A stretch of DNA of 47,530 bases from Planctomycetales bacterium (lineage in GTDB: Bacteria; 4484-113): the NCBI GenBank assembly GCA_030606285.1, contig JAUWGS010000016.1, positions 1 to 47,530 on the forward strand. Reading direction: 5' to 3'. A program made the position numbers and the translations under genes. Positions 1 through 47,530 of this stretch are shown one piece after another (the first letter of the stretch is position 1; every line of letters begins with the position of its first letter). The notes under the pieces are model-generated. The model worked only from the letters and a program-made list of their open reading frames with translations. It was not told the DNA's origin and searched no databases.

Positions 1-132
1 GAGGAGATCCGGCATTTCGGCGCTTACTACAACCTCAATCGTCCCCATTCCGCCATCCGCTTCTACGCTCCCACTCCCTATCGGATACAATACTTTCAAT
101 CACTCTCAGATGTTGCATATGTCTCCGAATAG
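1..132 (+). CDS. Transposase/integrase, C-terminal fragment (cut by window start)
   Basis: Frame 1 is open from the first base to TAG at 130-132 and reads as the end of a DDE integrase-core transposase. The visible part contains YYNLNRPHSAIRFYAPTPY, the usual C-terminal signature of rve-type (IS3/IS481-like) transposases in which a YN-x-x-RPH motif is followed by a proline. The start, the DDE residues and any terminal inverted repeat lie outside the window, so neither completeness nor the exact IS family can be judged. A mobile-element border next to the repeat-flanked gene that follows suggests this end of the window is a recombination-prone spot; that is inference. Confidence 0.6.
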   Translation, partial: EEIRHFGAYYNLNRPHSAIRFYAPTPYRIQYFQSLSDVAYVSE

Positions 133-140
133 TACAGGTA

Positions 141-206
141 GTAAGTAGAAGTAGCCAGGGGCCAGTAGCCAGTGAGCAGTAGCGAGTAGCGTGTAGCGAG
201 TAGCGA
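141..206. repeat. Left TAGCGAG-type repeat array flanking the four-helix-bundle gene
   Basis: The stretch is built of degenerate short units (AGTAGCCAG, then AGTAGCGAGTAGCG repeated). Its reverse complement reappears at 675-709, so the two arrays form imperfect inverted repeats around the gene at 265-645. Each outer edge carries a CCAG-type sequence. I recall similar CGCTACTCGCTAC-like arrays flanking S23-type genes in other uncultivated bacteria, but I cannot confirm this here. Confidence 0.6.
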
Positions 207-264
207 GGGGAAAGAGCGCGCAAATGAGAGAGCGCTATTATAACGGGGCATTAATAAAAGCCGG

Positions 265-645
265 GTGAAAAGGACTATGAATAAGAAACGCGGTTACCGG
301 GACTTGTTGGCTTGGCAAAGGGCCTACGAGCTTACTTTGCAGGTTTACAGAGGCACGGCAACATGGCCACGCGAGGAGCTGTACGGACTAACCTCCCAGA
401 TAAGGCGAGCGGCGGTCTCGGTTGCCGCCAATATCGCCGAGGGCTACGACAGGTCGAGCCGGAATGAGTACATTCACTTTCTCTCAATAGCCAGGGGATC
501 TCTCGCCGAAGTAGAGACGTTTATCCTGCTTGCCAGGGACCTTGGCTACATGCCACCGGACAATGCAGATGCACTGATTGAGTTGCAGGACGAAGCGGGC
601 AAGCTGTTGCGTGGTCTTGCACGGTCAGTACAGGCAAAACAGTGA
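265..645 (+). CDS. Four-helix-bundle protein, 23S rRNA intervening-sequence (S23) type
   Basis: This 126-residue protein matches the small four-helix-bundle family first found in 23S rRNA intervening sequences. Recognisable parts are YRDLLAWQRAYELTLQVY near the N-terminus, the central LTSQIRRAAVSVAANIAEG block and a final helix rich in Ala and Leu. Biochemical function is unknown; relatives include Avd of diversity-generating retroelements, but no reverse transcriptase or variable repeat is present here. GTG at 265 or ATG at 277 could start it; AAAGG lies just before the ATG. It sits between inverted repeat arrays (141-206 and 675-709), and its stop overlaps the GTG of hemW by four bases, so the two may be translationally coupled. 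Confidence 0.85.
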   Translation: MKRTMNKKRGYRDLLAWQRAYELTLQVYRGTATWPREELYGLTSQIRRAAVSVAANIAEGYDRSSRNEYIHFLSIARGSLAEVETFILLARDLGYMPPDNADALIELQDEAGKLLRGLARSVQAKQ

Positions 646-1850
646 TTGCCAGGAAGTCGAATCCTCATGAAGACTCCGCTACTCGCTACTCGCTACCCGC
701 TACTTCTGGATTGTACCTCCACATCCCATTCTGCCTGAGCCGATGCGCTTACTGCGATTTCGCGAGCCACGCGCTGGACGCGCTGCCAAACGGAATGAGT
801 TTCACGTCCTATGCCGATGCGCTTATTAAGGAAGCAGGGCTGGCGGCGAATGAGCACGGCTCGCTGCGCTGCAGCACGGTCTATATTGGCGGAGGCACGC
901 CGTCACTGATGCCGCTTGACGAGCTTCGCCGCGTGGTTGCCGCCCTGCGAGAAGCCTTTGATGTTTCACAGATTGAGGAGTTCACGCTCGAAGCCAATCC
1001 TGACACGCTGGAGAAGGGCAGGCTCGAAGGCTGGCGCGAGATGGGCGTGACCAGGCTGTCGCTAGGCATCCAGTCGCTAAGCGATGCATCATTAAAGGAA
1101 CTGGGCCGCTCGTACAACCGCGCTGAAGTGCTCGGCGCGCTGGATCTGCACCGGGATGAACTTGCGGCGTTCGATCTGTCGTTTGACCTGCTGCTTAACG
1201 TTCCCTGGCAGTTGCCTTCGCAGGTGCTCGACGACATCCGCGAGCTGATGGAGTTTGAGCCGGCGCACTTCTCGCTTTACTCGTTGAAGGTGGAGCCGGG
1301 AACGCCGCTGGCGATGCGTGTTGCGGACGAGCCGGAACTTGCGCCGGATGACGACCGCTTCGCTGACGAGATGGGCGCGGCGGAGGAGCTTCTTGGCAAC
1401 GCCGGTTTGCTGCGCTACGAAATCTCCAACTTCGCGCGGGACGGTAAGTGGTCGCTGCACAACCTCGCTTACTGGCGGGGCGGGGAGTACCTGGGGCTTG
1501 GCGTGAACGCGACGAGCTGCGTTGGCGGAGTGCGGACGCGCAACCATCGCGAATTCGCAGATTATCGTGCGGCGCTTCTCAGCGGCGAGCTTCCGGTCGC
1601 GGAACGCGCCAAGCTGACCGAAACCGAGCGCGCGTTTGAGCGGCTGATGCTCGCGCTGCGGACGACATGGGGCATTTCCCGCGACGAGCTTCCAGCGGGG
1701 ATCTGGGAAAAGCTGCACAGGAGAGCTAAGGAGCTTGCCGCGCGCCATCCGCAACTGATTGTCGTGACGCCAGGGCGTATTGCTCTCACATCAGGGGGAA
1801 TGAACGTGGAGCACGCGCTGGTAGTGGAGCTTGCGGACGGGGTCTTCTAG
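642..1850 (+). CDS. hemW: HemW-like radical SAM haem chaperone
   Basis: A 402-residue radical SAM protein of the HemW (formerly HemN-like coproporphyrinogen oxidase) family. Cys31, Cys35 and Cys38 in HIPFCLSRCAYCDF form the CxxxCxxC site for the 4Fe-4S cluster. IGGGTPS and the TLEANPDTL and GIQSL blocks are typical of the SAM barrel, and the C-terminal HemN domain follows. HemW binds haem and is thought to deliver it to membrane cytochromes; it normally lacks oxidase activity. The GTG at 642 overlaps the previous stop (GTGA). Residues 1 to about 23 look non-native because they are encoded by a repeat array; the family normally begins close to LYLHIPFC. A downstream non-ATG start is possible. 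The stop shares a CTAG with convergent rpiB. Confidence 0.9.
   Translation: MIARKSNPHEDSATRYSLPATSGLYLHIPFCLSRCAYCDFASHALDALPNGMSFTSYADALIKEAGLAANEHGSLRCSTVYIGGGTPSLMPLDELRRVVAALREAFDVSQIEEFTLEANPDTLEKGRLEGWREMGVTRLSLGIQSLSDASLKELGRSYNRAEVLGALDLHRDELAAFDLSFDLLLNVPWQLPSQVLDDIRELMEFEPAHFSLYSLKVEPGTPLAMRVADEPELAPDDDRFADEMGAAEELLGNAGLLRYEISNFARDGKWSLHNLAYWRGGEYLGLGVNATSCVGGVRTRNHREFADYRAALLSGELPVAERAKLTETERAFERLMLALRTTWGISRDELPAGIWEKLHRRAKELAARHPQLIVVTPGRIALTSGGMNVEHALVVELADGVF
675..709. repeat. Right TAGCGAG-type repeat, inside the hemW reading frame
   Basis: CGCTACTCGCTAC-type units occupy the first codons of hemW and are the reverse complement of the array at 141-206. They translate to SATRYSLPATS, directly before the conserved LYLHIPFC start of HemW. 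The repeat therefore appears to have become coding sequence. Confidence 0.6.
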
Positions 1851-2311
1851 AGCCTTTCCAGCGCCATAATCTTCTTCACGCGCCTTTCGTGGCGTCCGCC
1901 CTCGAACCTGGCGTTGAGGAATACCCGCACGTAGCGCTTGATGTTGTCCAGCGCCTGCGTGTCGGCGCTGAAGCACAGCACGTTGGCGTTGTTGTGCCGC
2001 TTCACGAACTCGGCGATGTGGTCGTTGAAGACGGGCGCGGCGCGAATCCCCTTGATCTTGTTGAGCGCCATGCAGATGCCGACGCCGCTGCCGCAGATGC
2101 CGATCCCGAAGACGCCGGATTCGTCGGCGCCCCGTCCGCCCGTTTCTAAAGCTACACGCTCGCCGAGCATCTGGGCCATGTCGGGATAGTCACACGCGCT
2201 CTCTTCCGTCGTTCCCAGGTGCTCGACGATGTGCCCCTGTCCTGCCAGGAGCGCAGCGAGCGCCACAGCGTATTTCGTGCCGCGATGGTCGTTTGCGATG
2301 TAAACCTTCAT
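1847..2311 (-). CDS. rpiB: Ribose-5-phosphate isomerase B
   Basis: The 154-residue product is RpiB/LacAB family, interconverting ribose 5-phosphate and ribulose 5-phosphate in the non-oxidative pentose phosphate pathway. IANDHRG at the N-terminus supplies the substrate-binding Asp8-His9, and Cys73 in GICGSGVGI is the expected catalytic cysteine. RHNNANVLC is the conserved phosphate-binding helix region. The ATG at 2309-2311 is preceded by AGGGG with normal spacing, so the upstream open frame is not used. It lies 11 bases after the outer-membrane barrel gene and is probably cotranscribed with it, although no functional link is obvious. Confidence 0.95.
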   Translation of the reverse strand: MKVYIANDHRGTKYAVALAALLAGQGHIVEHLGTTEESACDYPDMAQMLGERVALETGGRGADESGVFGIGICGSGVGICMALNKIKGIRAAPVFNDHIAEFVKRHNNANVLCFSADTQALDNIKRYVRVFLNARFEGGRHERRVKKIMALERL

Positions 2312-2322
2312 TGCGTCCCCTG

Positions 2323-3951
2323 TCAGAAGCGGAATGTGAAGTTGGTCTGTATCGTGTCGCCGAAGCTGCCGCTGTCCGGCTCGGCGCGGGTCCACCGGTC
2401 GTCGCCCCGGTAGATGAAGTTCCACGAGACATTACTGGAAAGCGAATAGCTCATTACCAGGTTCAAGGTCTGGGTGATATCCCGGTTTTCCGGGCTATTG
2501 TGGAAGATACTGGAGCGGAATGTAGCGTTTACGGTCATCTTCGGCGTGGGCAGATAGTTGAGGTTCGCACTCGCGAAGTACGAGTCATCTTCGCGATCAC
2601 CGAACAGCCGGTTGCTTACGTCCTGGCTGGTGGTATCGCCGAGCTGGAAGTTGAGCCCGAATTTTTTGGCCTTCATCTGAGCCGTGGCGCTTATGGTAGT
2701 CCGGCTTCTTTCCGAGCCGCTGCCGGTGTAATCCCGGCTCGTGGTCTCGGACACCGCCGCGGTAAGGCCGAAGCGGTCGTGCGGATTGTAGCTGAGCCTG
2801 CCCGACAGCGCGCCCGTCTCGTTTCGCCTGGACTGCGTCGCGAGGTCGCTGGTGCCGGTGGTTGATGAATCAACATTCAGCCCCAGCTCCGGCGTGGGCC
2901 GGAGGCTGAGCGAGTATTTGACAGTGCTGGTCGCAGTGCTGCGCGGCGGGTTCTCGTCCTGGCTCTCGGTGATGGAAACACCGGCGCGGCCGGTGCCGCT
3001 TCCGGGCAGTGGAAGCTTAACGCCGACACTGCACTTCTGGGTCTGCCGGTCGCTGAAGCGCCCGTCGGGCAGGGTGGTGCGCCGCTGCTCGGCCGACGCG
3101 CTGTAGTCCACCGCACCTCCCAGCGCCTTGCCGCTCTCCAGGCCCACCTTGACGTTTTCCTCGTGCATCGTGTTGATTTCGCCCGGCAGCGTAAGGAGGT
3201 TGTTGCGCGTCTCTTTAAAGGAATAGGTTGTCTTGAGCGTTCCCAGCGGGAGCGGCGCGGCGTGGTCGAAGTTGAGCTGGGTCGACTCAGTCGACCGTCT
3301 GGTGCCTGCCAGGACGTTTTGCGACTCGCTTGTGTTGCGCGTGAATTTGAGCATTCCGTGCGGAAGCCCATACTGCATTACCACGTTCCCGGTGACGTAT
3401 TCGCTGCCGGTCGCTAACTTGCCCGCGTAGACCGAGCCGCTTGTGCTGCGGGCGATGTTCGCGGTCACTGTGGGTCCCGCCGGGGCGTTGAAGCGCATGG
3501 ACGCTTTCTGCTCGCTGGTTGGGTCGGCCCGGAGTATCGAGCCGCCGGTACCGCCGGGAGCCAGGGGGAGTTTCTCGGTGAAGCTCGCGCCGAACTGGAT
3601 CCGCTTATAGAGGTCCTGGCCGGCGACGGTGAAAGCGTATTCGCTGCGCGCCTTCCCGCCGCCGCCTGGGTAGTCGCTCCCGTCCAGGCGGGCGCTGTAA
3701 AGCAGACTGGTTTTCACCGACAGGCCGGCGAGGCTAAACACCGGGAACCGGGGTTCGAACTTAATCGTCTGGTAGAAAATGGTCGCGTTGACCGAAGGGT
3801 CGCGCGAACTGCCGCGCGATTCAATCCCGCTGCTAATGACCGCGCCTGGCAGCGCGGTCTTAGCTGCTGAACCTGCGTGTGCACTGTGCACTGTCGGCAA
3901 CAGTGTCCATGCGACAAAAACGGTGGCTAACAGAAGCCTCCACCCAACCAT
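2323..3951 (-). CDS. Large outer-membrane beta-barrel-like protein
   Basis: A 542-residue secreted protein I cannot assign to a named family. The N-terminus MVGWRLLLATVFVAWTLL plus a following AHA is a clear signal peptide. The rest is rich in alternating polar and hydrophobic residues with Ser/Thr/Arg/Gly turns, as in long transmembrane beta-strands, and the protein ends in TIQTNFTFRF, a typical beta-signal with terminal Phe read by the BAM complex. The ATG at 3951 is chosen because it begins the signal peptide and has GGAAGG before it; a GTG at 3981 is also in frame. A -10 box (4002-4007) and a leader hairpin (3970-3987) precede it. Likely a surface or channel protein. Confidence 0.75.
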   Translation of the reverse strand: MVGWRLLLATVFVAWTLLPTVHSAHAGSAAKTALPGAVISSGIESRGSSRDPSVNATIFYQTIKFEPRFPVFSLAGLSVKTSLLYSARLDGSDYPGGGGKARSEYAFTVAGQDLYKRIQFGASFTEKLPLAPGGTGGSILRADPTSEQKASMRFNAPAGPTVTANIARSTSGSVYAGKLATGSEYVTGNVVMQYGLPHGMLKFTRNTSESQNVLAGTRRSTESTQLNFDHAAPLPLGTLKTTYSFKETRNNLLTLPGEINTMHEENVKVGLESGKALGGAVDYSASAEQRRTTLPDGRFSDRQTQKCSVGVKLPLPGSGTGRAGVSITESQDENPPRSTATSTVKYSLSLRPTPELGLNVDSSTTGTSDLATQSRRNETGALSGRLSYNPHDRFGLTAAVSETTSRDYTGSGSERSRTTISATAQMKAKKFGLNFQLGDTTSQDVSNRLFGDREDDSYFASANLNYLPTPKMTVNATFRSSIFHNSPENRDITQTLNLVMSYSLSSNVSWNFIYRGDDRWTRAEPDSGSFGDTIQTNFTFRF

Positions 3952-3969
3952 GTACCTTCCAGATGAGGT

Positions 3970-3987
3970 GGGGGATACCACTCCCCC
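3970..3987 (-). other. Short leader hairpin upstream of the beta-barrel gene
   Basis: GGGGGA and TCCCCC (minus-strand order) pair around a six-base loop, between the TATAAT at 4002-4007 and the ATG at 3951. It would form near the 5' end of the mRNA and could stabilise the transcript. No regulatory ligand is implied. Confidence 0.35.
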
Positions 3988-4001
3988 GCGCTAGTGGCAC
4001 C

Positions 4002-4007
4002 ATTATA
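4002..4007 (-). promoter_or_regulatory. -10 box (TATAAT) for the beta-barrel gene
   Basis: A perfect minus-strand TATAAT lies about 50 bases before the start at 3951. It is back to back with the plus-strand -10 at 4028-4033, so this is a divergent promoter region. Confidence 0.55.
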
Positions 4008-4027
4008 CAACATATCCGCCACGATGT

Positions 4028-4033
4028 TATAAT
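4028..4033 (+). promoter_or_regulatory. -10 box (TATAAT), predicted leaderless promoter of the SPOR gene
   Basis: A perfect TATAAT ends six bases before the GTG at 4040, so transcription starting about seven bases after the box would begin at the start codon. No Shine-Dalgarno sequence is present. Confidence 0.55.
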
Positions 4034-4039
4034 CCTGCT

Positions 4040-4819
4040 GTGAGCCTTCGCAGACGGGATGTCTATCCGCAATACTACCGCGCCAAGCGCCGCCGCGAGC
4101 GCATTGTCGTCGGGGCTAGCATCGTGGTGGCTGTTGTGATAATCACCGCCTTGCTGGCGCTCGCTATTGCATATTTCATACGCCCCAGGGAAGGCTTGGA
4201 TGAACTCGCACAGCGGCGGGATGAAATTGTCGCGCCGCGGACAGAAGAGGCGCCGGTCGGCACCGCCCCGGTCGTGGAGCCGCAGCCGGTTGAGGATACT
4301 CCCATCATAGCGCTGGAGGACATTACCGAGTGGGCGCCGTCCGTTCCCGAAGTATCGCTGATCCCCGAGGGGCTGGGCACGGGTGAGCCGCCGCCGGAAG
4401 AGCTGCCCCTGCCGCAGATGACGGAAGAAGTTGCGCCGGTCGAAGAGCCGTCCGAGTCCACCGAGGAGGAGCCTCCCTCTGAGGAGGATGAGCCGCAGGC
4501 CCGGCAGCCTGAAGAGGAACCGGCCCCAGCGAGAACGACCGAGCCTGAGACCAAGCCATCGGAGCCGCAGTATACCTTCACCGTGCTGGTCGGCGTGTAC
4601 GACAACGAGAGCGAGGCGAACCGCCAGCGCGATAGGCTGCTTGAACTGGGCTTCCAGGCAACAGTTCTCGTGCGCAGCTATGGGGACAAGAAATCCTATC
4701 CGGTGCAGGTGGAGCCGCCTTTAGAAGAGTTCGAGCTTGCTGACGCGGTGAAGAAGCGCCTTCGTGACGCAGGATTCTCGGACGCGGCAGTCCTGAGGCG
4801 GGATACCGGCAAGCGCTAG
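4040..4819 (+). CDS. Membrane-anchored SPOR-domain protein
   Basis: This 259-residue protein has a short basic cytoplasmic N-terminus, one transmembrane helix at about residues 25-48 (VVAVVIITALLALAIAYFI), a long Pro/Glu-rich spacer to about residue 175, and a C-terminal SPOR domain beginning YTFTVLVGVYDNESEANRQ. SPOR domains bind denuded peptidoglycan glycan at the septum, so an FtsN-like or DedD-like role in cell division is a reasonable inference. The domain keeps the expected beta-alpha-beta pattern with LLELGFQATVL and LRDAGFSDAAVL. The GTG start is fixed by the -10 box just upstream. Its stop shares a CTAG with convergent secA. Confidence 0.85.
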   Translation: MSLRRRDVYPQYYRAKRRRERIVVGASIVVAVVIITALLALAIAYFIRPREGLDELAQRRDEIVAPRTEEAPVGTAPVVEPQPVEDTPIIALEDITEWAPSVPEVSLIPEGLGTGEPPPEELPLPQMTEEVAPVEEPSESTEEEPPSEEDEPQARQPEEEPAPARTTEPETKPSEPQYTFTVLVGVYDNESEANRQRDRLLELGFQATVLVRSYGDKKSYPVQVEPPLEEFELADAVKKRLRDAGFSDAAVLRRDTGKR

Positions 4820-7578
4820 CCGGCCTTCGCTTTTCCGCAGCAGTGCTTGTACTTCTTTCCGCTTCCGCACGGGCACGGGTCGTTGCGGCCGACTTTAGGC
4901 TGGCCGCGTTTCATCGTGCCTTTCTGCTGCTGTCCGGGACGTCCGACTCCTCCTTCAGCTCCCCGGCTCATCCCGTGGATGTTGTACGCGCTTTTACGCT
5001 CAACCTCGTGCTCCTTCTGCACGGCGATGCGGAATATCTTCTGTATCACTTCGCTGCCGATACGGTCTTTCAGCGCCTCAAATAGCTCAAAAGCCTCCTG
5101 GGCGTAGACCACTATCGGGTCCACCTGGCCGTATCCCCTTAAGCCGATGCCTTCGCGCAGATGGTCGAGGATGTTCAGGTGGTCGATCCAGTTCTCGTCG
5201 ATTGTGCGCAGCGTGACCACCCGCTCGATTTCACGCATCACTTCCGCGCCGGCCTCGCTCTCCTTTTCCTCATAGAATGCCACCACGGTTTCGCGCAGGT
5301 AGTCCCTGATTTCGTCCACTTCCTTTTTGTGGATCCTCTCCGGGTCCACCTGCATCAGGGGGAGTTTCGTGCCCAGCTCCTGGAGTATGCCCTCGGTGTC
5401 GATTTCGTGCTGCTTCCGCGTCGTTTCGTAAACGAACTGGTCGACCAGCCCGTCAACCTGCTCGTCAATGAACTCGAGCATCTGTTCGCGCATGTTCTGG
5501 CCCAGGAGAAGGCGCCTGCGCTCGGAGTAGATGACCTCGCGCTGCTTGTTCATCACGTCGTCGTATTGCAGGACACTCTTGCGAATCTCGAAGTTCCGGG
5601 CTTCGACCTTGCGCTGGGCGCTCTCTATCGCTTTGGTCAGCCACGCGTGTTCGATGCGCTCCTCCTCGGAGAGGCCGACCTTATCCATAATCCAGGAGAT
5701 GCGATCGCCGCCGTACATCTTCATAAGGTCGTCTTCGAGCGAGAGAAAGAACCGTGACGCTCCCGGGTCGCCCTGGCGGCCGGAGCGGCCACGGAGCTGG
5801 TTGTCTATCCGGCGAGCCTCGTGCCGCTCGCTTCCGATGATGTACAGGCCGCCTGCGTCAACCACCTTCTGATGCTCCGCTTCCCACTTCTTTTTCGCAT
5901 CGCGCAGGAATTCCTCATAGGTTTCCTGGTCATCCTCCCAGTTCAGCCCCCGGCGGCGCATCTCCTCCTTGGCCAGATAGACGGGATTTCCGCCAAGAAC
6001 GATGTCCGTGCCCCGGCCAGCCATGTTCGTGGCAATGGTTATGCCCTCGTAGCGTCCGGCCTGGGCGATTATCATCGCTTCCTTCTCGTGGTGCTTGGCG
6101 TTGAGCACCTGGTGGGGTATTCCTTTCGCCGCGAGCAGGCGCGAAAGGCGCTCGCTTCGTTCGATGGATATCGTTCCCACGAGAGCCGGCTGGCCGCGCT
6201 TATGGGCGTCAATAATCTCATTTACGATGGCGCTGTACTTGGCTTTTTCCGTCTTGTACACCGCATCGGGATTGTCCTCGCGGACCATAGGCATATTAGT
6301 GGGAATGACGACCACGTCAAAGCCGTATATCTTCTTAAATTCCTCCTCTTCCGTCTTGGCGGTGCCGGTCATTCCAGAAAGCTTCTCGTACATCCGGAAG
6401 TAGTTCTGGAGGGTGATGCTCGCCAGGGTCTGGGATTCGCTCTTGACCCGCAGGTTTTCCCTCGCCTCTATGGCCTGGTGCAGCCCGTCGGAGTAGCGGC
6501 GTCCGTACATCAGGCGGCCGGTAAACTCGTCAACGATGACTACCTGCCCTTCCTTAACAATGTACTCAACTTCTTTCTCGAAGAGCGAACGGGCGCGGAG
6601 CGCCTGCTGGATGAAGTGGGACGTCTCGGTGCTCTCGAAGTCGTACAGCGAGAATCCCTTGAGCACGTCCTGCAGCCGGCCCTCCACCTTCATAATGCCA
6701 TGCGTGGTCAGCGAAACGGTGTGCGCCTTGCGGTCGTACTCGTAGTCCCAGGTCTTATAGGAATCGTCCACCTGCTTGCGCTGCTCGAAGATGTCGGCCG
6801 TTTCCTTCACGCCGGTTACATCCTTGGGCTTGAGCCGGGATACTAACTCGTCCGCGCGGTAATACATCGAGGTGTCTTCGCTGCTGCTGCCGCTGATAAT
6901 CAGCGGGGTGCGCGCCTCGTCCACCAGGATGCTGTCCACCTCATCCACGATGGCGTAGTAAAGTGGACGCTGAACCATGTCCGCCTCGTAGATGACCATG
7001 TTGTCGCGCAGGTAATCGAACCCGAACTCGGAGTTTGTGCCGTAGAGTATATCGCGCCGATACAGGTCCCGGCGTATGTCGTTGGGCGTCCCGTGCTGGA
7101 GCGAGGCTACGGTCAGACCGAGACTGGTATAGATCGCTCCCATCCATTCAGCATCGCGCTTTGAGAGGTAGTCATTGACTGTTACCACGTGCAAGCCTCG
7201 CCCGGTGAGCGTATTAAGGACTGCGGGCAGAGTGGAAGCAAGGGTTTTGCCTTCACCGGTTCTTTGTTCGGCGATGCGCCCCTCATGCAGGACGATGCCA
7301 GCCATAAGCTGAACGTCGAAAGCCCTCTCGCCGAGTCTGCGCACGCCAGTCTCGCGAGTAATCGCGAAGACCTCGGGCAGGTATTGTTCCAGAAGCGCAG
7401 CCTGCTTCTCCGGAGCAACGGGTGCAATCTCAGCCCGGAGCTGGGCGATGCGCTCACGCATCCGGTCGTCGGTCAGCTCCTTGGCCCGGGGCTCGAACTC
7501 GTTGATCTGGGCAACAACACTTGAGATGCGGGCCAGCTCGCGCTTGTTTGTGTCAAAAATTCGCTCAAAGAAACCCAT
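4816..7578 (-). CDS. secA: Protein translocase ATPase SecA
   Basis: A full-length 920-residue SecA, the motor that pushes unfolded preproteins through SecYEG. The Walker A segment RTGEGKT is at about residues 106-112 and the DEAD-type box is VDEVDSILVDEART at about 212. The GTNSEFGFDYLRDN and NMAGRGTDIVLGGNP motifs are intact, as is the helical scaffold/wing region. The C-terminal zinc tail GRNDPCPCGSGKKYKHCCG, which contacts SecB and phospholipid, is complete. ATG at 7578 begins the family's usual MGFFERIF. Gene lies alone, divergent from the YjbH-like gene; a TAGAAT is at 7597-7602 with AGGGA before the start. Confidence 0.98.
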   Translation of the reverse strand: MGFFERIFDTNKRELARISSVVAQINEFEPRAKELTDDRMRERIAQLRAEIAPVAPEKQAALLEQYLPEVFAITRETGVRRLGERAFDVQLMAGIVLHEGRIAEQRTGEGKTLASTLPAVLNTLTGRGLHVVTVNDYLSKRDAEWMGAIYTSLGLTVASLQHGTPNDIRRDLYRRDILYGTNSEFGFDYLRDNMVIYEADMVQRPLYYAIVDEVDSILVDEARTPLIISGSSSEDTSMYYRADELVSRLKPKDVTGVKETADIFEQRKQVDDSYKTWDYEYDRKAHTVSLTTHGIMKVEGRLQDVLKGFSLYDFESTETSHFIQQALRARSLFEKEVEYIVKEGQVVIVDEFTGRLMYGRRYSDGLHQAIEARENLRVKSESQTLASITLQNYFRMYEKLSGMTGTAKTEEEEFKKIYGFDVVVIPTNMPMVREDNPDAVYKTEKAKYSAIVNEIIDAHKRGQPALVGTISIERSERLSRLLAAKGIPHQVLNAKHHEKEAMIIAQAGRYEGITIATNMAGRGTDIVLGGNPVYLAKEEMRRRGLNWEDDQETYEEFLRDAKKKWEAEHQKVVDAGGLYIIGSERHEARRIDNQLRGRSGRQGDPGASRFFLSLEDDLMKMYGGDRISWIMDKVGLSEEERIEHAWLTKAIESAQRKVEARNFEIRKSVLQYDDVMNKQREVIYSERRRLLLGQNMREQMLEFIDEQVDGLVDQFVYETTRKQHEIDTEGILQELGTKLPLMQVDPERIHKKEVDEIRDYLRETVVAFYEEKESEAGAEVMREIERVVTLRTIDENWIDHLNILDHLREGIGLRGYGQVDPIVVYAQEAFELFEALKDRIGSEVIQKIFRIAVQKEHEVERKSAYNIHGMSRGAEGGVGRPGQQQKGTMKRGQPKVGRNDPCPCGSGKKYKHCCGKAKAG

Positions 7579-7596
7579 ATTCCCTGCTGATAGCCT

Positions 7597-7602
7597 ATTC
7601 TA
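7597..7602 (-). promoter_or_regulatory. Probable -10 box (TAGAAT) of secA
   Basis: TAGAAT on the minus strand ends 18 bases before the secA ATG. No convincing -35 was seen. The short leader contains AGGGA. Confidence 0.4.
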
Positions 7603-7679
7603 ACACTTCTCAAACGCACCGGGCCTATTCCCTTAGCAGGCTGTTACAGGCCTAGCTTGCGTTTCTCCTGCTTTTTACA

Positions 7680-7685
7680 TAATAT
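7680..7685 (+). promoter_or_regulatory. -10 box (TAATAT), predicted leaderless promoter of the YjbH-like gene
   Basis: TAATAT ends six bases before the ATG at 7692, matching the spacing seen at several other starts in the window. The overlapping CATAAT is an alternative reading of the box. Confidence 0.4.
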
Positions 7686-7691
7686 GTAGCC

Positions 7692-9617
7692 ATGCGCATT
7701 ATGCCGGGAGGAGTGGGGTTCTTCGTTCGTTTTCTCGTTATCGGGTTGGCTGTTGCTGCGGGGCTTATGGGCGGCTGGCTAACCGCAGCGGCCGAACCCG
7801 GCCTCGAAGGGGTCACGGGTATCCTCAACGTGCCGACTGCGGAGGTCGCCAAGGACGGCGAGTTCTACATCGGATTTGGGCGCAATGAGAACAAAGTGCG
7901 CTATCCGGGGCGGGAGCAGCGCAACTATTTCGTCGGCGTTGGTTTTCTGCCGCGCCTGGAAGTGGTTGCCCGCTATATCGACTTCCCGGAGATACTCGAC
8001 CCATCAGTGCCGGGCTTCGGGACCCGCAAAGACCGCTCCGTGAACGCCAAGCTGCAGCTGCTCTCGGAGGAATGCGCGCCGGTCTCTGTAGCGGCGGGCA
8101 TGTACGATGTCGGCGGCAGGGCGGTCATCGAGCGGGGAACCTACGGCGTCGTCAGCAAGACAATCGGGCCGGTCAGGCTCACGCTGGGAGTGGGCGACAA
8201 GCGGCTGGACGGCGTTTTCGGGGGAGTCGAGATCTCGCCGATTCCGGAACTTGACCTGATGTACGAGTACGACACCTACGACCACAACTTCGGCGTCCGG
8301 CTGAATCCCCACCCGGACTGGCATCTCACTCTCGGATCGGTGAACGAGGATTTCTCCTGGGGCGTGAGCTATGGCAAGGTGTTGCCCTCGAACCGGAATC
8401 CCAAAGGTAAGCCCCCGGCGCAGCGTGCAGAGCGGATGCCGCTGGTTACGGGCACGGAGGCTGCCGAGCTGGACGAGCTGGCCAACCGGCTGGCCCGGCA
8501 AGGCCTGGTGGACGTGATGTGCAAGTCTCGGGAAGGCGAACTTGCGGTCAAATACGAGAACCGTCGTTTCCGCCACGAGGAGGACGCGTGGGCTTTCGTC
8601 TGTCTGTGGTCCGCCGTGCACGCGCCCGACGAGGTGGAGCGACTCCGCGTCGTCACCCGGCGCGAACACGATTTCGTTGTGACGACCGAGTTTGCACGCG
8701 ATGACCTTCTAGCGTATGTGAACGGTGAGATGGACGGAGCCGAATTCTGCCAGCGCGTAGCCATCCACGACTACCGGTCTCCCGGCTACGAGTACAGCGC
8801 CACAAGCACCATGCACGCTCCGAAGAGCGGAAGCACGGACGTCTTTTTCTATCCGGCAAACTCGCTGGAACTCGGGGCAGCCTACGCGCCGGTCAAGCAG
8901 CGCAGCGGTGTGGGCGTGAAGCACTACACGTCGGTGGCGCCACGGCTCACCATATATGGCAAGGAAGAGATCCCCATCTCGAACAACCTGGACAACCGCG
9001 ACAACCCGTTTATCATCCGGGAGTTGCTCACCTACAGCAGAGCCTGGGAGCCGAGCTTTTTCGGGCTGGCTGAGGCCGGATATTTCGGTGAGCACAGGTG
9101 GGGCGGCCAGATTGAGCTGCGCAAGTACTGGGACGACAGCCGACTCGATCTTGGTGTCACTGGCGGCTGGGTGCGCAACAAGCGCACGGACGACTGGGAG
9201 GACATGATACTGGCATCGGGCTCGGTGCGCGTGCCGTCGCTGGACCTTTCGCTGACCGGTCACACGGGACGCTTCCTCAGTGGCGACGAGGGATTCATGC
9301 TCGCGGCCGGCCGGCGCTTCGGCGGATACGGCGTGGAGTTCTTCTACTTCAACACGGAGTACACTGAGAACGAAGCAGGGGTGCGCTTCAGCATTCCCAT
9401 CGCGGGTTTCTGCGAGAGTGCGCCTCGGCGTTTCAGAGTGAGCGTCGCGCCTGACTTCCTTTATGAGTACAGGACATCCGCGCCTTATTCGGCGGAGTTT
9501 CTGCACTTCCGCGGAAGCGTTGACGTGCACCGCGCGTGGCTGTATCCTTGGCACTTGCGGGAGCACCTGAACTTGCTGCGATTGGCGGCTGGAACGGGTA
9601 TTGACAGCGGGAATTGA
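7692..9617 (+). CDS. YjbH-like outer-membrane protein
   Basis: This 641-residue exported protein begins with a signal peptide (hydrophobic residues about 8-33, cleavage near AAAEP). The mature N-terminus GLEGVTGILNVPTAEV and the later NYFVGVGFLPRLEVVARY are characteristic of the YjbH/GfcD family, predicted outer-membrane barrels linked to exopolysaccharide or capsule export. Middle and C-terminal regions alternate in the manner of beta-strands and include a conserved tail-like block around residues 465-560 with many Tyr and Trp. No partner exopolysaccharide genes lie nearby, so the substrate is unknown. The ATG follows a -10 box at leaderless spacing. Confidence 0.75.
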   Translation: MRIMPGGVGFFVRFLVIGLAVAAGLMGGWLTAAAEPGLEGVTGILNVPTAEVAKDGEFYIGFGRNENKVRYPGREQRNYFVGVGFLPRLEVVARYIDFPEILDPSVPGFGTRKDRSVNAKLQLLSEECAPVSVAAGMYDVGGRAVIERGTYGVVSKTIGPVRLTLGVGDKRLDGVFGGVEISPIPELDLMYEYDTYDHNFGVRLNPHPDWHLTLGSVNEDFSWGVSYGKVLPSNRNPKGKPPAQRAERMPLVTGTEAAELDELANRLARQGLVDVMCKSREGELAVKYENRRFRHEEDAWAFVCLWSAVHAPDEVERLRVVTRREHDFVVTTEFARDDLLAYVNGEMDGAEFCQRVAIHDYRSPGYEYSATSTMHAPKSGSTDVFFYPANSLELGAAYAPVKQRSGVGVKHYTSVAPRLTIYGKEEIPISNNLDNRDNPFIIRELLTYSRAWEPSFFGLAEAGYFGEHRWGGQIELRKYWDDSRLDLGVTGGWVRNKRTDDWEDMILASGSVRVPSLDLSLTGHTGRFLSGDEGFMLAAGRRFGGYGVEFFYFNTEYTENEAGVRFSIPIAGFCESAPRRFRVSVAPDFLYEYRTSAPYSAEFLHFRGSVDVHRAWLYPWHLREHLNLLRLAAGTGIDSGN

Positions 9618-9642
9618 TTCTGTATCTGGTGAGTGTTATAAT
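9614..9642 (+). promoter_or_regulatory. Candidate promoter P1 upstream of the PKD lipoprotein
   Basis: TTGATT (9614-9619), a 17-base spacer and TATAAT (9637-9642). Its leader would cross an AAGGAGGGG followed by a five-codon ORF at 9674-9691, and a GGGG/CCCC hairpin near 9708-9724. Confidence 0.5.
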
Positions 9643-9730
9643 CCATTTGTTGGAACCTACCAGGAAGGAGGGGATGCCCGGAGCGTTTTAACTGCCTGGA
9701 CATATCAGGGGGATATAAACCCCATCCTTA

Positions 9731-9759
9731 TTGCCAACAAGGTCATTATGAACTATAAT
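9731..9759 (+). promoter_or_regulatory. Candidate promoter P2 upstream of the PKD lipoprotein
   Basis: TTGCCA (9731-9736), an exact 17-base spacer and TATAAT (9754-9759). This is the best sigma-70-like match in the window and leaves a leader of about 45 bases carrying AAGGAGGAAG before GTG 9811. Confidence 0.65.
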
Positions 9760-9810
9760 GCCTGAACCAACCATGTAATCTTCCAAATCCATAGTTGAAG
9801 GAGGAAGCTA

Positions 9811-11004
9811 GTGAGAAAATTCTATGCTTTTATCACCGTTATCGTGGTGCTGAGCATTCTGGTGACCGCGTGCGGTAGCAGGCGGCCCGGACCGGTGGTG
9901 GTCGTGCTGGGACCCAGCATTGCCAGTATTGCTGTTCCTTCCGGTTTAAATGCGGGTGAATCGTTCACCTTCTCGGCGACCACAACTGGGACGGATGTTG
10001 TGGCATGGTCGTGGAATTTCGGGGGCGGGGCGGACCCTAATACCTCAACCCTGGAATCACCCATGGTCACGCTGGTCAATCCGTCTACTGACGACCCTGC
10101 GACTTACACCGTTACCTTGATCGTCACTGACGCCGACGGTCGCACCGACACGTTCACTGCGGACTACACTGTCGAGAGAACCTTGAACACGCCTCCTGGG
10201 TTCGTCGGCGACATCGTGTTCGCCACGGCTGACAACACTGCGACCGTGACGTTCACCATCACTGATGCGGATGAAGACGATGTGACCATCACGCTCGTGC
10301 TTACAGCTCCGGGCAGCGTGGGCATGAGTGCCGACGTCATCAACGCTACATTTGGTGATTACGGCCCATTCGTGGTTACGCTCACGAACGGCAGTTTTGA
10401 TGAAGCGGCTGTCACGGTTGACATCACGCTCGACGACGGTACCGACACAACGCCTGGCTCGGCTGGCGGTACCATCGCCGGTATCACGCCGGAGATGTCA
10501 AACAGCATCATCGTCGTTCCGTCAGCAACCGCTGTCAGCGTTGGTGACACCTTCACCGTTACGGTGTACGTGTACGATCTAACGTCCCCAGCGGGGTGGT
10601 TCAACAGCACCCATATCCCGTACGGCGATGGTATTTCACCGGTGTATGATCCAGATCCAGCTGATCCGACGACATCGTGGAATCTCGGTGCGGTTGGCGG
10701 GGGTACCTGGGGCAAGGATGGCGCCTACTGGACGACCTTCCCGGATCCGATATTGGCTGCTGGTGAAATGCTGTTCCTGTCAATTGAGCCGGGAGCTGTC
10801 GTCGTGAACTGCTCCGCCCAGACCGCTACCCCGACAGGCAGCGATATTGGCGCTGGTGGTCCGCTGTTTAACTTCCAGATGACGGCGGATACACCGGGCA
10901 GTTGGGAACTCACGTTCACGTCCGCTTCAACCTACTACACCGCGCCTGACGGTACGCAGCAATTCTACGATGATGAAGTCAGCGCGACTATCACCGTTAG
11001 CTAG
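9811..11004 (+). CDS. Lipoprotein with PKD-like and cohesin-like modules
   Basis: A 397-residue lipoprotein. The signal helix ends in LVTAC, so Cys21 is the likely lipidated residue. Residues about 35-130 form a PKD-like beta-sandwich with WNFGGGADPN, the same signature found in two lipoproteins at 38-44 kb. Residues about 132-225 look like a second Ig-like domain (TPPGFVGDI, DADEDDVTITL). The last 165 residues, beginning SIIVVPSATAVSVGDTFTV and ending FNFQMTADTPGSWELTF, resemble cohesin-type folds in layout. The cohesin assignment is tentative. The GTG start is set by AAGGAGGAAG just upstream. Next to it lies a dockerin-like lipoprotein, so the pair may interact. Confidence 0.75.
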   Translation: MRKFYAFITVIVVLSILVTACGSRRPGPVVVVLGPSIASIAVPSGLNAGESFTFSATTTGTDVVAWSWNFGGGADPNTSTLESPMVTLVNPSTDDPATYTVTLIVTDADGRTDTFTADYTVERTLNTPPGFVGDIVFATADNTATVTFTITDADEDDVTITLVLTAPGSVGMSADVINATFGDYGPFVVTLTNGSFDEAAVTVDITLDDGTDTTPGSAGGTIAGITPEMSNSIIVVPSATAVSVGDTFTVTVYVYDLTSPAGWFNSTHIPYGDGISPVYDPDPADPTTSWNLGAVGGGTWGKDGAYWTTFPDPILAAGEMLFLSIEPGAVVVNCSAQTATPTGSDIGAGGPLFNFQMTADTPGSWELTFTSASTYYTAPDGTQQFYDDEVSATITVS

Positions 11005-11026
11005 TTGTATTACGTGAAACGAAGAA

Positions 11027-11064
11027 GCGGGGCCCCGCTCGGCAAGTACGGGGTGGGGCCCCGC
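11027..11064 (+). other. Strong GC hairpin between the two lipoprotein genes
   Basis: GCGGGGCCCC at 11027-11036 pairs perfectly with GGGGCCCCGC at 11055-11064, with further pairs possible inside the 18-base loop. It is followed by AAAAA rather than a T-run, so it does not look like an intrinsic terminator. It could act as an mRNA processing or stability element between 9811-11004 and 11140-13743. Confidence 0.5.
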
Positions 11065-11139
11065 GAAAAAGCCGACAGGGGGGAGGATCTCCTTGTTAGC
11101 TTGGCACTGTGAATTTGCCACTTTAAGGAGAGTGTCATT

Positions 11140-13743
11140 ATGAGAAAAGTATTATCCCTTTCAATGGGGGCTCTCGCAGTGCTGCTCTTGACAGTAGCTC
11201 TCCTCGGTTGCGGTGGGGGTAAGAGCGCGCCCACCGGCACAAACCTCAAGAGCATGCCTGCCGGCTCCAACCAGAGCGTTGATGATGTCCTGGCGGAGCT
11301 GGAAGCTCTGGAGCCTCCTGAAGGCGTGGATCCAGTCTTGTTTGACCAACTCAAGGAGGAGCTTGGTCGCCAACTGGCTTCCGGCGGAGGCAAAATCGTC
11401 AGCACGCCTTCAAGTTACGCCATCAACGACTTCCTTGAAGTCGACCCGGTTACAGATCCACCGACCGTTACATGGTCGAGTGACAACTTCATTGCCGATG
11501 GCAGTGTTAACGGCTCCGTTGGCATCGAAGACATCACTCCGATTGCCGTTTACTACGGCATGCAGTGGGGTGATCCTGCTGGTGACAAGTATGACCCGCT
11601 GGCTAAGACTGGCGACTACGATCGTGACGGCACCGTGGCCATCGCGGACATCACTCCGCTGGCGGTGACATACGGGCAGGATACTGCGGGCTACATCGTG
11701 GAGTGGGCACTGGACGACGGTGCCGGAGCGCCTGTGGAGGACTATGCGTTGGGCGGAGATGTTGCCTACGATACCGATAGCCACCTCGCTGACAAGAACG
11801 CCAACGGCTTCTGGGTCTGGGAATTCCAGTTCGCCGTTGGTCAACTGCCTGATGTGGACGGCGTCTGGGCAAGGGTTGTCCCATACGATGGGGAAACGGG
11901 ACCGAATAGGGGTCTTCCAAGCGACCCGCCGATCTGGATTGAGCTTGAAGTCATAATTCCGCCCACGTTCTTCGTGACCGATATTCTTGTCCAGGTTACG
12001 AACACAAACAACACCGAGGCGGGGAGCGGATACGAGAACACTGAGTTCTACGTTGCTCCTGCTGGAGGTGGGGATACCTTCGGCGAAGCTCCCGCAAACG
12101 AGCCCATTGTGATGATTCTGTCCGACGTTGCATTCCTGTACGAGGGCAACCCTTACGTCTTCGGTCTGTATCCCGATAACCTGCCAGATGGCCTGACGGT
12201 GGAAGACTTCGACACGATTATGATTGCCCTGCACGGCTTCATGGGCTTTGAAGCAGTAAGCAGCGAAGTACCGGCGGATCCCGAGGCCTGGGCAGAGGAT
12301 GCCGAGCAGCCTGATCAAGGCTATTCCGGCACGCTCGGCCCGAACGATCCTGCCGCCGACCCCGGCTCGCTCCTGCTTACGGCAACCATGGCGGACAACA
12401 CCTACACGCAGGGTGCCGCTACATTCACGGTTACGATTGACCTTGATTTGCTTGAGGACGTGAACGCGCCGGAGATCGAGATGTTCGCGCCACTGGAGCA
12501 GCCTATTAACACGACCGAGGTTCACGTCATTCATATGGATTGGGGTGAGGACGAGACTGAACTCGAGCTGCCGTTGCATGTGGCGCTGTACAATGCTGCG
12601 GATGGCACTGTGGCCTACACGTTTGAATTAGAAGATGAGACCCCGGATCCGCCGGCGGAAGAAGGAAAGTACACGATATCCCGTGTTCCAGAACCAATTA
12701 CCTTTACCACGATAATCCAAGCGAAGGTTGCGGGTCTCTTCTTGACCCAGGGCGCTGATTACGTGTGGCGGGTTTCGGAGGATAATGATGGGTTCGAGCG
12801 TCGTAGTTCACTGAAGAAGCCGGGTGAAACGCTTCACATTTTAGAAGCCAAGTTATTCGACATGAACACCTGGCCCGAGGTGGAGTTCTCAGTTGGTGAT
12901 ATCCGTGCGCCCTACCTCTACTTCGTCCCCGATGATCCGAAAATCCGCCGGAATCCGAAGGGGCACGCGACCATGGAGGAGCCGCCGCAGTTCGAGCCGG
13001 ATGACATCGATGCCTTTGCAGACATAGTGAAGGGCGACCTAGAGGAAGGTGATGAGTTCGAAGTAGTCTACGGGGAACAAGGGCCGCCATCGATACCGGA
13101 CGCCCCAAGGGTGTACTACCTCATGGGTAATGTGACACCAAAGACGATAGGCGAGGCGGACGCTGAGGTGCCACTCTTCTATCGTCAACCGTATCTGTTG
13201 GCTGGTCTTATTGGTGTTGTGGTTGGCACCGGCGACGTCTCCTTCGGGCTATTCGCCCAGGATGGGAAATACCTTGGTGGAGTGACCCGCGAGGTAGCTG
13301 AATTTCCGATTACGCGGCCAGACGTGTTCATTGATGACAGTTGCGATTTCGGTGTACGCCCGTGGGGTAGCGGCTTAGAGACAATTCCTGACTTCGGCGA
13401 CAAAACCGCTTCCAAGGGCGACAAAGACGTGGTTATCTTCACGTTCTACAATCTCTGGCTGCGCCACGACGATAAACCGACGCTTCCCGATGTGCAGCGC
13501 GGCACGCACCTGATCCTGACAGTCGATGGCGGCGCGTCGCTTCCCGACATCCTGCTACGTCCGCACATTTTTGATGTTGACCAGGGAGGCTTGGTGTACT
13601 TCGCTCTTGATGTCTCTGCTGATGATTTCTGGTTCGGCGAATTCACGCAGGAGATTCCCATTAACCCGTACAACGTAACTCTGTATAACCCAGCCGCTGG
13701 TATGGGCGTTACATACCCCGACAATCTCGTGATCACCCCGTAG
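11140..13743 (+). CDS. Lipoprotein with paired dockerin-like calcium loops
   Basis: An 867-residue lipoprotein, lipobox LLGCGG with Cys24. Residues 46-80 carry the family motif (VDDVLAELEALEPPEGVDP then VLFDQLKEEL) shared with the genes at 41330, 43786 and 47173. Two F-hand-like loops follow: DGSVNGSVGIEDITPIAVYYG at about 120-140, without the full set of acids, and DYDRDGTVAIADITPLAVTYG at about 159-179. These resemble dockerin repeats with Asp at loop positions 1, 3, 5 and 12. A fibronectin-III-like segment (YIVEWALDDGAGAP to ARVVPYDGETG) comes next, then about 590 residues of beta-rich sequence I cannot assign. ATG is preceded by AAGGAG. Ends at a strong terminator. Confidence 0.8.
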   Translation: MRKVLSLSMGALAVLLLTVALLGCGGGKSAPTGTNLKSMPAGSNQSVDDVLAELEALEPPEGVDPVLFDQLKEELGRQLASGGGKIVSTPSSYAINDFLEVDPVTDPPTVTWSSDNFIADGSVNGSVGIEDITPIAVYYGMQWGDPAGDKYDPLAKTGDYDRDGTVAIADITPLAVTYGQDTAGYIVEWALDDGAGAPVEDYALGGDVAYDTDSHLADKNANGFWVWEFQFAVGQLPDVDGVWARVVPYDGETGPNRGLPSDPPIWIELEVIIPPTFFVTDILVQVTNTNNTEAGSGYENTEFYVAPAGGGDTFGEAPANEPIVMILSDVAFLYEGNPYVFGLYPDNLPDGLTVEDFDTIMIALHGFMGFEAVSSEVPADPEAWAEDAEQPDQGYSGTLGPNDPAADPGSLLLTATMADNTYTQGAATFTVTIDLDLLEDVNAPEIEMFAPLEQPINTTEVHVIHMDWGEDETELELPLHVALYNAADGTVAYTFELEDETPDPPAEEGKYTISRVPEPITFTTIIQAKVAGLFLTQGADYVWRVSEDNDGFERRSSLKKPGETLHILEAKLFDMNTWPEVEFSVGDIRAPYLYFVPDDPKIRRNPKGHATMEEPPQFEPDDIDAFADIVKGDLEEGDEFEVVYGEQGPPSIPDAPRVYYLMGNVTPKTIGEADAEVPLFYRQPYLLAGLIGVVVGTGDVSFGLFAQDGKYLGGVTREVAEFPITRPDVFIDDSCDFGVRPWGSGLETIPDFGDKTASKGDKDVVIFTFYNLWLRHDDKPTLPDVQRGTHLILTVDGGASLPDILLRPHIFDVDQGGLVYFALDVSADDFWFGEFTQEIPINPYNVTLYNPAAGMGVTYPDNLVITP

Positions 13744-13770
13744 TATTTGCAGCTGATTCAAGTACTCAAG

Positions 13771-13802
13771 AAGGGGCTCCCGTAAGGGAGCCCTTTCTTT
13801 TA
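13771..13802 (+). terminator. Rho-independent terminator after the dockerin-like lipoprotein
   Basis: GGGCTCCC (13774-13781), loop GTAA, GGGAGCCC (13786-13793), then TTTCTTTTATT. The flanking AAG and TTT extend the stem. Confidence 0.85.
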
Positions 13803-13829
13803 TTCAGGTGATGGTGGTGGCTGCAGCTC

Positions 13830-14456
13830 TCAGGTGTCCAGGATCGGGTGTGGACGTGTGATGCGCGTCTGGCCGCCGATGACTTCCACGACGGCGGAAG
13901 GCTCGGTGCCACATTTTCCGCTATCAACAGCCAGCCCTACGCTCGATGCTCCGCTAAGCTGTGCGATGACTTCCTTGAGCGAAGGCGGCGTTGGATGCCC
14001 TTCAAGATTCGCGCTCGTGGCCATCAGCCATCCGCCGCAGCGAGCGAGGACTTCCTGCAGCACCGCGTGGTCGGGGATGCGCACGCCGATGCGGCTGTAG
14101 GGCAGGTGCGTGAGTGGTTCAGGCAGCGCATTCCCCCAGGTTGCCCGGTCGGCTACGATGGTGAGTGCGCCGGGTATCAGCTTCTTGGCGCCCGGCAGTG
14201 AGATCATGAGCTCCCGCATGTGTTGCACCAGTGGCGCATCCGTCGCGACAAGAGCGGCAATGGGCCTGTCGGAAGGGCGCCCTTTGAGCGCGTTCAGGCG
14301 CGCAAGCTGCTCAACATCCGTCCCGTGAATCATTAGCCCGTACACGGTGTCGGTGGGGAAGATGACAATGCCGCCCGCCAGCAGGAGTTCTGCGGTCTGC
14401 GCGACGATTTCAGATCGGGTCGTCTCGTCCAGTTTGAGCACGTTTATCCCGCCCAT
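13830..14456 (-). CDS. tsaC: L-threonylcarbamoyladenylate synthase (TsaC/Sua5 family)
   Basis: A 208-residue YrdC-domain protein that makes threonylcarbamoyl-AMP from threonine, bicarbonate and ATP for the t6A37 modification of ANN-decoding tRNAs. GGIVIFPTDTVYGL near the N-terminus and LKGRPSDRPIAALV are the signature nucleotide- and carbamoyl-binding segments; TSANLEGHPTP corresponds to the conserved SAN motif. There is no C-terminal Sua5 extension, so it is the short TsaC type. The ATG at 14456 overlaps the end of prmC by 13 bases, consistent with translational coupling at the end of the rpmE-prfA operon. Confidence 0.93.
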   Translation of the reverse strand: MGGINVLKLDETTRSEIVAQTAELLLAGGIVIFPTDTVYGLMIHGTDVEQLARLNALKGRPSDRPIAALVATDAPLVQHMRELMISLPGAKKLIPGALTIVADRATWGNALPEPLTHLPYSRIGVRIPDHAVLQEVLARCGGWLMATSANLEGHPTPPSLKEVIAQLSGASSVGLAVDSGKCGTEPSAVVEVIGGQTRITRPHPILDT

Positions 14457-15316
14457 ATTGCACTCACAACCCGCTGCACGCCCGCAAGATCCGGTGTGAT
14501 GCTGACGCCTTCAAATCCGCTTCCGCCCAGAAGCTCCTTGACCTCATCGGCTTGATTGTAGCCCACTTCAAGTGCCAGCATCCCGCTGGGGTTTATGTAT
14601 GCGCCGGCGTTTTTAGCCAGGCAGCGGTGGAAGTACGTTCCGGGCTGCCCTGCGGGTACGCGATAGGCGCGTGCAGGCTCATAGCGCCGGACGCTCTCGT
14701 CCACCTCGTCTTTCTCAGCCACATAGGGCGGGTTGCTAAAGATAAGGTCAAAGCGTGAGTCCGGTGGCAGCGGCTCCAGCAGTGAGCCTTCGTGTAGCTC
14801 AAGCTGAGCACCGTGCCTTGCAGCATTGGCGGTTGCCACGGCGAGCGCCTCCTGCGAGATGTCGGTCGCGACAAGGCTGACCTGACGCCCAGATAGCTCA
14901 CGCTCCAGCGTAATGCTAATTGCGCCGCATCCCACGCCGACTTCCAGAATGCGCAGCGCGCCCGGCCTGCTGCGGCAGAACTGAAGCGCTACGCTGCACA
15001 GTGTTTCCGTATCGGGCCGCGGGATGAGCACGGATTCGCTTACGAAGAACCTTCGGCCAGCGAAGTACCACTCGCCCAGCGCGTATGCAAGCGGCTTGCC
15101 CCGGCGCGCCTGCTCCAGGACTAGTTCCAGCCTAGACGCAGCGTCAGAATCCAGCTTCTCGTGTGGTTCCAGCACGATATCCTCGCGTTTCACTCCTGCT
15201 GCGATTTCCATAACGACGGCGGCGTGCTCGCGGGGCGAGGAGATATGCGGCAGCCTGGCGAACTCTTCCGCCAGCAACTTGAATGCCTCCCCGCGTGATA
15301 GAGCACGAGCCTTCAT
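14444..15316 (-). CDS. prmC: Release factor glutamine methyltransferase PrmC
   Basis: A 290-residue N5-glutamine methyltransferase (HemK family) that methylates the Gln of the GGQ motif in release factors. The N-terminal helical substrate-binding domain runs to about residue 90. LRILEVGVGCGAISITLE (from 121) is SAM motif I, and SNPPY at 194-198 binds the target amide. It follows prfA (RF1) by 11 bases, so enzyme and substrate are made from the same transcript. Length is normal for the family. Confidence 0.96.
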   Translation of the reverse strand: MKARALSRGEAFKLLAEEFARLPHISSPREHAAVVMEIAAGVKREDIVLEPHEKLDSDAASRLELVLEQARRGKPLAYALGEWYFAGRRFFVSESVLIPRPDTETLCSVALQFCRSRPGALRILEVGVGCGAISITLERELSGRQVSLVATDISQEALAVATANAARHGAQLELHEGSLLEPLPPDSRFDLIFSNPPYVAEKDEVDESVRRYEPARAYRVPAGQPGTYFHRCLAKNAGAYINPSGMLALEVGYNQADEVKELLGGSGFEGVSITPDLAGVQRVVSAIWAG

Positions 15317-15327
15317 CGCCCACCGCC

Positions 15328-16395
15328 TTAGCTAAAGTACGAAGCGGCTTCTGTCGCCCGCAGCATTTCGATGAGTTCGCTCATTTCGCCATCCAGGAAC
15401 GCCGGCAGGTTGTGCACGTTCTCCTTGATCCGGTGGTCGGTGATGCGGTCCTGCGGGAAGTTATAGGTGCGTATCTTTTCGCTGCGCTTGGCGGTGCCGA
15501 CCTGCAACCTCCGGCGGTCGTCTATTTCGTGGAACTGCTTTTCGCGCTCGATTTCCAGTAGGTGCGCCCGGAGGATGCGCATGGCCTTTTCCTTGTTCTG
15601 CAGCTGGCTGCGCTCGTCCTGGCAACTCACAACGGTTCCCGACGGTATGTGGGTAATACGGATGGCGCTGCTTGTTTTGTTGACGTGCTGGCCGCCTGCG
15701 CCGCTGGCGCGGAACGTGTCCACGCGCAGGTCCTTTTCGTCTATCTCCACATCCACATCCTCCGCCTCCGGCAATACCGCAACGGTGATGGTGCTCGTGT
15801 GGATGCGCCCGCCGCTCTCGGTGACCGGTACGCGCTGAACACGGTGGACTCCGCTCTCGTACTTCAGGTGCGAGTAAACATCCCGGCCCCGGATGCTGAC
15901 AACCGCTTCTTTCAGGCCGCCTAGGCCCAGCTCGTGGAGGCTCAGCACATCAAACTTCCACCGCTTGTGCTCGGCGAACCGCTTGTACATCCGCATCAGC
16001 TCCGCGGCGAACAGCGCGGCTTCGTCTCCGCCGGCACCTGCACGGATCTCCAGGATGATATCGCTGCCATCCATCGGGTCCGGTGGTATCAGCTTGAGTT
16101 TTATCTCTTCAATAAGCTGATTGCGCTCGTTCGTAACACGCTCGGTCTCTTCCTTGACGAACCGCAGCAGCTCCTCATCGTCCAGGCTCCGCTTGTCGTC
16201 TTCCAGCTTCTCAAGGTCATCATCGAGCGCTTTCAGGCGGTGGTAAAGCACCACGATTTCGCCCAGCCGGGCGAGTTCCTTGCTGCGCGCGGCATACTCC
16301 TCGCGGTTCTCTGCTGCATCGGGGCGCGCGAGTTCGGCCTGCAGCGCTTCGTAGCGCTCCTCGGATTGCGCCAGCTTTTCGCGTATCACGTCCAT
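15328..16395 (-). CDS. prfA: Peptide chain release factor 1
   Basis: A 355-residue RF1, reading UAA and UAG. GGQ is at 234-236 in SGAGGQHVNKT. The stop-codon recognition tripeptide position reads PVT in RVPVTESGGRIHTS (about 190-192), where many RF1 proteins have PAT or PET; RF2 would have SPF there. The N-terminal helical domain and the central GGDEAALFA block are intact. The ATG at 16395 has AGAAGG before it; the longer open frame upstream is not credible because it overlaps the DUF1385 gene. A TATAGT at 16409-16414 may give prfA a promoter of its own in addition to read-through from rpmE. Confidence 0.96.
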   Translation of the reverse strand: MDVIREKLAQSEERYEALQAELARPDAAENREEYAARSKELARLGEIVVLYHRLKALDDDLEKLEDDKRSLDDEELLRFVKEETERVTNERNQLIEEIKLKLIPPDPMDGSDIILEIRAGAGGDEAALFAAELMRMYKRFAEHKRWKFDVLSLHELGLGGLKEAVVSIRGRDVYSHLKYESGVHRVQRVPVTESGGRIHTSTITVAVLPEAEDVDVEIDEKDLRVDTFRASGAGGQHVNKTSSAIRITHIPSGTVVSCQDERSQLQNKEKAMRILRAHLLEIEREKQFHEIDDRRRLQVGTAKRSEKIRTYNFPQDRITDHRIKENVHNLPAFLDGEMSELIEMLRATEAASYFS

Positions 16396-16408
16396 GCGTG
16401 CACCTTCT

Positions 16409-16414
16409 ACTATA
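16409..16414 (-). promoter_or_regulatory. Possible internal -10 box (TATAGT) before prfA
   Basis: TATAGT on the minus strand lies 13 bases before the prfA ATG, in the 61-base gap after the DUF1385 gene. No clear -35 was seen. Confidence 0.35.
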
Positions 16415-16456
16415 CCGGGAAGTTTCAGAATCCGCGAGTGCCCGGTGTGAACTGCG

Positions 16457-17479
16457 CTAGGTGGGTGCCGTGCTTTCCTCGCGGCTGCGCACGGCATCGA
16501 GCGATGCCTGCGCCACTTCAATCTGATCGCGGGTGGGGCGGCGCGTGGTGAGTATCTGGAACAGCATCCCGAAGTAGATGAGCGGCAGGATGATAACGGT
16601 CTTGCGCAGCGCAAATGCGCCCTTGAGGACCTCGTAGGAGATACCTGCAAGCAATGGTATCAGCAGGATGCGCAGCGGCCAGCGCACCCACCATACAGGC
16701 CACTGCCCGGCCGCGGGAACGCCCAGCTCCACCAGCCACCGATCAACGAAGTAATAGATGATTATGCTGATGACAATGAGTATAGCGATGAAGCTGGTGC
16801 CACACCGGGGGTGCAGCCGGGAGTGCTGTGCGACGAAATCCGCATCGCGCCTTGTGGGATCATGCTCATAAGCGTTGATGACCGTGTGCTCCGCGCCGTG
16901 GTACATAAAGACGCGCCTGATGTCGGGCATAAGACTGATTGCGGCGACGTATCCAACGAAGATGCCGAACTTGAGTATCCCCTCAAGCGTATTCCGTAAG
17001 CCGGCTCCCGTAACCGGAATTACGCGCGTGTCGATTACATCCACGAGGAATGTCGGCAGCAGTTTGAATATCGAAAGCGCCAGCACAACGCCGACAATCG
17101 CGGTTATGACGAAGGTCCAGTTCGTGCCCTTATGCTCGACCTTCTCGCCTGCGTCCTCCAGGTAGGCGTCCTGAGAGTGGTTCAGCGCCCACATGCCAAG
17201 CCCGAGCATGTCCCAGAGCAGAAAGAATCCCCGGAGGAACGGCGCCCGGGTGAGCCACTGAGGGAAGCGGCTCTTTAGCTGCTTGTCCACAACCTGGATG
17301 TCGCCGCTCTTGCGTCTGAGCGCGACCGCAGCGTGCTTTCTGCCCTTCATCAGTACGCCCTCTATCACCGCCTGCCCGCCGTAAGGATAGGGCTTGCCCG
17401 ATGACTCCGCAGTTGCTGGAGGGGCGCAAAGCGCACTGCACCAGATAGCGTGGAAGTGAAGGGGAGAAAACCGTAGCAT
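16457..17479 (-). CDS. DUF1385 family membrane protein
   Basis: About 340 residues. The family signature YGGQAVIEGVLMKGRK lies about 35 residues in, where most members begin, and is followed by about five or six membrane helices (for example FVITAIVGVVLALSIFKLL and FVGYVAAISLMPDIRRV) and the conserved YHGAEHTVINAYEHD and HPRCGTSF motifs. Function is not established. The position between rpmE and prfA is a recurrent arrangement in Gram-positive-type genomes. Either ATG 17479 or TTG 17485 could start it; the gap from the rpmE stop is only a few bases. The N-terminal 30 residues are unusual and partly hydrophobic. Confidence 0.85.
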   Translation of the reverse strand: MLRFSPLHFHAIWCSALCAPPATAESSGKPYPYGGQAVIEGVLMKGRKHAAVALRRKSGDIQVVDKQLKSRFPQWLTRAPFLRGFFLLWDMLGLGMWALNHSQDAYLEDAGEKVEHKGTNWTFVITAIVGVVLALSIFKLLPTFLVDVIDTRVIPVTGAGLRNTLEGILKFGIFVGYVAAISLMPDIRRVFMYHGAEHTVINAYEHDPTRRDADFVAQHSRLHPRCGTSFIAILIVISIIIYYFVDRWLVELGVPAAGQWPVWWVRWPLRILLIPLLAGISYEVLKGAFALRKTVIILPLIYFGMLFQILTTRRPTRDQIEVAQASLDAVRSREESTAPT

Positions 17480-17491
17480 TACCAAGACCGT

Positions 17492-17731
17492 CTAATGCTT
17501 CTTCTTCCGCTTCTTGAGTTCTTCCTGGCTCTTGGCTTTGGCCGCACGCTTCATAAACTTCTCGACGCGTCCCGCGGTGTCCACGATCTTGCGTGTGCCG
17601 GTAAAGAACGGGTGGCACTTGCTGCAGATCTCAACCTTTATCTCGTCGCGCACCGACAGCGTCTCGAACGTCTCTCCGCAGGCGCAAGTTACGGTCACCA
17701 GTTTAGCTTCAGGATGTATGCCCTTTTTCAT
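17492..17731 (-). CDS. rpmE: 50S ribosomal protein L31, zinc-binding form
   Basis: A 79-residue bL31. [12 protein letters not shown], two cysteines in TCACGETF and two in [11 protein letters not shown] show the zinc-binding (C+) version. A Lys-rich tail (KKRKKKH) extends beyond the usual end. ATG follows GAGGAAG. A good promoter is at 17761-17789. First gene of the translation operon that runs to tsaC. Zinc-free paralogues often replace this form under zinc limitation; none is seen here. Confidence 0.96.
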
Positions 17732-17760
17732 TGCGCTTCCTCGGTTCGTCGCAACGCCGG

Positions 17761-17789
17761 ATTATAGCAGACGTGGACGACCGCCTCAA
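17761..17789 (-). promoter_or_regulatory. Promoter of the rpmE operon
   Basis: On the minus strand TTGAGG (17789-17784), a 17-base spacer, and TATAAT (17766-17761). The leader to the rpmE ATG is about 25 bases. Confidence 0.7.
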
Positions 17790-17805
17790 GTAGCGACCGT
17801 CCACG
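17772..17805 (-). other. Stem-loop after the SPFH gene, overlapping the rpmE promoter
   Basis: CGTGGACG (17772-17779) and CGTCCACG (17798-17805) pair, with partial pairing further in. It lies just past the SPFH stop in the direction of transcription. A T-run is lacking, so termination is uncertain. The -35 of rpmE sits in its loop. Confidence 0.4.
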
Positions 17806-17822
17806 CCTCTTACAGGTGCGCG

Positions 17823-18806
17823 CTATTGGTCGGTGGGAGCAGGCTTATCCGGTGTCTTCAGCGGCAGGTCTCCTTCCTTGTGTGTGATAGCCAGGGCGGA
17901 CATGCCCATCAGCCCGCCGAGGTTCATTGTGTCAACCGCGCTTGACGGGACGATAATCAGCGAGCCACGTTCCTTCAAACCCTCGAACAGCATGTTCATC
18001 GCCCGCAGGTGCATCGCGGTGGGATTGTGGATGTAGGCTTCAGAGGCCTTGGCGAAGCTGTCCGCGATTTGCAGCTCGGATTCGCCGAGGATGACGCGCG
18101 CCTGGCGCTCGCGCTCGGCCTGCGCCTGGCGGCTCATCGCGTCCTGCAGCCCCTGCGGGATCTTGATGTCGCGGATCTCCACCGAGTTCACAGTGATGCC
18201 CCAGGGCGTTGTGCGCGAGTCGATCAGCTCCTGTAGCTTCTGGTCAATCGTCTCACGGCCGGTCAGCAGGTCTGCGAGCAGTGTTTTGCCAATAAGGTCT
18301 CGCAATGCGGTCTGCGCCGCCCAGGACACCGCTGCGGCGTACACCTCCACTTCGAGCGCAGCCTTCTTCGAGTCGAAGACGAACCAGAACATCACTGCGT
18401 CCACGTCTACCGGCACCGTGTCGCGGGTCAGCGTCTGCTCCGCCAGCAGGTCGGTCGTGTGAACGCGGGTGTCAATCCATGCGCCGACGGTATCCACAAA
18501 CGGCATCAGGAAGAAAATACCGGGCGGTCTGACCGTGAGGAACTTGCCGAACCTGAGCACCACGACGCGGTCCCACTGGTCAACCACCTTTAGACAGGCG
18601 AGCCACATAATCGCAATGAGCACGCCCACGATGAGGACGACCACCGCCCACGTCTGCTGCTCTGCTGCTGCAAGCCACCAAGCGAGTCCTAGCGCAATTA
18701 CCAGCGTCAACAGAAAAAGCAGCACCGGCCACGGGTGCATCTTCGTCGTGGTGGCCGCTGATGCAATGTCAATCTCCAGTTCTTTCCTGCGGTAATAGGA
18801 TGTCAC
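17823..18806 (-). CDS. SPFH/Band 7 (stomatin-like) membrane protein
   Basis: A 327-residue slipin/stomatin-type protein. Two adjacent N-terminal hydrophobic helices (WPVLLFLLTLVIALGLAWWL and WAVVVLIVGVLIAIMWLA) precede the SPFH domain, which starts VVDQWDRVVVLRFGKF and continues with RTRDTV-like and VDVDAVMFW segments, then the coiled-coil region QAQAERERQARVILGESE. Such proteins oligomerise as scaffolds for membrane microdomains and often act with NfeD or a protease; neither is next door. GTG 18806 is preceded by AAGGAG. It is six bases after a GntR-family regulator and is probably controlled by it. Confidence 0.9.
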   Translation of the reverse strand: MTSYYRRKELEIDIASAATTTKMHPWPVLLFLLTLVIALGLAWWLAAAEQQTWAVVVLIVGVLIAIMWLACLKVVDQWDRVVVLRFGKFLTVRPPGIFFLMPFVDTVGAWIDTRVHTTDLLAEQTLTRDTVPVDVDAVMFWFVFDSKKAALEVEVYAAAVSWAAQTALRDLIGKTLLADLLTGRETIDQKLQELIDSRTTPWGITVNSVEIRDIKIPQGLQDAMSRQAQAERERQARVILGESELQIADSFAKASEAYIHNPTAMHLRAMNMLFEGLKERGSLIIVPSSAVDTMNLGGLMGMSALAITHKEGDLPLKTPDKPAPTDQ

Positions 18807-18812
18807 GGGTAA

Positions 18813-19244
18813 TCACTCCTTTTCCAGTCTATCTGCAAAGTCGCGCAAGAGGTTTGCCACCTCTGCGCGCGTGAGATTCATTCCCTCCAGAAGCTCCGAC
18901 GCGCTGGCAAGCACAGCTTCCGCCTGCGCGCGATCAAATGGCTCAACCTTCGGTTTCATCTCGTGCCTTACGAAAGTGCCCCGGCCCTGTTGGCGCTCGA
19001 TGAGCCCTTCGTCTTCCAGTTCACGGTACACCCGCGCTACGGTGTTCGCGTCAATGCCCAGTTCCACCGCCAGCTCGCGCATCGTCGAGAGCTGGCTGCC
19101 CGGCTCCAACTGGCCGCTCTGTATGGCGTATCTGAGCTGCCCCTTCAGCTGGACGTATATGGGTATTTCACTCTTGAGGTCCAGATTCAGGCGTAATGCA
19201 CCGCCCCTATGCCGCCGCAACCGGTTATCGCGTTTCAATTCCAC
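18813..19244 (-). CDS. GntR-family transcriptional regulator, YtrA type
   Basis: A 143-residue repressor-type protein. The winged helix-turn-helix is at about residues 20-95 (LKSEIPIYVQLKGQLRYAI, then STMRELAVELGIDANTVARV and the wing residues GRGTFV). The C-terminal tail of about 45 residues is too short for a FadR or HutC ligand domain, placing it with the YtrA subfamily, which often controls an adjacent membrane protein or ABC operon and itself. The GTG at 19244 follows GGAG closely. A palindrome, TTGTCCTA-N6-TAGGACAA, lies about 40 bases upstream and is the obvious operator. Confidence 0.92.
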   Translation of the reverse strand: MELKRDNRLRRHRGGALRLNLDLKSEIPIYVQLKGQLRYAIQSGQLEPGSQLSTMRELAVELGIDANTVARVYRELEDEGLIERQQGRGTFVRHEMKPKVEPFDRAQAEAVLASASELLEGMNLTRAEVANLLRDFADRLEKE

Positions 19245-19282
19245 ATCTCCACATCAGTGATACTCATAGGTCATATCACATA

Positions 19283-19304
19283 TTGTCCTAATAGAATAGG
19301 ACAA
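19283..19304. promoter_or_regulatory. Palindromic operator, probably for the GntR-family regulator
   Basis: TTGTCCTA (19283-19290), six bases, TAGGACAA (19297-19304): a perfect 8-base inverted repeat. It lies between the divergent GntR-SPFH operon and the OstA-like gene. Binding could control both directions. Confidence 0.65.
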
Positions 19305-19352
19305 CATAACAATTCTACCACGCTTCTGTGGGTTGTGCAAGCCCTTTTGCGC

Positions 19353-19358
19353 TACAAT
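19353..19358 (+). promoter_or_regulatory. -10 box (TACAAT), predicted leaderless promoter of the OstA-like gene
   Basis: TACAAT ends seven bases before the ATG at 19366 and no Shine-Dalgarno lies between, which predicts a leaderless mRNA. Confidence 0.5.
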
Positions 19359-19365
19359 CGTAAAG

Positions 19366-20208
19366 ATGCGCTTTGTCGTTGTCCTGGCGATCTTTGCTGT
19401 GCTCGCCGCTGCGGTTCCGGCACACGCGGCGTCGCTAAGCGTCTACGCGCCGCAGATGACGATTGGACGCAGCAGCGACGGGGTGGTCGTCCTGACGTTC
19501 CCCAAGGGCCTGAGCGCGGTCTCAGGGGGAGAGTACAGGGTCTCCGCCGGCTACGGGCGCATTACAGTCAGCAGCGCGGGTTTTGCGCCGCTTGAGCAGC
19601 GGGGCAAAGCCGCGTCCGATTCGGAGGAAATGGAACTGCCTAAGCTTCCCCGCGCACGGTTCTCAGCCGGCAACATCCGTTCGATGCATTTCAGCGGGCG
19701 CCCGAAGCTGCGAAGCGAGGAGTACGAAGCGTCCATGGCTTCGCTCACCTCAAACGATGGCGGGCGGACCTGGACGCTTTCCGGCAAGGTTGAGTTTAGG
19801 GCGCTGGACAAGACGGGACGCACCGTTCGCGGGGAGCGTTTCGTGTTCTCGCGCGACGAGATGATGCTCTATACAGACCGCGCCATCGAGATCCGGGATT
19901 TTGACAGCGCAGGCAGTAGAACATCGTTCAGCTCGCGGGATACAGTGATAGATCTTCGGGAGCAACGCGCTACGCTTACCGGCGAGGCGGAGTTCTCGTT
20001 TGCCGGCTACGCGCTGCGCAGCGAACGGATGACGATTGACCTTGAGGAGCAGAAGCTCACCGCCGAAGGCTCGCCGCGATTCGTGGGAGACGGCTCCGAG
20101 GTATCAGCGAAAGAAGTAGTCGTATTCTTCTCTGACGATGAGGTAACGGTTGAGGCTACGGAGTTGAGCGGGTATCTGTCGTTTGGCTCAGAGGCCAATG
20201 GAGCGTAG
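19366..20208 (+). CDS. LptA/OstA-like periplasmic protein
   Basis: A 280-residue exported protein with a short signal peptide (FVVVLAIFAVLAAAVPAHA, cleavage after AHA). The C-terminal third has the repeating strand pattern of the OstA/LptA beta-jellyroll: TLTGEAEFSFAGYALRSERM, then DLEEQKLTAEGSPRFVG and SAKEVVVFFSDDEVTVEA. LptA bridges inner and outer membranes for lipopolysaccharide transport. No lptB or lptC is nearby, and the N-terminal half is not typical, so it may be a divergent relative. The frame is open further upstream, but ATG 19366 begins the signal peptide and sits at leaderless spacing from a -10 box. Its end overlaps convergent yggT by 21 bases. Confidence 0.65.
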   Translation: MRFVVVLAIFAVLAAAVPAHAASLSVYAPQMTIGRSSDGVVVLTFPKGLSAVSGGEYRVSAGYGRITVSSAGFAPLEQRGKAASDSEEMELPKLPRARFSAGNIRSMHFSGRPKLRSEEYEASMASLTSNDGGRTWTLSGKVEFRALDKTGRTVRGERFVFSRDEMMLYTDRAIEIRDFDSAGSRTSFSSRDTVIDLREQRATLTGEAEFSFAGYALRSERMTIDLEEQKLTAEGSPRFVGDGSEVSAKEVVVFFSDDEVTVEATELSGYLSFGSEANGA

Positions 20209-20448
20209 TATGTGCACAATAACTATCAGGAACAGAATGGCGATCATCGGGGAGAGGTCCATCATTCCCATAGGTGGGACTATGCGGCGGAACATCGAAA
20301 GGAATGGATCACAGATTGTGCCGAGTGTGCGGTGCCAGTTCTGATAGCGCCACTCGGGAACCCAGGTTGAGAGCACGTATACGAATATCATGAGGACATA
20401 CAGTTGTACCAGCATTGAGAGAGGTCCGTAGTGTCCCCCAAATAGCAT
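20188..20448 (-). CDS. YggT family membrane protein
   Basis: An 86-residue inner-membrane protein with two hydrophobic helices: LVQLYVLMIFVYVLSTWV and SPMIAILFLIVIVHILRSIG. Between them is the conserved RTLGTICDPFLSMFRRIVPP loop. Members have roles in osmotic tolerance or cell division, but no mechanism is settled. A TAGAAT (20456-20461) overlaps an upstream in-frame ATG at 20457; the ATG at 20448 lies at leaderless distance from it and is preferred. Confidence 0.85.
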   Translation of the reverse strand: MLFGGHYGPLSMLVQLYVLMIFVYVLSTWVPEWRYQNWHRTLGTICDPFLSMFRRIVPPMGMMDLSPMIAILFLIVIVHILRSIGL

Positions 20449-20455
20449 TGCGCCC

Positions 20456-20461
20456 ATTCTA
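20456..20461 (-). promoter_or_regulatory. -10 box (TAGAAT), predicted leaderless promoter of yggT
   Basis: Minus-strand TAGAAT ends seven bases before the ATG at 20448. It is divergent from the pdxS promoter. Confidence 0.45.
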
Positions 20462-20558
20462 CCACGCCTGTTTTCTCAGCCGTTTCCGGCTGTGTTCTCC
20501 CGCAGTGTCTTTCGTTTCTTGTGTTCCCGGGCTTCAGATAGTTCGCGCCTGCATCGTA

Positions 20559-20564
20559 TATAAT
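20559..20564 (+). promoter_or_regulatory. -10 box (TATAAT) of pdxS
   Basis: Perfect TATAAT with a leader of about 17 bases containing GGAGG before ATG 20588. Confidence 0.55.
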
Positions 20565-20587
20565 GCTCTGCTGGAGGTTGAACAATA

Positions 20588-21499
20588 ATGCAAGCCAACA
20601 ACGACAACAAGGACAAGCGGAAGAAGGGCACATGGCGAGTGAAGGTGGGGCTTGCCGAGATGCTCAAGGGCGGGGTGATAATGGATGTCACGACGCCCGA
20701 GCAGGCTGCAATAGCTGAAGAAGCTGGAGCCGTCGCCGTAATGGCGCTGGAGCGCGTTCCTGCGGATATCCGGAGGGACGGCGGCATCGCCCGGATGGCG
20801 GACCCGGATATTATCCTGAAGATCAAGGATACGGTATCCATACCGGTGATGGCGAAGTGCCGCATCGGGCATTTCGCGGAGGCGCAAATACTGGAAGCTC
20901 TGGGCGTGGACTTCGTTGACGAGAGCGAAGTGCTTACACCGGCTGATCAGTCCAATCACGTATGGAAGCATGATTTCGCAGTCCCGTTCGTGTGCGGCTG
21001 CAGGGGCTTGGCGGAGGCCTTAAGGCGCATCGCCGAGGGCGCAGCGCTGATCCGCACCAAGGGCGAGCCCGGAACCGGCGACGTGGTTGAGGCGGTGCGG
21101 CACATGAGGAAGGTGCAGAGCGAGATCCATATGCTGCATCGCTGCGACGAGAGCGAGCTTCAGGCGCACGCCAAGGAACTCAGCGCGCCGCTTGAGCAGG
21201 TGCGCTACGTGTGGAAGTACGGCAAGCTGCCGGTGCCGAACTTCGCCGCCGGCGGTATTGCCACGCCAGCGGACGCATCGCTGATGATGCAACTGGGTGC
21301 GGAAACGGTGTTCGTGGGCAGCGGCATCTTCAAGAGTTCGGACCCGCAGCGCAGGGCGCGGGCGATTGTGGCTTCCGTCCTTCACTACCGTGATCCGGCC
21401 AAGCTGGCGGAGATATCGCGCGGCCTCGGTGAGTCGATGAAGGGGCTTGATTCCGCCAAGTTGCCGGAAGACCAGAAGCTCGCGGAACGTGGGTGGTGA
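20588..21499 (+). CDS. pdxS: Pyridoxal 5'-phosphate synthase subunit PdxS
   Basis: A 303-residue Pdx1/SNZ protein that builds PLP from ribose 5-phosphate, glyceraldehyde 3-phosphate and ammonia. [33 protein letters not shown] (catalytic Lys) and [10 protein letters not shown] are all present, followed by [13 protein letters not shown] and FVGSGIFKS of the phosphate-binding end of the barrel. The N-terminal 15 residues are Lys/Asp/Asn-rich and variable. The glutaminase partner PdxT, usually adjacent, is not in this window. GGAGG precedes the ATG. Confidence 0.97.
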
Positions 21500-21568
21500 T
21501 TGCCGGACCCCTGCCCTGGGTGCTATGTTTACCTGCGGTGCCGAGTTGCAGGGCGCGCATTCTGGCGG

Positions 21569-21574
21569 TATACT
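21569..21574 (+). promoter_or_regulatory. Possible -10 box (TATACT) upstream of the J-domain gene
   Basis: TATACT in the 240-base gap after pdxS, 36 bases before a small ORF that ends at the J-domain gene. No clear -35. Confidence 0.35.
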
Positions 21575-21610
21575 TTCGTCGAGCCTTTCATTAAGGGCCT
21601 GCACGCTGGG

Positions 21611-21742
21611 ATGTCAGGAACAGTTGCAGACACCTCCAGCAGGTGCGCTTTCCTTGTCTCTGAGCGCGGGCGTTACGTGAAAGGCTGTGTGAGGTGGATG
21701 GGCCGTGACCGGATGGCGCACGCGCTAAGGAGCGGCACTTGA
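21611..21742 (+). CDS. Possible 43-residue small protein coupled to the J-domain gene
   Basis: An ORF from ATG 21611 with a TGA that overlaps the TTG at 21739 (TTGA). The product is basic with two cysteines (SSRCAFLV and VKGCVRW). No family recognised and only a weak ribosome site, so it may be chance; the overlap with the next start is its main support. Confidence 0.3.
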   Translation: MSGTVADTSSRCAFLVSERGRYVKGCVRWMGRDRMAHALRSGT

Positions 21743-23079
21743 GAATGGGACATGGTTTGAAGAACTACTACGTGATCCTCCAGGAAGGACCGGACGCCAC
21801 GTTCCACGATATAAAGCGGTCATACCGCGCGCTGGCCATTGAATGGCATCCGGACCGCAATCCCGGCAACGCGGAAGCTGCGCACAGGATGTCTCTGATA
21901 AACGAGGCCTACGGGGTTCTCTCGGACGAGACGCTTCGGGCCAAATACGACGCAGAGCTGAAGTCCGACCATTTTGTGGAAGCGCAGACGTGGCACATGG
22001 GCGAAACCGAGGGCGTCGGGCTGTGGCCGATGTTCGGTCGTGACTCCGCCCGGATGCGCCGGGGCTCGCATCTCGGACCCGAGAAGCCGATTAAGAAGTG
22101 GACCTTTAACGCCCAAGGCAAGGTGCGCTCTTCTCCGGCTGTGGGGTCTGACGGCACCATTTATGTGGGAACTGATGGGGGATACCTTCTCGCCATCAGG
22201 CCGTATGGCGCAAGGAAGTGGGAATTCAAGGTCGGTGCGCCGATTCGCTCGTCGCCAGCGATTGGCCTGGATGGGAGCATCTACTTCGGGTGCTTCGATG
22301 GCGCGCTCTACGCCCTTGAACCGGACGGCAGCAGGAAGTGGGAGGTTTACACGAAGGAAGAGATTCACGCGTCTCCCCTCGTTGGCCCCGACGGGTTGAT
22401 CTACTTTGGCAGCGGCGAGGGCAAGGTCTACGCGATAAACCCTGATGGCAGCAAGAAGTGGGAGTTTAAGACCGGCTGGCGCGTAAGGTCGTCACCCGCT
22501 CTGTACGAGGACGGTACGGTTTATGTTGGCGGGCTTGACCGCAAGCTCTACGCGATAAGCCCCGATGGGAACAAGGAATGGGAAGTGAGAACCCGCGAGG
22601 GCGTCCATTCGTCGCCCACTGTGAGCAAGGATGGGACTGTGTATGTGGGCAGTAATGACGGTAGGCTGTACGCCATCAATCCCAAGAGCTGGCTGCCTAT
22701 TGGAAAAGGGAAGGTGAGATGGGCCTTCCAGACAGGCCGGGCAATACGCTCCTCGCCTGCCATCGCCGAGGACGGGACCATCTACTTCGGTAGCTACGAC
22801 CATAAGCTGTACGCCGTGACGCCCAGGGGCCGGGAGCGGTGGTCGTTCGCCACAGGCGGAACGATTGAATCATCGCCGGCGGTGTGCCCGGACGGCACGG
22901 TGGTTTTCGGCAGCCTTGACGGCAAGCTGTACGCCGTGAGTTCGACCGGCCGCCTCAAGTGGGAGTTCGAAACCAAGGGCGCGATTGAGTCATCGCCCGC
23001 TGTGGGTGCCGGAGGAACTATTTATGTCGGTTCCAACGATGGCAGGGTATACGCTATCGGTGGCGTGGAGCAGGCCTGA
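21739..23079 (+). CDS. J-domain protein fused to an eight-repeat PQQ-type beta-propeller
   Basis: This 446-residue protein starts with a complete J-domain (about residues 5-70: NYYVILQEGPDATFHDIKRS, then the HPD motif in WHPDRNPG and YGVLSDETLRAKYD). From about residue 113 to the end come eight repeats of about 40 residues of the form SSPAVGxDGTIYVGxxDGxLYAI...W, as in PQQ/WD-like propellers. HPD implies stimulation of a DnaK ATPase; the propeller would supply substrate or partner binding. No signal peptide or membrane helix, so it should be cytoplasmic, whereas PQQ-repeat propellers are more often exported. AAGGAG sits six bases before TTG 21739; ATG 21745 is the alternative. Confidence 0.88.
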   Translation: MRMGHGLKNYYVILQEGPDATFHDIKRSYRALAIEWHPDRNPGNAEAAHRMSLINEAYGVLSDETLRAKYDAELKSDHFVEAQTWHMGETEGVGLWPMFGRDSARMRRGSHLGPEKPIKKWTFNAQGKVRSSPAVGSDGTIYVGTDGGYLLAIRPYGARKWEFKVGAPIRSSPAIGLDGSIYFGCFDGALYALEPDGSRKWEVYTKEEIHASPLVGPDGLIYFGSGEGKVYAINPDGSKKWEFKTGWRVRSSPALYEDGTVYVGGLDRKLYAISPDGNKEWEVRTREGVHSSPTVSKDGTVYVGSNDGRLYAINPKSWLPIGKGKVRWAFQTGRAIRSSPAIAEDGTIYFGSYDHKLYAVTPRGRERWSFATGGTIESSPAVCPDGTVVFGSLDGKLYAVSSTGRLKWEFETKGAIESSPAVGAGGTIYVGSNDGRVYAIGGVEQA

Positions 23080-23166
23080 GCCGCAATCCAGCGTTCTGCC
23101 GTCGTTCACTCAGCATTATCTGCATTAGTGCTGCGCTTTGCAGCGATTCTGTGCCGAGGAACGGCT

Positions 23167-23196
23167 TTGGGCCCCGTTTGCCCGCACGCATATGAT
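23167..23196 (+). promoter_or_regulatory. Candidate promoter of the cdaA operon
   Basis: TTGGGC (23167-23172), an 18-base spacer and TATGAT (23191-23196). ATG 23216 follows a CTGGAG ribosome site. The rest of the 136-base gap shows nothing else. Confidence 0.5.
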
Positions 23197-23215
23197 AAGA
23201 TAGCGCACTGGAGTT

Positions 23216-24043
23216 ATGTGGGAAACGCTTGCTACGCTGATTCAAACTTATGGACGCCAGGCGATAGAGGTCGTCCTGGCGGCGGTTATCTTCTACTACA
23301 TACTCCTCTCCGTGCGCGGCACTAAGTTGGCAGTCCTTATCACAGGACTCATAACCCTGGCAGTAATCTATGGCGCCGCAACCGGCCTGAGGCTCGTTGT
23401 CATCTCCGAGATACTGGAGAAGTTGCTGTATGTCGTACCTTTTGCGCTCATAATCATTTTCGTTCCCGAGATCCGCCATTTCCTGGAACGGGCCGGCCGG
23501 ACGAGCCGGATGCTTAGTTTCCTATCCCCGCTTCAGGAGTCCAAGTCGGGAGGCGTTACCGAAGAGCGGGTGTTTGACGCCGTCTTGAGTGCTGTAGGGG
23601 ACCTGGCCCAGCGCTATCACGGCGCGCTTATTGCAATTGAACGTGAACCCATCCGCGCCGATCTGATGGTGATAGGCACCTGGCTGGATGCCGTGGTTAG
23701 CGAGACGAGCCTCCGCGCCATCTTTGAGCCGCACAGCCCGTTGCACGACGGGGCGGTCATCATCCGGGACGATCGGGTGCTTCACGCAGGATGCTTTCTG
23801 CCGCTGTCCGTGCGCGACGACCTGGACAAGGACCTCGGCACGCGGCATCGCGCAGCTATCGGCATAACCGAGAAGGTTGACTGCATAGTTGTTATTGTGA
23901 GCGAGGAGCGAGGCAAGATATCCATCTCCTACGGCGGCCGGCTGGCACGGGATATGACGCCGCGCCAGTTCGAGGAGCAGCTACGAGCGCTCTACTTCGC
24001 CAATCCTAACTTCTCCACAGCATTGTCTCCCGTGAGGATGTGA
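23216..24043 (+). CDS. cdaA: Diadenylate cyclase CdaA
   Basis: A 275-residue membrane enzyme making cyclic di-AMP from two ATP. Three N-terminal helices (for example EVVLAAVIFYYILL and LAVLITGLITLAVIYG) match CdaA topology. The DAC (DisA_N) domain starts near residue 115 and has both catalytic signatures: HDGAVII (DGA at 178-180) and GTRHRAA (208-214). It is followed at once by a YbbR-domain protein and glmM, the classic cdaA-cdaR-glmM operon in which both partners modulate cyclase activity. Finding it in a bacterium with outer-membrane genes is noteworthy. No cyclic di-AMP phosphodiesterase is in the window. Confidence 0.96.
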   Translation: MWETLATLIQTYGRQAIEVVLAAVIFYYILLSVRGTKLAVLITGLITLAVIYGAATGLRLVVISEILEKLLYVVPFALIIIFVPEIRHFLERAGRTSRMLSFLSPLQESKSGGVTEERVFDAVLSAVGDLAQRYHGALIAIEREPIRADLMVIGTWLDAVVSETSLRAIFEPHSPLHDGAVIIRDDRVLHAGCFLPLSVRDDLDKDLGTRHRAAIGITEKVDCIVVIVSEERGKISISYGGRLARDMTPRQFEEQLRALYFANPNFSTALSPVRM

Positions 24044-25248
24044 TGGCCGGCATCATCACCAGCAACTGGCAATATAAGCTGCTAGCCCTCGCGCTGGCGA
24101 TAGCGCTGTCGTGGTATACGTACCAGTTCGGTGACTACGAATTAGAATCGTCGCTTGTGCTGAAGCTTGAAGTGCAGAACCTGTCAGAGGATCTAGCGTT
24201 CCTGCAGCCTCCACCTTCATCCATCACAGTCAATATCATGGGTAACCTGCAGGAGCTGAACACCGTGAAGGGGATGCGGTTATCAGCAGTCATGGATTTG
24301 AAAGCCTTCGATTCCCCCGGTTCCTACACCATTTCACCAGAGCTGCCGGACATCCCGGAACTGAGGGTTTATGGTACTGTTCCCAACGTGCGCGTGTGGC
24401 TGGCCAGCAAGACGAGCACCACGATGCTCATTGAGGTCTGGCACCGGGGCGAGCTGCCCGAGGGCTATATGCTCTCCAGCGAGGAAGTCAGTCCTGAGAG
24501 GGCGGAGATTGAGGGTGCAGAGGAGCTCGTGAAGCGGGCCAAGCACGTCGTGGCTGAGGTGGAACTCTCGGAGCGAACGAGCAACATGTCCCGGGCGCTT
24601 CCGTTGACGGTGTACTCCGGGGAAAACGAGGTGCTTAGCACCGGCGTGCTTAAAATCACACCGCCGCTTGTGCAGTACCGGGGCGAAATAAATCCTGTCG
24701 CTAATGTGAAGGCGGTGAAGGTGAACGCCGTCATAAGCGGACAGCCTCAAATCGGGTATTACTTGAAGGAACTGCGCCTGACGCCCTCGCAGATCCTGTT
24801 TGAAGACAGCCTCTACGAGGAGCATCCGAAGAATTACATTGACACTGAAGTGATAGACCTGGAAGGAAGGAGCAGTTCCTTCACCCAGAACGTCAAGCTG
24901 GACTACGGTTTCACTCCGCCTGCGGGGATGCCTACAGGAGTCAGCGTTAACGTGGTGCTGGCCAAGTCCGAGGCTGCGGAAGGCAGCTCGTTGAATGCCA
25001 CTGTTGCCCTTGTTGGGCGCGAGGATATATACGACTATATGGTGCGGCCCCCTTCAGTGGTGGTGCAGTCGTCCGAATTCCAGCAACTCACGGACGAGCA
25101 GCGGACGGAGCTTGAAGTGCGGGTATCTGTCCACGGACTCTCACCGGGGGTTTACAGGATCATCCCTGAGGTGCTTCTCCCCGGTGAAGTTAAACGCGCG
25201 GCCATCCTCCAGGAAAGCGTCGAGGTTACGGTGCTGGAGAAAGAGTGA
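24043..25248 (+). CDS. cdaR: YbbR-domain protein, CdaA regulator CdaR
   Basis: About 401 residues. A single N-terminal membrane anchor (NWQYKLLALALAIALSWYTY) places three or four YbbR-like domains outside the cytoplasmic membrane. Each domain has the pattern of short beta-strands with PPSSITVNIMGN-, SPERAEIEGAEELVKRAKHV- and QNVKLDYGF-type blocks. CdaR binds CdaA and tunes cyclic di-AMP synthesis. The start is either ATG 24043, which shares its A with the cdaA stop, or GTG 24040 (GTGA). Its stop overlaps the glmM GTG. Confidence 0.9.
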   Translation: MAGIITSNWQYKLLALALAIALSWYTYQFGDYELESSLVLKLEVQNLSEDLAFLQPPPSSITVNIMGNLQELNTVKGMRLSAVMDLKAFDSPGSYTISPELPDIPELRVYGTVPNVRVWLASKTSTTMLIEVWHRGELPEGYMLSSEEVSPERAEIEGAEELVKRAKHVVAEVELSERTSNMSRALPLTVYSGENEVLSTGVLKITPPLVQYRGEINPVANVKAVKVNAVISGQPQIGYYLKELRLTPSQILFEDSLYEEHPKNYIDTEVIDLEGRSSSFTQNVKLDYGFTPPAGMPTGVSVNVVLAKSEAAEGSSLNATVALVGREDIYDYMVRPPSVVVQSSEFQQLTDEQRTELEVRVSVHGLSPGVYRIIPEVLLPGEVKRAAILQESVEVTVLEKE

Positions 25249-26621
25249 GCCGCATGCCTGAGTACTTCGGAACAGACGGAATTCGCGGCGTTGTGGGCAG
25301 CGAGCTGACGGCTGAGTTTGCGCTTCGTGTGGGAACCGCGGTGGGGAAGGTGCTGCGGCACTCTTACCGTGGCCGCAAGCTGCCGTACTTCAGGCGATTG
25401 GACAGAAGCCTGCCTCATCCATCCATGCTGCTGGCACAGGACACGCGCGTCAGCTCACCCATGCTTGCCCAAGCGGTTGCGAGTGGCCTTGCTGCCGCCG
25501 GTGTGACAGTACTGGATCTGGGAATTGCGCCGACACCTCTCGTCGCCCTGATGGCCAACCGCTACAGTGCAATCGGTGGCGTGATGATCACCGCCTCGCA
25601 TAATCCCGTTGATCATAACGGCATTAAGGTTTTTCGCAGCGATGGTCTCAAGATAGATACAAGGACCGCAATCGCGATTGAGGAACTTATTGACGGCGGT
25701 TTTGCAGAAACGACGCCGCCTTTCGGCACGGTGCTGCGGGTTGACGCGCTGCCAGCGTACGTGGATTACTTATGCAAGCTGGGCCGTATAAACGGGTCGG
25801 GCGCTAAGGTTGCTCTGGACCTGGCACACGGTGCAGCCTGCGGCGTAGGGGAGCAGGCGTTTGGTGCCCGGGGCTTTAAGGTGGTGCCGGTTTGCGCCGA
25901 GCCGGACGGCGAGAGGATAAACGTGCGCTGCGGGGCTACAGACCTGCGCCGGCTCAAACGGGCTGTGACGCAGTCGGGTGCGGACTGGGGGTTCGCGTTT
26001 GACGGGGATGCAGACCGCGTGATGGCCGTTGACGCGCACGGGCGAGTGGTGGACGGCGACCACCTGATGGCGCTTCTGGCGCTCCACCATCGTCCCTATC
26101 GCAGAGCGGGGCGGCTGGTATTCACCCAGGTGACGAATATGGGAGTGGAGCGTTACTTGCAGGATAAAGGCTTTCGCACGTATCGCACCGCTGTGGGTGA
26201 CAGCAATGTGCTGCAGGCGATGCGAAAGCACGACGTTCTGATTGGCGGCGAACAGAGCGGTCATATAATCTGCTGGGATAAGACGTGCGGCGGGGACGGG
26301 GTGCTCGTGGCTCTATTTGTGAGCGAGCTGCTGATCCGCCACGGCATCTCACTCGGCGAGTTCGCCCGGGAAATCCCCGCGTACGACCAGGTGCTCAAGA
26401 ACGTGCGAATGCGCGACCACAAGAGATGGCAGCAGGACAGCGGCTTCGCCCGCCGCCTGCGACGCTTGCAGGCTGGATATGGCGATGACGTCCGTTTCTA
26501 TATCCGGCCGAGCGGAACTGAGAGCCTCGTGCGGGTGCTCACGGAGGCAACCAAGCCCGCCCTGGCGCGCCGCGCAAATGCTGATGTTGTCGGGCTGTTC
26601 AACGCTTACGGGCGTAAATAG
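25245..26621 (+). CDS. glmM: Phosphoglucosamine mutase GlmM
   Basis: A 458-residue GlmM converting glucosamine 6-phosphate to glucosamine 1-phosphate for peptidoglycan and lipopolysaccharide. It opens with EYFGTDGIRG; Ser118 in MITASHNPVDHNGIK is the phosphoserine; DGDAD at 253-257 binds magnesium; GEQSGHI selects amino sugar; RPSGTESLVRV is the phosphate-binding loop. There is an insertion around RKLPYFRRLDRSLPHPS (residues 44-60) compared with the usual form. GTG 25245 has GGAG at good spacing and overlaps the cdaR stop; ATG 25254 is the alternative. GlmM is also a known inhibitor of CdaA. Confidence 0.97.
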   Translation: MSRMPEYFGTDGIRGVVGSELTAEFALRVGTAVGKVLRHSYRGRKLPYFRRLDRSLPHPSMLLAQDTRVSSPMLAQAVASGLAAAGVTVLDLGIAPTPLVALMANRYSAIGGVMITASHNPVDHNGIKVFRSDGLKIDTRTAIAIEELIDGGFAETTPPFGTVLRVDALPAYVDYLCKLGRINGSGAKVALDLAHGAACGVGEQAFGARGFKVVPVCAEPDGERINVRCGATDLRRLKRAVTQSGADWGFAFDGDADRVMAVDAHGRVVDGDHLMALLALHHRPYRRAGRLVFTQVTNMGVERYLQDKGFRTYRTAVGDSNVLQAMRKHDVLIGGEQSGHIICWDKTCGGDGVLVALFVSELLIRHGISLGEFAREIPAYDQVLKNVRMRDHKRWQQDSGFARRLRRLQAGYGDDVRFYIRPSGTESLVRVLTEATKPALARRANADVVGLFNAYGRK

Positions 26622-26642
26622 ATTCGCAACAGGAGGAAGACC

Positions 26643-27356
26643 ATGGCTCATAATCGTTTCATATGGTGCGGGCATTCCACGTTCCGCATCGAGACCGGCG
26701 AGGACAAAGTCATCTACATTGACCCCTACCTCAGCGCCAATCCTGCGTGTCCTTCGGAGCTGCACAAGGTGGAGCGATGCGACATTATCGCCCTCACCCA
26801 TGGTCATGCCGACCATGTGGGCGACACAATTGAAATCTACAACGAGCATTGTCCCAAGATCGTGGCCATCTTTGACCTGTGCGGGATCCTCGGCAAGCAC
26901 GGCGTTGCCCCCGAGGACTGCGTCGGGATGAACATTGGCGGCACGGTGGATGTAGACGGAGTCAAGTTCATGCAGACTCCAGCCACGCACTCCGGCTCGA
27001 TGGACGACGGAGGGGAGCAGGTCTACGGCGGTGACCCGACGGGCTACGTAATTGAGCTGGAGGACGGCTTCCGCTTCTACCACAGCGGTGACACGTGGGT
27101 GATGGCCGATATGGAATTCATCGCTAAGCTCTTTAAGCCCGAAGTCGCGATGCTGCCGATAGGCGGACACTTCACAATGGATCCGGCAGCCGCGGCTCTT
27201 GCCGCAAAGATAACGGGTGTGAAACGCGTGGTGCCCATGCACTACGGCACGTTTCCCGTTCTGACCGGTGAACCGGAGCATCTGGCAAAAGAGCTTGAAG
27301 GCACTGGTATCGAAGTTCTGGCGGTTGAAGTCGGCCAGGAATTCACGCTGCCGTAG
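26643..27356 (+). CDS. UPF0173 metallo-beta-lactamase-fold hydrolase
   Basis: A 237-residue metal-dependent hydrolase. His53, His55, Asp57 and His58 in LTHGHADHVGD are the metal ligands of the fold, and the family blocks TPATHSGSM, YHSGDT and MLPIGGHFTMDP follow. Substrate is unknown for the UPF0173 (YtkL-like) family. AGGAGG is seven bases before the ATG. It is 21 bases after glmM, so probably part of that operon. Its stop is 17 bases before a truncated copy of the 28.6 kb gene. Confidence 0.93.
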   Translation: MAHNRFIWCGHSTFRIETGEDKVIYIDPYLSANPACPSELHKVERCDIIALTHGHADHVGDTIEIYNEHCPKIVAIFDLCGILGKHGVAPEDCVGMNIGGTVDVDGVKFMQTPATHSGSMDDGGEQVYGGDPTGYVIELEDGFRFYHSGDTWVMADMEFIAKLFKPEVAMLPIGGHFTMDPAAAALAAKITGVKRVVPMHYGTFPVLTGEPEHLAKELEGTGIEVLAVEVGQEFTLP

Positions 27357-27373
27357 AGAGCGACGGCCTTACA

Positions 27374-27478
27374 ATGACCCCATCCGACATACTATACCTG
27401 GACTTCGGCGGCGAAGAGCGGGAACGCCGCTATACGCTGGAACTGGCCAAACAGCTAAGAAGGATGCTCAATGGGTAA
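27374..27478 (+). pseudogene. 34-codon truncated copy of the start of the 28.6 kb dehydrogenase gene
   Basis: Reading from ATG 27374, the peptide carries LDFGGEERERRYTLE, identical to residues 9-23 of the gene at 28629, with the two copies aligned codon for codon from their ATGs. DNA identity is high in 27401-27447, then similarity stops and the frame ends at TAA 27476-27478. It looks like the remnant left when DNA was inserted between the hydrolase gene and the dehydrogenase gene, or the start of a lost paralogue. Confidence 0.7.
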
Positions 27479-27653
27479 TGTGATGCTCATAATTGGAGCA
27501 GCTATCGGAATAGGTACCGCGCATGTACTTGGATTCCGGAGTCTGATAGCAAACATAATAGGAGCTGTGATCGGGGGAGCAGTAGTGAGTGTGGTCGTCG
27601 GCGCTATCGGCGATGCGCTCAGAGGGTCCAAGAATACGGATAAACCCAGGTAA
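27471..27653 (+). CDS. Small glycine-rich membrane protein
   Basis: A 60-residue protein with hydrophobic segments VMLIIGAAIGIGTAHVLGF and ANIIGAVIGGAVVSVVVGAI, rich in small residues in a GxxxG-like pattern, and a short charged tail. No family recognised. AGAAGGA precedes the ATG, which overlaps the truncated upstream frame by eight bases. It lies in the presumed insertion 27.47-28.6 kb, which is visibly less GC-rich than its surroundings. Confidence 0.55.
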   Translation: MGNVMLIIGAAIGIGTAHVLGFRSLIANIIGAVIGGAVVSVVVGAIGDALRGSKNTDKPR

Positions 27654-27751
27654 GTCACCTTCGGTGCATACTCGGGTTTCCGGAGGCTCCGCGAAACGCT
27701 GACAGTTTAAGAGAGGCAATTATCAAGAGGAGAAAGCGAGCGCCTTATGGG

Positions 27752-28396
27752 CTACCAAACGCTTTCGTACCTACGCACAAGTTCAGGGCATTTCTTTGCT
27801 AGCTGCGCCAAACACCCCATCCAGCTCTCTTCTCTCAGTTCCTCGTCCGAAACCGCTAGGTCAGTTGATTTCCCAGTAGCGGAGGCGTGGAGAAGGTAAG
27901 CACGAAAGAACAGAATCTCGGATATTGTGATAGGCAGTCCGTATTTGGCGAACATCCGGTGACGGTGAATAGTCCACCATTGAATCCCTAGGTCGATAAC
28001 ACGCCCAAGAGCCTTTCCGAGAAGGAACGCTATGACACCTTGCCAGCCAACTGTGAAGAAACCATACAGAGCTATGGCAACATCAAGAATATATCCCCGA
28101 GAGCCAAACAAGGCTCCTATCCTCGGCAGACCGGGGACTATAGCGCCGGAAATCACAACTACTGTTCCGGCCAGATAGGCGACTAGAGTGAAAAGACCGA
28201 TTTCATATGGGGCGAATGCCCGAAAGAATGATACAGCCCCCACGACGCTAGAGAACATAACTGGGGGCGCTAGTAGCCCTTCCGTCATCCTGAGAACTGC
28301 ATACGCACTGACTTTGGGATGCAAACGTGCCATCAGTGCGAAGGCATAATCCACTGGTAGTCTTATCTTAAGCCCGCCTGGAGTATAGAAAGTCAT
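27752..28396 (-). CDS. Membrane protein of unknown function
   Basis: A 214-residue protein I do not recognise. It has about four hydrophobic segments (around LLAPPVMFSSVVGAVSFF, IGLFTLVAYLAGTVVVISG, LDVAIALYGFFTVGWQGVIA) and a soluble, acidic C-terminal tail with SDEELREESW. The ATG has no ribosome site of its own; it begins six bases after the stop of a 20-codon ORF with a strong GGAGG, so translation is probably coupled. Base composition is lower in GC than neighbours, suggesting acquisition. Confidence 0.65.
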   Translation of the reverse strand: MTFYTPGGLKIRLPVDYAFALMARLHPKVSAYAVLRMTEGLLAPPVMFSSVVGAVSFFRAFAPYEIGLFTLVAYLAGTVVVISGAIVPGLPRIGALFGSRGYILDVAIALYGFFTVGWQGVIAFLLGKALGRVIDLGIQWWTIHRHRMFAKYGLPITISEILFFRAYLLHASATGKSTDLAVSDEELREESWMGCLAQLAKKCPELVRRYESVW

Positions 28397-28402
28397 CTTA
28401 AA

Positions 28403-28465
28403 TCAGTTGGCATCACGAACCGCGCTTGCTAAGATGCTTATAAGGTCTTGTGGCACTAGCTCCAT
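28403..28465 (-). CDS. 20-residue leader or small protein (MELVPQDL...)
   Basis: ATG 28465 is preceded by GGAGG at ideal spacing and by TATAAT at 28485-28490. The product is MELVPQDLISILASAVRDAN. Six bases separate its stop from the ATG of the membrane protein at 28396, which has no ribosome site. It may be a leader peptide enabling coupled translation or a functional microprotein. Confidence 0.55.
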   Translation of the reverse strand: MELVPQDLISILASAVRDAN

Positions 28466-28484
28466 GTTGTTTCCTCCTATCGAG

Positions 28485-28490
28485 ATTATA
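28485..28490 (-). promoter_or_regulatory. -10 box (TATAAT) of the small-ORF/membrane-protein operon
   Basis: Perfect minus-strand TATAAT nine bases before GGAGG. It faces away from the promoter at 28557-28562. Confidence 0.55.
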
Positions 28491-28556
28491 CACGAAGAAG
28501 CAACCCAGCTTCATATAGTTTTTCCCGCGTCACCATCTTATCCATGCATCGCTTGC

Positions 28557-28562
28557 TATAAT
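28557..28562 (+). promoter_or_regulatory. -10 box (TATAAT) of the fused dehydrogenase gene
   Basis: Perfect TATAAT, with a hairpin AGCGCCG-TTGA-CGGCGCT at 28566-28583 right where transcription should begin. ATG 28629 lacks an obvious ribosome site. Confidence 0.5.
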
Positions 28563-28628
28563 GCTCAGCGCCGTTGACGGCGCTGCGAGATAAGCGTATT
28601 TGTTCTCAGGGCGCTGGCGGCTGCGGAT

Positions 28629-30758
28629 ATGCTTGAGACCCGCATTCTACATCTGGACTTCGGGGGCGAAGAGCGGGAACGCCGCTACACGCTTGAAATG
28701 GGCGACAGCGAGTTCTCCGTGCGCGAAGTCGGCCTGGAGCGCGATCTCCGAAAGGCGGCGCGTGTCCTTACCGACGCGCCGGAACAGCGCATAGCCCTTT
28801 CAGGCCTTACGCTTCACTTCTACTTCGAGGGCAAGGAGTACTGCCACCGGCGACTTTCACGACTCCTTGCGCCGAGCCTGCGCGGCCGGGAGCTGAGCGA
28901 CGGCAGCCTAGTGAAGCGCACGCTGGAGCGCTATTTGGTGGATGAGGCAATCCGCCAGCTGGCGGTGAACTTCCGAGAGAAGCGAACTCTCGTGCTTTCC
29001 GCTATTCCCCGCTACGGTGCTGCCGAGGTTCTGAGTTCCCGGACGGACAGGATCGTCTTTGGTGATCTGCTCTACGGGTTCAGGCTGGGCGTGCCCCTTA
29101 CTTCAATGGCAGCGCTGCGGAAAGCTGCGCCTGCGCTGTTGAGAGCCGTGGTCAGCACGCCAGTGTCGTGGTTCGACCCCGGGGCCCGGATGTTCGCCCG
29201 TAGGATGCCGCGCTTCCGCTGGTACTTCTACTGGGCGGAAGTGATTCTGGGCAGTATGCAGCATCTGCGCCGTTACGCGCCGGGTAAGTTGAGCGGCAAG
29301 ATTGTGTTCACCAATCTTACCAACGATGACGATCTGGAGTTTCTCCGCAGCCGGGATGTCGCGACTGTGGTCGGGTTGCTGCCCCGCATCAGCGAAAGGC
29401 GCGTGAGTACCGGCCTGCTCGAACTGATGCTCAAGCAGTTGTTGCGCGGCAAGGACACGGAGGGCGACTGGGAGGCTGCGTTCCTCAACTTCTTCCTGCG
29501 CCACCACTTCGCTCCGGAAATCGAGAGCTTCCATGCCGAGCCTGACGTAGAGCCTGCGCTCATTGACATATCCGCTACAGCAGACCTCCCGGGTCCCAAG
29601 CCCGCTCCGGCAGAGGAATACGAGGCTGCGCCCGGTGACGGTGACGAAGAAGGGCGCTTCGCGTTCGTTGTGCACCCGCTGTTCTATGACCAGTTGATAC
29701 AGCATCCGGTTCTCAAGGCACTTGACCGCATAATTCCATCTGCGTGGCTGGAGGAACTGGCACCCGTTGTGGTGTCTCCGCCGATTATCGGCACGGTCAA
29801 GGATATCGTCTCTGCCACCGGCGCTCGTGCCCGGGGATACATCTACGCCATCCCCATGACACCTAGAATGATGCTGAAGTATCCTCCTGAACGGACGTAC
29901 CGCCGCATCCTTCATATCACCCGGCACGCCGAGCGTCTGGGCGCGGGAATTGTCGGCCTGGGCGCGTTTACATCGGTTGTTGGCGATGCCGGTGTGACGG
30001 TGGCGCGACGCAGCCGCATCGGCATAACAACGGGCAATTCGTTCACTGTTGCGGTTACCATCCGGACCCTGGCTCAGGCAGCCGACCTGATGGGCATCGA
30101 GTTGAGCCGGGCAACGGCGTGCGTCATCGGGGCTACAGGCAGCATCGGAAGCACCATCTGCCATCTGCTGGCAAGCGAAGTGCGGGCGCTCACGCTGGTC
30201 TCGCCGCGTCCCGAACGCCTGCTGGCGCTGTCCAATCACCTGCGTGAACGCTTCCCCGGTGTGGAGCTAAGAATAGCCCGCTCTCCCGATGAGGCGCTTG
30301 GCCGGGCAGATGTTGTAGTCACTACGACCAGCGCGGTGGGATCCGTGGTGAAAATGCCGCTGCTGAAGCCCGGCGCTGTTGTGAGCGACGTTGCGCGCCC
30401 GCCGGACATCAGTCCGAAGGCTGCAGCGGAGCGGCCGGACGTTTTGGTAATCGAGTCAGGAGAGGTGCAGCTTTTCCCCGGCGCGCAACTGACTACCAAT
30501 CTGGGATTGCCGGAGGGCGTCATCTATGCCTGCCTCGCGGAGACGATTCTGCTGGCGCTGGAAAGGCATTACGATCATTTCACGCTCGGCAGGGAGATTA
30601 CAGAGGAGAGGGTGCGGCACATCAACGAGGTTGCGGACAAGCACGGAATGAAGCTGGCTGGAGTCCGGTCGTTCGGCAAGGAACTCAGCGACGAGGACGT
30701 CCTCGCGGTGCGCCAGCGGGCGGAGGATGCGCGCTGGCCTGTGAGCGGAGGGGTGTGA
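28629..30758 (+). CDS. Fused quinate-dehydrogenase-like / acyl-ACP-reductase-like protein
   Basis: A 709-residue protein with two parts. Residues 1 to about 310 resemble a family annotated from memory as quinate 5-dehydrogenase-like (TLVLSAIPRYGAAEVL, IVFGDLLYGFRLGVPL). Residues about 335-709 closely follow cyanobacterial long-chain acyl-ACP reductase: PRMMLKYPPERTYRRIL, GLGAFTSVVGDAG, ITTGNSFTVA (from 466), the Rossmann loop VIGATGSIGS (499-508) and IYACLAETILL, where Cys635 aligns with the catalytic cysteine that carries the acyl group. Aldehyde formation from an acyl thioester with NADPH is therefore plausible but inferred. No aldehyde-deformylating oxygenase is nearby. A truncated copy of its first codons lies at 27374. 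Confidence 0.75.
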   Translation: MLETRILHLDFGGEERERRYTLEMGDSEFSVREVGLERDLRKAARVLTDAPEQRIALSGLTLHFYFEGKEYCHRRLSRLLAPSLRGRELSDGSLVKRTLERYLVDEAIRQLAVNFREKRTLVLSAIPRYGAAEVLSSRTDRIVFGDLLYGFRLGVPLTSMAALRKAAPALLRAVVSTPVSWFDPGARMFARRMPRFRWYFYWAEVILGSMQHLRRYAPGKLSGKIVFTNLTNDDDLEFLRSRDVATVVGLLPRISERRVSTGLLELMLKQLLRGKDTEGDWEAAFLNFFLRHHFAPEIESFHAEPDVEPALIDISATADLPGPKPAPAEEYEAAPGDGDEEGRFAFVVHPLFYDQLIQHPVLKALDRIIPSAWLEELAPVVVSPPIIGTVKDIVSATGARARGYIYAIPMTPRMMLKYPPERTYRRILHITRHAERLGAGIVGLGAFTSVVGDAGVTVARRSRIGITTGNSFTVAVTIRTLAQAADLMGIELSRATACVIGATGSIGSTICHLLASEVRALTLVSPRPERLLALSNHLRERFPGVELRIARSPDEALGRADVVVTTTSAVGSVVKMPLLKPGAVVSDVARPPDISPKAAAERPDVLVIESGEVQLFPGAQLTTNLGLPEGVIYACLAETILLALERHYDHFTLGREITEERVRHINEVADKHGMKLAGVRSFGKELSDEDVLAVRQRAEDARWPVSGGV

Positions 30759-30765
30759 CGCGGCG

Positions 30766-31434
30766 ATGCTGTTCTGGCGTAAAAGAGCGCAGCCTGATTA
30801 CATAATCGTGGGCCTGGGCAATCCCGGCCCCGAATACGAGCGCACGCGGCACAATGTGGGTTTCATGGCTGCGGACGCGCTGGCGGGCATGTTCCCTCGC
30901 GTGCGCTGGCGCTACCGCTGGAGCAGCCTGGCGGCTGAACTCACCATTGATCCAGCGAGGGCACTCGCGCCACCGCCCGGTGTCGCTGCGGCTGAAGAGC
31001 TTAAGCGAATCCGTGAAAGGTGCGGAACCGGCAAACGCCGGTTGCTGGTAGTGAAACCGCAGGCTTTCATGAACCGGAGCGGGCGCGCGCTGGTAAAGCT
31101 TACGCAGGCCAAGCCCGGTGTGCCCTTCGTCGTGATTTCGGACGACGTGAACCTGCCCTGGGGGAAGCTAAGGCTTCGGGAGCGCGGGAGCGCCGGCGGG
31201 CACAAGGGGCTCAGTGACATTATTACCAGGCTTGGCGGAATGGATGACTTCCCCCGCATACGCATAGGTATCGGGGGCGGGGAGCTTGCGGACGTAAGCG
31301 ACTACGTTCTGGACGAGTTGTCCAGCGATGAGCTGGCGGACGCGCAGCGCTTCGCCATAGCAGCGGCGCTAAAAGCGCTGGAGATTGCCTGTGTCGGATA
31401 CGAGGCTGCTGTGTCCAGCGACTTCATACTTTAG
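30766..31434 (+). CDS. pth: Peptidyl-tRNA hydrolase
   Basis: A 222-residue Pth that recycles peptidyl-tRNA dropped from ribosomes. IIVGLGNPGPEYERTRHNVGF contains catalytic His29; KPQAFMNRSG and the later DDVNLPWGKLRLRERGSAGG and HKGLSDI blocks are conserved. Residues about 61-91 are an insertion relative to the usual 190-residue enzyme, rich in Ala, Pro and Arg. The C-terminus is a little longer too. It starts eight bases after the dehydrogenase stop. Confidence 0.95.
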   Translation: MLFWRKRAQPDYIIVGLGNPGPEYERTRHNVGFMAADALAGMFPRVRWRYRWSSLAAELTIDPARALAPPPGVAAAEELKRIRERCGTGKRRLLVVKPQAFMNRSGRALVKLTQAKPGVPFVVISDDVNLPWGKLRLRERGSAGGHKGLSDIITRLGGMDDFPRIRIGIGGGELADVSDYVLDELSSDELADAQRFAIAAALKALEIACVGYEAAVSSDFIL

Positions 31435-31475
31435 GCAGCCACTCGGGCGGCGGAGGAGCTTCTTCATTCCTCTGC

Positions 31476-31481
31476 TACAAT
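31476..31481 (+). promoter_or_regulatory. -10 box (TACAAT) of dapA
   Basis: TACAAT with a leader of about 20 bases containing AAGGAA before ATG 31509. No clear -35. Confidence 0.45.
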
Positions 31482-31508
31482 AGTTGGACTTCTGCGTAAG
31501 GAACCGAG

Positions 31509-32423
31509 ATGAACCAGGAACCAATCTTCGGACGCATCGTTACTGCGGTAGTCACTCCCTTCGACAGCCGAGGCAACATAGACTACGTGTCGGCCAAGTA
31601 TCTGGTCGGGCACCTCGCCGATAACGGCAGCGACGCAGTCGTTGTGGCGGGCACGACGGGCGAGGGCGCGGCGCTCAGCGAGGAGGAGCGCATCGAGCTC
31701 TTTACGTTCTGGCGCGAGAACGCGCCTGAGGGTATGAAGGTCATTGCCAACACGGGCACCAACGTAACCCGGGAGTCCGTTGCGCTCACCGAGGCAGCGA
31801 CCAAGGTAGGCGTGGACGGCGTCATGGCCGTGATGCCCTACTACAACAAGCCCAATAAGGAAGGGCAGGTGCGCCACTTCCGCATGGTCGCCAACGCCAC
31901 CGACAAGCCGGTGCTGCTGTACAACGTACCGTCGCGCACCGGCGGCTCGATGACACTGGAAGCCATCTATGAGCTTTCCGGCGTCACCAACATCGCGGCC
32001 ATCAAGGAGGCGAGCGGCAACCTCGACTTCGTCAGCAGCATCGTCAAGAACTCGCAGGACGATTTCGCAGTCTACTCCGGGGACGACAGCCTGACGCTGC
32101 CGATTCTCTCGGTCGGTGGCGTGGGAGTGGTCAGCGTCGCATCGCATCTCGTGGGCAATCAGCTTGCCGAAATGGTGCGCGCTTATGTGAGCGGCGACGT
32201 CAACCGCGCCCGAGACATCCACCTGAAGCTTCTGGGGATATTCAAAGCGCTCTTCACTACGACGAATCCCATCCCGGTCAAGACCGCGCTGTCGCTTATG
32301 GGACTGATCTCCGAGCAGTTCCGGCTGCCGATGACGAATGCCGACGAGAGCGTGAAGCAGCAGCTCATCGGCGTAATGAACGAGCTGGGGCTGTTCCCTG
32401 GTATCCCCGCAGGCAAAGCTTAG
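31509..32423 (+). CDS. dapA: 4-Hydroxy-tetrahydrodipicolinate synthase
   Basis: A 304-residue DapA condensing pyruvate with aspartate semialdehyde for lysine and diaminopimelate. VVAGTTGEGAALSEEER is the substrate-binding motif, LLYNVPSRTG carries catalytic Tyr139, and IKEASG carries Schiff-base Lys166. Length and motifs match DapA better than other aldolases of the fold. First gene of a run with the uracil-DNA glycosylase and HAD genes (three-base and overlapping junctions). Confidence 0.94.
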   Translation: MNQEPIFGRIVTAVVTPFDSRGNIDYVSAKYLVGHLADNGSDAVVVAGTTGEGAALSEEERIELFTFWRENAPEGMKVIANTGTNVTRESVALTEAATKVGVDGVMAVMPYYNKPNKEGQVRHFRMVANATDKPVLLYNVPSRTGGSMTLEAIYELSGVTNIAAIKEASGNLDFVSSIVKNSQDDFAVYSGDDSLTLPILSVGGVGVVSVASHLVGNQLAEMVRAYVSGDVNRARDIHLKLLGIFKALFTTTNPIPVKTALSLMGLISEQFRLPMTNADESVKQQLIGVMNELGLFPGIPAGKA

Positions 32424-32426
32424 ACG

Positions 32427-32996
32427 ATGACGACGACCGTTGAGCTTCTGGACGCGCTTTCAGAGCAGATACGCTCCTGCAGACTCTGCAAGCTCGGCGA
32501 AAGCCGTACCAACGCCGTTCCGGGAGAGGGCGGCGCGCAGGCAAAAGTGATGTTTATCGGCGAGGCGCCGGGCGCGGACGAGGACGAGCAGGGACGCCCG
32601 TTCGTCGGGCGCGCGGGAAAGCTCCTGCGCAAGCTCATTGAGCACATCGATCTTGAGGATGGCGAGTACTTCATCGGCAACATCTTGAAGTGCCGGCCGC
32701 CGGGCAACCGCGACCCCGAGCCGCTGGAGGTCGAAGCCTGCAAGCCGTGGCTGTTCGCCCAGATAGCGGTGGTAAAGCCGCGCGTGGTTATGCCGCTGGG
32801 GCGCTTTGCGATGACCCTGCTGCTGGGCCCGAAGCTGCAAATAGGCAAGGTGCGCGGCACGGTCATTGAGCGCGACGGGCAGGTGTTCATGCCGACGTAC
32901 CATCCCGCGGCGATACTGCGCAGCCCGCGCTACCAGAAAGTCATCGTCGCGGACTTTGAGAAGCTCGCGCGGCTGATACTGGAGCTTGAGCCATGA
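32427..32996 (+). CDS. Family 4 uracil-DNA glycosylase, Fe-S type
   Basis: A 189-residue uracil-DNA glycosylase that removes uracil from deaminated DNA. Family 4 marks are GEAPGADEDEQGRPFVGRAG (motif 1) and PTYHPAAILRSP (motif 2). The four cluster cysteines are in CRLCKLG (Cys18, Cys21) and in KCRPPGNRDP and EACKPWL. The 4Fe-4S cluster is structural. ATG is three bases after dapA; stop overlaps the next ATG (ATGA). Confidence 0.95.
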   Translation: MTTTVELLDALSEQIRSCRLCKLGESRTNAVPGEGGAQAKVMFIGEAPGADEDEQGRPFVGRAGKLLRKLIEHIDLEDGEYFIGNILKCRPPGNRDPEPLEVEACKPWLFAQIAVVKPRVVMPLGRFAMTLLLGPKLQIGKVRGTVIERDGQVFMPTYHPAAILRSPRYQKVIVADFEKLARLILELEP

Positions 32997-33694
32997 TAAA
33001 GGCGATACTGCTGGACCTCGGCGGGACGCTGTGGGACGACTACGCGTCCGAACTTACGCTGTGGGCGGATATGCGCGGGGAGCTAAAGCAGCGCGGTGTG
33101 GAGTTTTCCGACGAGGAATTCGAGGAGCTGATAAGTAGCTGCATCGACGCCTACGCGCCGAGCCTTACGCGAGCGATTTTGTGGCGTGCGCTCAACGGCG
33201 ACCGCGATGCCTACCAACAGGTGCTGCGCAAAGTCATCGGACGGTTCAAGGCGCGCGTGGTGGAGGACTTCAGCTCGCTGGGCACGCTGTATCCCGGCGT
33301 GCGCGAGTTATTGGAAGAGCTGAAGGGTAAGTACAAGCTGGCGGTGGCGTCCAATAACTTTACCGAGGCGCACAAGTGGCTGAAAGGCTTTGGGCTTGAC
33401 GGGTACTTTGATTTCGTGGGGCTTTCCGAGGAGGTCTGGCTGTTCAAGCCGGACACGCGCTTTTACGAGCTGATACTCAAGCGCATCGGCGTGGAGGCGA
33501 AGGACGCGATGATGGTGGGTGATAGGCTGGATAACGACATCTTCCCGTGCAACCGGATGCGGATGGTGACGGTGCGCGTGCTGTCGCCGCCGTGGGACCG
33601 CCAGCAGCCCCGCTATCACAGCGATGTGCCCGATTACACCATTGAGAAGATTGCGGAGCTAAGAGATGTGGTGAAGCGGGTGGAGGAGGAGTGA
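32993..33694 (+). CDS. HAD-superfamily hydrolase
   Basis: A 233-residue HAD phosphatase-like protein. Motif I is LLDLGGTLWD, where the usual second Asp (DxDxT) is Gly, seen in some HAD members but of uncertain effect on phosphatase activity. Motif II is VASNNFTEAHKW, motif III Lys is in FKPDTRFY, and motif IV is MVGDRLDNDI. The cap is helical (about residues 15-95). Substrate unknown. ATG overlaps the stop of the glycosylase gene. Confidence 0.88.
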   Translation: MIKAILLDLGGTLWDDYASELTLWADMRGELKQRGVEFSDEEFEELISSCIDAYAPSLTRAILWRALNGDRDAYQQVLRKVIGRFKARVVEDFSSLGTLYPGVRELLEELKGKYKLAVASNNFTEAHKWLKGFGLDGYFDFVGLSEEVWLFKPDTRFYELILKRIGVEAKDAMMVGDRLDNDIFPCNRMRMVTVRVLSPPWDRQQPRYHSDVPDYTIEKIAELRDVVKRVEEE

Positions 33695-33715
33695 GATGGG
33701 GATCGCTTCGAATAA

Positions 33716-34660
33716 TCACATGCTCTTTAAGAACTTCGGTCCGTTGAAGTGAATCATGTGATCCGGTATCGCGGCGATCCAGACTTCCGTTTCCCAGGCA
33801 ATGTCAGCTATATGTTTCTTGAACTCAACTATATCGGGAAACGCAGTCACGTAGATGCGCTGGAACGAGCATTTCGAGAAAATCTCTTCGAGTTCCTGCA
33901 ATCGCTTAGGCGAAACTGGACCGTGTGATGTGACAGCTTCAACAACGAAAAGGCGACAACTGCCTTTATCAAGCAGGAGTACGTCTGGGAGCTTGTCATG
34001 CTCACTGATCGGCACAGACAACTTCTTCAGCTCTTGCTGGGCGACATACAGAGTCTTCTGTGCAGTATCTCCCATATACAGGAGTTCACCACCGGGGGCA
34101 AACCTAGGCGCGAAATCCTCAACAACGCGAGCCTGTAACAGGCTGTGGGCTCCTGGTGACAGCTCCAGTTTCTGACCGTAAGGGAGGGTTAGCGGAACCA
34201 TTCTAACTTGTCTCTTCTTTCGATAGACATCGACGAGCGCAGGTTGGCTGCTGAGGAATGAGTCAATAGCCTTAGCGTAGCTGCCAGAATCATATGCTTG
34301 GAGAACCTTTACGACTGGCTCACTGAGAGCATAATGTGCTTTCGGGCTGTTTGTTGGCAGGTTAGGGTTATCTGGATTGTATTCTGCTATGCCGCCTTGG
34401 ACAAACTGATGCAGGACCTGACGGCGCACGGATTCTCGTGTGTTAGGTTTGTACTCGCGCCCATACTTGTTTGACATGAACGACATAATGCCCTTAGTTA
34501 TGGTTCTACTGATTCTTTTAGCATCAGTCCACTCGGCGTCTGGTCCTAGGTCAGCGAGCGCTAGTAGTACTAGCGCTGACATCTCATTCTGCTGCGCTTC
34601 AGGGAGTCCGAGTTCTTTTAATATCTCCTGAGCGGCTTTGATTTTATTAGTTTTGCTCAT
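33716..34660 (-). CDS. BsuBI/PstI-family restriction endonuclease
   Basis: A 314-residue type II restriction enzyme. The N-terminal third looks like a winged-helix DNA-binding part; the catalytic region has the family blocks YMGDTAQKTLYV (GDTA 197-200), HDKLPDVLLL (224 onward), VVEAVTSHGPVSPKRLQELE and TAFPDIVEFKKHIADIAWET, ending HMIHFNGPKFL. BsuBI and PstI recognise CTGCAG; that this enzyme shares the target is inference. ATG 34660 overlaps the methyltransferase stop by 14 bases, so the two are coupled. Lower GC than the flanks supports horizontal acquisition. Confidence 0.93.
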   Translation of the reverse strand: MSKTNKIKAAQEILKELGLPEAQQNEMSALVLLALADLGPDAEWTDAKRISRTITKGIMSFMSNKYGREYKPNTRESVRRQVLHQFVQGGIAEYNPDNPNLPTNSPKAHYALSEPVVKVLQAYDSGSYAKAIDSFLSSQPALVDVYRKKRQVRMVPLTLPYGQKLELSPGAHSLLQARVVEDFAPRFAPGGELLYMGDTAQKTLYVAQQELKKLSVPISEHDKLPDVLLLDKGSCRLFVVEAVTSHGPVSPKRLQELEEIFSKCSFQRIYVTAFPDIVEFKKHIADIAWETEVWIAAIPDHMIHFNGPKFLKSM

Positions 34661-36323
34661 TGTCAAGTGCTCGCTCCATTTCCAGCAATTCTATAGGGAC
34701 TTTTAGAACTTGGCGTAGCATTGCGTTAGCACTAGCGTGTTCCCATCTGGTATTTTTCTTCAGCCAGAGATTCCCAAGACGCTTGATATTATCAAGGCTC
34801 GGCAGCGGTAACGATCTCAATTCTGTCGCGCTTACTTGGGTATTGCCGTTCAGTATTCGGAAATACCGGTCCAAGATGGGGCTGTTGAGCAGCAACGATA
34901 GTCCAACCCCCTCCTCTGTACTTAGCGAGCTGTCATAACGATAAATGTAGTTCAGATGATTCTCCAGTCCTATGTGGGTTAGCGATGAGAACTCACTAGG
35001 AGACAGCACGGAAGCTACAATCCTCGATGGCCATTCCTTGGGGCTGAACCTGCGTACCAGTACGCAGGTTCTCAGTGGTACTAGTAATTCACGGCTTCCT
35101 TCGCAAACGGCAATTGCTTCAGGCTTTTTCTGAGCCTTCTTGGAAGGCCAAGTTGTCTGCATTGGGCCAATGTGATGTGACCAAAGTAATGGAACGGCTT
35201 TTCCGCTCCTGTAAGCACTGAGCGAACTGAGATAATGTTTCGCTCGAAAAGGAACAACAGGACCAGTTGACACTCTCAGTCCTGAGCCACCCAATCTACG
35301 GGGCCATGAATCAACATAGTCTAGAAGCCGATCGTCTCTTTGACTAGTGGGTAGACGGAGCGGGTGAATTGGTGACGTTGCGTCAAGTATCCTGTCCAAA
35401 GATACTTTTCTGAATCGGGATTTTTCCAGGTCCCTCTTGCCTACGCTAGAACTAACAGATACCAGGTAGCGTTTTGCCGGATTTCTGGGCATCTTCAGTG
35501 TCTTTAGGATCACGCTTTCCTGGAGGACATCATCTGATGCAAACGTCTCTGTGCGAGAATCGAAAACGTGAATGTGGGCTGGCTGCACTATGCGAAAAAA
35601 CTCTCTGCGGAATCGAGCAAAATAGTGACCGGAACAGAAGCTTCGAGGAGTTATAAATACCATTTGCCCGCTAGGCTTTAGCAAGTATGCTGATAGCATC
35701 ATGAACAGCGCATAGGTGTTGGATACACCCGCTCCGACGTTCTTCGCAATCGCTGCCCTTGAGTCGCTGTTGCGCAGTTTTATATACGGAGGATTGCAGA
35801 TGATTACATCGAAAAGGTCATTGGTCGAGTCCTCTAGGTCTGGATGAAAGGCAAGTCCAGCCCTCGCCACAGTAACGAAATCGTCCTCACGTATGTCGAA
35901 CTCCAGAGCTACATCCCTGCTAGAGCAGAATCTGTGTGCTTGCTCTAGCGCCAACCCTGCGAGTTCTACCATGTGCTGGTCTATGTCATAGCCTACGACT
36001 TGGATCTTCCTGCACGCCTTTGATGCAGCTAGCCTTTCTATGAGCGCGCATGTCAATACCGCGGTGCCGCATCCAGGATCAAGGATTCTTACGCTGGGAC
36101 GTACATCGACCAAGAGGGCCATAAATTTCGCCACTGGGAGCGGTGTAAAGAACTGCCCGACACACTTCCTGCGATCCCGGTCCACAAGCTTTGCAGCTTG
36201 ATCTGACAGTTTGGCTGCCCATGTTGCAGGCGATGCACCCTCTACTAGCTTGGGAAGTGCGGCTACTTCCAGTGACCTGCTGGTCAGGCCCGCGTCAGCT
36301 TCACTTCTGGATCTGCTTTGCAT
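34647..36323 (-). CDS. DNA adenine-N6 methyltransferase of the BsuBI/PstI system
   Basis: A 558-residue N6-adenine methyltransferase. It begins with the QFFTP motif (GQFFTPLPVAKFMALL), SAM motif I is ILDPGCGTAVL (80-90), and catalytic NPPY is at 177-180. A long C-terminal target-recognition region follows, with QVSATELRSLPLP typical of the family. It protects host sites from the neighbouring endonuclease. A TATAAT ends eight bases before the ATG, so its mRNA is leaderless or nearly so; the methyltransferase is first in the operon, which lets protection appear before cutting. Confidence 0.93.
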   Translation of the reverse strand: MQSRSRSEADAGLTSRSLEVAALPKLVEGASPATWAAKLSDQAAKLVDRDRRKCVGQFFTPLPVAKFMALLVDVRPSVRILDPGCGTAVLTCALIERLAASKACRKIQVVGYDIDQHMVELAGLALEQAHRFCSSRDVALEFDIREDDFVTVARAGLAFHPDLEDSTNDLFDVIICNPPYIKLRNSDSRAAIAKNVGAGVSNTYALFMMLSAYLLKPSGQMVFITPRSFCSGHYFARFRREFFRIVQPAHIHVFDSRTETFASDDVLQESVILKTLKMPRNPAKRYLVSVSSSVGKRDLEKSRFRKVSLDRILDATSPIHPLRLPTSQRDDRLLDYVDSWPRRLGGSGLRVSTGPVVPFRAKHYLSSLSAYRSGKAVPLLWSHHIGPMQTTWPSKKAQKKPEAIAVCEGSRELLVPLRTCVLVRRFSPKEWPSRIVASVLSPSEFSSLTHIGLENHLNYIYRYDSSLSTEEGVGLSLLLNSPILDRYFRILNGNTQVSATELRSLPLPSLDNIKRLGNLWLKKNTRWEHASANAMLRQVLKVPIELLEMERALDNEQN

Positions 36324-36331
36324 TAGAAGTG

Positions 36332-36337
36332 ATTATA
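36332..36337 (-). promoter_or_regulatory. -10 box (TATAAT) of the restriction-modification operon
   Basis: Perfect minus-strand TATAAT eight bases before the methyltransferase ATG. It lies in the 26-base gap after the small upstream gene. Confidence 0.5.
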
Positions 36338-36349
36338 CTACTTACAATC

Positions 36350-36652
36350 TCACGTTGATTTTCGTTTCGTGCCGCGCCGTTTTATGTTCCCCTTTTCATC
36401 CATTACACCTATACCAGTTCCCTGCGTAGCTTTAATAGCGTCCTCCACAAGGTCGTTAGGTACACCTAGATAGGGAGTTCTACCCCTGTATCCCTGGAGC
36501 TGTCTTTTTCCCTGCTGCAATGTGGCTGGATCAACTTCTACTTCAATAACCTGATTGGGGGTGACAACGTCCGCTCCCTTCTGGGGATTATACGAGCCGT
36601 GCTTTTTACGTGCAATCTGTTCAGCGATTTGGTCATGCTTTGACTTGCCCAC
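36350..36652 (-). CDS. Conserved small protein of the restriction island, nuclease-like motif
   Basis: About 100 residues, start GTG 36652 with GGAGGA at ideal spacing. It opens GKSKHDQIAEQIARKKHGSY, then NPQKGADVVTPNQVIEVEVD. I recall similar small hypotheticals but no function. The D-x9-ExE spacing in GADVVTPNQVIEVEVD recalls PD-(D/E)xK nuclease cores, yet the protein is short and this is weak evidence. C-terminal GTGIGVMDEKGNIKRRGTKRK is basic. It sits directly upstream of the methyltransferase and may be a controller or accessory factor. Confidence 0.6.
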   Translation of the reverse strand: MGKSKHDQIAEQIARKKHGSYNPQKGADVVTPNQVIEVEVDPATLQQGKRQLQGYRGRTPYLGVPNDLVEDAIKATQGTGIGVMDEKGNIKRRGTKRKST

Positions 36653-36681
36653 TTTGTTCCTCCTTAACAAGTGATAAGTCT

Positions 36682-36687
36682 ATTCTA
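36682..36687 (-). promoter_or_regulatory. -10 box (TAGAAT) of the small restriction-island gene
   Basis: Minus-strand TAGAAT with a leader of about 30 bases containing GGAGGA. Confidence 0.45.
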
Positions 36688-36756
36688 GCGCGATAAGCCT
36701 ATCTGGTCAACCTACTACTATTAGGTTTGTCGACTTCTCGAAGCCTGCAATCCCTC

Positions 36757-37374
36757 TCACCCCAACCTAAACTCCGCGCGGTCCTGGTAGTGGACGGCGC
36801 GGCCGATGAAGACCGACTCCATAAGCACCAGGCGCGTGATGAGCGTGGACGCCTTTACCGGCGGGAGGCCCACGGCTTCCGCGCCCTTCGCTTTCCACCG
36901 CCCGAAAAGCATCTCGTTAGCGCGGCGGTCGACTGCGACCTGCTGGCGCAGCGGCTTGCCCATTGTGAGGTGCGCGTTGAACGGGCGCGGACGCTCGTCG
37001 GGGAACTCCTTCAATATCACTTCGGCGGTCTTCAGCAGCGCGGGTGCCTCTCCGTGCAGGTAGACCACGCGCGGCTTGGTCGGAGTGCCGAAGAAGCCGT
37101 ACCCACTGAAGGTTATGTCCAGTGTGGGCACGTCCACCAGAAGCGTCCGCAGGCGCGGAATAGTGCGCTCGACTAGCTTGCCCAGCGGCATCTCGCCAAA
37201 GAACTTCATCGTCAGGTGGAAGTTCTCCGGCGGTATCCAGTGCATCGCCTTGAGCCGCTCCTTCAGCGCGTCCTGATATGTGGTTATGCGGCGCTTGAAG
37301 TCATCGCTGAAGGGCACCGCGAGGAAGACCCTTGGCCTGCCTGCTGAGAAGTCGGTGTATTCGGCGTATGGCAT
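36757..37374 (-). CDS. thpR: RNA 2',3'-cyclic phosphodiesterase (2'-5' RNA ligase family)
   Basis: A 205-residue 2H phosphoesterase. The two HxT motifs are FHLTMKFFGE (His53) and FNAHLTMGKP (His135). Members open 2',3'-cyclic phosphates on RNA ends and can join tRNA halves in vitro. The insert RRANEMLFGRWKAKGAEAVG and the preceding region are typical. ATG 37374 is preferred over an upstream in-frame alternative at 37401. Divergent from ilvE, with both -10 boxes in 37392-37435. Confidence 0.92.
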   Translation of the reverse strand: MPYAEYTDFSAGRPRVFLAVPFSDDFKRRITTYQDALKERLKAMHWIPPENFHLTMKFFGEMPLGKLVERTIPRLRTLLVDVPTLDITFSGYGFFGTPTKPRVVYLHGEAPALLKTAEVILKEFPDERPRPFNAHLTMGKPLRQQVAVDRRANEMLFGRWKAKGAEAVGLPPVKASTLITRLVLMESVFIGRAVHYQDRAEFRLG

Positions 37375-37391
37375 AGTGAACCACCACGACA

Positions 37392-37397
37392 ATTCTA
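37392..37397 (-). promoter_or_regulatory. -10 box (TAGAAT) of thpR
   Basis: Minus-strand TAGAAT 17 bases before ATG 37374; divergent from the ilvE promoter. Confidence 0.45.
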
Positions 37398-37429
37398 CCA
37401 TTCCGGCGGTTTCGGGGGCTTTGGTATGC

Positions 37430-37435
37430 TAGAAT
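37430..37435 (+). promoter_or_regulatory. -10 box (TAGAAT) of ilvE
   Basis: TAGAAT in GCTAGAATG; leader of about 48 bases with TGAGGAG before ATG 37490. No clear -35. Confidence 0.45.
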
Positions 37436-37489
37436 GAAGTGGTCTGCGATAGCCGCCCGGCGGCCAATCCACCTCTGAGGAGACCCAAG

Positions 37490-38377
37490 ATGAGTGAACT
37501 GCTGATTTACCTCAACGGCGAACTGAAGCCCAAGAGCGAAGCGGTCGTGTCGGTTTTCGACCACGGGCTGCTTTACGGAGACGGCGTGTTCGAAGGCATC
37601 CGCGCATATGGAGACGAGGTCTTCAAGCTGGACGAGCACCTGGAGCGTCTCTATCGCAGCGCGCACTTCCTGCACATCCAGGTGGGAATTGAGCTGCCCG
37701 AGCTGCGCGACGCGGTGCTTACGACGCTCAAGGCGAATAACTTATACGGCGGCGGATACATCCGACTGGTGGTCACGCGCGGTATCGGTGACTTAGGCAT
37801 TAACCCGAAGAAGTGCACGCACGGCGCGACGGTGTTTATCATCACCGACCAGATACAGCTCTACCCGCCGGAGTTTTACGAAAAGGGCATCCGCACAATC
37901 ATCTGCTCCACGCGCAAGCACGACCCGCAGTGCCTTAACCCGCAGGTGAAGGCGACGCAGTACATCAACAACATCATGGCCGTCATCGAGGCGAACAACT
38001 CCGACGTGCTGGAAGCCATAATGCTGAACCTGGACGGCTTCGTGACCGAGGGCAGCGCGGACAACATCTTCATCGCCACAAACAAGCACATCATTACGCC
38101 GCCGGTTTTTCTGGGCGCGCTGGAGGGAATCACGCGCAACGCGGTGATGGAGATTGCATCGGAGATCGGCTATACGGTGGAGGAACGGGCTTTCACCAAC
38201 TTCTCGCTGTACGAGGCTGACGAGTGCTGGTTTACCGGCACCGCGGCGGAGCTGATACCGGTCATCGAGGTCGACTCGCGCAAAATCGGCACGGGCGCGC
38301 CGGGCCCGGTCTTCAAGGAACTGAAGGCCAAGTTCGCCGAATACGTAAAGAAGCACGGCACGAAGATTCCGCGGTAG
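37490..38377 (+). CDS. ilvE: Branched-chain amino acid aminotransferase (class IV)
   Basis: A 295-residue fold-type IV PLP enzyme transferring amino groups between branched-chain amino acids and 2-oxoglutarate. Features: VFDHGLLYGDGVFEGIRAY, catalytic Lys154 in VKATQYINN, LNLDGFVTEGSADNIF and ALEGITRNAVME. These fit IlvE best, although D-amino acid aminotransferase is a close alternative. GAGGAG precedes the ATG; the frame is open upstream but without a ribosome site. Confidence 0.92.
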   Translation: MSELLIYLNGELKPKSEAVVSVFDHGLLYGDGVFEGIRAYGDEVFKLDEHLERLYRSAHFLHIQVGIELPELRDAVLTTLKANNLYGGGYIRLVVTRGIGDLGINPKKCTHGATVFIITDQIQLYPPEFYEKGIRTIICSTRKHDPQCLNPQVKATQYINNIMAVIEANNSDVLEAIMLNLDGFVTEGSADNIFIATNKHIITPPVFLGALEGITRNAVMEIASEIGYTVEERAFTNFSLYEADECWFTGTAAELIPVIEVDSRKIGTGAPGPVFKELKAKFAEYVKKHGTKIPR

Positions 38378-38402
38378 GCGGTCAGTGGTCGCGGATAGGC
38401 GA

Positions 38403-41330
38403 TTACCAGAAGTGCGCGAACGAGAGCCAGTAAGTGACACCCCCAGTCTGGTGAACATATGCCATTGCTGGATTTTCGTCACTATCCAATGCGAGACTGA
38501 CAGCTATAATGGGTTCTTGAGCAGTTGGCAAGGATTCTAGAACCCAATCAGATTCGTCAACGACTCCAGGTAGATAGTATGCAGCCTTTAGCTCATATTC
38601 CGGTAGGTCGCGGTAGAGGTAGTAACCTATGAGTGGTCTATCACTATCGTCGAGCGCAAGACTTGCATACTCGCCGACTTTGTCGTTTGCACCTTCTTCA
38701 TCATCAACCGTCTCAGGATCCCACTCTTCTCCCACCAATTGAGCGAATCGTAAATCTCGAACAATAGCATCCCTGTGGTATGCGACTTTAGGTAAGCCAG
38801 TAGAATCTAAACCCAGAGAAGTATATAAGAGGCAGCAGGGAGGAAATACCCCTTCCTCGATAGTCTCAGGCCACTGCCACTCTCCCGCGAGGCGCTCGAT
38901 TATTTGCGCTCTAGATACCCACTTGGGATCATTAGGCGGATCCGGAACGACAACGTTGGACGTGTAGGCGATAATTGGATCTTCATCGTTTCTCAGGTCG
39001 AGGGAAGTATAGCCTGTCACACTTGTAAGTTCAGGTCCCGGCGCGTCGCCGCCCACAATTGTCTCAATCGACCATTGCCAGCCATTCTCGGGGTCCCATA
39101 TACGTTCGGCATACTTGAGAGCATGGTTTGTTCTGTCAAGGTAGCTAATCGCAGGCCTATCACCAGGGAAAAGCTCCAGGGAGTTGTATCTACCAACGTC
39201 GTCTTCAGTGTCAACCTCGTCCAGTTGCCAGACGCCCCCGCTGTCCCTAAAACAGAACCTTAGATCTGATGGTCCTTGGTGAACGGGATCGAGCGTATAG
39301 GTGTAGCTGATGTTTGGCCGGTCCAGGCTGTCAAACTCGAGGGAGCTCCAGATTCCGGTGTCAAGGTCTTGGTCCACAAGCTCAGTAGACCATGTTACAC
39401 CGTCATATTCTGCAAACCACAGCTGGTGGTTCTTGTGAAAAGAGATGGCAGGGCACCAAACACTGTTGAAGTCCAAGCTGACCATAATGCCACTATCGTG
39501 ACGTGTTGCGTTATCGATATCCTCAATATGCCAGCGGGCGGTCACTCTTAGGATGAACGGCTTCGACAATGCTTCATTGAAAACATCATTCCAGGCGGCA
39601 ATGGATCCACCGTACGTCCGCGCTTCATTCCCCGGGATATCGTCATAGGCAGCGGTCAGGTGTTGGTCGTAAGGAAGGCCATTGAGCAGTGTGACGTCTA
39701 CCTCTACAATAAACGGGCCAATCTCACCCGGTTCGCCGACGGACCCGCTGAATTCATTCGGCTCCGCCCCACCACCAAAATTCCACTCATAGTGGATAGG
39801 CGGTGTTCCGGAAAATGTCACCTGGAAGGTCTTCTCCTCGCCGGAAAGCCCATCTGTTAACGGTGTGATATCGCCAATGTCTACGTGCCGACCAACGTAA
39901 TACTGAAAACCCTCTAAGACCGCTCCAGCATCGTTACTGACCGCCAATGTCCCATTGTAGCTTTCAATTCTAGCGTCACCAAGTATTACGGTTGGGTTCT
40001 CTAGGGTAGACGTATTCGGCGTTGCGCCACCTCCGAAATTCCAGGAGTAATCTCTCGGGGTTGAACCCGTAACTTCAGCGTAGAAAGTTACCACCCAACC
40101 CGGGTCGCCTGCTTCAATCTTCACTCCCATATACTCCATCCAGATCAGGTGAATCTCGGGAGCCACTGGTTCTTCGGTAACAATGAAATGGATATTCCGC
40201 GTGTCCTCTCCATATGCATTAGTCACGGTCAAGCTTGCGTCCCAATCATCGGCATATGGGCCCGTGATCTCTCCATCCTCGACCTCAGCCTCATTCGAGG
40301 TGTTCGGTATGAGATGACCCGCGAAATCCCAGGAGTAATTGAAAGGCGTGGCACCTGAGACCTTGGCGTGGATGCGGTCTACGATATCCCCGGGCATTCC
40401 TGCGATCGGACGAGGTTTCACCCACTCAATCTTTGGAGCAAGGTCTATCGGGTCGGACTCGACAACGTTACTCTCAGCCTGCTCGTGATACCAAGGTTCG
40501 CCATCACCGTCGAGCGCCCGGACTTTGTAGTATCGGTAGTCCTCGCTAGCGAGTTCGTACTCGAACGTATCGCGGAAACCTGCTTCGTGACTTCCACTTG
40601 AGAAGGGAATTGTGGTAATTGGCGTCCAGGACTCACCATCATCTCTTCCGAACACTTGATACTCCGCAACCACCACACCATAGCAGCGCGCGATGGTCTC
40701 TAGGTCATCAGGTGTTTCTGGCAAGTCATCTGCATCCACCCATCCGTCGCCGTCGACTAGGGGATCCTCGTCATCTTCATCTATGAGCTCACGAATGGTA
40801 TTCAACTCTTCGTCCTCATCGTCGACTTGCTGTCCGTAGTAGATGGCAAGTGGAGTAATATCCGCAATAGATACCTGGCTGTCCTGGTTATAGTCACCAT
40901 CGTTCACATATCGCCATTCCAGTTTGCCATAGGCTCCGGCCGCTTTCCATACGAGCTTACGGGCTTTGACGTAATCGTTTGTGCCCAAATAGACAGGCGG
41001 GTCCTCATCATCTCCAGGATATCGACTGACTCCCTTGCCATCGCCGAATGTCTCAAGCAGCCATTCGCGCATGTCCGCCTTGAGCGAAGCCCAAAGCGCG
41101 CTGTCTACCTCAGGTGGCTTATCAAGAGCATCCAGCTCCTCTAGAAGCTCCTCAATTGGCGGGATGTTGCGTCTGCTGAGAACGCTGTGTCCAGACTTGG
41201 ATGCAGGTTCAACGTTGATTGATGGGGCTGAAGTTCTGCTCTTCCCGCAGGAACCGACGATCGCTAACATCAACACTGCCAGGCAGACTATAGCGCCTGA
41301 CAACACCAGTTTCACGCTTAGGTTTTTCAT
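38403..41330 (-). CDS. Large lipoprotein: dockerin-like loop, PKD-like domains, seven-repeat propeller
   Basis: A 975-residue lipoprotein (lipobox IVGSC, Cys29). Residues 57-95 carry the family motif (IEELLEELDALDKPPEVD). A dockerin-like loop DYNQDSQVSIADITPLAIYYG is at 146-166, and a second, weaker loop is DGDGWVDADD. A fibronectin-III-like domain (YQVFGRDDGESWTPI) follows, then three PKD-like domains marked WDFAGHLIPN, WNFGGGATPN and WNFGGGAEPN. The last 330 residues hold about seven repeats of the type YxSLxLDsxdxPxIaY, a likely propeller. AAGGAG precedes ATG 41330. Lower GC than housekeeping neighbours. Probably outer surface; ligand unknown. Confidence 0.78.
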   Translation of the reverse strand: MKNLSVKLVLSGAIVCLAVLMLAIVGSCGKSRTSAPSINVEPASKSGHSVLSRRNIPPIEELLEELDALDKPPEVDSALWASLKADMREWLLETFGDGKGVSRYPGDDEDPPVYLGTNDYVKARKLVWKAAGAYGKLEWRYVNDGDYNQDSQVSIADITPLAIYYGQQVDDEDEELNTIRELIDEDDEDPLVDGDGWVDADDLPETPDDLETIARCYGVVVAEYQVFGRDDGESWTPITTIPFSSGSHEAGFRDTFEYELASEDYRYYKVRALDGDGEPWYHEQAESNVVESDPIDLAPKIEWVKPRPIAGMPGDIVDRIHAKVSGATPFNYSWDFAGHLIPNTSNEAEVEDGEITGPYADDWDASLTVTNAYGEDTRNIHFIVTEEPVAPEIHLIWMEYMGVKIEAGDPGWVVTFYAEVTGSTPRDYSWNFGGGATPNTSTLENPTVILGDARIESYNGTLAVSNDAGAVLEGFQYYVGRHVDIGDITPLTDGLSGEEKTFQVTFSGTPPIHYEWNFGGGAEPNEFSGSVGEPGEIGPFIVEVDVTLLNGLPYDQHLTAAYDDIPGNEARTYGGSIAAWNDVFNEALSKPFILRVTARWHIEDIDNATRHDSGIMVSLDFNSVWCPAISFHKNHQLWFAEYDGVTWSTELVDQDLDTGIWSSLEFDSLDRPNISYTYTLDPVHQGPSDLRFCFRDSGGVWQLDEVDTEDDVGRYNSLELFPGDRPAISYLDRTNHALKYAERIWDPENGWQWSIETIVGGDAPGPELTSVTGYTSLDLRNDEDPIIAYTSNVVVPDPPNDPKWVSRAQIIERLAGEWQWPETIEEGVFPPCCLLYTSLGLDSTGLPKVAYHRDAIVRDLRFAQLVGEEWDPETVDDEEGANDKVGEYASLALDDSDRPLIGYYLYRDLPEYELKAAYYLPGVVDESDWVLESLPTAQEPIIAVSLALDSDENPAMAYVHQTGGVTYWLSFAHFW

Positions 41331-41363
41331 AATTAGCTCCTTTTGTTTTTCTATATACTCACT

Positions 41364-41397
41364 TCCGCCGCTAGCGGACTTGTCCGCCGCAAGCGGA
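41364..41397. repeat. Two near-identical 15-base hairpin repeats between lipoprotein genes
   Basis: TCCGCCGCTAGCGGA (41364-41378) and TCCGCCGCAAGCGGA (41383-41397), separated by CTTG. Each can form a small hairpin and the two can pair with each other. Position in the gap between cotranscribed lipoprotein genes suggests an mRNA-processing or stability element, or a short interspersed repeat. Confidence 0.55.
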
Positions 41398-41416
41398 TTG
41401 TGGCCTAGATTATGCG

Positions 41417-43786
41417 CTACCAGTAGGCTGCCATTTGGATTTTGGAAACCAGCACAGGATAGCCAGCAGAATGAATAAGCAGCGACAGCGACTCTGTCCA
41501 GCCGGTAATAGGAGCGTCCTGGTAACACCAGACATCATCAGTGCGCCAACCCACCACTGGTTGCTCTTCACCGTAGCGATGCGTGAAGAATAATACTTCG
41601 GTGTCATCCCAAAGCAGGGCTAAGAACGTCACCATACTTACCCAATCAGGATGGCTCTCCACAGGCCCCAGCTCAAAGCTCCCGCCTGGCAGTTCCCGCG
41701 CCATCCGCAATCCCACAGAGCTTCCCCCCCAGTGAAGTATCCGCGCCAAACCCATAGAGTCCAGAGCTATGCCATATGGCACGATGTTCCCGTCGCCCTG
41801 AACTTCAGCGAGGAGCTCGTTTTCCCAGCCCTCATCTGTCTCGCGGTTTATCCTAAGCTCGCTCATGTCCGCATAGCTGTATGCAATAAATACGTGATTC
41901 TCCTCGTCAATCGCCATCTGTCCTCCCGGTTGATCAAGAAACTCCCACCCTCCGGGCGCCTCACGGGCGATATTCCCTCCTCCGTGGTACGAATACTGAA
42001 TTATGGCTTTGCCCGGGGAATCGAAGAAGAGTTGCGAGCTTAACGATATTCCACCGGGATCAATGAACTGGTCAATCCATACTTCCGCTTCCTTGCGGAT
42101 GAAGTGCAGCTGGCTAGTCAAACTCCACTCCCCCGTTCGTAACCCGTAGCTAATCGCTGGGTTGTCCTGTGAATCGAGCGCAAGTGACCAAGACTGCGCG
42201 CCTCCGTCCATTATTTTCTCTATAAGCCATTCGCCATCGACCAGCTTGGCTAAGCGGCTTTCATCCCCTCCAGCTTCGCCCGGTGTTGAGTCGTAGTAAT
42301 ACAAGCCATAGAGATACCCGTCTTGCCCAAAAACGGGCGAGCCCCAATACCAATTGTCTTTGTCAGGAAGCGGGGGTATCTCTTCAACATGCCACCAGGC
42401 GGAGACGTTCAGATCGAAGTCGTGGGTGGTCATACCGAAGGGATTGGTGACTGTGAGACGGGCAGGATAGGTGACGACCGGCTCCGGGAGCGTGCCGCCG
42501 CGCGAAAGCGTGACGGTCGCTGACGGCTGACCGCTGACGCCTGACGACTGATTGGGCGATGCGCCGCCGCCGAAGTCCCAGTAGTACGTGAACGTCTCAT
42601 CGCCGGTGACCTCGGCGGTGAACGTGGCTTCCGTGCCGCTGTCGCCCTCGGTGGGGCTTACCGAGACAATCTCCGGCGGCTCGCCGGGCTCAGCCGTGAC
42701 CGTGAGCGTGAAATGCTTCAGCGCGCTGCCCTCTGCGTTCTCCACCGCAAGCTGCGCGTCGTATGTGTCCACCGCGCCCAGCGTCACCTGGGCTGATACC
42801 TGATCGCTGATGCCTGACGGCTGATTCGGCTCCGCGCCCCCGCCGAAGTTCCATTCGTAGTCAAACGGCGCTTCGCCGGTGACGACCGCGCTGAAACTGA
42901 CCTCGGTTCCCGTGACGCCCCCCAGCGGATTGACGCTGAGGATGCGCACGGCTGGCGGCGGGGCGGCGCTGACTTGGGCGGTGTTGCTCGTATCACCGGG
43001 ATTTCCTTCGTCGTCCACCGGCACAATGCGCCAGTAAAGATACTCCGGCTCCTCGCCTAAGGAATGCTCAAGCTCAAACCGCGTATCGTTAGGCGCGCTT
43101 TCGGGAAACTCAAGCTGCGCTGTTTCGGTAAATTGGCTGCTGAAGAAATGCGAGCCCTGCACCGAATAATGATGGACGTTTACGCCGAAGTACATTGCAA
43201 TGGGCGTGATGTCCGAGATGTGCACGCGGCCATCGGAGTCGCCATCAATCCATTCGTTTTCGGGCGCGGCGTCTTCGCCAAAATGCATCGCCATGGGCGT
43301 GATGTCCTCGATGCCGACAGCGCCGTTCTGGTCGTAATCGCCGCAGTTTCGGTAAAGCCACGACAGGACGTATTCGCCCTCGTCGCTGAGAGAGCATGCG
43401 AGGTCGTCTATGCGGTTGGTGTTGCCGGTGGATGGCGAGGACGCGAGCTTGATATCCTCGCTGTAGGGCGGCCATTTATGGCCGCCGCCATCCATACCAC
43501 TTGTAGAACGGCGGGGATAAATCCCCGCCCTACAGGAATCATTTAGCGCCTCCGCCAGCGCATCCTTCAATTCCTCAAACAACGCGGGATCGACGCCATC
43601 CGGTGTGGGAAGCGCGTCGAGTTCGGCCAGCGCGTCATCAAGGGAATCGGCGGCCTGGAGACCGCCGCTCCCAATGGATGGAGGGTTTACCGCGCTCTTG
43701 CGGCCACCGCAGGTGGTAAATGCCAGCGCGAGCGCGCACAGCACGACGGTGAGGAATATCCCCCGAAGAAACGCCCCTTCCTTCAT
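41417..43786 (-). CDS. Lipoprotein: dockerin-like loops, PKD-like domains, propeller; hosts an in-frame palindromic element
   Basis: A 789-residue lipoprotein (lipobox FTTC, Cys26). Residues 48-82 carry the family motif (LDDALAELDALPTPDGVDP). Residues about 84-109 are encoded by a 75-base palindromic element. Two calcium-type loops follow: DYDQNGAVGIEDITPMAMHFG (150-170) and DGDSDGRVHISDITPIAMYFG (181-201). Next are a fibronectin-III-like segment (YLYWRIVPVDDEG) and two PKD-like domains (WNFGGGAEPN, WDFGGGASPN). The C-terminal 300 residues have about seven propeller-like repeats (SLALDSQDNPAISYG is the clearest). GGAGG precedes the ATG. Closely related to the gene at 38403-41330, 86 bases downstream. 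Confidence 0.8.
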   Translation of the reverse strand: MKEGAFLRGIFLTVVLCALALAFTTCGGRKSAVNPPSIGSGGLQAADSLDDALAELDALPTPDGVDPALFEELKDALAEALNDSCRAGIYPRRSTSGMDGGGHKWPPYSEDIKLASSPSTGNTNRIDDLACSLSDEGEYVLSWLYRNCGDYDQNGAVGIEDITPMAMHFGEDAAPENEWIDGDSDGRVHISDITPIAMYFGVNVHHYSVQGSHFFSSQFTETAQLEFPESAPNDTRFELEHSLGEEPEYLYWRIVPVDDEGNPGDTSNTAQVSAAPPPAVRILSVNPLGGVTGTEVSFSAVVTGEAPFDYEWNFGGGAEPNQPSGISDQVSAQVTLGAVDTYDAQLAVENAEGSALKHFTLTVTAEPGEPPEIVSVSPTEGDSGTEATFTAEVTGDETFTYYWDFGGGASPNQSSGVSGQPSATVTLSRGGTLPEPVVTYPARLTVTNPFGMTTHDFDLNVSAWWHVEEIPPLPDKDNWYWGSPVFGQDGYLYGLYYYDSTPGEAGGDESRLAKLVDGEWLIEKIMDGGAQSWSLALDSQDNPAISYGLRTGEWSLTSQLHFIRKEAEVWIDQFIDPGGISLSSQLFFDSPGKAIIQYSYHGGGNIAREAPGGWEFLDQPGGQMAIDEENHVFIAYSYADMSELRINRETDEGWENELLAEVQGDGNIVPYGIALDSMGLARILHWGGSSVGLRMARELPGGSFELGPVESHPDWVSMVTFLALLWDDTEVLFFTHRYGEEQPVVGWRTDDVWCYQDAPITGWTESLSLLIHSAGYPVLVSKIQMAAYW
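43461..43535. mobile_element. 75-base MITE/REP-like palindromic element inside a lipoprotein gene
   Basis: The ends are CTGTAGGGCGG and its complement CCGCCCTACAG, 11-base perfect terminal inverted repeats. Each end also has an internal palindrome (GCGGCCATTTATGGCCGC and GCGGGGATAAATCCCCGC). Length 75 is exactly 25 codons and the reading frame stays open, so the element lengthens the linker of the encoded protein. No target-site duplication is obvious and no second copy was seen. Confidence 0.7.
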
Positions 43787-43946
43787 TTCGGCTGCCTCCC
43801 TTGCGCCGACTCGATGCGCGGCTTAGCTAGCCGCCTATGCCCAGTATACCCTCAGCCTGACGCGGTTTCAAGCGCTAATCCTCAATTCTTTCGATATTCG
43901 CGCGGGGGACGGTGGCGGAGCAAGCGCTCTGCAATCCCGCCAGTGG

Positions 43947-43952
43947 TATAAT
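43947..43952 (+). promoter_or_regulatory. Possible -10 box (TATAAT) upstream of clpC
   Basis: Perfect TATAAT 81 bases before ATG 44034. The remaining leader is GC-rich and unassigned; a TATCAT at 43991-43996 is a second candidate. I found no CIRCE or CtsR-like inverted repeat. Confidence 0.4.
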
Positions 43953-44033
43953 CACACAGTGGCCGTAGGTTAGGCCCGGATTTTGGGTGGTATCATATAT
44001 GCACACGTCCGGGAATGACGGGTTGCGTAAGTT

Positions 44034-46553
44034 ATGAACATACTAGATTTCTTTTCGTTTTCCGCGAGGAAGCTCATATCTAAGAGCAACGAAGTCTGCT
44101 CCGAGTTCAAGAACCAGTACATCGAGCCGGAGCATATCTTTTACGCCATGCTGTCGCTGCAGCAGTGCAGCGCGCTTCAGGTACTCGCGCACCTGCAGGT
44201 TAACCGCCCCAAGGTCGCGTACTCGCTGGAGAACTACCTCTACGAGCACCAGGGCAGTTACAAGGACCAGCCCAGCTTCTCCCGCCGCACGCTGAACCTG
44301 CTGGATCTGGCCAACCAGGAAGTCAAGCGCCTGCGCCATCGCGAAATCGGCACGACGCACATCCTGGTGGCACTGGCGCAGGAGCCGTCGGACTTTCTAC
44401 AGGAGCTATTTGCGGAGAACAAGCTCACCGGTGATATGATCCGCGAGGCGTTCCTGAACTACCTGCGCAGCGCGGGCAGCCCGCGAGGCGAGCGCAAGGA
44501 GCGTCCGGCGAGCATCGCCGTGAAGTTCTCGCGCGACCTGACCAAGCTCGCACGCGAGGAGAAGCTCGATCCGGTCATCGGGCGCGAGCGGGAGATATCG
44601 CGCCTCATCCATATTCTGTGCAAGCGCACGAAGAACAACCCCATACTCGTTGGTGAGCCCGGCGTGGGTAAGACCGCGATTGTGGAAGGCCTGGCGCAGT
44701 GTATCGTGAGGGGGAAGGTGCCGCACGCGCTGCTGGACCGCCAGCTTCTGGCAATTGACCTCGCTGCGATTGTCGCGGGAACGAAGTTTCGCGGCGAGTT
44801 CGAAGAGCGCCTGAAAGCGCTTATCAAAGAGATACAGGAATCCAAGGGCCGCATCATCATCTTCATCGACGAGCTCCATACCATCCTGGGCGCCGGCAGC
44901 GCCGAAGGCAGCCTTGACGCCTCCAACATCCTGAAGCCAGCGCTGTCACGGGGGGAGTTGAGGTGCATCGGCGCGACGACGTTCAAGGAGTACCGCAAGT
45001 ACTTCGAGAAGGACGGTGCGCTTTCACGCCGCTTCCAGCCGGTGATGGTGGAAGAGCCTAGTTTCGAGGAGACGTGGAGCATCCTGCGCGGCCTGCGCCG
45101 GGAATACGAGAAGCACCACCACGTTTCGATAACCGACGACGCGCTGCGGCAGGCCATCTACCTTTCGGAGCGGTTCATCCCCGACCGCAAGCTGCCGGAC
45201 AAGGCCATTGACGTGATGGACGAGGCGGCGGCGTGGGTCAATCTGGAGATTGACACCCAGCGCAGGAAGGCAGAGCAGGCGCGCAAAGGTGACGTGCCCG
45301 ATGAGGAGACCTTGAGCCTCCTGTCAGGCGAAGAGAGCGAAGCACCAGCTCTCACTGAGGATTTCGACACCAGGAAGCTCGAACGCGCGGGGCGGCTCAT
45401 CGGAATGGGCGCGGATGTTCCCATTGAGAGCGACATAGTGAGCGGCAGCCACATCGCCAAGGTCGTGGAGATGTGGACCGGTATTCCCACCAAGAACATC
45501 ACAATGGACGACCAGGAGCGCTTGTTGCTCCTGGACGACGAGCTAAAGAAATACATCATCGGGCAGGACGAGGCTATCGATATCGTCGTGCGCGCGCTCA
45601 AGCGCTCGTTCAGCGGCGTGCGCCAGACCAACCGGCCCATCGGCAGCTTCGTGTTCCTGGGTCCGACCGGCGTGGGCAAGACCGAGCTTGCGCGCGTGAT
45701 TGCGCGTGAGGTTTTTTCGCACCCCGACGCGTTCGTCAAGATAGACCTTTCGGAATACTCGGAGAAATTCACCGTCAGCCGACTGCTCGGCGCTCCGCCG
45801 GGCTATGTGGGCTACGACGAGGGCGGCCAGCTCACCGAGCTCGTGAAGAAGCACCCGTACTCGCTGGTGCTGTTCGATGAGATGGAGAAAGCGCATCCCG
45901 ACATCTTCCACACGTTGCTGCAGCTGCTCGACGAGGGTGTGCTCACCGACGGCCAGGGCCGGAAGGTGCACTTCCACAACACCATCGTCATATTCACCAC
46001 GAACCTCGGCGGCAGGTTCTTCGACTCAACCGGCGAAATCGGCTTCAAGCACGAAACGGTCGAGACCGACGAGGAGATTACACGCCGCCACGAAGGATAC
46101 CGGCAGCGCGCCGACGAGTTCCTGCTCAAGGCGTTCAGGCCCGAGTTCCTAAACCGGCTTGACGAGATTGTGCATTTCAACCCGCTGGGGCGCAAGGAAG
46201 CGACGAAGATCGCACAGCTCGAACTGGGCCTTCTTGCCGAGCGCCTGGAAGAGGCAGGCCACAGCGTGAGTTTCACCGACGCCGTAGCAGACAGAGTGGT
46301 TGAAGAGGGCTTCAGCGCATCTTACGGCGCCCGCAATATCAAGCGCACCATCAGCCGTATGGTGGAGGATCCCATCTCAGAGCTGGTGCTGGAAGGCAAG
46401 ATGAAGGCCGGGGATGAGAATGTGGCCTTCACGATGGACGAAGAGGGCATACTCCGCATGGAGTTTGACCCCGCGCGCCTGGCAGTGGACCACTTCAAAG
46501 CGGAAGCTGAAACCGGTGACACCGCGCCGGCTGACGACCTGAGCACCGACTGA
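44034..46553 (+). CDS. clpC: ClpC-type AAA+ unfoldase with short middle region
   Basis: An 839-residue two-ring Clp ATPase. The N-domain is at about 1-145; D1 Walker A is GEPGVGKT (207-214) with IIIFIDELHTILGAG; D2 Walker A is GPTGVGKT (543-550) with LVLFDEMEKAHPD. It would feed unfolded proteins to ClpP or act in disaggregation. The region between D1 and D2 (about 405-495) is short and acidic, lacks a UVR-type coiled coil and the long ClpB middle domain, so adaptor use may differ from standard ClpC. The D2 small domain ends in FSASYGARNIKRTISRMVED, followed by an acidic tail. I did not see a clear IGF/LGF-type ClpP loop, so partner choice is open. Confidence 0.9.
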   Translation: MNILDFFSFSARKLISKSNEVCSEFKNQYIEPEHIFYAMLSLQQCSALQVLAHLQVNRPKVAYSLENYLYEHQGSYKDQPSFSRRTLNLLDLANQEVKRLRHREIGTTHILVALAQEPSDFLQELFAENKLTGDMIREAFLNYLRSAGSPRGERKERPASIAVKFSRDLTKLAREEKLDPVIGREREISRLIHILCKRTKNNPILVGEPGVGKTAIVEGLAQCIVRGKVPHALLDRQLLAIDLAAIVAGTKFRGEFEERLKALIKEIQESKGRIIIFIDELHTILGAGSAEGSLDASNILKPALSRGELRCIGATTFKEYRKYFEKDGALSRRFQPVMVEEPSFEETWSILRGLRREYEKHHHVSITDDALRQAIYLSERFIPDRKLPDKAIDVMDEAAAWVNLEIDTQRRKAEQARKGDVPDEETLSLLSGEESEAPALTEDFDTRKLERAGRLIGMGADVPIESDIVSGSHIAKVVEMWTGIPTKNITMDDQERLLLLDDELKKYIIGQDEAIDIVVRALKRSFSGVRQTNRPIGSFVFLGPTGVGKTELARVIAREVFSHPDAFVKIDLSEYSEKFTVSRLLGAPPGYVGYDEGGQLTELVKKHPYSLVLFDEMEKAHPDIFHTLLQLLDEGVLTDGQGRKVHFHNTIVIFTTNLGGRFFDSTGEIGFKHETVETDEEITRRHEGYRQRADEFLLKAFRPEFLNRLDEIVHFNPLGRKEATKIAQLELGLLAERLEEAGHSVSFTDAVADRVVEEGFSASYGARNIKRTISRMVEDPISELVLEGKMKAGDENVAFTMDEEGILRMEFDPARLAVDHFKAEAETGDTAPADDLSTD

Positions 46554-46593
46554 GAGCGGAGCGTCTGATACCTGTTAGCTGATTACCTTCCCG

Positions 46594-47061
46594 CTAATTC
46601 TGCCCGCCCATGAATTGCTGGGAGCCGGCGGTGTTGACCGGCGGGTGGAGCAGGTCGTCGCGGTCGGGATGCAGCTCGCCGGTCGTGCGCTCGTAGAGGT
46701 ATAGGTATATCATCCCCGCGATGCCCGCGTTCATCAGCGCGCCGGGCTTCTTCATCATACGCTCGATGATGGGCTCCCATTCCTCGCCGACGAAGTGGTC
46801 CAGGCCGCGCTCCCTTTCGTGGCACATGTTGCAGCGCGCCTTCCATATCGTCTCGGGGTCCATGCCGATGATGTCGGCGCCTATTTCCGGCTCGGCGGGC
46901 TCCTTGGGCTGAGCGGCGATGGGATTGTTGAGGTCGAATTCAGGCTCGGAGGTATCGGCATCGGGAGGCGGCGCGCAGGAGCCGGCAGTTAGGAAAAAGA
47001 TGAACACCGCGAGGGCCAACGCCCCTGCCGCAAAGCCAAATGTGTCTTTGAGCGCGTGCAT
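46594..47061 (-). CDS. Lipoprotein with single c-type haem motif
   Basis: A 155-residue lipoprotein. The signal helix FAAGALALAVFIFFLTAGSC ends in a lipobox. An acidic, Pro-rich linker follows (DADTSEPEFDLNN). CNMCHE is a CxxCH haem c attachment site, and the segment that follows (WEPIIERMMKKPGALM) holds methionines that could be the distal ligand. Resembles small cytochrome c domains that carry electrons on a membrane anchor. TATAAT ends seven bases before ATG 47061, so the mRNA is predicted to be leaderless; the longer upstream frame is not used. No redox partner is adjacent. Confidence 0.75.
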   Translation of the reverse strand: MHALKDTFGFAAGALALAVFIFFLTAGSCAPPPDADTSEPEFDLNNPIAAQPKEPAEPEIGADIIGMDPETIWKARCNMCHERERGLDHFVGEEWEPIIERMMKKPGALMNAGIAGMIYLYLYERTTGELHPDRDDLLHPPVNTAGSQQFMGGQN

Positions 47062-47068
47062 ACACTCA

Positions 47069-47074
47069 ATTATA
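47069..47074 (-). promoter_or_regulatory. -10 box (TATAAT), predicted leaderless promoter of the cytochrome lipoprotein
   Basis: Perfect minus-strand TATAAT, seven bases before ATG 47061, no Shine-Dalgarno between. Confidence 0.55.
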
Positions 47075-47123
47075 CCGTGAGGCTGGCCGCTTGCGCGCAT
47101 CTGCAGTATTAGAAATCTGCGGG

Positions 47124-47129
47124 TATACT
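47124..47129 (+). promoter_or_regulatory. -10 box (TATACT) of the last lipoprotein gene
   Basis: TATACT with a leader of about 37 bases containing CAGGAGTGG before ATG 47173. Confidence 0.45.
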
Positions 47130-47172
47130 TAGGTGAGAGTCCAGGTAACACTGATTTTTCAGGAGTGGAAGA

Positions 47173-47530
47173 ATGGGGCTATTTCGGAAGTCGGGAACAC
47201 TTCGGGTCGCCCTTGTGCTGCTTGCAGCGCTGGCCGCGCTGTCGCTGACCACATGCAGCGGGAAGAAAAGTAGCACACCACCGACGCTTCCATGGCTTGG
47301 CACGGAAACTGAATCCACAGCGCCGCAAGCTGAGAAGCCCGGTGAAGCCAATACGGACCCGCTGATGGAACGGCTGACCGCGGCGCTTACGGATGCGCTG
47401 AAGGCGCGCGGGGGGAAGGTTGCGGCGGCGGCGCCTTCCGGCGAAGGCAATCTCATCGTGGATCTCAACTGCTATGCCGGCGGCGTCGGCGGCAATCGGC
47501 TCGTATGGCATTACCGCAATCTGGGCGATT
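47173..47530 (+). CDS. Fourth member of the dockerin-like lipoprotein family, cut by window end
   Basis: About 119 residues are visible. ATG 47173 follows AGGAGTGG. The signal helix VALVLLAALAALSLTTC gives lipid-attachable Cys28. DPLMERLTAALTDAL matches the second half of the family motif in weaker form. The last residues, DLNCYAGGVGGNRLVWHYRN then LGD, align with DLACSLSDEGEYVLSWLYRN and CGDYDQNG just before the calcium loops of the 41417-43786 protein. The first loop should begin right at the window edge. The frame is open to the end. Confidence 0.75.
   Translation, partial: MGLFRKSGTLRVALVLLAALAALSLTTCSGKKSSTPPTLPWLGTETESTAPQAEKPGEANTDPLMERLTAALTDALKARGGKVAAAAPSGEGNLIVDLNCYAGGVGGNRLVWHYRNLGD

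Follow-up and report, generated by a model that had tools for sequence, protein, structure and literature searches.

A lineage-confined family of Ca. Niteriota lipoproteins with a dockerin-like calcium-loop pair predicted inside an FN3 domain

Type I and type II dockerins (PF00404; 2y3n_B, 4fl4) are pairs of 22-residue F-hand repeats whose calcium ligands follow the pattern D1-D/N3-D/N5-D12, and occur as free, mostly C-terminal modules. Noncellulosomal sets of cohesin and dockerin modules have been described in ANME archaea, where their role is open (PMC9012536), and in Ca. Stygibacter (PMC8542988). The dockerins of both sets are detected by standard domain models. The lipoproteins described here resemble these sets in that cohesin and dockerin-like modules occur without classical cellulosomes, but they differ in that the dockerin-like loop pair (hereafter, the plug) is built into an FN3 domain, is carried on lipoproteins, and is found throughout a phylum, 4484-113 or Ca. 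Niteriota. To our knowledge, this phylum has no cultured member; within the open-access literature it is named in one paper only, and that literature yielded no account of a dockerin nested in an FN3 domain.

The window, meaning the whole stretch of DNA that was analysed (47,530 nucleotides), is exactly one contig and contains four members of the family. Member A (11140-13743, plus strand) is an 867-aa lipoprotein whose lipobox cysteine is residue 24 (11140-11211). Members B (38403-41330; 975 aa, lipobox 41247-41330) and C (41417-43786; 789 aa, lipobox 43709-43786) both read from the minus strand (stops riddle the plus-strand frame at these positions) and possess one and two PKD domains, respectively, together with C-terminal repeats. 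Member D (47173-47530, plus strand) is truncated by the contig end past FN3 strand B (WHYRNLGD). A sequence-only reading of the window had assigned one plan to these four genes, and the lipobox, the helical motif and the W...GD/loop region are indeed common to all of them. The upstream neighbour of A (9811-11004, plus strand) encodes a lipoprotein of 397 aa in which a PKD domain is combined with a beta-rich domain at the C-terminus; the two genes also stand together in the sister species. The beta-rich domain appeared cohesin-like by eye but returned zero cohesin matches in the search, and that identity was dropped.

The front of the family proceeds from the lipobox through a short helical hairpin to an FN3 domain that carries a pair of dockerin-like calcium F-hands in its B-C loop. 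In the AF2 model of the front of C (pLDDT 89.8, pTM 0.82), the hairpin (43541-43645, minus strand) forms two helices, spanning model residues 6-15 and 24-43, and strands A and B lead into two F-helices and then into strands C-G. The equivalent segment of A, SVDDVLAELEALEPPEGVDPVLFDQLKEELGRQLA (11275-11379, plus strand), was located by alignment, the helices being those predicted in its homologue C. The proposed LxELxALxxPxGVDPxLFxxL-type motif is shared, although it is weak in B (LDALDKPPEVDSALW; 41058-41162, minus strand) and barely there in D; it does not define the front of every family member, as approximately seven in this genome carry a cohesin-like domain in its place. When the full-length proteins were scanned against Pfam and NCBIfam, no model covered the front motif, consistent with the suggestion that the combination belongs to no named family. 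Matches of the hairpin to ubiquitin-binding motifs (REV1 and polymerase iota at E 0.2-1.3, UBM at 0.05) were judged to be chance.

Structural comparison aligns model residues 72-233 with FN3 domains while passing over the insertion. The best match is 7y5r (Z 8.6, 100 aligned residues, 3.1 A), and nearly all of the best 50 rows are FN3. When the loops were removed, a profile search of the PDB with the flanks alone matched fibronectin, Fn3-like 3mpc and titin at E 0.004-0.02, and the Pfam scan gave a single weak fn3 match (0.016). The AF2 model, the structural matches and the excised flanks thus agree on a seven-strand FN3 sandwich. As in FN3 (PF00041), the strands follow the order A, B, C, C', E, F, G, with Trp in B, GYxV in C and YxVxPxD in F; unlike in FN3, there is an insertion of ~60 residues bearing the calcium loops, and PF00041 barely detects the sequence. 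The domain spans 11431-11946 in A (plus strand; strands A-B 11431-11493, C-G 11686-11946), 40455-40931 in B (minus strand; strand B 40899-40931, strands C-G 40455-40667), and 42965-43414 in C (minus strand; strands A-B 43343-43414, C-G 42965-43174, from the AF2 model).

This domain was overlooked in the sequence-only reading, in which the loops formed a region following a W-x-YRN-x-GD segment. They are instead inserted between strands B and C, and therefore W...RN is itself FN3 strand B, with the residues after the loops (GYxV...YRVVPYD) finishing the same domain. The segment is present in C (WLYRNCGD) and D, altered in B (WRYVNDGD), and missing from A, which has WSSDNFIADG instead. The B-C loop is a frequent binding face of FN3 domains.

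Two calcium-type loops are found in each complete gene. Both are good in C (43277-43342 and 43184-43249, minus strand, AF2 model). In A, the first loop, ADGSVNGSVGIEDITPIAVYYG (11494-11559, plus strand), has weak ligands (DGSVNGSVGIED) and is followed by GDYDRDGTVAIADITPLAVTYG (11611-11676, plus strand); in B, loop 1 (40833-40898, minus strand) is followed by a degenerate, split loop 2 (40677-40760, minus strand; VDGDGWVDADDLPETPDDLETIA). Among 113 pairs, for which positions 1 and 12 were partly set by the search pattern, D/N occupies position 3 in 95% and position 5 in 90% of first loops; in second loops, position 3 is D/N/S and position 5 is D/N (87%). An F-hand repeat pair with ligands at 1, 3, 5 and 12 is thus evident, and the AF2 model places a helix after each loop. 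Of the pairs, 85-96% retain in both repeats the Thr14-Pro15 that starts this helix, even though these residues are neither calcium ligands nor part of the search pattern.

Searched against the PDB, profile A2 matched the dockerins 2y3n_B (E 3e-4, both loops), 4wi0 (0.0024) and 4fl4 (0.03), so that homology to solved dockerins extends across both repeats. Most members score below the Pfam Dockerin_1 cut-off: 8 of 60 gave weak matches, and one member reached the cut-off (22.9 bits) when its in-frame neighbours were included. A Foldseek search with the entire front model gave chiefly FN3 proteins, with no row at E 1e-3 or better and no dockerins in the list; the assignment as a dockerin is therefore based on sequence and on the loop-helix pair of the prediction. 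With type I/II dockerins the plug shares its 22-residue repeats, ligand pattern, near-twofold internal repeat and profile match, but it differs in lying within an FN3 B-C loop near the lipoprotein N-terminus, in its signature DITPxA(x)2YG, and in falling mostly below the Pfam cut-off.

The family is real, and far larger than the four window genes. An HMM built from them gave 69 matches genome-wide, far above chance, and in the genome parts fetched around the matches it identified 60 open frames totalling ~46,000 residues, roughly 6% of the 2.30 Mb genome. All 10 genomes of the phylum that were examined were positive, with 4-115 matches each and ~567 in total (28-115 plug copies in nine genomes and 4 in the tenth). 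Conversely, ~180 genomes outside the phylum gave only two matches, each a bare doublet at ~29 bits, and nothing beyond the bare loop pair. A scan of 85,000 species gave out-of-phylum matches on Bathyarchaeota, Kazan and Nanoarchaeota MAG contigs. Those assigned to Bathyarchaeota and Kazan match contigs of Niteriota MAG GMC4 at 99.4% and 100% identity and are hence probably mis-binned, and these matches were discarded; the same is suspected of the Nanoarchaeota contig (L094).

Most members have a lipobox cysteine by pattern (for example ALLGCG, IVGSCG, AFTTCG and SLTTCS), as in bacterial lipoproteins. A lipobox with Gly/Ser at +2, together with a diderm-type neighbour in what is apparently a diderm phylum, suggests that the proteins may be exposed at the cell surface. 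The C-termini are diverse and comprise PKD domains, propellers and, rarely, glycoside hydrolases. These modules are also swapped, that of A recurring behind another front in a protein of the same genome. The earlier observation is thereby partly confirmed, with a coherent, lineage-confined lipoprotein family bearing dockerin-type loops and changing C-termini now supported; its interpretation as a docking front is partly supported, and is strengthened by the presence of cohesin-fold proteins in all 10 genomes. Of the two outcomes named in advance as refuting that reading, a Pfam family of known role for the motif and a predicted structure lacking the calcium-loop pair, neither was obtained.

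Each of these genomes encodes a homologue of a small Ig-cohesin lipoprotein, in one case truncated by a contig end; in the window's own genome, which has ~11 cohesins, it lies at C15:38837-39652. The Pfam Cohesin model matches at 3.4e-6 and 27.8 bits (cut-off 24.1), with weaker matches in 14 of 34 members. A profile search of the PDB gave 15 hits, 14 of them cohesin or scaffoldin chains, and the 37 best VIA rows for the AF2 model of the Ig-cohesin lipoprotein are all cohesins (Z 10.2-12.3). The proposed partner, like part of the family's own N-terminal domains, thus resembles cohesins (PF00963; 5nrm_A, 2xdh, 4uyp_A) in both predicted fold and profile. Unlike those, the domains reside on lipoproteins; among the matches listed for the window's own genome, which is in 36 contigs, they occur in separate frames, one per frame, with no multi-cohesin scaffoldin. 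Approximately 203 cohesin-type domains were counted over the 10 genomes, some on the N-termini of family members. Their counts correlate with those of plugs (Spearman 0.73, n=10, related genomes), and plugs exceed cohesins by ~2.8 to 1.

Together, these observations probably reflect a cell-surface network of cohesin-dockerin contacts that depends on calcium and is non-cellulosomal. The N-terminal lipid would tether each modular lipoprotein to a membrane; behind it would come the short helical spacer (a cohesin domain in some members), and the FN3 domain would then present a calcium-loaded plug from its B-C loop. This plug would most likely pair with the cohesin folds of the small Ig-cohesin lipoprotein and of other members' N-termini. 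With their cohesin-fold domains bound by plugs, many lipoproteins would therefore be clipped, in a calcium-dependent manner, into a surface network displaying varied C-terminal modules: PKD domains, propellers and the occasional enzyme. Head-to-tail chains could form from members bearing both an N-terminal cohesin and a nested plug. More tentatively, the system may form a phylum-wide, self-assembling lipoprotein coat, as opposed to a cellulosome, with a new kind of connector, a dockerin grafted into an FN3 B-C loop. Against the network explanation stand the nested site, which is unusual for a dockerin, the position of most members under the Dockerin_1 cut-off, the poor calcium sites at A loop 1 and B loop 2, the lack of a multi-cohesin scaffoldin among the matches listed, and the excess of plugs over cohesins.

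Those degenerate loops, and the location of the pair between two strands of another domain, would also suit a structural staple in which calcium stiffens the FN3 domain of adhesins or sensors acting singly, with the cohesins serving other dockerins, such as that of at least one ordinary Dockerin_1 protein in the same genome (C27:41026, 35.3 bits). This explanation appears unlikely, as a staple does not account for the retention of the non-ligand Thr14-Pro15 in both repeats, nor for cohesins in every genome of the phylum in numbers that follow the plugs. We likewise doubt that the front serves in sorting or export, as a tag that keeps the lipoprotein unfolded inside the cell and folds with calcium once outside, bringing varied cargo to the surface, and consider this quite unlikely. 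A single front directly behind the lipid anchor on dozens of differing C-termini, with calcium sites of extracellular type, is what such a tag would predict; however, cohesin replaces the hairpin in some members, and lipoproteins with similar cargo lack the front, as in the C3 gene, whose product is 71% identical to the C-terminal 303 residues of A (565-867) but has another front.

A cellulosome-like complex for polysaccharide degradation is highly improbable. While modules of both dockerin and cohesin type are present, catalytic glycoside hydrolase families were matched at E 1e-8 in just 2 of 60 members (one GH5 cellulase-type and one GH114), so that the plugs are not carried mainly on such enzymes; the cargo is chiefly PKD domains and propellers, and the absence of a multi-cohesin scaffoldin among the matches listed argues in the same direction.

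Should the cohesin-dockerin network be correct, a little-known phylum would devote roughly the above share of a small genome to a large non-cellulosomal system, and its cells would clip a protein coat together in a manner not described before. With a dockerin nested in another domain, most of such a system can escape standard domain-model cut-offs. The nested plug also offers a natural test of dockerins as grafted loops, of relevance to designed protein assembly, and the matching cohesins open the hypothesis to direct tests in which recombinant proteins are used.

As a separate observation, interspersed palindromic DNA repeats occur in frame within the linker that follows the hairpin; in C, one such copy lies in the linker at 43445-43543 (minus strand).

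When the four lipoprotein genes of the window were translated in all relevant frames, the sequence-only reading of a common plan was borne out; that plan comprises a lipobox, a helical motif, FN3-type strands, and paired calcium-type loops. The claimed positions hold for 11140-13743 (+) and for 47173-end (+), the latter truncated where the contig stops (contig C9, one of 36 in a genome of 2.30 Mb, coincides with the window), while the other two genes lie on the minus strand, gene B running from 41330 down to 38403 and gene C from 43786 down to 41417. The motif details are also less uniform than had been described, in that gene 11140 lacks YRN-GD and, of the loops reported for the complete genes, the second is degenerate in gene 38403. 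Gene 11140-13743 and its upstream neighbor, 9811-11004 (+), form a pair that the sister species also keeps (at G001:C17:14507 and 15823). The neighbor encodes a lipoprotein with a PKD domain and a beta-rich C-terminal domain, the latter shared with several further proteins from the phylum.

In a 32-member alignment, an A strand (VDDL) and a B strand (YTLSWHYRN) are followed by GDYDQNGTVGISDITPIAMHYG...DGSGNGVVDIADITPIAMNYG, and then by GYxVE...F...YYRVVPYDSEG. Without its middle part, this front reads as an FN3 pattern, and three tests concur. Against the PDB, a profile built from the flanks alone, after excision of the loops, matches fibronectin, an Fn3-like protein, titin, and other FN3-containing proteins, and the intact profile matches dockerins across both repeats (best 2y3n_B, E 3e-4). 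The AlphaFold2 model of the gene C front, for which the input sequences were solely those of the window and related loci, has a mean pLDDT of 89.8 and a pTM of 0.82, with strands at 87-90 and 96-101, helices at 116-124 and 147-155, and strands at 163-214; in structure comparison, its residues 72-233 align to FN3 domains with the insertion skipped. The helical hairpin ahead of the FN3 domain is also predicted with high confidence, and no clear relative of it was found. Among 113 loop pairs, retrieved with a pattern that itself demands D/N at position 1 and D/E at position 12, ligand positions 3 and 5 are D, N or S in nearly all, and the Thr-Pro of DITP, which is absent from the pattern, is conserved in each of the two repeats (85-96%).

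In some members, a domain of about 100 residues replaces the hairpin. Of the 15 PDB chains matched by its profile, 14 are cohesins of scaffoldins, and Pfam Cohesin matches 14 of 34 members, the best one above the cut-off. The same domain forms the C-terminal end of a small lipoprotein (264-307 aa), where it follows an Ig-like domain. All ten phylum genomes encode this Ig-cohesin lipoprotein, either at full length or cut by a contig end; its gene directly adjoins a family member in the window's own genome and lies about 100 bases upstream of one in 4484_113. The best 37 structural matches of its AlphaFold2 model (pLDDT 85.2) are all cohesins (Z 10.2-12.3). Each genome has 5-40 cohesin-type domains (203 in total), and across the ten genomes their number climbs with that of the plugs, as we term the nested loop pairs, a correlation to be taken as indicative because the genomes are related. 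Outside the family set, a 585-aa frame on contig C27 of the own genome has an ordinary Dockerin_1 match (41026-41175, minus strand, 35.3 bits), and may be a further client of the cohesins.

Two features make the organism appear diderm: a YjbH-type exopolysaccharide protein is encoded in the window, and the residue at lipobox +2 is Gly or Ser, as would fit an outer-membrane location. We infer that the family lipoproteins are surface-exposed. Lipid-anchored proteins would probably display a calcium-shaped plug on the FN3 B-C loop, which probably fits cohesins borne by other lipoproteins; members with both cohesin and plug could link up into chains, the small Ig-cohesin lipoprotein could act as the receptor at the base, and the C-terminal modules would be what is displayed. 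Type I dockerins have an established symmetric dual binding mode, which the near-identical DITPxA of both family repeats recalls, as a resemblance only. Dockerin, FN3, and cohesin are each already known as parts; their combination as seen here was not found in the open-access literature searched, and we know of no precedent for it.

The family is present in all ten genomes examined of GTDB phylum 4484-113, named Candidatus Niteriota (PMC11382960), with 4 to 115 matches each and 567 in total. When about 85,000 species were scanned with only two motif patterns, a query that distant relatives would escape, contigs of seven MAGs and three stray contigs were returned; the MAGs include GMC4.metabat2.94, of the same genus as the window, 'Planctomycetales bacterium 4484_113', of the same taxonomic family, and HKST-UBA03. 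It is this shared family with 4484_113 that places the window in the phylum. The 192 genomes searched as relatives comprise about 180 from outside the phylum, only two of which gave matches at E 1e-6; these cover the loop pair alone at about 29 bits, and represent generic dockerin similarity. Two contigs filed as Bathyarchaeota and Kazan MAGs (L121 and L138) match Niteriota contigs at 99.4% and 100% identity, and were probably mis-binned in the public genomes.

In the own genome, a single-protein search gave 71 matches and the profile of the front with its loops 69; iterated HMM searches of fetched stretches converged on 60 open frames, partly contig-end fragments, whose approximately 46,000 residues account for roughly 6% of the genome. 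The C-terminal parts are variable: about half of the members carry PKD domains, and there are also BamB/SBBP-type propellers, carboxypeptidase-regulatory-like domains, Ig-like domains, one GH5, and one GH114 glycoside hydrolase domain. Modules are exchanged between fronts and ends, as is directly evident from the C-terminal 303 residues of the protein encoded at 11140, which share 71% identity with the end of a contig C3 lipoprotein (L035:2895-5855, minus strand) whose front half consists of ordinary FN3-like and PKD-like domains with no plug. At L010:5699-8184 (-), two adjacent short members each have two FN3-plug units, apparently internal duplications.

The basic linker between hairpin and FN3 is 6-9 residues long, and in about two thirds of hairpin members it has 17-48. 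Many of the extra segments are INTERSPERSED repeats, translated from copies of DNA repeats that are interspersed in the genome, showing that insertions are tolerated in, or drawn to, the linker. The gene C segment at 43445-43543 (-) is in-frame and palindromic, with 56 genome matches (both orientations of the palindrome counted), several of which lie elsewhere or upstream of other family members. The count for a second repeat family is 48. Gene C and about two dozen other members carry such in-frame inserts at one homologous site, drawn from several unrelated, partly palindromic repeats with at least eight different sequences. Within the fetched stretches, most of these sequences recur outside genes of the family; the HEQWGAS... 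and DQRF... inserts were seen there only within the family, and may have spread via gene duplication. Palindromic elements are known inside Rickettsia genes, and the linker repeats resemble them.

Elsewhere in the window, a small lipoprotein gene at 46594-47151 (-), adjoining a ClpB/ClpC-type ATPase gene and the family member at 47173, encodes a CNMCH heme-binding-type motif and has no Pfam match. A single protein at 21739-23079 (+) fuses a J domain (DnaJ) to a BamB-like beta-propeller, and at 33716-36323 (-) a BsuBI/PstI-type restriction endonuclease adjoins an Eco57I-type N6 adenine methylase.

What the first reader, a model, noticed from the sequence alone, without database searches (positions are those of the whole stretch)
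28629..30758. Fusion of a quinate-dehydrogenase-like domain with an acyl-ACP-reductase-like domain
Residues 335-709 align along their length with cyanobacterial acyl-ACP reductase, including the TTGNS block, the GATGSIGS loop and the cysteine (Cys635, YACLAET) that forms the acyl-enzyme. The N-terminal 310 residues look like a separate dehydrogenase-annotated family. Such a fusion outside cyanobacteria, with no deformylating oxygenase nearby, suggests an unexplored aldehyde-forming route (wax, alcohol or membrane lipid) or a new substrate.
Basis: partly seen in the sequence, partly recalled or inferred. Interest (0 to 1): 0.7.

Follow-up and report, generated by a model that had tools for sequence, protein, structure and literature searches.

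The report
Double-barrelled acyl-reductase-like fusion protein
This gene makes a 709-residue protein whose second half is very probably an enzyme that turns activated (thioester-bound) acyl groups into aldehydes, and whose first half is an unnamed partner that appears to have the same fold but lacks the catalytic parts; the pair is old and widespread in bacteria, but nobody seems to have tested what it does.

Summary
In detail: window 28629-30758 (+) is one intact 709-aa gene. Residues ~340-700 belong to the acyl-ACP reductase (AAR) superfamily: the AlphaFold model matches AAR 6JZQ at Z 33.5 (2.7 A, 326 residues) against about 14 for shikimate dehydrogenases. Cys635 aligns with AAR Cys294; its motif is kept in 104 of 105 relatives. 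It is not a cyanobacterial-type AAR (107 bits against a 449.7 cut-off; no aldehyde-deformylating oxygenase in 10 genomes of the phylum) and scores higher against the reductase part of PigE. The N-terminal half has no Pfam or NCBIfam name; 'quinate dehydrogenase' is not supported. Modelled alone (pLDDT 92.7), its best PDB matches are AAR and a related carmabin domain (Z 12.5-13.4; next fold 9.7), yet the Gly-rich loop and a conserved Cys are missing. The halves are neighbours or fused in 71 of 80 named loci; in one Bacillota-type phylum 54 of 54 genomes with the reductase carry the partner. Fusion occurs once on the reductase tree, uniting this phylum with Chloroflexota and others. Best reading: a thioester reductase with an obligate, catalytically altered AAR-fold partner. 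Substrate and pathway are unknown; a Chloroflexota subclade's operon points to lipids. New variant of a known kind.

The parts
28629..30758 (+). Whole fusion gene, 709 aa
   Evidence: Uninterrupted ORF; matched in all 10 genomes of the phylum, in two cases as fragments at contig ends; 85% identical in the same-genus genome
28629..29538 (+). N-terminal domain, residues 1-303: unnamed family, predicted AAR-like fold without the Gly-rich loop or a conserved catalytic Cys; keeps D49, D91-G92, E100-R101, D146, R242, E265
   Evidence: AF2 pLDDT 92.7; Foldseek and VIA best matches AAR and carmabin TAD; conservation; no Pfam or PDB sequence hit
29538..29639 (+). Disordered linker, about residues 304-337
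   Evidence: pLDDT below 50
29649..30755 (+). C-terminal AAR-superfamily thioester reductase domain, residues 341-709
   Evidence: VIA Z 33.5 to 6jzq over 326 residues; NCBIfam hits to the reductase part of PigE and to AAR
30129..30149 (+). GATGSIG nucleotide-binding loop, residues 501-507, equivalent to AAR 162-168
   Evidence: alignment mapping; G501-I506 invariant in 55 fused proteins
30531..30533 (+). Codon of Cys635, equivalent to AAR Cys294 (acyl-enzyme nucleophile)
27374..27446 (+). Partial duplicate of the gene's own 5' end (59 nt, 88% identical to 28643-28701)
   Evidence: the insert between the copies is absent in the same-genus genome L025

Best explanation
The protein is a two-domain enzyme built from two AAR-type folds. 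The C-terminal domain is an active thioester reductase: Cys635 attacks an acyl-ACP or acyl-CoA thioester to form an acyl-enzyme, and NAD(P)H bound at GATGSIG reduces it to an aldehyde. The N-terminal domain is a diverged AAR-fold partner that has lost the Gly-rich loop and the catalytic cysteine. It is needed by the reductase, either as a structural or docking half of a pseudo-dimer or to handle the substrate or the aldehyde at its own conserved acidic/arginine site. In other lineages the two are separate, usually adjacent genes; they were fused once in the ancestor of the lineage that includes this phylum and Chloroflexota. Shown here by computation: gene integrity, family placement, conserved cysteine, predicted folds, co-occurrence, single fusion on the tree. 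Inferred: catalysis, cofactor, substrate, role of the N half.
For: C half: NCBIfam E 5.4e-60 (PigE profile, reductase part) and 1.1e-30 (AAR); model matches AAR and carmabin TAD chains at Z 31.9-33.5, next fold Z 14.8; Cys635 = AAR Cys294, GATGSIG = 162-168, R655 = R314; Cys motif conserved in 104/105; related domains have experimental reductase evidence in PigE (PMC8341465) and TamH (PMC9594044). N half: own model pLDDT 92.7; the nine AAR/TAD entries head the list at Z 12.5-13.4 against 9.7 for the next fold; Foldseek E 1.9e-5 and 2.4e-5 for TAD and AAR; secondary-structure elements follow the same order as in the C half (my reading); no GxGxxG-type loop in 45 N sequences and no conserved Cys at the equivalent helix. 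Pairing: N next to or fused with C in 71 of 80 loci, 54 fused; where not adjacent, N is elsewhere in the genome in three of three such genomes checked; 54 of 54 C-bearing genomes also have N among 91; 13 of 14 in Chloroflexota. Single fusion: 100/100 support, one change on the C tree; one branch of the N tree (100/98) parts stand-alone from fused N. The genome has acyl carrier protein genes.
Against: No assay exists. Sequence profiles of N and C show no significant similarity (hhalign probability at most about 0.5%), so 'N is an AAR-fold paralogue' rests on predicted structure. N also occurs without a detected C in 8 of 91 genomes, and in 9 more with only a transaminase-linked reductase, so N may have another job. 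N keeps invariant charged residues, so it need not be inert. Homologues differ in cofactor (TamH uses NADH, AAR NADPH), so the cofactor is unsure.
Confidence: 0.62

Rival explanations
1. The N half is a true second enzyme: it binds a nucleotide or small substrate at its conserved D91-G92, E100-R101 and D146 and converts or delivers the aldehyde or its precursor, so that the fusion channels an intermediate as AAR-ADO or PigE do.
For: D91, G92, E100, R101 and D146 are at 95-100% across N domains that otherwise share only about 25% identity with the window's; N exists alone in some genomes and as a second, slowly evolving copy (57% mean identity against 37% for the fused N) throughout the phylum; AAR-type reductases are typically coupled to an aldehyde-consuming partner (PMC7089970, PMC8341465).
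Against: No known catalytic motif or family hit; the usual dinucleotide loop is absent; the fused N evolves faster than C, unlike a core catalytic domain.
Confidence: 0.25
2. The C half acts on an amino-acid or other non-lipid thioester or ester, as glutamyl-tRNA reductase does, and the protein belongs to core metabolism rather than lipid synthesis.
For: The gene is in all genomes of its phylum and common in the sampled Bacillota-type phylum (74 of 91 genomes match), sits beside housekeeping genes (cdaA-ybbR-glmM, pth, dapA in the window; coaX/dusB and greA/lysS in Bacillota, named from sequence by inspection), and in other genomes of the phylum is followed by a class IV aminotransferase.
Against: Glutamyl-tRNA reductase profiles score only about 28 bits against 204 and 107 for PigE and AAR; in a Chloroflexota subclade the gene neighbours a PlsC-type acyltransferase, patatin, PHA regulator and Fe-alcohol dehydrogenase.
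Confidence: 0.25
3. It is simply a shikimate/quinate-type dehydrogenase fusion, as its PF01488 hit and the first reader's label for the N half suggest.
For: PF01488 scores 27.6 bits, above its cut-off of 24.3, over residues 489-599.
Against: That stretch is the generic nucleotide-binding part; AAR and PigE profiles cover nearly the whole half and score far higher, fold Z 33.5 against about 14, and the N half has no such hit at all.
Confidence: 0.03

Closest known systems
Cyanobacterial acyl-ACP reductase (AAR, TIGR04058, PDB 6JZQ)
   Same: Fold of the C half (Z 33.5, 2.7 A, 326 residues), catalytic Cys294 = Cys635, GATG.IG loop, R314 = R655
   Different: 27% identity; far below the equivalog cut-off; carries an extra N-terminal domain; no ADO partner in the phylum; AAR Y247 is an invariant Arg here (R590)
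PigE / TamH / KecF transaminase-reductase fusions (COG5322 reductase domain)
   Same: AAR-type thioester reductase domain with the catalytic Cys, outside cyanobacteria, fused to a partner; PigE is the best NCBIfam profile hit
   Different: The partner there is a PLP transaminase; here it is the unnamed AAR-fold N domain. On the tree PigE and the long, probably transaminase-linked rows lie outside the clade of fused reductases
Carmabin pathway TAD (PDB 9E4S)
   Same: C half Z 33.2; N half Z 12.6
   Different: Part of a natural-product assembly line; 19% identity to the C half; known here only from PDB titles
Stand-alone N + C gene pair of Bacillota and Armatimonadota (stand-alone N proteins are, from memory, often annotated 'quinate 5-dehydrogenase' in databases)
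   Same: Same two protein families, usually adjacent and in the same order
   Different: Separate genes; 14 Bacillota-type loci, most with apparently long frames, were re-read and all were separate

Membership tests
AAR superfamily thioester reductase (C half) | AAR three-part fold over the whole domain | tested here: met
   Z 33.5, rmsd 2.7, 326 aligned residues to 6jzq
AAR superfamily thioester reductase (C half) | Nucleophilic Cys at the AAR C294 position, conserved in relatives | tested here: met
AAR superfamily thioester reductase (C half) | GxxGxxG dinucleotide loop | tested here: met
   GATGSIG 501-507; G501-I506 invariant in 55
AAR superfamily thioester reductase (C half) | Reduction of acyl thioester to aldehyde | not testable with these tools
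   needs an assay
Long-chain acyl-ACP reductase proper (TIGR04058) | Score above the curated cut-off | tested here: not met
   107.1 bits against 449.7
Long-chain acyl-ACP reductase proper (TIGR04058) | Works with aldehyde-deformylating oxygenase | tested here: not met
   PF11266 in 0 of 10 genomes, control rang
PigE/KecF transaminase-reductase fusions | Fused PLP transaminase domain | tested here: not met
   N half has no transaminase hit; its predicted fold is AAR-like
Shikimate/quinate dehydrogenase (either half) | Closest by profile and fold to AroE/YdiB rather than AAR | tested here: not met
AAR fold (N half) | Nearest known fold is AAR, clear of the rest | tested here: met
   Z 12.5-13.4 for the nine AAR/TAD entries, next fold 9.7; predicted model only
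AAR fold (N half) | Detectable sequence homology to the C half | tested here: not met
   hhalign probability 0.2-0.5%
AAR enzyme (N half) | Catalytic Cys and Gly-rich loop | tested here: not met

The most novel reading that the evidence does not exclude
A core, ancient two-protein reductase in which one AAR fold keeps thioester chemistry and its diverged partner (same fold, chemistry lost or replaced) is obligatory, so that aldehyde formation is controlled or coupled by an enzyme-pseudoenzyme pair; fused into one chain in this phylum and Chloroflexota, and serving a still unknown aldehyde-dependent pathway in many bacteria.
Probability: 0.4. Interest if true: 0.72.

Novelty: new variant of a known kind. 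Interest (0 to 1): 0.52.

Why it matters
The pair was found, whole or in part, in every genome of this phylum and in most sampled genomes of one Bacillota-type phylum, beside housekeeping genes, yet one half has no Pfam or NCBIfam name and I found no paper that treats the pair. If it makes aldehydes from acyl-ACP or acyl-CoA it would show a widespread, unrecognised aldehyde step in lineages without cyanobacterial alkane synthesis, and give biotechnology a new family of AAR-type reductases. The inferred enzyme plus altered-copy arrangement is testable with two purified proteins from a separate-gene species such as Moorella.

Tried and rejected
Wax-ester synthase (PF03007) search in the phylum: no hit, but no control genome rang, so uninformative. 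Profile-profile comparison of N with C: not significant, although the non-significant alignment is colinear (SDGS with TTGNS, Rossmann strand with Rossmann strand). The search tool's long 'open frames' in Bacillota suggested further fusions; reading 14 such loci showed separate genes, so the list 'with 640-850 aa ORF' must not be read as fusions. The idea that the fusion is special to this genome was dropped. Literature searches for the pair and for a Chloroflexota wax-ester reductase found no description; no paper on the carmabin TAD structure was found in the library. Fold search: absence of other folds from the lists is not evidence against them.

Full report
The gene. Window 28629-30758 (+) is an uninterrupted 709-codon ORF. 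The gene lies in a 2.3-Mb, 36-contig genome of a small phylum represented here by ten genomes; all ten carry a match, intact except where contigs end. In the window the gene follows cdaA, ybbR, glmM and a metallohydrolase and is followed by pth eight bases later, then dapA. In other genomes of the phylum glmM often precedes it and a class IV aminotransferase follows.

The C half. NCBIfam gives the PigE profile at E 5.4e-60 (its positions 49-357, the part that PMC8341465 identifies as an AAR-like thioester reductase) and AAR TIGR04058 at E 1.1e-30, both below their whole-family cut-offs. PF01488 (shikimate/quinate dehydrogenase) just passes its cut-off over the generic nucleotide-binding stretch. 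The AlphaFold model of the whole protein (55 fused relatives, pLDDT 86.9, pTM 0.77, only the 304-337 linker and the last residues poor) matches AAR 6jzq at Z 33.5 over 326 residues and the carmabin TAD at 33.2; malic enzyme, shikimate dehydrogenase and others follow at 14.8 or less. Using the printed alignment, AAR Cys294, the acyl-enzyme residue (PMC7089970), falls on Cys635; AAR 162-168 on 501-507; the NADPH-phosphate arginines R193 and R314 on R530 and R655, while R189 falls on Pro526. R655 is invariant among 55 fused relatives; R530 is not among the strongly conserved positions, so NADPH against NADH is open. TamH, a homologous domain, uses NADH (PMC9594044). Cys635 is invariant in the 55 fused proteins and its motif is present in 104 of 105 domains, fused, separate or in longer proteins (the exception is L078).

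The N half. It matches no Pfam family, no NCBIfam family and no PDB sequence, even as a 45-sequence profile. Modelled alone from 45 relatives it gives pLDDT 92.7, pTM 0.91. Foldseek puts carmabin TAD and AAR first (E 1.9e-5, 2.4e-5); VIA ranks the nine AAR and TAD entries first at Z 12.5-13.4 (241-260 residues, 4.0-4.5 A), with glutamate dehydrogenases and LacI-type proteins next at 9.7. The order of helices and strands is the same as in the C half (my reading). The Gly-rich loop is replaced by a motif such as SGxxRYG, and no cysteine is conserved where Cys635 would lie. Sequence profiles do not confirm homology, so the shared fold is an inference from prediction. N is not merely decayed: D49, D91-G92, E100-R101, D146, R242 and E265 are kept at 93-100%.

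Pairing and fusion. A scan of named genomes with the C-domain alignment returned the 80 best loci of at least 579. N lies directly upstream in 71: fused in 54 (Chloroflexota, Myxococcota, Acidobacteriota, Calditrichota, Wallbacteria and this phylum), separate in 17, nearly all Bacillota and Armatimonadota (one of the 17, L046, is a Chloroflexus-type copy whose frame is broken, and taxon labels of metagenome bins can be wrong). In three genomes where C stands alone, N is elsewhere in the genome (G014, G016, G017). In 91 genomes of one Bacillota-type phylum C never occurs without N (54 of 54; 71 have N; Fisher p 2e-10, not corrected for kinship and tallied from the printed table, which was cut at its end); in Chloroflexota 13 of 14. 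On the C tree all fused rows form one clade (100/100) and fusion changes once (LG+G4, AAR root on a long branch); on the N tree one branch (100/98) parts the stand-alone N proteins from the fused ones. Because the loci are the best hits to this phylum's C domain, rarer fusions elsewhere could be missed. All ten genomes also have a second, stand-alone N gene. Within the phylum the fused N is much less conserved (mean 37% identity) than the C half (55%) or the stand-alone N (57%).

Clues to function. The genome has acyl carrier protein genes but no aldehyde-deformylating oxygenase. Around one Chloroflexota subclade's fusion there are, on the same strand and close by, a PlsC-type acyltransferase (9 loci) and an NAD-epimerase (5 loci), and in the vicinity a patatin, a PHA-accumulation regulator and an Fe-alcohol dehydrogenase, which fits lipid or storage metabolism. 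Chloroflexus and Roseiflexus make wax esters (PMC4400912), but I found no gene assigned to the reductive step. In Bacillota the pair sits between coaX/dusB and greA/lysS with a small HTH protein (gene names by inspection except the HTH hit). In the window itself nothing points to lipids. I therefore commit to thioester reduction by the C half (about 0.75), an AAR-fold partner role for the N half (about 0.7 for the fold, lower for the role), and leave the substrate open.

Closest known systems. AAR with ADO, and PigE, TamH and KecF, all couple an AAR-type reductase to a partner that uses the aldehyde (PMC7089970, PMC8341465, PMC9594044, PMC6498172, PMC10829540). This protein works like them in its C half, but is not a member of the AAR equivalog and lacks the transaminase; its partner is different and unnamed. 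I rate it a new variant of a known kind.

Noticed in passing
window 27374-27446 and 28643-28701: The gene's first 59 bases or so exist twice (88% identical), 1.25 kb apart; the insert carries a 214-aa ORF on the other strand (27752-28396) with no Pfam or NCBIfam match. The same-genus genome (L025) lacks the insert, and there the gene starts right after the metallohydrolase.
   Followed up: partly
window 21739-23079: A DnaJ domain is fused to a PQQ/ACSF4-type beta-propeller, an unusual combination.
   Followed up: no
window 33716-36323 (-): A PstI/BsuBI-type restriction endonuclease next to an Eco57I-like N6 DNA methyltransferase.
   Followed up: no
L004 (own genome C8:94081-94896, -) and L015-L023: All ten genomes of the phylum have a second, stand-alone copy of the N-domain family, slowly evolving and closer to the Bacillota type (the window genome's copy is about 48-50% identical to many of these), with no obvious conserved neighbours.
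   Followed up: partly
L121, L122, L123, L124: 845-1080-aa proteins with a distant copy of the reductase domain in their C-terminal part, probably transaminase-reductase fusions of the KecF type (transaminase part not tested here); in genome G089 one lies about 1.4 kb from an N gene, and nine Bacillota-type genomes have N plus such a protein but no stand-alone C.
   Followed up: partly
L046: A contig labelled Candidatus Gracilibacteria carries a Chloroflexus-type copy with a broken frame, probably a binning error.
   Followed up: no
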